32,253 nucleotides of DNA from Tychonema sp. LEGE 07203. Its GTDB lineage: Bacteria > Cyanobacteriota > Cyanobacteriia > Cyanobacteriales > Microcoleaceae. The stretch spans positions 1 through 32,253 of the forward strand of contig NZ_JADEXD010000069.1 of NCBI RefSeq assembly GCF_015207285.1, given 5' to 3'. The notes beneath the pieces were generated by a model. The model had not been told where the DNA came from. It searched no databases and saw only the letters and a list, made by a program, of their open reading frames with translations. A program made the translations under genes and the position numbers. This document shows, piece by piece, positions 1 to 32,253 of this stretch; position 1 is the stretch's first letter, and the number at the start of each line of letters is the position of its first letter.

Positions 1-2
1 GA

Positions 3-119
3 GATTTGTTTGCTGCCGTTCGTTCAGTGGTTAATACTGGCAAGCGTCAGGGCTTGACGGCTTATCAATCTATTCAACAAGCTCTCTCTATTGATGGCTC
101 CCTTTTTTCCCCTAGTTGA
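3..119 (+). pseudogene. C-terminal fragment of an IS66-like transposase
   Basis: The window opens inside an open frame with no start. It encodes 38 residues including AAVRSVVNTGKRQGLTAYQS and stops with TGA at 117-119. The pattern (RSVVNTGKRQGL, then a Gln-rich helix) is what I recognise from C-termini of IS66-like transposases. The rest lies outside the window, so I cannot tell whether the copy upstream is intact. The family assignment is moderate. Confidence 0.5.
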
Positions 120-206
120 GCAATTACGTTTTTTATTATGAATTGTACCATTTTTAACTATGTGCTTTGAACCACAATCCGGGCAATTTGGTCGTGAGGG
201 TAGCAT
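118..206 (-). pseudogene. N-terminal zinc-finger fragment of an IS1-family transposase
   Basis: The reverse strand starts with ATG at 206 and encodes MLPSRPNCPDCGSKHIVKNG followed by a short basic stretch. The CPxCGS..I.KNG pattern is the N-terminal zinc finger of IS1-family transposases. After about 28 residues the frame runs antisense into the IS66-like fragment and loses similarity, so this is a stub. A frameshifted C-terminal part of an IS1-family transposase lies near the other end of the window (29826-30310). The two could be the same element type but need not be one broken copy. Confidence 0.5.
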
Positions 207-358
207 ATTATATGACTAAACTAATATTTGCAGATACCAAGGATTCCAGCAAGAGTTACTTATGATAGCATAACTGTAACTCAATCTACATTCGAGCGCG
301 TAAAAAATATTAAAATCACAAAATTTGATTGTGTGAGTTATAAAATTATCCTATGTAT

Positions 359-691
359 TCAATTACTGTAATTAAACTTCACTACATATTTATTACTACC
401 GGGTTCTGTTTCAATATCTGCGATCGCCCTAACTCTACCTGCCTCGTACAAAGCAGCGTATTCGCCGTTAAAACATTCGTCTGGCCCGGTTGAACCCAAG
501 ATTGAGAGTTCGATCGCACTTAACGTCTCGCAAGTCACTTGACCTTGCCACTGCCTGTAAAAATAATACAGTACGGCGCGATCGCTCTGCAACACTTCTC
601 GAATTTCGTATAGGGATTTTTCTACTAAAACGTCGCGCTTGAGAGTAGCTGTCAAGCGGTTAACAATGTTTTGCAGGCGATCGCCAGACAT
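359..691 (-). CDS. Truncated GAF-domain protein
   Basis: A 110-residue protein. Residues 1-30 look like the linker helix before a cyanobacterial GAF domain. Residues 35-95 match the first half of a GAF domain of the phytochrome/cyanobacteriochrome sensor type, with DRAVLYYF, STGPDECFNGEYAALYEAGR and VRAIADIE. A complete GAF domain has about 150 residues and continues with a second half; here the match ends at ETEPGSNKY and a short unrelated tail follows. No output domain is present. It is probably the remnant of a larger sensor kinase or adenylate/diguanylate cyclase, though a short standalone protein is possible. Its role cannot be deduced. Confidence 0.6.
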   Translation of the reverse strand: MSGDRLQNIVNRLTATLKRDVLVEKSLYEIREVLQSDRAVLYYFYRQWQGQVTCETLSAIELSILGSTGPDECFNGEYAALYEAGRVRAIADIETEPGSNKYVVKFNYSN

Positions 692-782
692 GGTATTAAC
701 TCCTTAAGTATCTGCCTAAAGTTTACGTATATTAACTGTAACAACTGCTAGGATAACTTTACAGCTAGAGGAAACATCAAAT

Positions 783-1655
783 ATGTCTGTGGTAGAAGCT
801 GCTTGGAAACACGAATTTATCGCCACAAATAACATCAAACTGCACTGTGTCACTCAAGGTGAAGGCCCATTGATGCTGATGCTGCACGGATTTCCGGAAT
901 TTTGGTATTCTTGGCGCTATCAAATCCCGGAATTTGCATCAGATTATCAAGTTGTCGCGGTGGATCTCAGAGGTTACAACGACAGCGACAAACCGAAGGA
1001 TAAATCTGCTTACGTAATGGCAGAATTTGTGCAAGATGTCAAGGGAATTATTCAAGGCTTTGGATACAAAAGTTGTGTTTTAGTTGCCCACGACTGGGGA
1101 GGGGCGATCGCCTGGAATTTTGCTTATGCTTATCCGCAAATGGTGGATAAATTAATTGTGATGAATCTCCCGCATCCGGCAAAGTTTGCTGAAGGGTTGC
1201 GAACTCCCCAACAATTGTTGAAAAGTTGGTATATCTTTTTATTTCAGTTGCCGTTTTTGCCGGAGTTGTTAATTAAGTTGGGCGACTATCGGGCGATCGC
1301 CCTGGCTTTTGAAGGCATGGCAGTTGACAAAAGCACCTTTACCCCCTCTGACATCCAAGCTTACAAAAATGCGGCTGCAAAACCGGGTGCTCTGACTGCT
1401 ACTATCAATTATTACCGCAATATAGCTGGCGGATTTCTCGATCGCCAGAATTGGAACCTGCTGCAAGTTCCGACGCTGATGATTTGGGGAGAAAATGATA
1501 GCGCCCTCGGCAAAGAATTAACTTACGGGACTGAAGATTACGTGCAGGATTTTCAGATTCAGTACATTCCTAATTGCAGCCACTGGGTGCAGCAGGAACA
1601 GCCGCAGTTAGTGAATCGCTACATGAGAGATTTCTTGGCAAGCAAAGCTGTTTGA
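783..1655 (+). CDS. Alpha/beta-fold hydrolase, epoxide hydrolase / haloalkane dehalogenase-like
   Basis: A 290-residue soluble alpha/beta hydrolase of usual length for the family. HGFPEFW at residues 35-41 supplies the oxyanion-hole motif. HDWGG at 103-107 carries the nucleophile Asp104, which is the epoxide hydrolase/haloalkane dehalogenase signature rather than a Ser esterase. The acid is probably Asp239 in WGENDS and the base His267 in CSHW. The lid region (about 130-220) contains Tyr residues (150, 210, 211) that could activate an epoxide. The start has a purine-rich GAGGAAA upstream. The substrate is unknown; in cyanobacteria many such proteins are annotated only as epoxide hydrolase-like. 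No Zur box is seen, so it is probably not part of the zinc island. Confidence 0.85.
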   Translation: MSVVEAAWKHEFIATNNIKLHCVTQGEGPLMLMLHGFPEFWYSWRYQIPEFASDYQVVAVDLRGYNDSDKPKDKSAYVMAEFVQDVKGIIQGFGYKSCVLVAHDWGGAIAWNFAYAYPQMVDKLIVMNLPHPAKFAEGLRTPQQLLKSWYIFLFQLPFLPELLIKLGDYRAIALAFEGMAVDKSTFTPSDIQAYKNAAAKPGALTATINYYRNIAGGFLDRQNWNLLQVPTLMIWGENDSALGKELTYGTEDYVQDFQIQYIPNCSHWVQQEQPQLVNRYMRDFLASKAV

Positions 1656-1761
1656 TATCAATTCCGGTTGCACTCAGACATGATGTTAACTGTTAACCGT
1701 TAACAGTCAAGAGTCAACCGTTAACAGTCAACCGTTAACAGTCAACAGTCAACAGTCAACG
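1654..1761. repeat. Intergenic repeat module with AACAGTC-type heptamers
   Basis: Directly after the hydrolase stop codon, ATATCAATTCCGGTTGCACT is followed by a run of variants of GTTAACAGTCAACAGTCAAC. The first part occurs as an inverted copy near 27130-27159, also next to AACAGTC units. This marks a dispersed intergenic element. Short tandem heptamers are a known feature of filamentous cyanobacterial genomes. Confidence 0.7.
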
Positions 1762-2163
1762 CCTGAATTTACTATTCCGATGAAGAGAGGATTTGATATG
1801 ATATCATATTTTGTACCTCCAACTCATATCTTGCACATTTGCAGCAGCCGTTTGATAGGATGTCTCCCCAGCCAGGATTTTGTCGCTAGCGAACAGCAAA
1901 TATGCAGTTTGATTCGCCGCGGCGATATAGCGGTTCTCAAGCTTTGTGAGGTATGCGGGATCATTCCACTCCTGCCTATGCCCCATGCCCCATGCCCCAT
2001 GCCCTATGCCCACTCCTAGCACCTCATGTTACTGAGAAAAACTATAGTAAACATATTTTAAACAAAAAAATGGTTTGCAGTTACGACTAAAGTCCTGACT
2101 GCAAACATTTTTTATTATCAGCTATTGAACGGAGATTATATTAAATCTATGTAACCGATCGCC
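1762..2163. other. Intergenic stretch without a convincing gene
   Basis: Open frames of 72-79 codons exist on both strands. Both run through the simple repeat CCCATGCCCCATGCCCCATG at 1980-2010, and neither has a recognisable domain or a good ribosome-binding site. A stem made by TTTGCAGT (about 2073) and ACTGCAAA (about 2097), followed by TTTTTTA, could be a terminator for the high-light-inducible gene on the reverse strand. Confidence 0.4.
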
Positions 2164-2382
2164 CTAGCCCAAAGAATTTTTCAGTAAAGTCAGAAAGCCT
2201 TGTCCGGTCAAAACTTCGATCGCCAGCAGCGAAACAAAGCCAATCATTGCAAAACGTCCGTTAATTTTCTCGGCATATTTGGTAAATCCGGTGTTGACTG
2301 TCGCGTCTACATACATTTTAGGCTCGATCGCGAAGTTGTTGAGGAGGCCTTGGTCGTCAACGATCAGGTTGCGTGAAGTCAT
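2164..2382 (-). CDS. High-light-inducible protein (Hlip, one-helix CAB-like)
   Basis: A 72-residue protein with one membrane helix. The helix carries the chlorophyll a/b-binding motif [16 protein letters not shown] at about residues 38-53, with the Glu/Asn/Arg chlorophyll-ligand pattern ExNGRxAMIGF. This defines the Hlip/Scp family of cyanobacteria. These proteins sit in the thylakoid membrane and bind chlorophyll and carotenoid during photosystem assembly and light stress. The N-terminal 35 residues are hydrophilic and presumably stromal. The gene stands alone on this strand with no visible link to the zinc genes that follow. Confidence 0.9.
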
Positions 2383-2615
2383 GTGTTTTTCCTTTGTTGC
2401 TTTATGTAAACAAATGTAACAGATTGTTAATTTATATTGCAGTGATTTGAGGCATAAAAGTTTGTGATCTTAGTCACAAGAGTTGGCAGTAAGGCTTCGG
2501 CCGCCCCGAAACGCTAAGCTGTCGCCCATAATTGGGAACGAGTAGAAACTATTGTGGAGCTGGCATCCAGCCCGATCGCAAAATTAAATCTCAATATATT
2601 AAGAGCAAACTTGCT

Positions 2616-2630
2616 TGATAACGATTATCA
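2616..2630. promoter_or_regulatory. Zur box before the P-loop/metallophosphoesterase pair
   Basis: TGATAACGATTATCA has two perfect TGATAA/TTATCA half-sites and is identical over 15 bases to the znuA/znuC box at 25743. It ends only 8 bases before the ATG at 2639. A longer start (TTG at 2615) would place the operator inside the coding sequence, so the ATG is preferred. Confidence 0.85.
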
Positions 2631-2638
2631 TTATAGTC

Positions 2639-3415
2639 ATGAGTCAACCTACAATCACCGCCGTAGCGGGCCCGCCCGGAAGCGGCAAAACAACCTGGAT
2701 TCGACAGCAGCTAGCAGCCGAGACAGCACCCGTACTGTATTTGTGCCCCGGAAGCGACAATGTGCCGATCGACCAAACCTGCATCGCCGCCGAATTCCCC
2801 CAAATCACCACCCTGACAGACGGGCAAGAATCCGAGTTCGCGAAACACCTGGAAAATGGCGTTTCAGCCTACATCGAACTGGGATTTTACCTGCAATTAA
2901 CATCAATAGAAAACCTGCTTCAAAGCTTCCCCAGCCGCCGATTTGCTGTCGTACCACCAGACATCAAAAATACCGAATGGCATCAATGGGCGGATGTAAT
3001 TGTAGAGGGAATAGCTGTTAGCGGGGAACCGGAAAAACTATCAATTTGGCGCAGCCCCGCCAGCGGACAAGTCCTCGATCCCGCCAGCCTCGATCTGTTT
3101 TGGTATGAAGAAATGACCCAAGGAGCATACGGCAAGGTTCACAGAGCAAAAGGAATTTTTGACATAGCAGACGGGCGATCTTTTTACTTCGATTTCGCCG
3201 CGGAATTCAAAGAAACCGCCCACGAAGAATTGCCACTTCCCCGCTGGCTCGAAGGCCGCCCCCAAAGATTTAGCGGCATAGAAATAGTCGGCGAAAATCT
3301 CGATGAAACAGCATTAGGACAAACCCTAGAAGATTGCTGTCTCTCCGAAACAATCATGTTGAACTACCAACAACAAGTCAAAGAATCACTTTTATCAGCA
3401 GAAGAAACAACATGA
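2639..3415 (+). CDS. CobW/COG0523-like P-loop protein, reduced form
   Basis: A 258-residue protein. The N-terminus has a Walker A P-loop (AVAGPPGSGKTT, about residues 8-19). The C-terminal part (about 160-245) resembles the CobW C-terminal domain: YGKVHRAKGIFDIADGRSFY, then LEGRPQRFSGIEIVGENLD. The CxCC metal motif and the NKxD guanine-specificity motif of true COG0523 GTPases are not seen, and the protein is about 100 residues shorter than usual. It is probably a divergent relative. A Zur box sits immediately upstream, so zinc depletion should switch it on. The stop codon overlaps the start of the metallophosphoesterase gene (ATGA), indicating translational coupling. COG0523 proteins are proposed metallochaperones; for this reduced form the role is inference. 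Confidence 0.75.
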   Translation: MSQPTITAVAGPPGSGKTTWIRQQLAAETAPVLYLCPGSDNVPIDQTCIAAEFPQITTLTDGQESEFAKHLENGVSAYIELGFYLQLTSIENLLQSFPSRRFAVVPPDIKNTEWHQWADVIVEGIAVSGEPEKLSIWRSPASGQVLDPASLDLFWYEEMTQGAYGKVHRAKGIFDIADGRSFYFDFAAEFKETAHEELPLPRWLEGRPQRFSGIEIVGENLDETALGQTLEDCCLSETIMLNYQQQVKESLLSAEETT

Positions 3416-4227
3416 AAATAGCAGTTATGTCCTGCATTCACGGCAACTACGAAGCCTTAAATGCAGTTTTATCAGATATTGACGAACAGCAAGCCGACAA
3501 AATCTTTTGCCTAGGAGATTTAGTCGGCTACGGTCCGAATCCTCACGCAGTCGTCGAAATGATTCGCTCCCTCGAAATTCCCACCTGCGCCGGCTGTTGG
3601 GACGAAGATATAGTCGAAGGTTTGAACTCCTGCGAATGCAGCTATCCCTCTGTTTTAGCAGAAAAAAGAGGCAAATTAGCTCACGAATGGACTAACAGTC
3701 AAATATTTCCAGAAACGCGGGAATATTTAGCAACTTTGCCGCACAGTTTGCGGGAAGACAATATGTGTTTTGTTCACGGTAGCCCTCACAGCAATCATGA
3801 ATATTTACTGCCGACAATGGATGCTTTTTCTGCGTTAGAGCGGGTTTTTTCTGCGGGTGCTGACGTGCTATTTTGCGGTCACACTCATGTACCCTATGTT
3901 CGCACTTTAGATGCTGAAAATATGCAGGTTCGAGTCAGCGGGCCGAGCATTGAAAGAGAAAAAATTTTAAGTTTTACGGCTCCTTTAAAGCGGATTGTGA
4001 ATGTTGGTTCCGTGGGAGAACCGCGCCACGGAAGACCGAATGCTACCTACGTGATTTACGATATTGACGCGCAACAGGTGACATTGCGAGAAGTCGAATA
4101 TGACTATCAAGCTACTTGCGCTGCAATTATTGAAAAAGGTTTGCCGCCTATTTTTGCTTGGCGTTTGGCTAGAGGTTTGGAATATGCCGAAAGAGCTGAC
4201 GATCCTACTCATGTTTGCCAGAGGTAG
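3412..4227 (+). CDS. Metallophosphoesterase-like protein with altered metal ligands
   Basis: A 271-residue calcineurin-like phosphoesterase of the YfcE-like type. The start at 3412 is fixed by the ATGA overlap with the upstream gene. Motif II (GDLVGYGPNP, Asp36), motif IV (VHGSP, His122) and motif V (GHTHVP, His157/His159) are kept. Motif I, normally SDIHGN, reads SCIHGN, so the metal-bridging Asp is Cys8. Motif III, normally GNHD, reads GCWDE, so the Asn ligand is Cys62. A CECS cluster lies at 74-77. The two substitutions change the usual dinuclear site towards thiol ligands. Activity may be altered, or the protein may bind another metal. The Zur box at 2616 should control it. Confidence 0.8.
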   Translation: MKIAVMSCIHGNYEALNAVLSDIDEQQADKIFCLGDLVGYGPNPHAVVEMIRSLEIPTCAGCWDEDIVEGLNSCECSYPSVLAEKRGKLAHEWTNSQIFPETREYLATLPHSLREDNMCFVHGSPHSNHEYLLPTMDAFSALERVFSAGADVLFCGHTHVPYVRTLDAENMQVRVSGPSIEREKILSFTAPLKRIVNVGSVGEPRHGRPNATYVIYDIDAQQVTLREVEYDYQATCAAIIEKGLPPIFAWRLARGLEYAERADDPTHVCQR

Positions 4228-4260
4228 TCATTAGTCATTAGTCATTAGTCATTAGTCAGT
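4228..4260. repeat. Tandem heptamer repeat ATTAGTC
   Basis: Four to five direct copies of TCATTAG follow the metallophosphoesterase stop codon. The same kind of heptamer run occurs at the right end of the window (32164-32253). Confidence 0.85.
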
Positions 4261-4261
4261 A

Positions 4262-4382
4262 TGTCATTGCGAGGAAGGAAGCAATCGCCAAAACTTGAGA
4301 TTAGTTATCAATATATTCAGTCCAGGACGCATAACGATGAAAAATAGACTATGCGATTGCTTCGCTTTCGCTCGCAATGACA
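4262..4382. repeat. MITE-like inverted-repeat element
   Basis: TGTCATTGCGAGGAAGGAAG at 4262 is mirrored by an arm ending CTCGCAATGACA at 4382. The inner parts GCAATCGC and GCGATTGC also pair. The total of about 120 bp with long imperfect terminal inverted repeats is typical of dispersed non-coding elements beginning GTCATTGCGAG. Between 4383 and 4521 there is only a CT-rich simple sequence and a CTTTGCGCCTTCGCGG-type repeat. Confidence 0.75.
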
Positions 4383-4521
4383 GAAACACCTTGTTTTTGT
4401 CTAAGTCCTAATATTGTGAACTCTTCTCTTCTCTTCTCTTCCTTCGCGTCCTTTGCGCCTTCGCGGTTCGTTCAAAACAAACTCCGAAAAAAACCTTGAG
4501 CATCGCTAAAAATTAAAAAAT

Positions 4522-5250
4522 ATGAAAAACTGGGCAATATTAACTGGAATCGAAGGAAATTTAGCTGCTTACGAAGCTGTACTAGCTGACATAAAGCGCC
4601 TAAGAATTCGCGTTGACGAATTGTATATTTTAGGCGATTTAGTCGGCCCGAATCCTGATTGCGAAAAATTAGTGCAGCGAGTCCGATCGCCCAAACGAGG
4701 AGAAATCGAACCTCAAATCTGTATCGGGTGGTGGGAAGAACAGTGTTTTAACTTACACGGAATAGGTTCTAGCCCTGATGCGACAGAATTCCGAGAAAAA
4801 TACGGTGCAGACACGATTAAGTTGCTCTGGGGTTCTGTTAGCCGGAAAACTCTAGAGTGGCTGCGCTCTTTGAATTTTGGTTTTCACGAATTGGATTGTT
4901 TGTTGATTCACGGGAGTACGGTTGGCGCGTCTGATGAGCTTACCCCGGAGACTCCGCCCCCTGTGATGCTCGATCGAATTATCCGCGCTGATGCTAATAC
5001 TTTGTTTTGCGGGCGATCGGGCTTAGCATTTGAGTATCAATTACAGCCAAGTATTATCAATAACTGGGTGCAGACTCTGGACTCTCAGGAGCCACCTGGA
5101 ACCGTTTCTGCAACTGCACGAAGGGCGATCGGAGTTGGCAATGTCGGCCGCAAGCCTGGAGTAGCAACCTACGCTCTATATAGTCCTAACAGCGATCGCG
5201 TCCAATTTAAGACAGTGCATTATGGAGCAAAAAAGGGCTTTCAGTCATAG
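4522..5250 (+). CDS. Degenerate metallophosphoesterase paralogue (likely pseudoenzyme)
   Basis: A 242-residue protein aligned end to end with the preceding metallophosphoesterase, so the two are paralogues. Motif II survives as GDLVGPNP (Asp39). Motif I reads TGIEGN (both Asp and His lost), motif III reads IGWWEEQC, and motif V reads CGRSGLAF, with the HxH lost. Only the Asp of motif II and the His of LIHGST remain. Dinuclear metal catalysis is therefore very unlikely. The frame is intact over its full length, which suggests a retained non-catalytic role rather than simple decay. No Zur box is seen directly upstream; it may be transcribed from the 2616 promoter across 294 bp. A fragment of a close copy lies downstream of znuA at 26761. 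Confidence 0.7.
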   Translation: MKNWAILTGIEGNLAAYEAVLADIKRLRIRVDELYILGDLVGPNPDCEKLVQRVRSPKRGEIEPQICIGWWEEQCFNLHGIGSSPDATEFREKYGADTIKLLWGSVSRKTLEWLRSLNFGFHELDCLLIHGSTVGASDELTPETPPPVMLDRIIRADANTLFCGRSGLAFEYQLQPSIINNWVQTLDSQEPPGTVSATARRAIGVGNVGRKPGVATYALYSPNSDRVQFKTVHYGAKKGFQS

Positions 5251-5267
5251 TGCATTAATTCTAGGGC

Positions 5268-5311
5268 TTGTGCGTAAAGAAACTCTTAGGATATAATGAG
5301 AACGATTATCA
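5268..5311 (+). promoter_or_regulatory. Promoter with Zur box for the COG0523 GTPase gene
   Basis: A promoter with TTGTGC (5268-5273), an 18-base spacer and a perfect TATAAT (5292-5297) is followed directly by TGAGAACGATTATCA (5297-5311). That sequence is a Zur box with one mismatch in the left half-site. A bound repressor would cover the start site. The leader of about 170 bases before the ATG contains a hairpin-forming repeat. Confidence 0.75.
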
Positions 5312-5367
5312 AAAGATCCGGTGCGATCGCCTATATTGCCTGTGTTTCAGCTATGAAGTGCGATCCT

Positions 5368-5405
5368 CTTCGTTGGCGTAGCCCCCGTAGGGGCGGGCTG
5401 CGAAG
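5368..5405. repeat. Hairpin-forming repeat in the leader of the COG0523 gene
   Basis: CTTCG at 5368 and CGAAG at 5401 enclose nested complementary parts (TAGCCCC / GGGGCGGGCTG). The same type of sequence (GCGTTGGCGAAGCC) recurs at about 30657, so this is a dispersed repeat. It could still affect the leader RNA. Confidence 0.5.
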
Positions 5406-5480
5406 TAGGCAAATGCCTTGGGAAGCTTAGCAGCTTTCCAAATTGACAGCAGGGCTTCTACAATTAATCAACGAGGGACA

Positions 5481-6560
5481 ATGACTAATCTCACGGTACA
5501 AACCCCAGATTTAATTTCCGATTTTCCCAAAAGAGGAATGCCCGTAACCATAATTACCGGCTTTCTCGGCAGCGGAAAAACCACTTTACTCAATCAAATC
5601 CTCAAAAATCGCCAAGATTTAAAAGTAGCAGTTTTAGTTAACGAATTTGGCGATATCAACATTGACTCGCAGCTTTTAATTTCTACCGAAGATGATATGG
5701 TAGAGCTGAGCAACGGCTGTATTTGTTGTACCATTAACGAAGGCTTGGTCGATGCAGTATACCGAGTTTTAGAACGGGAAGACCGCATCGACTGCATGGT
5801 GATTGAAACCACGGGAGTTGCCGACCCACTGCCGATTATATTGACATTTATCGGCACAGAATTGCGGGATTTAACCAGTCTCGATTCTGTAATCACCGTA
5901 ATCGACAGCGAAACATTCACTACCAATCATTTTGACAGCGAAGCAGCTTTAAAACAAGTAGCATTCGCAGATATTGTGCTGCTGAACAAAACTGATTTAG
6001 CTCCTTCAGAAAAAGTAGAAGAGTTAGAAGGTTACATTCGCACAGTCAAGGAAGGAGCGAGAATTTTACACTCTGAACATGGTGAAGTTCCTTTACCCTT
6101 AATTTTGGGTGTAGGTTTAACGCAAGCAGAACTTTTCGAGAGTGTTGAAACCAAGGAAAAACACGAGCATCACGAACACGAACATCATCATCATGACGAA
6201 CACGAGCATCATCATAAACACGAACACGAGCATCATCACGAACATCACCATCACGGACATCAGTCCCATCACTTAGATAATGACGGATTTATTTCGCTAT
6301 CATTTCAGAGCGATCGACCTTTTGATGTCCACAAATTCCAAGAATTTCTCACCGAAGAAATGCCCCTCAATGTATTTCGGGCAAAAGGCATTCTCTGGTT
6401 TGCAGACAGTCCAATGAGACACATTTTTCAACTTAGTGGCGCGCGCTATGAACTAGATGCTTACGAATGGTTGACCCCACCCAACAATCAACTCGTAGTC
6501 ATTGGTCGCAACTTAGATACCGCTCAAATTCGAGAACAACTTAACAGTTGCTTAGTTTAA
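5481..6560 (+). CDS. COG0523/CobW-family GTPase, putative zinc metallochaperone
   Basis: A 359-residue G3E P-loop GTPase. Walker A is GFLGSGKT (27-34), the family metal-binding motif CxCC is present as NGCICC (Cys80, 82, 83), and ETTGVADP and the guanine motif NKTD follow. Residues of about 227-266 form an extremely His/Glu-rich loop with many HEHH repeats, typical of zinc-linked members. The CobW C-terminal domain ends the protein. Members under Zur control are proposed to deliver scarce zinc to client enzymes in the cytoplasm. A Zur box lies in the promoter. The ATG at 5481 is chosen because the upstream in-frame extension adds no conserved residues. folE and hisI follow and are plausible clients or co-expressed partners. 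Confidence 0.93.
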   Translation: MTNLTVQTPDLISDFPKRGMPVTIITGFLGSGKTTLLNQILKNRQDLKVAVLVNEFGDINIDSQLLISTEDDMVELSNGCICCTINEGLVDAVYRVLEREDRIDCMVIETTGVADPLPIILTFIGTELRDLTSLDSVITVIDSETFTTNHFDSEAALKQVAFADIVLLNKTDLAPSEKVEELEGYIRTVKEGARILHSEHGEVPLPLILGVGLTQAELFESVETKEKHEHHEHEHHHHDEHEHHHKHEHEHHHEHHHHGHQSHHLDNDGFISLSFQSDRPFDVHKFQEFLTEEMPLNVFRAKGILWFADSPMRHIFQLSGARYELDAYEWLTPPNNQLVVIGRNLDTAQIREQLNSCLV

Positions 6561-6738
6561 GATTGCGTCAATCTCAGTATCACGTTCACAGCGAAAATAT
6601 TTGAGATTTAATTGCGCCGTTAGTAGTTGCACTTTTTGATAGCAAAAACTGTGCAACCGCCAATGGCTAATTTCATATTTGTATCTATCAAAGAATTGAA
6701 AAATAAACTGTTTTAATGTTTTATTTTGTAAATTTTGT

Positions 6739-6744
6739 TATAAT
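6739..6744 (+). promoter_or_regulatory. Possible -10 element for folE
   Basis: A perfect TATAAT lies 55 bases before the folE start in an AT-rich region, but no good -35 is visible and there is no Zur box. folE may also be read from the upstream Zur promoter across the 240-bp gap. Confidence 0.35.
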
Positions 6745-6799
6745 TAAGTGGCAAATAAAAATCCCGATCCACTGTTAAACATTTTCACAAACTGCAAGC

Positions 6800-7438
6800 A
6801 TGACTTTATCTACTCGTCCAGAACTGACTTCTCCAAATGGTGTAGTGTCATCAATTCCTACCCAATCTCAACCCCCTGTCTCAGATGAAGAAATGAGACA
6901 AGCAGTGCGTACATTACTGCTAGGATTGGGAGAAGATCCAGACCGTGAAGGGTTACGAGATACACCGAAACGAGTTGTCAAAGCCTTGCAGTTCTTAACT
7001 GGAGGTTATCGTCAATCTCTCGACGAACTGCTCAACGGAGCAGTATTCACAGAAAATGCTAACGAAATGGTGTTAGTGCGGGACATTGATATTTTCAGTT
7101 CCTGCGAACATCACATCCTGCCAATTATTGGCAAAGCACACGTTGCGTACATTCCCAACGGAAAAGTAATTGGACTGTCAAAAATTGCTCGAATTTGTGA
7201 AATGTATGGTCGCAGATTGCAAGTACAAGAACGCTTAACTGCACAGATTGCGGATGCACTTCAAGGATTGCTAAAACCTCAAGGTGTAGCAGTTGTTATC
7301 GAAGCAACTCATATGTGTATGGTAATGCGCGGCGTACAAAAACCAGGTTCTTGGACTGCGACTTCAGCAATGCGTGGCGTGTTTGCTGAAGATGCCATAA
7401 CTCGTCAAGAATTCATGAGTTTAATCGCGCATAAATAA
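6800..7438 (+). CDS. folE: GTP cyclohydrolase I (FolE1 type)
   Basis: A 212-residue protein that converts GTP to 7,8-dihydroneopterin triphosphate, the first step to folate and pterins. The fold is the zinc-dependent type I form: Cys102 and His105 in SSCEHH and Cys173 in HMCMVMRG correspond to the three zinc ligands of the Escherichia coli enzyme. GLSKIARI and RLTAQIA are family motifs. Zur-linked folE genes in many bacteria belong to the unrelated FolE2 family. Here the zinc ligands are retained, so this copy would still need a metal and might be served by the adjacent COG0523 protein. Whether the genome has another folE cannot be seen. Confidence 0.93.
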
Positions 7439-7610
7439 AGTTTTTACTAGCTAGAATTGTCTACAAAAACTTGCGTCTTTGCAAGCTGAATAAAGAAAAG
7501 AGAGTCATATTGAATTACCATGTTTCTCTCTTTCCCTTTCCTCCCTCTGCGCCCTCTGCGCTCTCTGCGGCAAAAAATCTTATTTGAGGAAATACAACTG
7601 TAAATTGAAT

Positions 7611-7973
7611 ATGGATCAAAAATATTTGTGGATTGAAGCTTTAAAATTTAACGATCGAGGTTTGATTCCGGCGATCGCCCAGGACGATCGAGATGGTACC
7701 ATTTTAATGATGGCGTGGATGAACAAAGAGTCGATCGAGCAGACTCTAGCTACAGGAGAAGCACACTATTGGAGCAGATCGCGCTCTGAATTTTGGCACA
7801 AAGGCGCGACATCCGGGCACATCCAAAAAGTCAAACAAATATTTTACGATTGCGACGCCGATACTATTCTGCTCAAAATAGAACAGATTGGTGAAATAGC
7901 TTGTCACACAGGCGCGAGGAGTTGTTTTTTCAATTCAGTGGCGCTACCACTGCGCGCAAATTTATCAAAATGA
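7611..7973 (+). CDS. hisI: Standalone phosphoribosyl-AMP cyclohydrolase (HisI)
   Basis: A 120-residue protein catalysing the hydrolytic ring opening of phosphoribosyl-AMP in histidine synthesis. Motifs are [26 protein letters not shown] and [10 protein letters not shown]. The Asp cluster (80, 82, 84) for magnesium and the three Cys zinc ligands (81, 98, 105) are all present. Cyanobacteria commonly carry HisI fused to HisE; a separate HisI beside a COG0523 gene fits the known pattern of extra copies of zinc enzymes in Zur neighbourhoods. The ATG at 7611 is preferred over an upstream in-frame start that adds a non-conserved nonapeptide. A relic of hemB begins right after the stop codon. Confidence 0.9.
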
Positions 7974-7977
7974 TGGG

Positions 7978-8064
7978 TAATAATGATGATCGTGGGATTT
8001 ATTGCTCGCAGAAATAGCGGAATGTTGGAAGTTGGGGATATGTGCGATCGCCCTTTTCCAGTCT
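7978..8064 (+). pseudogene. Relic of a second hemB gene with a decayed Zur box
   Basis: TAATAATGATGATCG at 7978-7992 matches the hemB operator at 22912 in 13 of 15 positions. From about 7995 to 8064 the DNA aligns with hemB 23172-23241, including GTTGGGGATATGTGCGATCG; about six substitutions and one lost C are seen. It encodes [18 protein letters not shown] before a frameshift and stop. About 240 bp between operator and this segment, and everything downstream, are missing. Confidence 0.8.
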
Positions 8065-8096
8065 TAATTTCACGTTTGTGACAATTTTTAGGGGCT

Positions 8097-9596
8097 TCAA
8101 ACATCTGTAATTAGCCGGACTTTTCTGAAAATAAAGGTTAATACTGTCTCTTCCCTAGAAATAATATCTGCTGTTACTTCCATTCCAGTTTGTAGGGGAT
8201 AGTGTTCGCCTCCTTTGACAAGATAGGGTTTTTCGACTTCAATTTTTACCTGGTAGTAAGCAGCGGATTTGTCGGCGTTTGTAGGCAAGATCGCATCGGG
8301 AGCAACTTCTCTGACAGCACCTTTGAGAGTGCCATAATCGGGGTAGGGATAGGCAGAAATCCGCAGTTGCACTTTACCCTGCTGACAATCTTTAACCTTC
8401 GGCTGTTGGCAGATTTGCACTTTGCTAATATCTTGAGTAGCAACGCGGGTGATGATAGCGATGGGAGCACGATCGGGGGCAATTTGCGCGATCGCATCTC
8501 CAGAGCGTACCACCTGGCCGGGATTTCGCAACTCCAGCTTTAACACAGTGCCGTTTACCGTTGCTCGGATCGCAGTTTTGTTCAAATCTGCTTCAATTTG
8601 TCGGATTTGGGAGCGATCGCGCTCTAATTGCTTGTTAATTTCTACCCGCTGCTGAATTAGCGCTTCTCGTTCCCGATTAAGTGCTGCTAAGGTTGCTTCG
8701 CCAGTGGCTTTTTCGGCTGCGGTTCGCTGCTGGGCGATCGCCACTTCTGCATTGCTAGGGTTGAGAGCAGTTTTTGTGCGCTGCAACCGCGCCGCCACCG
8801 CTTCCATAACTTGCTGCTGCCGCAAAATCGTTTGTTTTTGCGCTTCAATGGCTCCTTTTTGCGCCGCCACCGCCTGTTGTTGCTGTTCTACCGCTAATTT
8901 CGCCTCCTCAAATTGATCCTGAGAAATCGCGCCCGTTTCCGCGATCGGCTCGTAGCGATCGCGCTTCGATACCGCTGCCTTTAAAGCCGCCTCCACCGAT
9001 TTTAAATTGGCCTCCCCTGACTGCAAATCTGCTTGAAATCTTTGCAATTCCTTCTGCGCCGATCTCAAATTTGCCTCAGCTTCTTCCACTTCCGCCACAC
9101 TATTTCCCTGCCGATCTTCATGCTCTCGCTGACTCCGTTTCAATTCAGCAAAAGCCGAAGCAACTGTGCGATTTATGCGATCGTTTTCCGCCATTTCTTG
9201 GCGTTCTAATGCCAGAATTTGAACATCAAATTGAGCAAATTGTCGCTGTAGTTGCTGAAGATTTCCTTGCAACTGCTTTTTCTCATTTTGCAGTCGCAAA
9301 TCTTCCAAAATAGCAATAACATCTCCTTTGCTTACCCTTTGATTCTCTTTAACTTTAATACTTCTTATCGTCCCCTCGCTGGAGGCTTGCACAATGCGGA
9401 TTTCTCCTGTTGGTCTAACTGTGGCAGGCGCTCTCACTGTCACATTATATTTAAGTGTGGCTGACAAAACCAAAGCAATCCCCACAGCAGCTACTTGGAA
9501 CAATCCTCCTATAGCCATCCAAGGATTAATAGGCTGCAAAAATTCCTCGCTATAAACTGTAGGTAAAAAAGCTTCGTTTGAGTCGTTTAATTTCAT
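8097..9596 (-). CDS. HlyD-family adaptor of the peptide exporter
   Basis: A 499-residue membrane-fusion protein. A cytoplasmic N-terminus is followed by one membrane helix (about residues 27-47), then the first half of a lipoyl/barrel-sandwich domain (NVTVRAPATV to IAILEDL, about 51-100). A long Gln/Glu/Ala-rich coiled coil spans roughly 100-340. The second lipoyl half follows (AIRATVNGTVLKLELRNPGQ), then a beta-barrel domain and a hydrophobic C-terminus. Such adaptors link an inner-membrane ABC exporter to the outer membrane. It lies 147 bp downstream of the precursor peptide gene on the same strand. It is likely co-transcribed from the Zur promoter at 10041 and likely pairs with the C39-peptidase exporter at 11473. 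Confidence 0.9.
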   Translation of the reverse strand: MKLNDSNEAFLPTVYSEEFLQPINPWMAIGGLFQVAAVGIALVLSATLKYNVTVRAPATVRPTGEIRIVQASSEGTIRSIKVKENQRVSKGDVIAILEDLRLQNEKKQLQGNLQQLQRQFAQFDVQILALERQEMAENDRINRTVASAFAELKRSQREHEDRQGNSVAEVEEAEANLRSAQKELQRFQADLQSGEANLKSVEAALKAAVSKRDRYEPIAETGAISQDQFEEAKLAVEQQQQAVAAQKGAIEAQKQTILRQQQVMEAVAARLQRTKTALNPSNAEVAIAQQRTAAEKATGEATLAALNREREALIQQRVEINKQLERDRSQIRQIEADLNKTAIRATVNGTVLKLELRNPGQVVRSGDAIAQIAPDRAPIAIITRVATQDISKVQICQQPKVKDCQQGKVQLRISAYPYPDYGTLKGAVREVAPDAILPTNADKSAAYYQVKIEVEKPYLVKGGEHYPLQTGMEVTADIISREETVLTFIFRKVRLITDV

Positions 9597-9644
9597 TTAA
9601 ATATGATTAATTTCTGAAGATATGGCGTATTTTTCTTGCAGGAA

Positions 9645-9681
9645 CGATCCAGATAAGATATCGCGAATACTTTCTGGATCG
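9645..9681 (-). terminator. Hairpin between precursor and hlyD genes (possible attenuator)
   Basis: CGATCCAGA (9645-9653) and TCTGGATCG (9673-9681) form a 9-bp perfect stem with a 19-base loop. On the reverse strand no long T run follows, so it may be a partial terminator or RNA-stabilising hairpin. Placed after a precursor gene, it would let more precursor than exporter be made. Confidence 0.45.
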
Positions 9682-9743
9682 ACCTTTTATTCAGTACCAA
9701 TTTTTGAGAACATTCTCATTTAACTAGCAGCCAAAGTCCCTGG

Positions 9744-9971
9744 TTATGCCAGCAGAGTTGAGCTCTCTTCTGCCACACCATACCAGTGATGCCAAGGCAT
9801 ACTGCACTGGTGACTACCACAGGTACAACCTCCAGAAACAGAAGACATATCTTCATCCGTCAGTTCGATCAAACCGGCTGGATTTTCTGGCAGTTGTGCC
9901 TTTTCTTCAGCACTCAAGCTATCCAAATAGTCTTCATCTTTCCAAGCGCGGATGATGTGTTCGTTCAACAT
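9744..9971 (-). CDS. Mersacidin/lichenicidin-type RiPP precursor peptide with Cys/His-rich core
   Basis: A 75-residue precursor. The leader (1-48) begins MLNEHIIRAWKDEDYLDSLS and continues with LPENPAGLIELTDEDMSSV, the leader pattern of class II lanthipeptides of the mersacidin/lichenicidin type. It ends in Gly47-Gly48, the cleavage site for C39 peptidases. The 27-residue core starts CTCGSHQCSMPWHHWYG. It holds Cys49, 51, 56, His54, 61, 62, and Ser/Thr at 50, 53, 57, 70, 71, 72. Only Thr50 and Ser53 lie before a Cys, so classical N-to-C rings are limited. A strong AAGGAG lies 9 bases before the ATG. The gene is driven by the divergent Zur promoter at 10041, and a LanM, an exporter and YcaO/TfuA genes are nearby. 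Confidence 0.9.
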   Translation of the reverse strand: MLNEHIIRAWKDEDYLDSLSAEEKAQLPENPAGLIELTDEDMSSVSGGCTCGSHQCSMPWHHWYGVAEESSTLLA

Positions 9972-10030
9972 GATGCACCACTCCTTATGGGTACAGTAAT
10001 TTATAGGGGGGTGATTCCCTATAGATTGAG

Positions 10031-10062
10031 TATACTATAATGATAATCATTATCACAGCCAA
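10031..10062. promoter_or_regulatory. Divergent promoter with perfect Zur box
   Basis: TGATAATCATTATCA (10041-10055) is a perfect palindrome. On the reverse strand TTGGCT (10057-10062) and TATAGT (10034-10039) are separated by exactly 17 bases, with the box filling the spacer; this would drive the precursor gene. On the forward strand TATAAT (10036-10041) abuts the box and would drive the monooxygenase gene. One operator can therefore silence both directions. Confidence 0.9.
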
Positions 10063-10077
10063 AAACCAGAATTTTCT

Positions 10078-11307
10078 ATGGAAATCACCAGTGTTGCGCC
10101 ATCGCAAATCGATTTAGCGGTAGTCGGGGCGGGGCCTCACGCTTTAACCCTGGTTACTCATTTGCTGCAAAAATGCCAGAAGAAGCGGGGCAAATTTTGG
10201 GTTTTTGACCCCAGTGGTGGCTGGCTAACTCAGTGGGAGAGGCAGTTTGCGGCTTTGGAAATTCCACACTTGCGATCGCCTGCTGTCCACCATCCCGATC
10301 CCAATGCTTTTGAGTTGCGACGGTTTGCAGAGTCTCGCCCTAACGAGTTGTTTGCGCCCTACGATTTGCCGGGAAGTCGGCTGTTTGAGGAATTTTGTGG
10401 CGATGTGGTTAAGAGATGGGAATTGGGCGATCGCGTCATCAAGGCAAAAATAACTCGCATTGAACCGCTGCGGGGAAGTTTCCGGCTTTGGTTTGAGGAT
10501 GGAGAAAGTGCAATTGCGCGTCGTGTTGCGATCGCCACAGGCGGCGGTAAACCCCAACTACCGGAGTGGACAAATCAAATTCAAACGCCCTATCCGCCAG
10601 ACAAACTTTGCCATTCCCATCAAGTTGATTTGCGGGGATTAAAGTTGCAGGGAGAAAGGATTTTAATCGTTGGGGGCGGTTTAACTAGCGGACATTTAGC
10701 AGTAGGTGCGATCGGGCGCGGTGCCCAAGTAATATTAATGTCAAGACGACAGTTGCAAGAAAAATTATTTGATGCCGAACCGGGTTGGTTAGGGCCCAAA
10801 TATCTCAAAGGTTTTGAAAATGAACCCGACTGGGAAAAAAAATGGGAGATGATTCAACAGGCTCGCAATGGCGGCTCTATGACTCCTGAAATAATGCTAC
10901 AATTACGTCGAATGTCGCGGGATTTGAGCATCGAATTTCACCCAGAATGTCAAATTATTAATGTCAAATGGGATAACAATCAATGGACTGTTTACTGTCA
11001 GGATGGAAATCAGCTATTCGTTGATAGAATTTGGTTAGCAACGGGAACAAAATTAGATGTAACAGCCGAACCATTGCTGACAGAAATTTTAGCAACTTAT
11101 CCAACTAAAATAGTTAAAGGATTGCCTGTTTTGGACAAGTATTTGCGTTGGCCCGGATGCGAGTTATTTATTATGGGTGGTTTAGCCGCTTTGCAAGTAG
11201 GGCCTGTTGGTCGAAATCTTTCCGGTGCCAGGATGGCAAGTTCGCGAATTGTGCCAGCTTTAATTAAGTCTAGGGCTGCGGTTTCATCTGCTCAAATTGC
11301 TGGTTGA
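10078..11307 (+). CDS. FAD/NAD(P)-binding monooxygenase-like protein
   Basis: A 409-residue flavoprotein. An FAD-binding motif VGAGPHAL lies at residues 16-23, an NAD(P)-binding motif LIVGGGLTSGHLAVG at about 195-210, and WLATGTKLD near 320 matches the ATG motif of flavin N-hydroxylases. The layout resembles the lysine/ornithine N-monooxygenase group (IucD/PvdA/SidA-like), enzymes that install hydroxamate ligands in siderophores. The closest relatives are probably uncharacterised FAD/NAD(P)-binding proteins, so substrate assignment is uncertain. It is transcribed divergently from the precursor through a shared perfect Zur box. It could tailor the peptide or a separate metal ligand. A bidirectional terminator follows. 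Confidence 0.8.
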   Translation: MEITSVAPSQIDLAVVGAGPHALTLVTHLLQKCQKKRGKFWVFDPSGGWLTQWERQFAALEIPHLRSPAVHHPDPNAFELRRFAESRPNELFAPYDLPGSRLFEEFCGDVVKRWELGDRVIKAKITRIEPLRGSFRLWFEDGESAIARRVAIATGGGKPQLPEWTNQIQTPYPPDKLCHSHQVDLRGLKLQGERILIVGGGLTSGHLAVGAIGRGAQVILMSRRQLQEKLFDAEPGWLGPKYLKGFENEPDWEKKWEMIQQARNGGSMTPEIMLQLRRMSRDLSIEFHPECQIINVKWDNNQWTVYCQDGNQLFVDRIWLATGTKLDVTAEPLLTEILATYPTKIVKGLPVLDKYLRWPGCELFIMGGLAALQVGPVGRNLSGARMASSRIVPALIKSRAAVSSAQIAG

Positions 11308-11373
11308 TTCTGTCAAATTTAGGCGCGATTGCGACATAAGCATCGAAATCAATTTTACCAGAAATCAGGAGAT

Positions 11374-11420
11374 AAAAGTGCCATTTTCCTACAATTAATC
11401 TGGGTAGGAAATGGCATTTT
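11374..11420. terminator. Bidirectional terminator
   Basis: TGCCATTTTCCTAC (11379-11392) pairs with GTAGGAAATGGCA (11404-11416) except for one bulged base. The stem is flanked by AAAA on the left and TTTT on the right. It lies between the convergent monooxygenase and exporter genes and can serve both. Confidence 0.85.
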
Positions 11421-11472
11421 CTATAGGTGTTAATTGAACTTCAAACCTATAATATGCAAGGGTTTTAGCTAA

Positions 11473-13617
11473 TCAAGGAGTCAAAAAGTCTAAATGTCCC
11501 CCCGATTTAGAGAGTAAATCTGCGACAACTCCTTCGATTTTTACCTGTCCATTTTCCATGAACACAATCCAGTTAGCTCGATTAATCACTCTAGGGCGAT
11601 GACTAATTAAAATAGTAGTTTTGCCTTGGCGATGAGATAGAAGCCCATCGAGGACTTCCGCTTCACTTATGGGGTCGAGATTGGCTGTAGATTCGTCTAA
11701 AATTAAGATGGGTGGGTCAGTAACAATGCCTAAAGCGATCGCTAACCTTTGTCGCTGACCTCCCGAAAGATTTGCGCCTAATTCCCCTAAAATAGTTTGA
11801 TATTTACTAGGAAGTTTACTAATAAATTCATCCGCCCTAGCAATTTGACAAGCCTTGACAATTTGCTCAAATCCCACGCCAGGATTTCCCAATCGTAGAT
11901 TATCAATAATTGGGCGAGTCCAAAAGTGCGACTCTTGGGGAATAATTACAATTTGTTCCCGGATACAATCAAGAGAAAGGTCGGGTAAATTGTAATTACC
12001 AATGCGAATATTACCAGACTGAGGCTGATATAAACCAGCGATAATTTTGGCTAAGGTACTTTTTCCACAACCAGACTTGCCAATTAAGGCGATAACTTGA
12101 CCGCCGGGAATAGTCAGAGAAAAGTTTTCTAAGAGCTCGTTTCTACCAGAATGGTGAAAGTTGAGATTGCTGCAAATAATGTCAGCATTGCTAGGAATTC
12201 TAACCGATGGTCTGGTATTTTTGTCTTGAATTTCAGGCGTAGAGTCGATGACTTCAACTACCCGATCGATCGCCGATCGCGTAAAGGTTAGTTGATTGAC
12301 AAAACCAATGACACTGGCAATGAAAGTGAGGAAGTTTCTATTCATGGTACTCAAAGCTAACAATTGCCCAATACTCAATTCTTGACTAAAGACTAGATTG
12401 CTGCCAAACCACAGCAAACTTATCTCACCAGCTAAGGAGAAAAAGCCCGAAAAAGTGTTATTTATAATTGCCACTTGATTCATATTAAAAGTAATATTTG
12501 CTTGTCTCCCATAGCGCACTTGAAACTCCTCCCAAAATTGAGGTGCAGCATTTTTGGCTTTCAGGACGATCGCACCTTTAAAAGTTTCCACTAGCAAAGC
12601 TGTATTTTCGGCTGCTACAATTAATAAACTGCTGACATTTTGTTTAAGTTTAGGTAGCAATATCAAAGTTGAGATAGTCATCAATAAGCCAATTCCCAAA
12701 GCAACTCCGAGTAACTTTGGGCTGTAGGCTAACATTAAACTCAGGGAAATAGCAGCCACGAAAAATTGACTGGGCAGTAAGATAATTGCTTGAGAAATAA
12801 TTTGATTAATTTGTTCAATATCTCGCAAGCGACTGGCAATTTCACCGCTGCGGTGGCATTCGTAGTATGCCATTGGTAGACCTAAGATAGTTCGGCAAAA
12901 TTCTAAGATTAAATCTAACTGCAACCGCTGGGAAAAATGAGCGACTAAGTTTAGTTGTACGAATTTTAAACTGCTGTTAACTAAATTCATTACCAGAACA
13001 GCAATAACTACAGCATTGAGTAACTTATTATCCCCTCTTACTAGCACGTCATCGGTGAGAATTTGTAGTAGAAATGGAGAGGCGAGAGCAAGTAAAGCTG
13101 AGACGAGATTCAACAAGAGTGCTTCGGCGAGAATGTGGCGATAATTCCAGACTCGCAGTAAGAAACGCTGGAAGGTGCTAACGCGATCGCCCTCGTCAAT
13201 TTGTGCTAGAAAGTCTGGGTGCGGTTCTAGCAGTAACATCACGCCATTTTGCCAACTTAATTGCAGTTCTTTTCTGGATAAATACCGGATACCAAAACCA
13301 GGATCGGCGATGACGTAATTGCCACCTTTGCGCCCGTATAAAATGACCCAGTGAAAGCCTTTCCAGTGAATAATACCTGGTAAAGTTACGACTTTTTTAT
13401 CAATTAGTTCTAAGGAGGCTTTTACGCCTCTGGCATTGAATCCAAGAGTTTTAGCGCCTTGTTTGAGATTGAGTAATGTGGTTCCTAAAGCGCCAGTACC
13501 GGAGACTTCGCGGGTTTTACTGAGGGTGAAAATTCGACCGTAATATTTGGCAATGGCTGCTAGGCAAGCTGCGCCACAATCTTCTTCGCTATGCTGTAAT
13601 ATAACTGGGTATTTCAT
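11473..13617 (-). CDS. C39-peptidase-containing ABC exporter for Gly-Gly leader peptides
   Basis: A 714-residue peptidase-transporter. The N-terminal C39 domain (1-135) has Gln8, Cys14 in EEDCGAACLA, His89 in HWVILYG and Asp105 in ADPG, so the catalytic set is complete. A six-helix membrane domain follows (about 155-440). The ATPase (about 475-700) has Walker A ALIGKSGCGKSTLA, signature LSGGQRQRLAIA and Walker B ILILDEST. It cuts leaders after Gly-Gly and exports the core, which fits Gly47-Gly48 of the precursor. It lies downstream of lanM and a toxin-antitoxin-like pair on the same strand, so it may be read from the 17819 Zur promoter. Its partner adaptor is encoded at 8097. Confidence 0.93.
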   Translation of the reverse strand: MKYPVILQHSEEDCGAACLAAIAKYYGRIFTLSKTREVSGTGALGTTLLNLKQGAKTLGFNARGVKASLELIDKKVVTLPGIIHWKGFHWVILYGRKGGNYVIADPGFGIRYLSRKELQLSWQNGVMLLLEPHPDFLAQIDEGDRVSTFQRFLLRVWNYRHILAEALLLNLVSALLALASPFLLQILTDDVLVRGDNKLLNAVVIAVLVMNLVNSSLKFVQLNLVAHFSQRLQLDLILEFCRTILGLPMAYYECHRSGEIASRLRDIEQINQIISQAIILLPSQFFVAAISLSLMLAYSPKLLGVALGIGLLMTISTLILLPKLKQNVSSLLIVAAENTALLVETFKGAIVLKAKNAAPQFWEEFQVRYGRQANITFNMNQVAIINNTFSGFFSLAGEISLLWFGSNLVFSQELSIGQLLALSTMNRNFLTFIASVIGFVNQLTFTRSAIDRVVEVIDSTPEIQDKNTRPSVRIPSNADIICSNLNFHHSGRNELLENFSLTIPGGQVIALIGKSGCGKSTLAKIIAGLYQPQSGNIRIGNYNLPDLSLDCIREQIVIIPQESHFWTRPIIDNLRLGNPGVGFEQIVKACQIARADEFISKLPSKYQTILGELGANLSGGQRQRLAIALGIVTDPPILILDESTANLDPISEAEVLDGLLSHRQGKTTILISHRPRVINRANWIVFMENGQVKIEGVVADLLSKSGGHLDFLTP

Positions 13618-13701
13618 TATAGTTAACTTTATATTATGTCATATCAAGCTAAAAGCAACCGGGTTTCTCAGCAGAAGTGCGATCGCCCTTGACAAATTCA
13701 T

Positions 13702-14067
13702 TCAAAAAATCTCTCGCAAATGAACTATTCGATCTTGATATTCATCATTAAAAGATGCTTCAGCAATAAAAATCAATTGCCGAATATTTTGTCCGATACT
13801 CAATTTGGAATTAAGGATAAAAATGCCAGGAATATGATAACCTTCAGCCAAATGCTCTGTCAAATGTACGGGCATTGATTTACGATTGTTCGTCACCAAT
13901 ATAAAGTTATATTCCTCACACCATTTAAGAATTTCTGGATCTAAAGTTCCCAAACTTGGAGCTTCGGGTTCACCAACACACCAAATTATCAAATCTGCAT
14001 TGCGCGTAAGGATTTCAGCTTTATATCTAGGGTCTACATTTTCATCCAACAGATAATTGAGGCTCAT
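13702..14067 (-). CDS. DUF5615 PIN-like putative toxin
   Basis: A 121-residue protein with the DUF5615 pattern: MSLNYLLDENVDPR at the start, an Asp-rich segment GTLDPEILKWCEEYN, and ILVTNNRKSMP. The fold is PIN-like, and these proteins are thought to be RNase-type toxins paired with DUF433 proteins. Its start overlaps the DUF433 gene by 26 bases, so the two are translationally coupled. It lies between lanM and the exporter on the same strand, inside an otherwise dedicated RiPP operon. The acidic residues needed for PIN-type catalysis appear present (Asp8, Asp12), but activity is unproven. Confidence 0.8.
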   Translation of the reverse strand: MSLNYLLDENVDPRYKAEILTRNADLIIWCVGEPEAPSLGTLDPEILKWCEEYNFILVTNNRKSMPVHLTEHLAEGYHIPGIFILNSKLSIGQNIRQLIFIAEASFNDEYQDRIVHLREIF

Positions 14068-14395
14068 TTGTTACTTGTTTAGCTTTGATTTCGGCGCTCA
14101 ATTTTTGCAATCTAACGATACCGGGGGGAGGGTTAAGTTCTTGTGCTTTAAGTTGCTGGTGACTCCACTCCAACCAATCAGTGATGTAGTTACTAACAGC
14201 CTCTTTATTGTGCAGGTAGTAAAGGATTGTAGCATAAACTTGTTCTAAGTTAAGAGATGAATAAGTTTGAGCTATTTGTTCGGGAGTGCGAGCGCGATGA
14301 ATGAAATCATAGAGGATGGTTTCAATGCCTATTCGCGTCCCTTTGACTCGAATATCATCGGGCCGCTGAAAGTCCAAATAATCTTCAATTTGCAT
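14042..14395 (-). CDS. DUF433 putative antitoxin
   Basis: A 117-residue protein. The first 75 residues match the DUF433 domain: DYLDFQRPDDIRVKGTRIGI, then RARTPEQIAQTYSSLNLEQV and ATILYYLHNKEAVSNYI. This is a small winged-helix-like fold found as the antitoxin partner of DUF5615 toxins. The C-terminal tail is charged and probably binds the toxin. The gene starts 96 bases after lanM and overlaps the DUF5615 gene, giving the usual antitoxin-first order. It may have its own promoter in the AT-rich gap at 14396-14460. Confidence 0.82.
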   Translation of the reverse strand: MQIEDYLDFQRPDDIRVKGTRIGIETILYDFIHRARTPEQIAQTYSSLNLEQVYATILYYLHNKEAVSNYITDWLEWSHQQLKAQELNPPPGIVRLQKLSAEIKAKQVTNEPQLSVG

Positions 14396-14491
14396 GGTGA
14401 TTTTTCCGATTTTAAATTTGATAGAAATTGGCTGGGTAGTTGATATTATATCATATCAATGGCGCTTGAGTATTTTCGATTCAATGAAAAA

Positions 14492-17400
14492 TTAAGCGCG
14501 ATCGCCTCTTGACAAGAAAAATATATCTGTAAATGGCGGTGCGATCGCGAGTACAGAAGGCACAATATTGGGGGCGGCCAATCTCAGAAATCCGTAGCCA
14601 ATTCCGGCTATTCCCGTCATTAAACCTAAGTTTTCTACTCGCTGCGGTACGTCGCAAATCCAACCATATTGGGCAATACTTTCAATCACATTAAGAGCAA
14701 TCTGATTGATTTCCGATCGCCCGGAAGTATTCAATATTTGCCGATCGCAATTCAGGAATTCCAGATTGCCGAGATCGCCGTTGCAGAGAGAATGATTGCC
14801 ACCAAAACCGCGCGCGATCGCAGTCTCCCGCGCCGCATCGATCTCAGCCAAAATTTCCCCATCCTGAAAATGGCGGAGTGAATGCAATCGCCCGAAACCG
14901 ATACCGGGTGCGCCGTGACTCCATCCCAAGCTAAAAAATTGGGTACAATCGCGCTCAAATCGCAAATCAGGCCAGTTTTTTGCCTTTTCTGAGAACAAAC
15001 TGCGCTCGTAAGCGATCGCACCCACCGCCGCCGAGTGAAAACGTTCCTCACCTGTCAGCGTTGCCAACTCCAACAGCGCCCAAGCGATACCCGCCGCACC
15101 GTGAGAAAATCCTGTCAGCGGCTTACATCCGGGAATTGTCAGCCAACCGATTCCTTGGGGCATTTTTTCGGCTTTTTCGAGGATGCGATCGCCACACTGA
15201 ATTGCCACTGTTTTAATGCGATCGCCCCCAACACAGCAATGCAGACTCGCCAAAGCCCCAATACACCCCGCCGCGCCCCCAATAATATCTAATTGCTCAT
15301 CCTTGGAAATCAATACTGGCAAGCGTTCCACCCATTCAACCGCCATTGACAGCAATTCTGGCTGCTGCCACAAAGTACCCAAGTGAGTCAAAGTATAAAT
15401 CAACCCTGCCCAGCCGTTGAAAGCACCAATGGATGAAATCAGCCTGCCCTCATATTCGATTTGGTGCAGTAGCGATCGCATCCCCGCCTGGGCTAATTCC
15501 CGATAGCGATCCTGTTTTGTCACCGCACCCAAATAAGCCAGAAACAACGCCACACCCGGAATCCCATCCCACAAATCCCACCCCAAAGGGCTAACCGCCC
15601 AGTGGCGAGTACCCGTAAAAACAGGCCCGATCCAGCCAGCCAAATCGCGATCGCTCACTGCTAAAGACTCCAATCTGTCGCCGATCGCACTTGCTGCTTG
15701 CAAATACGCCAACTCAGCCGCCCGATCGTCTGCTGCTTCCACCTTTGGCATCCGGTAACTAAGTGAGTTACCCGGTTCCACCACCATCCCTAACGTTGTG
15801 AGAGAAGTGCGAACAAACCATAGCTGACGCTCTAAATCGGCTTCATTCATAGCTTGTAGCCGTTGCCGCACCAACTCCAGCCCCGATTCGTCAAAAAAAT
15901 CGCGAAAACACTCGCCGTTACTCGCCCAAAGGTGGCGGGAGTTGGGGTACGTTGTGAGTTTGGGGATATCACCTTGCCACAAAGCCTCTTTCTCAGCGGG
16001 TATAACGCGCTCTAGGTATGGCAGCGCGGGGACTTCTACCCAAAGTTTATCGAAAATGCGATCGCGATCGAGGGCATCCCGCAACAAATTTGGATGAAAA
16101 CTTTCTTGCAGCAAGATCCCGTAACTCCGGGTTTCCCGCAGGAAAACGCGCACTTCATCTGTCGCAAAGCGATTTAAAAAATTGCTGAATTCCTCTCTAT
16201 GCTTGACGATTAGCCGATAAGTAGCAGTAAATCCAGTTGCGATCGCCTCCTGATACTCCAACGCATTCACCAACACCCCCTGCAAGCGCGGTTGATTTTG
16301 ATTTTCTCCGATCGCGATCGCTTGCCGATCAACCTTTGCTTCATCAGTGTTTGACGCTTTTAAACCGATTGTGCGCCCCACGCCCAACCGTTCGGGATTA
16401 CCACCGATCGCGCTCACATCTACCGCATCTGGTCCGATCGCCTGGGGTTGTGGCAGCAAACCCACGCGCAGTACCGATTTGCCCATTTCTCGACGGGCGG
16501 GGAGAACTGAATTTGGCGAATTTGGGGCAACTGGATGGGGGTGAAACAGCGATTCTAAGTCAATTAAGACAGGGTTTTCCCCCGCTGCGATCAGGTTTTC
16601 GGCGTGGAAATCAGTGCCTTGGATAGCGTGCAGTAGCGCTAGTAACCCGCCCAGGCGCTGGTAGAAGCGTTCGACGGCGGCGTCCGTTTCGCAACTGCTG
16701 GTATGGGCGAATTCTACCCATCCGTAACTGCCGCGATCGAGGATTTGCAAAGTGCGAAATTGCATCAACTCACTTTTAGTATTCAGCCATGTGAGAAGTT
16801 CTTGGAAGCGAGCGTCTACAGCGAGGGGTTTGGGCTTGTAGGCGATTTGCCAGCCGGAGCTAAATTTGACAATAGTGACGCTGCGGCCGCCGTTGTGAGC
16901 GTCGCCAGCACCCGCTTTGACTTGTGCTAGGACTCCTAGCTCGATTTTGGGGGAAAAGTGAGAGATAATTGTTTCCCAGTCATCGCAGAGGCGCTGGAGA
17001 AATTCTAAGCTGAGATCGACCCAGGAATTTATACAAATGACCAATTGCTCGGCTAATACTGGGTATTCTTGCAAAATCGCGATCGCACTTTCGGGTTCTT
17101 CTAACCGCTGCAAGAAGCTCTGGAAGCGCTGTTGAGGAGTTTCGCCCGTCAGCAAGCCTTGCAATCGCTGGGCGTTTAGTTCTAGCGCCATTGTTGGGTT
17201 CAGCATCCAGAAGAAGCGATCGGGCAAAAATCCTAACAAAATTGATTCAATGGTAGCGCGATCGAAGGGTAGGGACGATCCTTTTTTCTCCTCTACTAAG
17301 GCGGCAATTCCTTGACGCAAGCGGTTTTTACCTTGAGCAAGTAGAGGCGCGATCGCGATCGTAAAGCCTTCTGCCTCCGTGCGATATTGCTCCGCAACGC

Positions 17401-17725
17401 TGACGCGATCGCCCATCGCAAACGCCGCCTCCAATTCTTGCAACCAACCTAGAGGCTTTCCATGTCGCTTAGCCAGTGCCGAGGCTGGTTCTCCCAACAG
17501 ATACCGAAATTCAGCCTCAGTAATTCCCTCTAAAGCCAGCTTCATATCGAAAAAAGTATCTTTTGTCAAGGGGTATTGTTGTCGCCACCGCTGTAATCGG
17601 CGATCGGCTAATTCCCCATCGAACTCATCTTTGCAGCCAGCGCCCAAAGACGCAATCCGTTCGCTCAGGGCGATCGCCCGATACCAACTCTCCCCTTGAA
17701 ATACTTGTCTATCCATCGCCTCCAC
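14492..17725 (-). CDS. lanM: LanM class II lanthipeptide synthetase with an incomplete cyclase zinc site
   Basis: A 1077-residue bifunctional enzyme of usual length. The N-terminal dehydratase (about 140-650) keeps the kinase-like residues: AYKPKPLAVDARF, TDFHAEN (Asp372, His374, Asn377) and LIDLESLF (Asp389, Glu391). It should phosphorylate and eliminate Ser/Thr of the precursor. The LanC-like cyclase (about 715-1070) keeps GFSHGAAGI (His875). However, the motif normally WCHGAPG reads WSHGAPG (Ser936), and the motif normally CHGDLG reads CNGDLG (Cys981, Asn982). Two of three zinc ligands are therefore missing. Ring closure may be absent, uncatalysed or metal-free. A divergent Zur promoter lies 94 bases upstream of the start. 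Exporter genes follow on the same strand. Confidence 0.93.
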   Translation of the reverse strand: MEAMDRQVFQGESWYRAIALSERIASLGAGCKDEFDGELADRRLQRWRQQYPLTKDTFFDMKLALEGITEAEFRYLLGEPASALAKRHGKPLGWLQELEAAFAMGDRVSVAEQYRTEAEGFTIAIAPLLAQGKNRLRQGIAALVEEKKGSSLPFDRATIESILLGFLPDRFFWMLNPTMALELNAQRLQGLLTGETPQQRFQSFLQRLEEPESAIAILQEYPVLAEQLVICINSWVDLSLEFLQRLCDDWETIISHFSPKIELGVLAQVKAGAGDAHNGGRSVTIVKFSSGWQIAYKPKPLAVDARFQELLTWLNTKSELMQFRTLQILDRGSYGWVEFAHTSSCETDAAVERFYQRLGGLLALLHAIQGTDFHAENLIAAGENPVLIDLESLFHPHPVAPNSPNSVLPARREMGKSVLRVGLLPQPQAIGPDAVDVSAIGGNPERLGVGRTIGLKASNTDEAKVDRQAIAIGENQNQPRLQGVLVNALEYQEAIATGFTATYRLIVKHREEFSNFLNRFATDEVRVFLRETRSYGILLQESFHPNLLRDALDRDRIFDKLWVEVPALPYLERVIPAEKEALWQGDIPKLTTYPNSRHLWASNGECFRDFFDESGLELVRQRLQAMNEADLERQLWFVRTSLTTLGMVVEPGNSLSYRMPKVEAADDRAAELAYLQAASAIGDRLESLAVSDRDLAGWIGPVFTGTRHWAVSPLGWDLWDGIPGVALFLAYLGAVTKQDRYRELAQAGMRSLLHQIEYEGRLISSIGAFNGWAGLIYTLTHLGTLWQQPELLSMAVEWVERLPVLISKDEQLDIIGGAAGCIGALASLHCCVGGDRIKTVAIQCGDRILEKAEKMPQGIGWLTIPGCKPLTGFSHGAAGIAWALLELATLTGEERFHSAAVGAIAYERSLFSEKAKNWPDLRFERDCTQFFSLGWSHGAPGIGFGRLHSLRHFQDGEILAEIDAARETAIARGFGGNHSLCNGDLGNLEFLNCDRQILNTSGRSEINQIALNVIESIAQYGWICDVPQRVENLGLMTGIAGIGYGFLRLAAPNIVPSVLAIAPPFTDIFFLSRGDRA

Positions 17726-17798
17726 ACCCTGACTCCTTGAAAGCCTGTCCCGCCATTCATGGCAAAGCCTTGATTTTGGGCAAAATTGGCGATCGTGC

Positions 17799-17846
17799 TT
17801 GACTTAGTTACGCGACTATGATAATCATTATCACTGTGGTTGTCAA
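17799..17846. promoter_or_regulatory. Divergent promoter with perfect Zur box, lanM / porin
   Basis: TGATAATCATTATCA (17819-17833) is identical to the box at 10041. On the reverse strand a perfect TTGACA (17841-17846) and TATCAT (17818-17823) are 17 bases apart and overlap the box, giving a strong promoter for lanM. On the forward strand TTGACT (17799-17804) and GATAAT (17820-17825) form a weaker candidate for the porin, which would have a leader of about 150 bases. Confidence 0.85.
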
Positions 17847-17987
17847 GGCGATCGGTCAAAACCTCAAGCCTAAAAGCTAACAGATAAGCGGGTAAACATA
17901 GTTTGACCTCGTGTCTTTTGACTAGCTTAGCAACCCAGTACAAATATTACACAAACCTTAAATTCATCAGGTATGTGAGGAGTCTTC

Positions 17988-20162
17988 ATGTTAAAAATTT
18001 TGTGCAATTCTCTATTATTTAGCCCAGTAACAATGTGTGCTGTTCTAGCAGTTTGTGGGAGTGCGATCGCCAGCGAATCCACAGATTTAGCCCAAAATGC
18101 GCCGATTCAAAACCTAGAAAAAATAGCCGAAACCACCGCAGCAGCAACGCCCGAAAATCAGCTCGAAGCAACAAGTATTATCTCTACAAACTTGTTGTCC
18201 AATCCTAGCAGCGAATCCCTGACAGATGTTGGCACAGTAGAAAAAATAGAACCATTGCCAGCTCAAGAAAATAACCTGAGCATTCAGGAAAAAATAGCAG
18301 CTACAGAGATCGATCGAACATCGCAAAACTCAACAACTGCAACTGAAGCCTTACCAGCCCAAGAAATAGCAGATTCAACAGCAAATTTAACAGCAGAAAA
18401 TCCCTCTCTAATCTCCGATCCACTAGAACAGCCCAGCGCCAGTTCAGAATCAATGGATCAAGTTACATCCGTCTCCCAACTATCCGATGTAAAGCCCACA
18501 GATTGGGCATTTCAAGCCTTACAATCATTAGTCGAACGCTACGGCTGCATCGCAGGATATCCCGACGGCACCTATCGCGGAAATCGCGCCATGACTCGTT
18601 ACGAATTCGCCGCTGGATTAAACGCTTGTCTCGACCAAGTTACCAAATTAATTAGCAGTTCAACAGCTAATTTAGCCACCAAAGAAGACTTAGCAACCAT
18701 ACAAAAGTTGCAAGAAGAATTCGCTGCCGAACTTGCTACCTTGCGGGGCAGAGTCGATGCTTTAGAAGCTCGAACTTCCGAACTCGAAGCCAACCAATTT
18801 TCCACAACTACAAAATTGAGCGGCGAAGTAGTTTTTGCCCTGACAGACGTATTAGCTGGCGATAACGTTAGAACCCGCCTTCCCTTATCACCTCTCAATC
18901 CAATTACCGGAGCACGGCGAGAACAATCTAGAGAATTTACTACAGACGAGCAAAACACAGTCTTTGCCAACCGCGTCCGCCTGAATTTCCTGACAAGTTT
19001 TACCGGGAAAGATATGTTAAAAATCCGCCTGACAGCGGGTAATTCAGCACACCCAGGCAGACGAGGCCCTGACAATATTCGAGGCTTTGAATATGGCCCA
19101 AACCCAGTTGCGGCTTATCAATCCGGCGGCAATCAAGCCGAACTAGCCAGAACCAACGAAGGCCAACAAACCTTTCAAGATATCAGTACATTATCTGCCA
19201 ATAATACCTTTGGATTAACAGCTTTAAGTTACGAGTTTCCCATTAGTTCTCCTTTGCAAGCTGTCATCATGGCAAAAGATGGCGAACACATGGACTATGT
19301 ACCTACAACATTCAGTCTTTTTGAAGACGGAAATGGCGGTACTCGTTCTCTATCTATACTCGGTCAACGCAACCCAATTTATAGCATTGGTGGATTAGGT
19401 GCTGGTGCAGGATTCAATTACAGATTCAGCGAAAAATTAAATCTCAGTGTTGGATATTTAGCGGGAACTGCGGAAAATCCAAGTCAAGGAAATGGCTTAT
19501 TCAATGGTAGATATTCGGCTCTCGCTCAGCTAACATTCAATCCCACCCGCAACCTATCCTTGGGTTTAATTTACAACAACAACTATCAGGTAGGATCGCC
19601 GTTATTTAATAACGATGTGGGGACAACTCTTGCCAATAGTCCAATTTTTTTAACCGATAAATATGCCACCAATTCTTATGGTTTATCAGCCTTGTGGCGA
19701 GTTAATCGCAGATTTGGGATCGGCAGTTGGTTTAGCTATACCGATGTCAAAAGTTTTGGCGGAACATTAGCTCCCGGTACGCCCTTTGAGACTCGTTTCA
19801 GCAGTAGCAGTGCTGATATTTTCAGCTACGGTGTTACTTTAGCTTTTCCTGACCTTGGAAAGCCAGGAAATTTAGGAGGAATTGTAATTGGTGTACCTCC
19901 CCATTTGACGAGTGCCAAAACTCCTTCTCCTTTTGATGAACCTCAAAGTGTACCGGGGAATCGAGCGGGTTATGATACGAAGGATTTAGTCAGACGAATT
20001 CCCGATCGCGCTACTCCTTTTCACATTGAGGGTTTCTACGTTTATCGCCTTACGGATAATATCTTGCTGACTCCTGGTTTGATTTGGTTAACGGCTCCCA
20101 ATCAAACGAATAAAAATCCTGATGTTGTGATTGGAACTTTGAGAGCTACATTCCTTTTTTAA
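17988..20162 (+). CDS. SLH-domain OprB-type outer-membrane porin
   Basis: A 724-residue outer-membrane protein of the cyanobacterial Som/OprB type. A signal peptide (1-29, ending near CGSAIAS) is followed by a low-complexity Ala/Ser/Glu/Thr linker (30-155). One SLH domain lies at about 160-220 (VSQLSDVKPTDWAFQALQSL, then CIAGYPDGTYRGNRAMTRYE), which anchors to peptidoglycan-linked polymer. A short coiled coil (about 225-265) precedes a beta-barrel domain ending in Phe, as expected for outer-membrane proteins. Relatives are often annotated as iron-uptake porins. Here the gene shares a Zur operator with lanM, so it is more likely a zinc-responsive channel for metal or the peptide-metal complex. 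The linker is longer than usual. Confidence 0.88.
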   Translation: MLKILCNSLLFSPVTMCAVLAVCGSAIASESTDLAQNAPIQNLEKIAETTAAATPENQLEATSIISTNLLSNPSSESLTDVGTVEKIEPLPAQENNLSIQEKIAATEIDRTSQNSTTATEALPAQEIADSTANLTAENPSLISDPLEQPSASSESMDQVTSVSQLSDVKPTDWAFQALQSLVERYGCIAGYPDGTYRGNRAMTRYEFAAGLNACLDQVTKLISSSTANLATKEDLATIQKLQEEFAAELATLRGRVDALEARTSELEANQFSTTTKLSGEVVFALTDVLAGDNVRTRLPLSPLNPITGARREQSREFTTDEQNTVFANRVRLNFLTSFTGKDMLKIRLTAGNSAHPGRRGPDNIRGFEYGPNPVAAYQSGGNQAELARTNEGQQTFQDISTLSANNTFGLTALSYEFPISSPLQAVIMAKDGEHMDYVPTTFSLFEDGNGGTRSLSILGQRNPIYSIGGLGAGAGFNYRFSEKLNLSVGYLAGTAENPSQGNGLFNGRYSALAQLTFNPTRNLSLGLIYNNNYQVGSPLFNNDVGTTLANSPIFLTDKYATNSYGLSALWRVNRRFGIGSWFSYTDVKSFGGTLAPGTPFETRFSSSSADIFSYGVTLAFPDLGKPGNLGGIVIGVPPHLTSAKTPSPFDEPQSVPGNRAGYDTKDLVRRIPDRATPFHIEGFYVYRLTDNILLTPGLIWLTAPNQTNKNPDVVIGTLRATFLF

Positions 20163-20165
20163 ATA

Positions 20166-20263
20166 GGGCCAGAAACCCGGTTTCTTTATCTGGCCTCAGA
20201 AACCGGGTTTATTCCTAAATATCTCATTCAAAATCCAATTTTTATCGAGAAACCCGGTTTCTT
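20166..20263. repeat. Palindromic AGAAACCCGGTTTCT repeats
   Basis: Three copies of the palindrome GAAACCCGGTTTC or close variants occur between the porin and the TfuA gene, the last ending about 10 bases before the TfuA ATG. Two can pair to form a hairpin that could attenuate transcription from porin into TfuA. Related copies form the hairpin at 24029-24094, and a half copy (ACCGGGTTTCTC) lies at about 13659. Confidence 0.8.
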
Positions 20264-20270
20264 TACCTTT

Positions 20271-21710
20271 ATGCAGTCATTTCTACCCATTGCTGTATTC
20301 TTAGGCCCCTCTCTCAAAATAGATGAAGCTAGAAAAATTCTGGATGCAGACTATTACCCTCCCATTTCCAAGGGAGATATTTATCGAATTATGGCATCTG
20401 GTGTAGAAACTATTATTTTAATTGATGGAGTTTTGCACCGAGAAAGAGCTGTTTGGCAACGTGAAATTTGCGACGCAATTAATGCTGGAATTAAAGTTTA
20501 TGGTGCATCAGGTGTAGGAGCGTTGAGAGCCGCAGAATTGCAAGTATTTGGCATGAAGGGTTGCGGTCAAATTTTTGAATGGTATCGAGATGAAATTATT
20601 GATGGAGATGACGAAATTTGGCTAACTTACGGTGATGCAACTGATAACTTTCGCCCGATTTCAGAACCGCTAGTTAATATCCGTTATACTTTACTGAATG
20701 CTGTTAAAGATGGTTTGCTGAGAGCAGAACAAGCAGAAGAATTAATTGGCTTTGCTAAAAAAATATACTATCCCAATCGCTCCTACCAGCAGCTTCTAAA
20801 AAGTCCAGTTTTACAACACCTATCTCCCGTAGCTTTTGCCGATATAACAACTTACTTAATGACAAAGCAAGTTGATTTAAAAAAACTCGATGCTATCCAA
20901 GTGCTGAATTTGCAAGCTGAGGTTTCCCAAAAACAAGATATTATCTCTAGTAAATTCAATAAATTAGAATTGCCAGTGCCAGAAATTCTTAGTAAAATAG
21001 TTGAAATGACTGGCTTTATTCGCGCTGATAAAATTTGCACGGGCAGAGAACTTTTATTGGCAGTCAAACAGGATGTTAATTTGCTAAAAGAGATGCAAAT
21101 CAATTTATCAAAACACTGTTTTATTCGGGAGTGGGCGCAGCAAAATTGCATTGTTTATCCAGAACAAAACTTAGAGTATGACTTGGTTAAGTGGGAAAAA
21201 GTACATGGCATTGTTTGCAATGTAAAATGGTTGCAGTCTAATGGCTTAACTTTGTATAGCTACAGGGAATTGATGCGCGATCACCTAGCAATTGATTGGA
21301 TAACAAACCAAGAACCAGAGTATTTTGGAATTAATGTAAATTTAGAGCAGTTTATTCAAGAAGAATTGCCAATTACCAACAGTAATTTATCCTATGTTTC
21401 TCAGGTAGAATTAACTGTTTTACGGTACAAATTATCACAACGCTATTTTATTTTAGAATGGGCAACCCAAAATAATATCTTTCCAGATATATCGCTAAAA
21501 AGTTACCTAGAAAAGAAAGAGCAAGAAAGTATATCTGCTAATAGCTTGAACCTTAATTTTGACAGATTTATCTTAAAAAATAGAGCATTTGAAGAGTGGA
21601 TTGTCAAGCAAGGCCCAAACTATTTCGGAATTCCTTGGAGTTTTCCTAGCGCCTTGTGTAGACAATTGCAAATTACTGGAAAAGCCGCATATTTACTGAA
21701 AAATAACTAA
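20271..21710 (+). CDS. TfuA-like protein with a duplicated C-terminal module
   Basis: A 479-residue protein. Residues 1-200 form the TfuA domain: VFLGPSLKIDEARKIL, YYPPISKGDIYRI, TIILIDGVLHRERAVWQREI and VYGASGVGALRAAEL. TfuA proteins act with YcaO enzymes in peptide thioamidation and related backbone changes. Here the ycaO gene follows after 6 bases. Typical TfuA proteins are near 200-250 residues. The extra half contains two related modules, about 283-372 and 392-472, sharing F-I-x-E-W-A-x-Q-N and W-I-x-x-Q-x-P-x-Y-F-G-I. These are unknown to me and may bind the substrate peptide. The start lies right after a palindromic repeat and lacks a clear Shine-Dalgarno site. No Zur box is adjacent; transcription may come from the porin promoter. 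Confidence 0.88.
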   Translation: MQSFLPIAVFLGPSLKIDEARKILDADYYPPISKGDIYRIMASGVETIILIDGVLHRERAVWQREICDAINAGIKVYGASGVGALRAAELQVFGMKGCGQIFEWYRDEIIDGDDEIWLTYGDATDNFRPISEPLVNIRYTLLNAVKDGLLRAEQAEELIGFAKKIYYPNRSYQQLLKSPVLQHLSPVAFADITTYLMTKQVDLKKLDAIQVLNLQAEVSQKQDIISSKFNKLELPVPEILSKIVEMTGFIRADKICTGRELLLAVKQDVNLLKEMQINLSKHCFIREWAQQNCIVYPEQNLEYDLVKWEKVHGIVCNVKWLQSNGLTLYSYRELMRDHLAIDWITNQEPEYFGINVNLEQFIQEELPITNSNLSYVSQVELTVLRYKLSQRYFILEWATQNNIFPDISLKSYLEKKEQESISANSLNLNFDRFILKNRAFEEWIVKQGPNYFGIPWSFPSALCRQLQITGKAAYLLKNN

Positions 21711-21716
21711 AAAAAT

Positions 21717-22874
21717 ATGAATGCACTTACTAAAGGTTATGCGATCGGTACTCACCGTTTAATTTCGCCGGAACAGACTTTAGCAAATATTCAGCCTTAC
21801 TTAGCAGCAGCAGGGATTACTCGTTGTGCAAATATAACTGGTTTAGATCGAATTGGTATTCCCGTTTATTGTTCGATAAAACCCGGTGGGCGCTTGGTAC
21901 AAATCCACAACGGTAAGGGATTATATCCTATGGCGGCTAAAGTCTCAGCCTTAATGGAAGCGATAGAAGTTTTTCATGCCGAAAACCCATACTGCGATTT
22001 CCATCGCGACAGTTTTAAGGGTATTTCTCAGAGCAATATAGCAGTTATTTCACCTGATATTTTACCGCTTTACTTGTCACAAAATTTCTTTAGCAAAGAC
22101 TTGATAATCGACTGGATTAAAGCCGAAGATTTGCGGACAAATGAAAGTGTTTTTCTGCCTGCAAGTGCTGTTTATCTGTGTTCGCCGTCGCTGTACAGCT
22201 TTTCCTCAAATGGTCTTGCTAGCGGCAATCACATTGTGGAAGCAACGCTACATGGACTTTATGAGTTAATTGAAAGAGATGCGATCGCCCGCGTCAGCAT
22301 TAATGGTAAAATAGACTTAAAAAACTGTGAAATAATCGATCTCAATACAGTAGATGACGAGTCGATAGGCGAACTGATTGATAAGATTGAAGGTGCTAAT
22401 TTTAAACTAATATTAATCCGGCTAAAAAGTTGTATTTATATCCATACTTTTTGGGCAATTATCCTTGACAAAAATCCCTTAACTCCTGCGATTATGGTGA
22501 ATTTTGGTTGCGGAACACACCTAAGTATTTCTGTAGCTGCGGCACGGGCAATTACTGAGGCGGCTCAATCGAGATTGACATTTATTTATGGTGTTAGTGA
22601 AGAGTTGGCAGAGCCACTTCCTCCCGATCGTAGCCAGACTTATTATAAAATTTATGCTTATTTCGATCGTTTAGAAGGGACAGTGCCTTGGCAAAATTTT
22701 AGCAGTTTAGCTGGCAATAATTTAAGCGAAGATTACGATCGGGTTTTGCGATGTCTTTGGGAAGCTGGATATGAAAATATATTCCGAGTCGATCTGGCGC
22801 GATCGACATTTAATATTCCAGTGGTTAAAGTTATAGTGCCGGAGTTACGATATAACCCTTCAATAACTGGGTAA
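21717..22874 (+). CDS. YcaO-domain enzyme partnered with TfuA
   Basis: A 385-residue standalone YcaO protein. ATP/Mg-binding motifs are in order: NGKGLYPMAAKVSALMEAIE (65-84), SSNGLASGN (about 163-170) with HGLYELIERDA (about 179-189), and AITEAAQSRL (about 278-287). YcaO enzymes activate peptide backbone amides with ATP, giving azolines when a Cys/Ser/Thr side chain attacks or thioamides when sulfide does. The C-terminus (PELRYNPSITG) lacks the PxPxP ending common in azoline-forming cyclodehydratases, and no E1-like or ocin-ThiF partner is present. With TfuA this favours thioamidation, but azoline formation on the Cys-rich core stays possible. It is tightly linked to the TfuA gene. Confidence 0.9.
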   Translation: MNALTKGYAIGTHRLISPEQTLANIQPYLAAAGITRCANITGLDRIGIPVYCSIKPGGRLVQIHNGKGLYPMAAKVSALMEAIEVFHAENPYCDFHRDSFKGISQSNIAVISPDILPLYLSQNFFSKDLIIDWIKAEDLRTNESVFLPASAVYLCSPSLYSFSSNGLASGNHIVEATLHGLYELIERDAIARVSINGKIDLKNCEIIDLNTVDDESIGELIDKIEGANFKLILIRLKSCIYIHTFWAIILDKNPLTPAIMVNFGCGTHLSISVAAARAITEAAQSRLTFIYGVSEELAEPLPPDRSQTYYKIYAYFDRLEGTVPWQNFSSLAGNNLSEDYDRVLRCLWEAGYENIFRVDLARSTFNIPVVKVIVPELRYNPSITG

Positions 22875-22911
22875 TTCCTTATAAATATAGATTTGGGCGA
22901 CGGAAATGCAA

Positions 22912-23979
<1,068 letters not shown>

Positions 23980-24028
23980 GAGAATTTTTTTAAGCGCTGA
24001 TACTTCAGTCTTGGACGCACTCCGACAG

Positions 24029-24094
24029 AGAAACCGGGTTTTTTACCGAATCTACGAGTTACAACCAGTATTTTCGTAAAAAAACCCGGTTTCT
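24029..24094. terminator. Long hairpin between convergent hemB and znuB
   Basis: AGAAACCGGGTTTTTTACCG and its near-complement ending ACCCGGTTTCT form a stem of about 22 bp with one mismatch or bulge and a loop near 20 bases. The T and A runs inside the arms could allow termination from either side. It is built from the same palindromic repeat family as 20166-20263. Confidence 0.75.
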
Positions 24095-24119
24095 AAGCCC
24101 CCGCTATTCTGCTATAATC

Positions 24120-25001
24120 TTAGCGCCGCAGTTGTTTCAACTGCTGCAAAATCTTGCTTTTACGACTCGCCATTTCCGGGCGAGTCAAAATTCCCTGAGA
24201 CGGACTAAAGAGTAATGCTACTACAAATAACCCAGTCACAACTAACACGATGGCTGCACCAGAAGGCACATTTAAGTAATAACTAATATACATCCCAGAC
24301 ACACTGCCGATCGCACCCACAATTGCCCCCAGTCCCATCATCTGGTGCAATTCTTTAACTAATAAATAGGCAGTGATACTTGGCCCAATCAGCAGCGAAA
24401 CGACTAACACTACGCCTACTGCTTGCATACTGGCAATAATAGTCAGGGTGATTGCTGAAATTAACCCGACGTGAATTAAATTAACTGGCAATCCTATTGC
24501 TTGTGCGCCGAGGGGGTTAAAGGTGTAAAATAGCAGTTCTTTATAAAATATTTTGACAAAAATTAGGACAAATATCGAAATTCCTAAAGTCCGCCACACA
24601 TCATCAACTGTAACTCCTAAGATATCTCCAAATAAGAAATGATGTAAATCAAGTTTGCTTTTTAGTAGCGTAATTAGCATGATTCCTAATGCTAAAAAGC
24701 CGGAGAAAACTAGCGCCATTGCGACATCGACTTTGACGCGGGACTGTGATTGAATCCAAGCAATAATTAAGGTGCTGAATGTGCCTGAAATAAAGGCTCC
24801 TATAAAAATATCAATGCCTAAATAAAAGGCGATCGCCAATCCCGGCAATACTGCATGAGCAATCACATCTCCTAACAATCCCATGCGTTGGACAATCAAA
24901 TAAGAGCCAACTACGGAACAGAGAATACCGAGCATGACGGCGATCGCGATCGCATTCCGCATGAACTCAAATTCTAGCGGTTCCATGAGTAAATTTAACA
25001 T
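24120..25001 (-). CDS. znuB: ZnuB-type metal ABC transporter permease
   Basis: A 293-residue ABC-3 family permease with about eight membrane helices. Typical segments are GLLGDVIAHAVLPGLAIAFY (coupling region), VDVAMALVFSGFLALGIMLI and a C-terminal GAAIVLVVTGLFVVALLF. It forms the inner-membrane channel for zinc, energised by ZnuC. Its ATG overlaps the znuC stop by one base (TAATG), so translation is coupled. The last residues are basic and probably cytoplasmic. The order znuA, divergent znuC-znuB with a shared Zur box supports zinc rather than manganese as substrate. Confidence 0.93.
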   Translation of the reverse strand: MLNLLMEPLEFEFMRNAIAIAVMLGILCSVVGSYLIVQRMGLLGDVIAHAVLPGLAIAFYLGIDIFIGAFISGTFSTLIIAWIQSQSRVKVDVAMALVFSGFLALGIMLITLLKSKLDLHHFLFGDILGVTVDDVWRTLGISIFVLIFVKIFYKELLFYTFNPLGAQAIGLPVNLIHVGLISAITLTIIASMQAVGVVLVVSLLIGPSITAYLLVKELHQMMGLGAIVGAIGSVSGMYISYYLNVPSGAAIVLVVTGLFVVALLFSPSQGILTRPEMASRKSKILQQLKQLRR

Positions 25002-25729
25002 TAGTCAATCTCCCGTTGCACCAATATTACACAATCGCCATAGGCCCGCTGAATATTATCAGCGGTAATCACTTCTGACCGAGCGCCCTCAGCAATTAGT
25101 TGTTTATTGATTAATAAAAATCGGTCGTACTTCCTTGAAGCTTCTCCCAATTCGTGACCAATTACCAGCAAAATTTTACCCTCAGCTTTCAGTTCGTCAA
25201 AAACTTCAAATAGTACGGCTTCTGTCTTTTTGTCCACTCCCGAAAACGGCTCGTCAAAGAAAAACAACTCGGCTTCTTGCGCTAATGATTGAGCTAAAAA
25301 TACTCGCTGTTGTTGTCCCCCTGACAACTCTCCAATTTGGCGATTTCTTAACTCCCAAATTCCAACTCTTTCTAAGGCGGCTTTGACAATTTCTCTGGAT
25401 TGACGTGAAGGATCTCGCCACCAACCCGTATGGCGAGTCCGGGCCATCATTACTACATTTTGAACAGAAATCGGATAGTCCCAGTCAATCTGCGATCGCT
25501 GGGGTACATAAGCCACCTCTCCTAGCTGCTTAGAAAGTGCCCGATCGCGATACCTCACAACCCCATTTTCTGTCGGAATTAACCCTAGAATCGCCTTCAC
25601 CATCGTACTTTTCCCCGCGCCGTTAGGCCCTATTACCCCCACGATTTGCCCGGGTTCCAAGCTGAAGCTGACATCCTCAACAGCGGTAACGCCTCGGTAG
25701 TTGACAGCGAGATGCCGAACCTCTAACAT
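25001..25729 (-). CDS. znuC: ZnuC-type metal ABC transporter ATPase
   Basis: A 242-residue ABC ATPase. Walker A is GPNGAGKSTMVK (about 34-45), the Q-loop follows at YVPQRSQIDWDYPISV (the variant typical of metal importers), signature is LSGGQQQRVFLAQ and Walker B is LFFFDEPFSGVD. It drives the permease encoded next to it. On this strand a TATAAT (25757-25762) lies immediately before the Zur box, giving a leader near 20 bases before the ATG at 25729. Confidence 0.93.
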   Translation of the reverse strand: MLEVRHLAVNYRGVTAVEDVSFSLEPGQIVGVIGPNGAGKSTMVKAILGLIPTENGVVRYRDRALSKQLGEVAYVPQRSQIDWDYPISVQNVVMMARTRHTGWWRDPSRQSREIVKAALERVGIWELRNRQIGELSGGQQQRVFLAQSLAQEAELFFFDEPFSGVDKKTEAVLFEVFDELKAEGKILLVIGHELGEASRKYDRFLLINKQLIAEGARSEVITADNIQRAYGDCVILVQREID

Positions 25730-25737
25730 AGTAAATC

Positions 25738-25777
25738 TTGAATGATAACGATTATCATTATACTAACACAAAGGAGA
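25738..25777. promoter_or_regulatory. Divergent znuA/znuC promoter with Zur box
   Basis: TGATAACGATTATCA (25743-25757) has both half-sites perfect. Forward: TTGAAT (25738-25743), a 15-base spacer containing most of the box, TATACT (25759-25764), and ribosome-binding site AAGGAGA (25771-25777) for znuA. Reverse: TATAAT (25757-25762) for znuC. The layout is the same as the precursor/monooxygenase promoter at 10041. Confidence 0.9.
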
Positions 25778-25785
25778 AACAGACA

Positions 25786-26754
25786 ATGTTACAAAAATTC
25801 AACCTCAAAAGCCTTGCTGTGTTTGGCTTGATGATGGCTGCTGGATCGAGTAGCGCGGGGTCAACTTTTTCACCGACCAATAAAAATCAGATTGTAGCCC
25901 AAAGTCGTCCGCAAGTCGTAGCAACGTCTACAGTTATTTGCGGCTTAACGAAGGAAATAGCTGGCAATACTATTGACCTCAAATGCTTGGTAGATGCAGG
26001 CTCAGACCCCCACGTTTACCAGCCAAAACCAGACGATCGCAAAGCAATTGAGCAAGCAAAGTTGATTTTATACAGCGGCTATAATTTTGAACCAAGTTTA
26101 ATTCGATTAATTAAAGCAAGTTCCAATAAATCAGCGAAAATTGCTGTAGGTGAAGCAGCAGTACCCAAAGCACTAGAGATTGAAGAAGACGGCAAAAAAG
26201 TTTCAGATCCGCACATTTGGCACGATGCTAAAAATGGCATGGCTATGGCAAAAATTATTAACACTCAACTCGGTAAGGTTTTGCCAAACCAAGCATCTGC
26301 TTATAATGCAAAAACTAAACAAATCACCTCAAATCTGACAAAACTAGATACATGGATTAAATCAAAAGTTGCCACAATTCCGGCCAAACAGCGCAAGCTT
26401 GTTACTACTCACGATGCTTTTAATTACTATTCAAAAGCTTACGAAATTCCAGTAATAGGAGCTTTAGAAGGTCTTAGTACCGATGAAGCGCCAACACCAA
26501 CGCGGGTGGCTCAATTAGTTAGAGAAATTAAGGCTTCTGGAGTGCCGACAATTTTTGCTGAATCCACGATTAATCCTAAATTAATTGAGGCTGTGGCAAA
26601 GGAAGCTAAGGTGAAAGTTTCGCCGCGAGAATTATTTGCCGATGGTTTGGGAGAACCGGGAAGTGAGGCTGATAGTTATCAGAAAATGCTAGTTGCTAAT
26701 ACCCGGACAATTGTAGAAGGTTTGGGTGGTAAATATACTCTTTTTAAGCCTTGA
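25786..26754 (+). CDS. znuA: ZnuA-type periplasmic zinc-binding protein
   Basis: A 322-residue cluster A-I solute-binding protein with a signal peptide (about 1-24; an Ala/Ser-rich end rather than an obvious lipobox). The likely ligands are His76 in SDPHVYQP, His143 in SDPHIWHD, His209 in TTHDAF and Asp286 in LFADGL. The third ligand is His where manganese proteins of this family have Glu, which supports zinc. The His-rich loop common in ZnuA is absent; the segment before His143 is short and Glu/Lys-rich. The ATG at 25786 follows AAGGAGA; an upstream in-frame start would encode the operator. It delivers zinc to ZnuBC. Confidence 0.93.
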   Translation: MLQKFNLKSLAVFGLMMAAGSSSAGSTFSPTNKNQIVAQSRPQVVATSTVICGLTKEIAGNTIDLKCLVDAGSDPHVYQPKPDDRKAIEQAKLILYSGYNFEPSLIRLIKASSNKSAKIAVGEAAVPKALEIEEDGKKVSDPHIWHDAKNGMAMAKIINTQLGKVLPNQASAYNAKTKQITSNLTKLDTWIKSKVATIPAKQRKLVTTHDAFNYYSKAYEIPVIGALEGLSTDEAPTPTRVAQLVREIKASGVPTIFAESTINPKLIEAVAKEAKVKVSPRELFADGLGEPGSEADSYQKMLVANTRTIVEGLGGKYTLFKP

Positions 26755-26760
26755 TAAAGG

Positions 26761-26945
26761 ACGGGAGTACGGTTGGTGCGTCTGATGAGCTTACACCGGA
26801 GACTCCGCCGCCTGTCATGCTCGATCGCATTATCCGCACTGATGCTAACACTTGGTTTTGCGGGCGATCGGGCTTGGCGTTTGAGAATCAACAAGCCTAC
26901 TTTATTATCAATAAGTTCCTGCAGAACCTTGAATCTCAAGAAATT
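26761..26945 (+). pseudogene. Fragment of a degenerate metallophosphoesterase-like gene
   Basis: From ACGGGAGTACGGTTGG at 26761 the DNA is closely similar to 4910-5095 inside the pseudoenzyme gene, including GGTTTTGCGGGCGATCGGGC. It encodes STVGASDELTPETPPPVMLD and FCGRSGLAFE before similarity fades near 26945. The 5' half and the last 50 codons are missing. It starts 7 bases after the znuA stop. This is a duplicated piece, probably left by recombination among zinc-island loci. Confidence 0.85.
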
Positions 26946-27217
26946 CTTGGTCAAGTTCATAAACCTCTCCTACAGCAGGCGCAAAGATTTTGGGGCGCAG
27001 CCTCCCCAGCAGCAGTGCCGGCAAAAATTCCGAGGGCTGATATCGTTTCCGGTTGCATCGGAATAATAAAATCGAGTCAACAGTCAGTAGGGGCGGTGCC
27101 TGTGAGTGCGGGCCCTCTTGACAGTCAACAGTCATGTTTGAGTGCAACCGGAATTGATCTGACTCGCCAGCGCGAGCAACCAGGCTTCTTTGATGATTTT
27201 GCATAATTCCTGCAAAT
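26946..27217. repeat. Intergenic stretch with an inverted-repeat element
   Basis: No convincing gene is seen. GATATCGTTTCCGGTTGCA (27038-27056) and TGCAACCGGAATTGATC (27143-27159) are inverted ends of an element of about 120 bp that contains GTCAACAGTCA heptamers. The right end is an inverted copy of the sequence at 1654-1685, so both are members of one repeat family. Confidence 0.6.
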
Positions 27218-27240
27218 TAATTGATAAAATTTATCAATTA
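27218..27240. promoter_or_regulatory. Perfect palindrome with Zur-box half-sites before a Crp-family gene
   Basis: A 23-base perfect palindrome has at its centre TGATAAAATTTATCA (27222-27236). It keeps both half-sites and the spacing of the other Zur boxes but has AAT in the middle. It ends 40 bases before the ATG at 27281. It may be a Zur operator or a self-regulatory site of the downstream regulator. Confidence 0.6.
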
Positions 27241-27280
27241 GCGTAGACTCAATATTGTATTCAAAGTAGCGGTGAATCCG

Positions 27281-27847
27281 ATGACTCTTTCAACATACAC
27301 TCCAGGCTTGTACGCTAGTTTCAGACACCAGACTTTCAGCCCCCGCCAGTTAGTGCCAGTGCCGTCTAAAGGCTTGCTGCGAATAGAACGGGGAGCTGTC
27401 CGAACCGTGACTTGGGGTGACCGGGGGACAGCAATCACCCTGGGATATTGGGGAGTTGGAGACGCGGTGGGGCATTCGCTCTCAGGAGTCCAACCGTATC
27501 AAATCGAGTGCAAAACTCATGTAGAAATGAGCTACATTCCTGCCAATTTGTGCGATCGCTCCTTAGATGAAATTTTTGCCCACGTTCAGCAAACTCAAGA
27601 ATTTTTCTGTATGCTCCGCACCGAATCTCTGCGGGATCGACTGCTGCAACTATTGGTTTTGTTAGGTAAAAAATTTGGTCGCCAAGTCGCACAAGGACTG
27701 TTAATTGATTTGAGATTGACTCACCAGGAGATTTCCGAATCTCTGGGGATTACGCGGATCACGGTGACGCGGCTGATGTGTCGGTTGGAGGAAGAGGGAA
27801 TTATCGATCGCTCCCGCCCTCAATACATAGTCTTAACTTCCCGTTAA
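27281..27847 (+). CDS. Crp/Fnr-family transcriptional regulator
   Basis: A 188-residue regulator. The N-terminal two thirds is a short cyclic-nucleotide-binding-like beta-roll (RGAVRTVTWGDRGTAITLGY, GVGDAVGH), without the arginine-containing phosphate-binding cassette of cAMP receptors. A dimerisation helix is followed by the HTH_CRP domain (LTHQEISESLGITRITVTRL, about residues 144-163). The shape resembles NtcA-like and other cyanobacterial Crp proteins that sense small effectors or none. It could start at GTG 27272, three codons earlier. The perfect palindrome at 27218 stands in the operator position, making zinc-linked or autogenous control possible. Confidence 0.85.
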   Translation: MTLSTYTPGLYASFRHQTFSPRQLVPVPSKGLLRIERGAVRTVTWGDRGTAITLGYWGVGDAVGHSLSGVQPYQIECKTHVEMSYIPANLCDRSLDEIFAHVQQTQEFFCMLRTESLRDRLLQLLVLLGKKFGRQVAQGLLIDLRLTHQEISESLGITRITVTRLMCRLEEEGIIDRSRPQYIVLTSR

Positions 27848-28323
27848 CTTCGCCTTTTTGACATTTCTGAAAGCAATTATATTGATATGAAAATCAAGTT
27901 GTCCAGTTGACTCTTAGTGGACTTGCGCTATAACAAGAGGGTTTAAATCTCTTCTGTGACTAATAGCCCGAGTCGGTTTTAACCAACCCATTTTCTGGTT
28001 GTTTTAGTTTGTTTTAACCCAACGATCCCTCGCCGTTTGTTTGAAGCGAAGGCGGGCTAGTCGGCAAACGAAAAATGAAAAATGTAGGTAATGACAAGCT
28101 AAAAAAAAGGGATAAACCAGAATCGGCTCGAAGTTCCCCGACTATCAGGGAGAGTAGGCGGTATGCGAGGGAAATCCTCGATCGACAGTTTTAACAATCG
28201 CGTATTAATTCAAGTTTTCTTCTATTTATCTGTTTTTTCTGTATTTTATGCAGTTAATAACAAGAAATAAATTGAGTTCACAAAATCTGCGATAATTTTT
28301 GTAACAATGGGCGATGAATCAAT
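27848..28323. other. Long intergenic region with several stem-forming segments
   Basis: There is no open frame with coding character across about 475 bases. Several complementary pairs are visible: AACCA / TGGTT around 27980-28002, CGTTTG / CAAACG (about 28034 and 28065), GAGG-GAAA-TCCTC (about 28168-28180), and a CCCGAGTCGG motif. GC content is above that of neighbouring spacers. It could encode a structured RNA or be the remnant of an intron or mobile element; I do not recognise a family. Confidence 0.4.
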
Positions 28324-28554
28324 ATGGATGAAATGGAAGGATTGCGACAGCGAGAACTTTGCGATCGCTTAATGCTTGACTATCGAGAGATGGCTGCGAC
28401 AGCAAAGCAGCTAGGGCTGAGCACCCATGCGTACATTCAGCAAAAAACAGGATGGATTTTGTTTGAAGAACTTTACTATGCGCCGGGAACAATAGTTGTA
28501 ACGGAGGATTTGTGCTGCATTCCGTTAATCTTGTATTCTAAATCAAAACGATGA
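28324..28554 (+). CDS. Hypothetical small protein
   Basis: A 76-residue open frame starting MDEMEGLRQRELCDRLMLDY. The first 45 residues are predicted mainly helical and charged (REMAATAKQLGLSTHAYIQQ resembles a helix-turn-helix or small-domain fragment). The last 25 are hydrophobic with CC and end in a basic tail. HIP1-rich codon use resembles its neighbours. No family is recognised. The 296 bases after it contain no convincing gene. Confidence 0.45.
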   Translation: MDEMEGLRQRELCDRLMLDYREMAATAKQLGLSTHAYIQQKTGWILFEELYYAPGTIVVTEDLCCIPLILYSKSKR

Positions 28555-28850
28555 AGGGAATTATTTATAACCTTTTTCAAAAAGGTGAGGAGTCAGTCGA
28601 TTTTAGATTGGAGGGCTTGAGGGATTTAGGGATCGATACTTCATCGAGAGTGATAATTGCTATATGTTCTGTTTGGATTAATGATGGTTTTCCTGATACA
28701 TTACAAGCTACCTGCGTACTGGAATAATCACAGCCGTAGATGCTTGAGAAGCTATATTGCCGATCGCGCAACTGCGATTTTACACGAATCTGTCAGAGTT
28801 TGGTTGATTGCTTTGGAAATGGTAATTTTATTAAAGTTGGAGTCTCAAGC

Positions 28851-29495
28851 ATGAAAAACCGTTGGATTAAATGGCTTCAGTTTAGCCTGACTGCTTTACT
28901 GGTTGTCGGTGCGATCGTCCTAATCAACCACTACGGGATCGAGCAAATTAGAGCTAACATCAGTCAGTTTGGAATTTGGGCCCCCTTGGTGGTGATGTTG
29001 CTGCGAATGGTAAGCATTGTGATTCCTGCCCTACCGGGTACTGGTTATTCGCTGCTAGCAGGTGCATTGTTTGGGTTTGCCCAGGGTTTAATCGCGATCG
29101 CCATTGCTGATGCGATCGCCTGTACCATTAATTTCTACATTGCCAAACGCTACGGACGCCACCTCGTGCAAAAAATTGTCGGGGAAAAATTCATGGATAA
29201 AGTAGATTCTATTAATCAGAATTACCTACAAAGTAATATCTTTTTAGTGACGGCTTTACTGATGACTGGGCTGTTTGACTTTGTTTGCTACGGTGTCGGA
29301 TTAACTCAAATGAAATGGCGGAGATTTATCACCACTCTGACGCTGAGTATTGTTGTAGCAAAACCTCCATTAGTGGCCCTGGGAGCAGGCGTTCTCGAAG
29401 GCGGTAAGTTGTTGCTAGGATTTGCATTGTTAGGAATGTTTTTACTAGCATTGGTGACAGGTTGGTTGAATCGCAAACACAGTTTACCGTCTTGA
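28851..29495 (+). CDS. TVP38/TMEM64-family (VTT-domain) membrane protein
   Basis: A 214-residue integral membrane protein with about five to six helices. It contains the VTT core: PALPGTGYSLLAGALFGFAQ (about 60-80), followed by IADAIACTINFYIAKRYGRH. These proteins are inner-membrane relatives of DedA; some eukaryotic members are lipid scramblases, and bacterial roles are mostly undefined. The ATG at 28851 is preferred since the upstream in-frame extension is not membrane-like. It stands alone, with a strong hairpin after it. Confidence 0.85.
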   Translation: MKNRWIKWLQFSLTALLVVGAIVLINHYGIEQIRANISQFGIWAPLVVMLLRMVSIVIPALPGTGYSLLAGALFGFAQGLIAIAIADAIACTINFYIAKRYGRHLVQKIVGEKFMDKVDSINQNYLQSNIFLVTALLMTGLFDFVCYGVGLTQMKWRRFITTLTLSIVVAKPPLVALGAGVLEGGKLLLGFALLGMFLLALVTGWLNRKHSLPS

Positions 29496-29521
29496 TTTGT
29501 AGGATTTTACCGGCGACATTG

Positions 29522-29538
29522 CACGATTTAAGATCGTG
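29522..29538. repeat. Small hairpin CACGAT/ATCGTG
   Basis: A six-base stem with a five-base loop lies 27 bases after the TVP38-like gene, just before a much larger hairpin. It has no T run. Confidence 0.5.
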
Positions 29539-29566
29539 TCCGCTGGATTACGATCGCAAGAAAGGA

Positions 29567-29625
29567 TCGCGCGTGCGGAATGCGAGTCCGCAATCCAAGA
29601 GCAGACTCGCATTCCGCACGCGCGA
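29567..29625. repeat. Perfect 21-bp inverted repeat (strong hairpin)
   Basis: Positions 29567-29587 and 29605-29625 are exact reverse complements, separated by 17 bases. The arms are GC-rich (core GCGTGCGGAATGCGAG). A partial T run (TTTTATTTT) follows at 29634. It may terminate the TVP38-like gene or belong to a dispersed palindromic repeat. Confidence 0.85.
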
Positions 29626-29665
29626 CGAACCAATTTTATTTTGATCGATTCAAGAGCGGACAGGA

Positions 29666-29711
29666 TTTAAGAAATTTTTCAACCGCAGATGCACGCAGAT
29701 AGACGCAGATA
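29666..29711. repeat. CGCAGAT-type short repeats
   Basis: Four near copies of CGCAGAT with variable spacers (CCGCAGATGCACGCAGATAG and on). This is a common dispersed intergenic sequence; no gene is seen here. Confidence 0.6.
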
Positions 29712-29825
29712 TTTTGGCATTGCTGAATTAGGGTATGAGACGAGTAAAAATACGGGAGGGGAGTCAAAAATGATTTCCGGGATTTTAATGGGAATTGGAA
29801 CATCTCCAAATTTCAGATAATGAAT

Positions 29826-30310
29826 TAGTAATTTAATTGAATACCTAGCATTTTTTCACACTTAGAATAACAAAGAGTTTTTCTGTTTAACCGAGCCAAG
29901 TAATGTCTGAGTCTTGTATTTTCACCTTCAATTGTTGTCCTATAGGTTTTGCGGTGATATCTGGTCTCCATCCGCCATAAAAGTTGGGTAAACTTTCAGA
30001 CCATCTGTTACATAAAAGTAGCATTCCCATTTACTAACTTCCGCCCGTAGCGGTTCAAAAGTTTTGGCGCTACGGTCGCCTAAAACCCATCCTAAAATAC
30101 CTAACTTAAAATTGTCTACCGCTGTCTGCAGCCAGGTTGTGTTTTTTTTTGAACCACAAATGTTTGTAATTCATCTAATTTTCCCACTTCGGGATTTGTT
30201 TCTGGTTCGGAAAAATATGGTAACAGTTCCCCGGCTTCTTTTACCCAATTAATGATTGTAGTATGATGTACATCTTTGACTCTTTTAATTGCTCGAAAAC
30301 CTAGGTCAAG
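29826..30310 (-). pseudogene. Frameshifted IS1-family transposase
   Basis: On the reverse strand three frames give successive transposase pieces: GFRAIKRVKDVHHTTIINWV, then LAADSGRQF-like / FKLGILGWVLGDRSAKTFEP and ECYFYVTDGLKVYPTFMADG, then TRLRHYLARLNRKTLCYSKC ending KMLGIQLNY. The order and motifs (the catalytic-core VTDGLKVYP and the C-terminal RHYLARLNRKT) identify an IS1-family DDE transposase. At least two frameshifts and the loss of the N-terminal zinc finger make it inactive. A run of nine or ten A/T at about 30142-30150 marks one frameshift; some IS1 elements use programmed frameshifting, but here several breaks exist. Confidence 0.8.
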
Positions 30311-30883
30311 AACAGAGATTTTTATATTTTACAACTTATTTTAGATATCCTTTTTGAGGCTTTTAATCATCTATAAATATTTTTTTAAGTTAGACATAAA
30401 TATAATTTTACTTGGCTTTTTTGCAAAAATTTTTATTGATATGAGTTGAATTACATTCAAGGCATTGCATAAGATTGCTTTTAAATGTGTGTTATTTTTG
30501 CTTTAGGAGTAAAAGTTTATCATACCATAGTTCAGCAACGCCAGTTTTTGTATGTCTGGCAGTTAGTTCGATCGCGCTTTGCAACTACTATTAGTTCTAA
30601 CTTGCAACAAATCCCCCTGCGATCGATCGCTCCTACAACCCGAAAGTACGCGCGTGCGTTGGCGAAGCCTGTGCGATAGCACTTAGCTATCCCGAGCGGG
30701 AATCGCCCAAACCCCGACTCGCGAGTCAGAAGATGCGATCGTCCGCTGGAATGCTCTGACATTAGATACACTTCGTGAAAAACAACATCAATTATCAAAA
30801 AAAATAAAAGCTGAAAGGATATAATTTTTGACATTCCCAACCTAAAAAATTGAGAGCCAATCAAATCTTCGCAGTCTGTTTTT
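30311..30883. other. Intergenic region with no supported gene
   Basis: An AT-rich part (30311-30480) is followed by a HIP1-rich part (30560-30740) carrying the GCGTTGGCGAAGCC-type repeat with a GCGATAGCACTTAGCTATCCCG stem. Short open frames here on both strands have no recognisable domain. The phase of the text suggests a decayed coding region in 30485-30680, but I cannot name it. Confidence 0.4.
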
Positions 30884-32182
30884 ATGACACCAGATATCTC
30901 CGAAGCCCAGCAGCAAAGAAATCACCGCATAATTGTCTTGGCGCTGATTTGTCTGACGCTGCTGGGACTAGCATTCCGGCTCTATTTGGCGTGGCGCACC
31001 AACCAAACTCTCCCCGATACCCCCGCCCGTCTCAGAGGCGATGAACCGGGCTATGAGCGTTTGGCATACGAGTTGCTGAAGGGTCATTTTTTTGAGCGAC
31101 CGAACCGGACACCTGTTTATCCCTTTTTTGTGGCTGGATGCTATGCAATTTTTGGTCGTTCTCCCGCATCTGTAGTCTACGTACAAGCTTTTTTGGGGGC
31201 GATAACTATACCGCTAACTTTTATTCTGGCACGGCGTTTTACAGGCGCTCAAAGTTCCTTAGTCGCGGCTGGATTAATAGCGCTGCATCCTTCCCTGATT
31301 CTTCATGTCAGGCTGCTGCAAACGGAGATTTTATACACGCCTTTAATGCTTTTAACAGTGCTGGGCTTGCTGCGGGCATTGGAACAGCCGCAGTGGCAAA
31401 ATTTTTCATTAGCAGGTGCGCTGTTAGCAATTACAAATCTTTGCCGACCGACAGCGATGTTGTTTCCATTAATTGTGCCACTATTGATGCCGCCTCAATG
31501 GTCTTTAAAGCGCAAGATTGCTTGTTTTGTTGCTTATTTGGGCGCAATTATTATCATTACTACACCTTGGACTTACCACAATTATCGAACTCACAAGACT
31601 TTTTTGATTTACAGCGTTTCTACGGCGCTGCTGTGGCAAGGAAGTCCAGAGTTTTATCATTTGGCCTACGAACAACTGCCAAAACGCCATATCGTTCAGA
31701 TCTGGGAGGAAGAACTCAATCCGGCTCGGAATGGGGGACACAATGCTTTTACAATTGAGGGCGATCGCTATTTTACCAAACGGGCGATCGCTTCAATCCT
31801 CCGCGAGCCCGCTGTCTATCTCTGGTATTGTTTGCAAAAGGCAGTTTTTTTCTGGTTTGGAAACCCTATCAGTGACTGGTCCGATCGCGCTATGTTTAAT
31901 GTGCAGGCAATGCGGACATTCTTTTCGCCGCAGCGGATTGTCTGCATTTTATGGTCGCGAATTTTGCCTGTATTTGCTGCTTTGGGGATGATAGTTTTGC
32001 GGCATCGCTGGCGGGAGTTTCTGCCCTTTATGGCAGTCTGTGGCTATTTTACTTTGATCCATGCCCTCACTTTTACAGAAGTTCGCCACAGCGAGCCGCT
32101 GCACCCTATTTTGGCGGTGGTAATTGCTACGGCGGCTGGGGAACTTCAGCGTCGGTTGAAGTCATCAGTCATTAGTTATTAG
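30884..32182 (+). CDS. GT39/ArnT-like membrane glycosyltransferase
   Basis: A 432-residue integral membrane protein with about ten helices, of the dolichyl-phosphate-mannose mannosyltransferase (PMT_2) / ArnT class. After the first helix (17-38) comes the periplasmic loop with the conserved acidic residue in RLRGDEPGYERLAYELLKGH, then RPNRTPVYPFFVAGCYAIFG. These are typical of GT-C enzymes that use lipid-linked sugars. The central helices include LRALEQPQWQNFSLAGALLA and a second periplasmic region with HNAFTIEGDRYF. The acceptor is unknown: lipid, polysaccharide or protein. No operon partner is in view. Confidence 0.85.
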   Translation: MTPDISEAQQQRNHRIIVLALICLTLLGLAFRLYLAWRTNQTLPDTPARLRGDEPGYERLAYELLKGHFFERPNRTPVYPFFVAGCYAIFGRSPASVVYVQAFLGAITIPLTFILARRFTGAQSSLVAAGLIALHPSLILHVRLLQTEILYTPLMLLTVLGLLRALEQPQWQNFSLAGALLAITNLCRPTAMLFPLIVPLLMPPQWSLKRKIACFVAYLGAIIIITTPWTYHNYRTHKTFLIYSVSTALLWQGSPEFYHLAYEQLPKRHIVQIWEEELNPARNGGHNAFTIEGDRYFTKRAIASILREPAVYLWYCLQKAVFFWFGNPISDWSDRAMFNVQAMRTFFSPQRIVCILWSRILPVFAALGMIVLRHRWREFLPFMAVCGYFTLIHALTFTEVRHSEPLHPILAVVIATAAGELQRRLKSSVISY

Positions 32183-32253
32183 TTATTAGTTATTAGTTAT
32201 TAGTTATTAGTTATTAGTTATTAGTTATTATTCATCAGTCATCAGTCATCAGT
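32164..32253. repeat. Tandem heptamer repeat TTAGTTA
   Basis: About eight direct copies of AGTTATT follow, and partly overlap, the end of the glycosyltransferase gene, then change to TCATCAG units up to the window edge. This is a short tandem heptamer array of the kind frequent in filamentous cyanobacteria. The last few codons of the gene (SSVISY) are encoded by the repeat. Confidence 0.9.

Follow-up and report, generated by a model that had tools for sequence, protein, structure and literature searches.

The window, meaning the whole stretch of 32,253 nucleotides of Tychonema sp. LEGE 07203 DNA that was analysed, carries a peptide precursor gene together with the genes for a LanM, an exporter with its adaptor, an outer-membrane porin and a TfuA/YcaO pair (Table 1). 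Profile matches confirmed the gene set named in an earlier note on this DNA (HlyD, precursor, C39-ABC, LanM, OprB/SomB porin, TfuA and YcaO), all genes of the unit are open reading frames, and, as that note had claimed, 27 residues follow the GG of the leader, giving the core CTCGSHQCSMPWHHWYGVAEESSTLLA. Judged by gene content alone, the export expected of a zincophore is represented by the GG leader and the C39-ABC and HlyD genes. The DUF5615/DUF433 pair, found at the LanM-exporter position in the window alone among 43 loci compared, is an insertion outside the unit.

Table 1. Features of the window (positions refer to the 32,253-nucleotide stretch)
Feature	Position	Strand	Context	Evidence
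Zur-type box, 1 mismatch	2616..2630		before small COG0523-like gene and two phosphoesterase-like genes	
His-rich COG0523 GTPase, GTP cyclohydrolase I (FolE), HisI	5418..7973	+		PF02492, PF01227, PF01502
HlyD-type periplasmic adaptor of exporter	8097..9596	-		PF13437
Lanthipeptide precursor, 75 aa	9744..9971	-	mersacidin/lichenicidin-type leader ending GG	TIGR03898 E 2.8e-21
Zur-type box, perfect	10041..10055		between precursor (minus) and flavoprotein (plus)	15-mer and 23-mer motif
FAD/NAD(P)-binding flavoprotein	10078..11307	+	shares box 10041	PF13454
C39 peptidase-ABC exporter	11473..13617	-	would cleave leader at GG	PF03412, PF00664, PF00005
DUF5615/DUF433 pair	13702..14395	-	between LanM and exporter	
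LanM	14492..17725	-		TIGR03897 E 1e-278; PF13575, PF05147; LicM2 alignment
Zur-type box, perfect	17819..17833		between LanM (minus) and porin (plus)	15-mer and 23-mer motif
SLH-OprB (SomB-like) outer-membrane porin	17988..20162	+	divergent from LanM	PF04966, PF00395, NF033921
TfuA-like YcaO partner	20271..21710	+		PF07812
YcaO	21717..22874	+		PF02624
Zur-type box, 1 mismatch	22912..22926		before hemB	
HemB without Cys zinc motif	22930..23979	+		comparison with other genomic HemB
znuB and znuC (minus), znuA (plus)	24120..26754	-/+		PF01297; PF00950, PF00005
Zur-type box, 1 mismatch	25743..25757		znuA / znuCB promoter	

The two boxes flanking the peptide genes (10041-10055 and 17819-17833) are, as the earlier note had it, perfect and identical (TGATAATCATTATCA), and they share an island with three further strong boxes, at the small COG0523-like gene, hemB and znuABC. 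Genome-wide, seven 15-mer sites have 0-1 mismatch and five of the seven lie inside the 32-kb window; at ≤2 mismatches there are 48 sites vs. 34 for a reversed control pattern, so that 2-mismatch sites alone carry little meaning. The published cyanobacterial Zur motif comprises 23 bases (PMC9337993) and is matched with 1-2 mismatches of 16 at the window promoters 2615, 10034, 17812, 22911 and 25742 (one of the two peptide-gene promoters has 1 mismatch, the other 2), with no site at ≤2 mismatches in 20 shuffles. Box 17819 overlaps the LanM promoter TTGACA-N17-TATCAT (17846-17818, minus strand; 11/12 consensus match), covering 10 of the 17 spacer positions and all but one of the six -10 bases, and box 10041 is inside the spacer of the precursor promoter TTGGCT-N17-TATAGT (9/12 match), with promoter sites of such kind occurring in shuffles too (means 0.5 and 1.2). 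The boxes, the motif match and the conservation in relatives described below support the earlier proposal that both the precursor/HlyD unit and the LanM/exporter unit are under Zur-type control; taken alone, Zur control of the peptide genes appears very probable, and the conserved box would predict Zur repression at both 10041 and 17819.

Among the neighbouring genes, the zinc-response-type group at 5418..7973 has only a weak box, with 2 mismatches, at 5297, and the other HemB found in the genome retains the Cys zinc motif (CLCEYTSHGHCG). Neither this wider Zur-box island nor the loss of zinc ligands in LanM, described below, figured in the earlier note. Elsewhere, znuABC neighbours the LanM locus in G027, G372 and Dolichospermum DET69. 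A box search at the znuA genes of 30 genomes had a mixed outcome because the best znuA-like match was often a paralogue; two genomes with unboxed LanMs (G043 and G090) have a 1-mismatch box in their best znuA-like locus.

When the same gene set with Zur boxes was sought in other cyanobacteria, the boxes proved to be conserved: one with ≤1 mismatch stands just upstream of 21 of the 40 LanMs of the clade vs. about 0.017 expected, and upstream of none of 20 LanMs sampled from the remoter group. The recurring order is porin, box, LanM, C39 exporter, box, precursor and HlyD, with the HlyD gene after the precursor in most boxed relatives and the porin divergent from LanM in 21/24 boxed loci vs. 0/17 unboxed ones (in the other 3/24 boxed loci, LanM has no porin as neighbour). 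In Trichormus (Anabaena) variabilis ATCC 29413 the unit is plasmid-borne (plasmid A); its box is perfect and its LanM keeps the zinc ligands. A class-wide search with the precursor profile matched 11 of 388 genomes (13 matches), and the seven matches outside the order (one each in G455, G494, G542 and G649, three in G553) had no site with ≤3 mismatches in the locus. For these comparisons, 20 LanM matches under 40% identity were looked at; L035, L036 and L037, of the same species as L057, L060 and L059, were left out of the tree, core and box counts, LanM frames under 700 aa (L049, L104, L111, L112) out of the ligand, tree, conservation, core and box counts, and the partial LanM matches G272:C453 and G150:C468 (48-49% identity) were left out as well.

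At least 3 Cys and at least 1 His are present in 21/21 readable boxed cores vs. 11/29 unboxed ones, as counted without kinship correction; some boxed cores have Cys/His at zinc-knuckle spacing, and His also occurs in 15/29 unboxed cores. The core search yielded none for boxed L060 and L106 or unboxed L073, L094 and L098, and for two L052 cores it put the end of the leader a few residues too far upstream. The idea of a metal-binding core finds backing in a Cys/His-rich sequence that could bind metal.

In the LanC domain of the window LanM, ligand 1 (W-S-HG for W-C-HG) and ligand 3 (C-N-G for C-H-G) of the cyclase zinc site are gone, with Ser and Asn at two of the three positions where class II enzymes have Cys/Cys/His (or Cys). 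Fifteen boxed LanMs, the window one included, form a clade in which two or three of these ligands are absent, and all of them (15/15) retain the DxH, YKP, DFHxEN, DLE and R-x-T/S dehydratase motifs, which have a catalytic role. Ligands are absent in 5/20 remote unboxed LanMs, and a draft genome (G258) pairs a boxed, ligand-less LanM with an unboxed one that has the ligands; the rule that Zur-boxed LanMs lack zinc ligands, suggested by 11 loci, was rejected since 8 of 23 boxed rows keep them. The loss requires 2 changes on the LanM tree and is essentially one event, so its tie to Zur is not independent evidence; this is a quick tree with long branches at the outgroup, from which 16/20 rows under 40% identity were left out, and an independent-contrast test of box vs. 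ligand loss had too few pairs to inform. We surmise that the window pathway works like a LanM pathway, and we do not class it as that of a proven lanthipeptide. Where the ligands are kept, Cys may be turned into thioethers, which are poor zinc binders, and this may count against a zinc-binding role. LctM mutants altered at the ligands still dehydrate, but their cyclisation is poor (Paul 2007, cited in PMC11356792).

Two components that the earlier note had placed within the set did not hold their place. Adjacent ycaO and tfuA clustered with a precursor (20271-22874) are the gene arrangement expected of YcaO-TfuA thioamidated RiPPs, and McrA-glycine thioamidation proteins are the top-scoring NCBIfam models, with scores under the cut-offs; the pair accompanies 7/7 units whose type-A core could be read and, among boxed units, is restricted to type-A cores, an accessory of one core type and not a constant part. 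The flavoprotein has a match in 155/291 genomes of the order, with a box of ≤2 mismatches in the 450 bp before the gene at 24 of its best 30 loci, and only 3 of those 30 best genomes (G000, G056, G065) are among the genomes with a boxed full-length LanM; a comparison with solved structures gave no match. Being this widespread and this often boxed, it was rejected as a peptide-modifying enzyme and is probably a general Zur-boxed gene outside peptide synthesis.

At the outer membrane, we know of no OprB/SomB porin that acts as a zincophore receptor. The window genome has one TonB receptor that we found, and its 4.3-kb locus holds no Zur-type site closer than 4 mismatches, leaving the boxed porin as the outer-membrane candidate among the boxed genes examined. 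A co-regulated TonB-dependent receptor, not strictly defining for a zincophore but presumed to be usual for those of Gram-negatives (PMC10957091), was not found, and the boxed porin may take its place.

On balance, we favour a Zur-controlled peptide that binds zinc and serves in zinc acquisition, with the porin as the likely entry for peptide-captured zinc. As zinc falls, Zur would leave boxes 10041 and 17819 and the precursor would be made; LanM would phosphorylate and dehydrate Ser/Thr of the core, and its LanC domain, lacking two of three zinc ligands, would either not cyclise, keeping the Cys thiols free, or alternatively cyclise without metal like class III enzymes. In the window lineage, YcaO/TfuA would probably modify the type-A core with a thioamide or an azoline. 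The C39 exporter would cleave at GG and, with HlyD, secrete the peptide; outside the cell, three Cys and one or more His would bind zinc, and the co-regulated porin would pass the complex, or its zinc, to the periplasm for ZnuABC. What the sequences show is which genes and boxes are there and that the boxes are conserved, together with the core pattern, the loss of ligands and the linkage of the porin; from these we infer Zur repression, zinc mobilisation, product chemistry, zinc binding and uptake route.

The product might instead be a lantibiotic-type weapon, made under zinc shortage to harm neighbours and thereby free zinc or remove competitors, without binding zinc itself. This is unlikely, if far from negligible: the mersacidin/lichenicidin-type leader, LanM and C39 exporter would all suit it, and core sequences diverge strongly between lineages beside leaders that are alike, as in bacteriocins, but Cys and His are kept throughout the diverse boxed cores, a co-regulated porin would be odd in a producer, and a Pfam scan of 26 window proteins revealed no recognisable immunity gene. 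The peptide might also signal zinc starvation, or act outside the cell or in the periplasm as a buffer or chaperone that feeds zinc to the porin or ZnuA without being taken up itself, which likewise seems improbable; this proposal fits the same regulation and core data, and ZepA, an exported Anabaena protein, mediates zinc uptake (PMC10957091). No receptor or signalling gene was noticed in the unit, and the proposal overlaps with our favoured zinc-acquisition peptide such that sequence cannot separate the two. Very improbable is an iron or copper chelator behind Fur (iron) or general metal boxes, even though the 15-mer is similar to Fur boxes of other bacteria, the porin family (NF033921) is called 'iron uptake porin', and thioamides are well suited to copper, methanobactin being an example. 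Against it, the boxes fit the Zur motif published for cyanobacteria (PMC9337993), and they stand at znuABC and the zinc-free hemB. That the LanM ligands were lost by decay and the window cluster has no product is hardly credible: among relatives, G378 and G092 contain LanM remnants, G350 has an internal stop, the exporter, HlyD and YcaO frames of G375 are split, and neither exporter nor precursor was found close to the LanM of G372, but the window genes are open, exporter and precursor accompany ligand-less LanMs wherever there is enough sequence around them, and in the 15 ligand-less LanMs the LanC domain equals the dehydratase domain in conservation (ratio 1.00 vs. 1.02 in unboxed LanMs, pairs with ≥85% dehydratase identity excluded).

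Methanobactin and other backbone-modified peptide chelators provide the example of a ribosomal modified peptide that binds metal under scarcity, as we propose for the zinc-acquisition peptide here; methanobactin differs in enzymes, metal and core. The window resembles class II lanthipeptide systems (LicM2, lacticin 481 synthetase) in LanM domain order, mersacidin-type leader, GG cleavage and C39 exporter, and differs from them in its Zur-type boxes, the loss of two of three cyclase zinc ligands and the Cys/His core. LanM-type or class III cyclases without the zinc triad have been described, namely the Pseudanabaena galeata LanM (PMC11356792), CcaM (PMC10676384) and ThurKC (PMC10604976); the P. 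galeata enzyme is paired with a Nif11 precursor devoid of Cys, CcaM depends on azoles for its action and its cyclase domain is of class III, although its carnazolamide clusters, like the window, hold a YcaO, and the accessible sections of these papers describe no tie to Zur or to a Cys/His core. Zur-regulated zinc-free backup enzymes of the HemB2 type (PMC2770081) likewise place a zinc-ligand-less enzyme behind a Zur box, whereas the enzyme in the window is a RiPP synthetase. Zur-controlled zincophores, of opine type and others (PMC10957091), share Zur-type control, export and a supposed zinc-fetching role, whereas here the product would be a ribosomal peptide with a porin in place of a TonB-dependent receptor; ZepA of Anabaena PCC 7120, a Zur-controlled secreted zinc handler in a cyanobacterium (PMC10957091), is an exoprotein and not a small peptide from LanM machinery. 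We found no published precedent for a zinc-starvation peptide system of the kind proposed here.

Only tentatively, and with some doubt, do we suggest that the locus could encode the first ribosomal zincophore, in which a zinc-free LanM would give a dehydrated peptide with a free, zinc-finger-like Cys/His site, under Zur, entering by a porin and belonging to a family diversified within cyanobacteria and spread by conjugative plasmids. The sequenced T. variabilis ATCC 29413, which has the unit, offers a route to a direct test, if with a LanM that keeps its ligands. The matter bears on how zinc passes the outer membrane in cyanobacteria without Zur-controlled TonB receptors. If true, ribosomal peptides would join the bacterial means of zinc acquisition, LanM enzymes would gain a role beyond antibiosis, and a RiPP enzyme would have adapted to work without the very metal whose scarcity induces it.

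The earlier note had described the boxes starting at 10041 and 17819, candidate Zur-type 15-mers upstream of genes, as perfect and identical to each other, and our check of the sequence bore this out. Five of the seven sites in the genome with at most one mismatch fall inside the window. Scored against the cyanobacterial Zur motif NTNANAATGATNATCATTNTNAN with its 16 specified bases, which PMC9337993 gives as inferred from RegPrecise, five window promoters match at one or two mismatches, and 20 shuffles of the window yielded none at two or fewer. Box 17819 overlaps a sigma-70-like promoter of LanM (11/12 match); scans found three promoter sites near this box (shuffle mean 0.5) and three near box 10041 (shuffle mean 1.2). 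The window genome has four Fur-family proteins. The Cys zinc motif is missing from the boxed hemB copy but present in the other hemB that turned up in the genome, a pair that fits the pattern of zinc-motif-less backup enzymes controlled by Zur, as described in PMC2770081. Near the lanthipeptide unit, in the window and at loci L037, L038, L041 and L202, we repeatedly see a small COG0523-like gene accompanied by one or two phosphoesterase-like genes, and this gene group has Zur-type boxes of its own. In genome G000, a perfect box at L001 (G000:C244:34530) precedes a lipoprotein-like gene, with a helix-hairpin-helix match at sub-threshold level only and an adjoining gene that we take to be a multicopper oxidase, and a 1-mismatch box at L004 (G000:C204:59722) lies upstream of a gene that resembles CbiM, a component of cobalt/nickel transporters.

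The window is contig C346 in a draft genome of 6.6 Mb, and the closest named LanM relatives found, in a search that may omit very near records, are from Microcoleus MAGs and Oscillatoriales cyanobacterium USR001. The HlyD gene follows the precursor; a second minus-strand unit comprises LanM, two small inserted genes and the C39 exporter, with porin, TfuA and YcaO in the opposite orientation to it.

Positions and character of features in the window
Feature	Position	Strand	Remarks
Small COG0523-like/phosphoesterase-like gene group	2615-5250		
Broken hemB fragment	7957-8061		between hisI and hlyD; a 35-residue match at 66% identity, interrupted by several stops
Lanthipeptide precursor	9744-9971	minus	mersacidin/lichenicidin-type leader with GG end; 27-residue core with 3 Cys and 3 His
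Flavoprotein	10078-11307		
DUF433/DUF5615 pair	13702-14395		interrupts the lanM-exporter unit, a position unique to the window among 43 loci compared; presumably toxin-antitoxin-like
Frame resembling part of the phosphoesterase-like gene 4522-5250	26751-27206		protein-level likeness by eye, as if a copied fragment; no match at DNA level (blastn, default settings)
Promoters matching NTNANAATGATNATCATTNTNAN			small COG0523-like gene; precursor/flavoprotein; LanM/porin; hemB; znuA/znuCB

A search for the same gene set with Zur boxes in other cyanobacteria, which had been proposed as a check, found it: boxed LanM occurs in 25 of 388 genomes, spread over seven family groups, and remnants exist in two more. 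This count accepts the precursor's box for G028 and G027 (G-numbers denote genomes compared) and takes in G154 (Dolichospermum DET69), where the box has two mismatches and precedes a gene located upstream of LanM, G350, with a LanM interrupted by an internal stop, and G372, where exporter and precursor were not found near LanM. Within the order, LanM had a match in 114 of 388 genomes and the precursor in 19 of 195, the window genome counted. Of 40 members of the clade of at least 40% identity (one further LanM being omitted at a contig end), 21 had a box of no more than one mismatch between 450 bp before and 60 bp after the LanM start, vs. 0.017 expected from shuffles; among 20 sampled LanMs that are more distant there was none. 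In Trichormus variabilis ATCC 29413, which is additional to the count, the LanM/porin box is perfect and that of the precursor has one mismatch; the unit sits on a plasmid typed as conjugative, near genes of the kinds also present in the window (GTPase, phosphoesterase and hisI). The Dolichospermum unit of G154 is on a plasmid so typed as well, adjoining znuABC.

The common gene order is porin, box, LanM, C39 exporter, box, precursor and HlyD; G027 and G308 differ in having the precursor ahead of LanM. LanM and the porin diverge in 21/24 boxed loci (G154 classed as boxed, the exceptions being G027, G154 and G308, and two more left unscored for too little upstream sequence) vs. 0/17 unboxed loci. 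At L112 (G092), LanM is truncated, with the box and the open porin gene preserved, and the porin may thus be useful without the peptide. At L111 (G378), LanM is a remnant and the porin is broken as well.

The cores of boxed precursors comprise type A, CxC-x4-C-x4-HH (window, USR001, MP8IB2, G056, G338, G375, G004); type B, CX2CX4HX4-5C (G065, G235, G315, G350, G376, G381, G384, ATCC 29413); type C, CX2CX7-8HX5C (G028, G071, G088, G089, G218, G258); and type D, other His/Cys clusters (G027, G154, G308). Set against the spacing of the zinc knuckle, type B has the identical residue order at nearly equal spacing, with the X4 exact in G065. Cores with at least three Cys and at least one His make up 21/21 of the boxed vs. 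11/29 of the unboxed (Fisher p 2e-6, without correction for kinship), with G154 and G113, whose precursors show sites with three mismatches, classed here as unboxed.

Membership of YcaO/TfuA in the RiPP set, as proposed earlier, held beside type A, where the pair adjoins all seven units with a readable core, but not beside the boxed loci of the other three types (B, C and D; 0/17, some loci being short). It also adjoins the CSU_2_2 unit, whose precursor lies beyond the available sequence. G043 has a YcaO relative next to an unboxed LanM, and G372 and G376 have theirs elsewhere (54-56%); the loci fetched contain no site with three or fewer mismatches. The G043 locus (L055) combines an unboxed LanM and four precursors with TfuA and YcaO, a LanM/YcaO hybrid that shows no signs of Zur. 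TfuA-related clusters in Cyanobacteria are the subject of PMC8120280, the word zinc being absent from its main text. The flavoprotein, which the earlier note had placed in the RiPP set, is better regarded as a general gene: 155 of 291 genomes contain a match to it, 24 of the 30 best loci (L204-L233) have a box with at most two mismatches, and it appears to be a Zur-boxed gene that is widespread among cyanobacteria.

Aligned with LicM2 (6st5), the window LanM has Ser in place of the first zinc ligand of its cyclase (LanC) domain and Asn in place of the His. In a quick tree of 45 LanMs, the 15 ligand-less boxed rows form one clade (SH-aLRT 99) and eight boxed rows retain the ligands; of the 15, 14 still have the middle Cys, with all three ligands gone in G004. 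Unboxed rows of at least 40% identity have ligands in 17/18, the exception being G113, in which the flavoprotein gene box TGAGAATGATTCTGA and the precursor region box TGAGAATGATTCTAA carry three mismatches each and share one variant, suggesting that G113 may be under Zur too. Ligand loss is not confined to Zur control, as 5/20 distant unboxed LanMs also lack the ligands. The dehydratase motifs are complete in all 15, and LanC conservation relative to dehydratase is 1.00 in these, 1.02 in unboxed and 0.91 in boxed ligand-keeping LanMs; being as conserved as in unboxed LanMs, the LanC domain of the 15 seems to be under constraint still. Two outcomes fit a ligand-less LanM: the peptide is not cyclised and its thiols stay free, or cyclisation proceeds without metal, as it does in class III (PMC10604976). 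Loss of ligands accompanies core types A and C as well as the G065 core, and ligands are retained with type D and the remaining scorable type B cores, a split by which product chemistry may differ among lineages. One draft genome, G258 (assembly rated 5% contaminated), holds both a boxed ligand-less and an unboxed ligand-bearing LanM (L091 and L092).

Among the open-licence papers listed, judged by title and abstract opening and for some by passages of text, we found no precedent for a Zur-controlled lanthipeptide. The Zur regulon of Anabaena PCC 7120 contains TonB receptors, according to PMC6103462 and PMC10957091, whereas the sole TonB receptor found in the window genome lies at a locus with no site closer than four mismatches. 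We have weighed the alternatives that the peptide is a weapon, that it acts as a buffer or signal, that it chelates iron or copper, and that the system is in decay; on sequence grounds a weapon or a buffer is less likely than zinc capture but still plausible. The simplest reading is zinc capture, in which a secreted Cys/His peptide would bind the metal, the porin would be its entry route and ZnuABC would act behind the porin.
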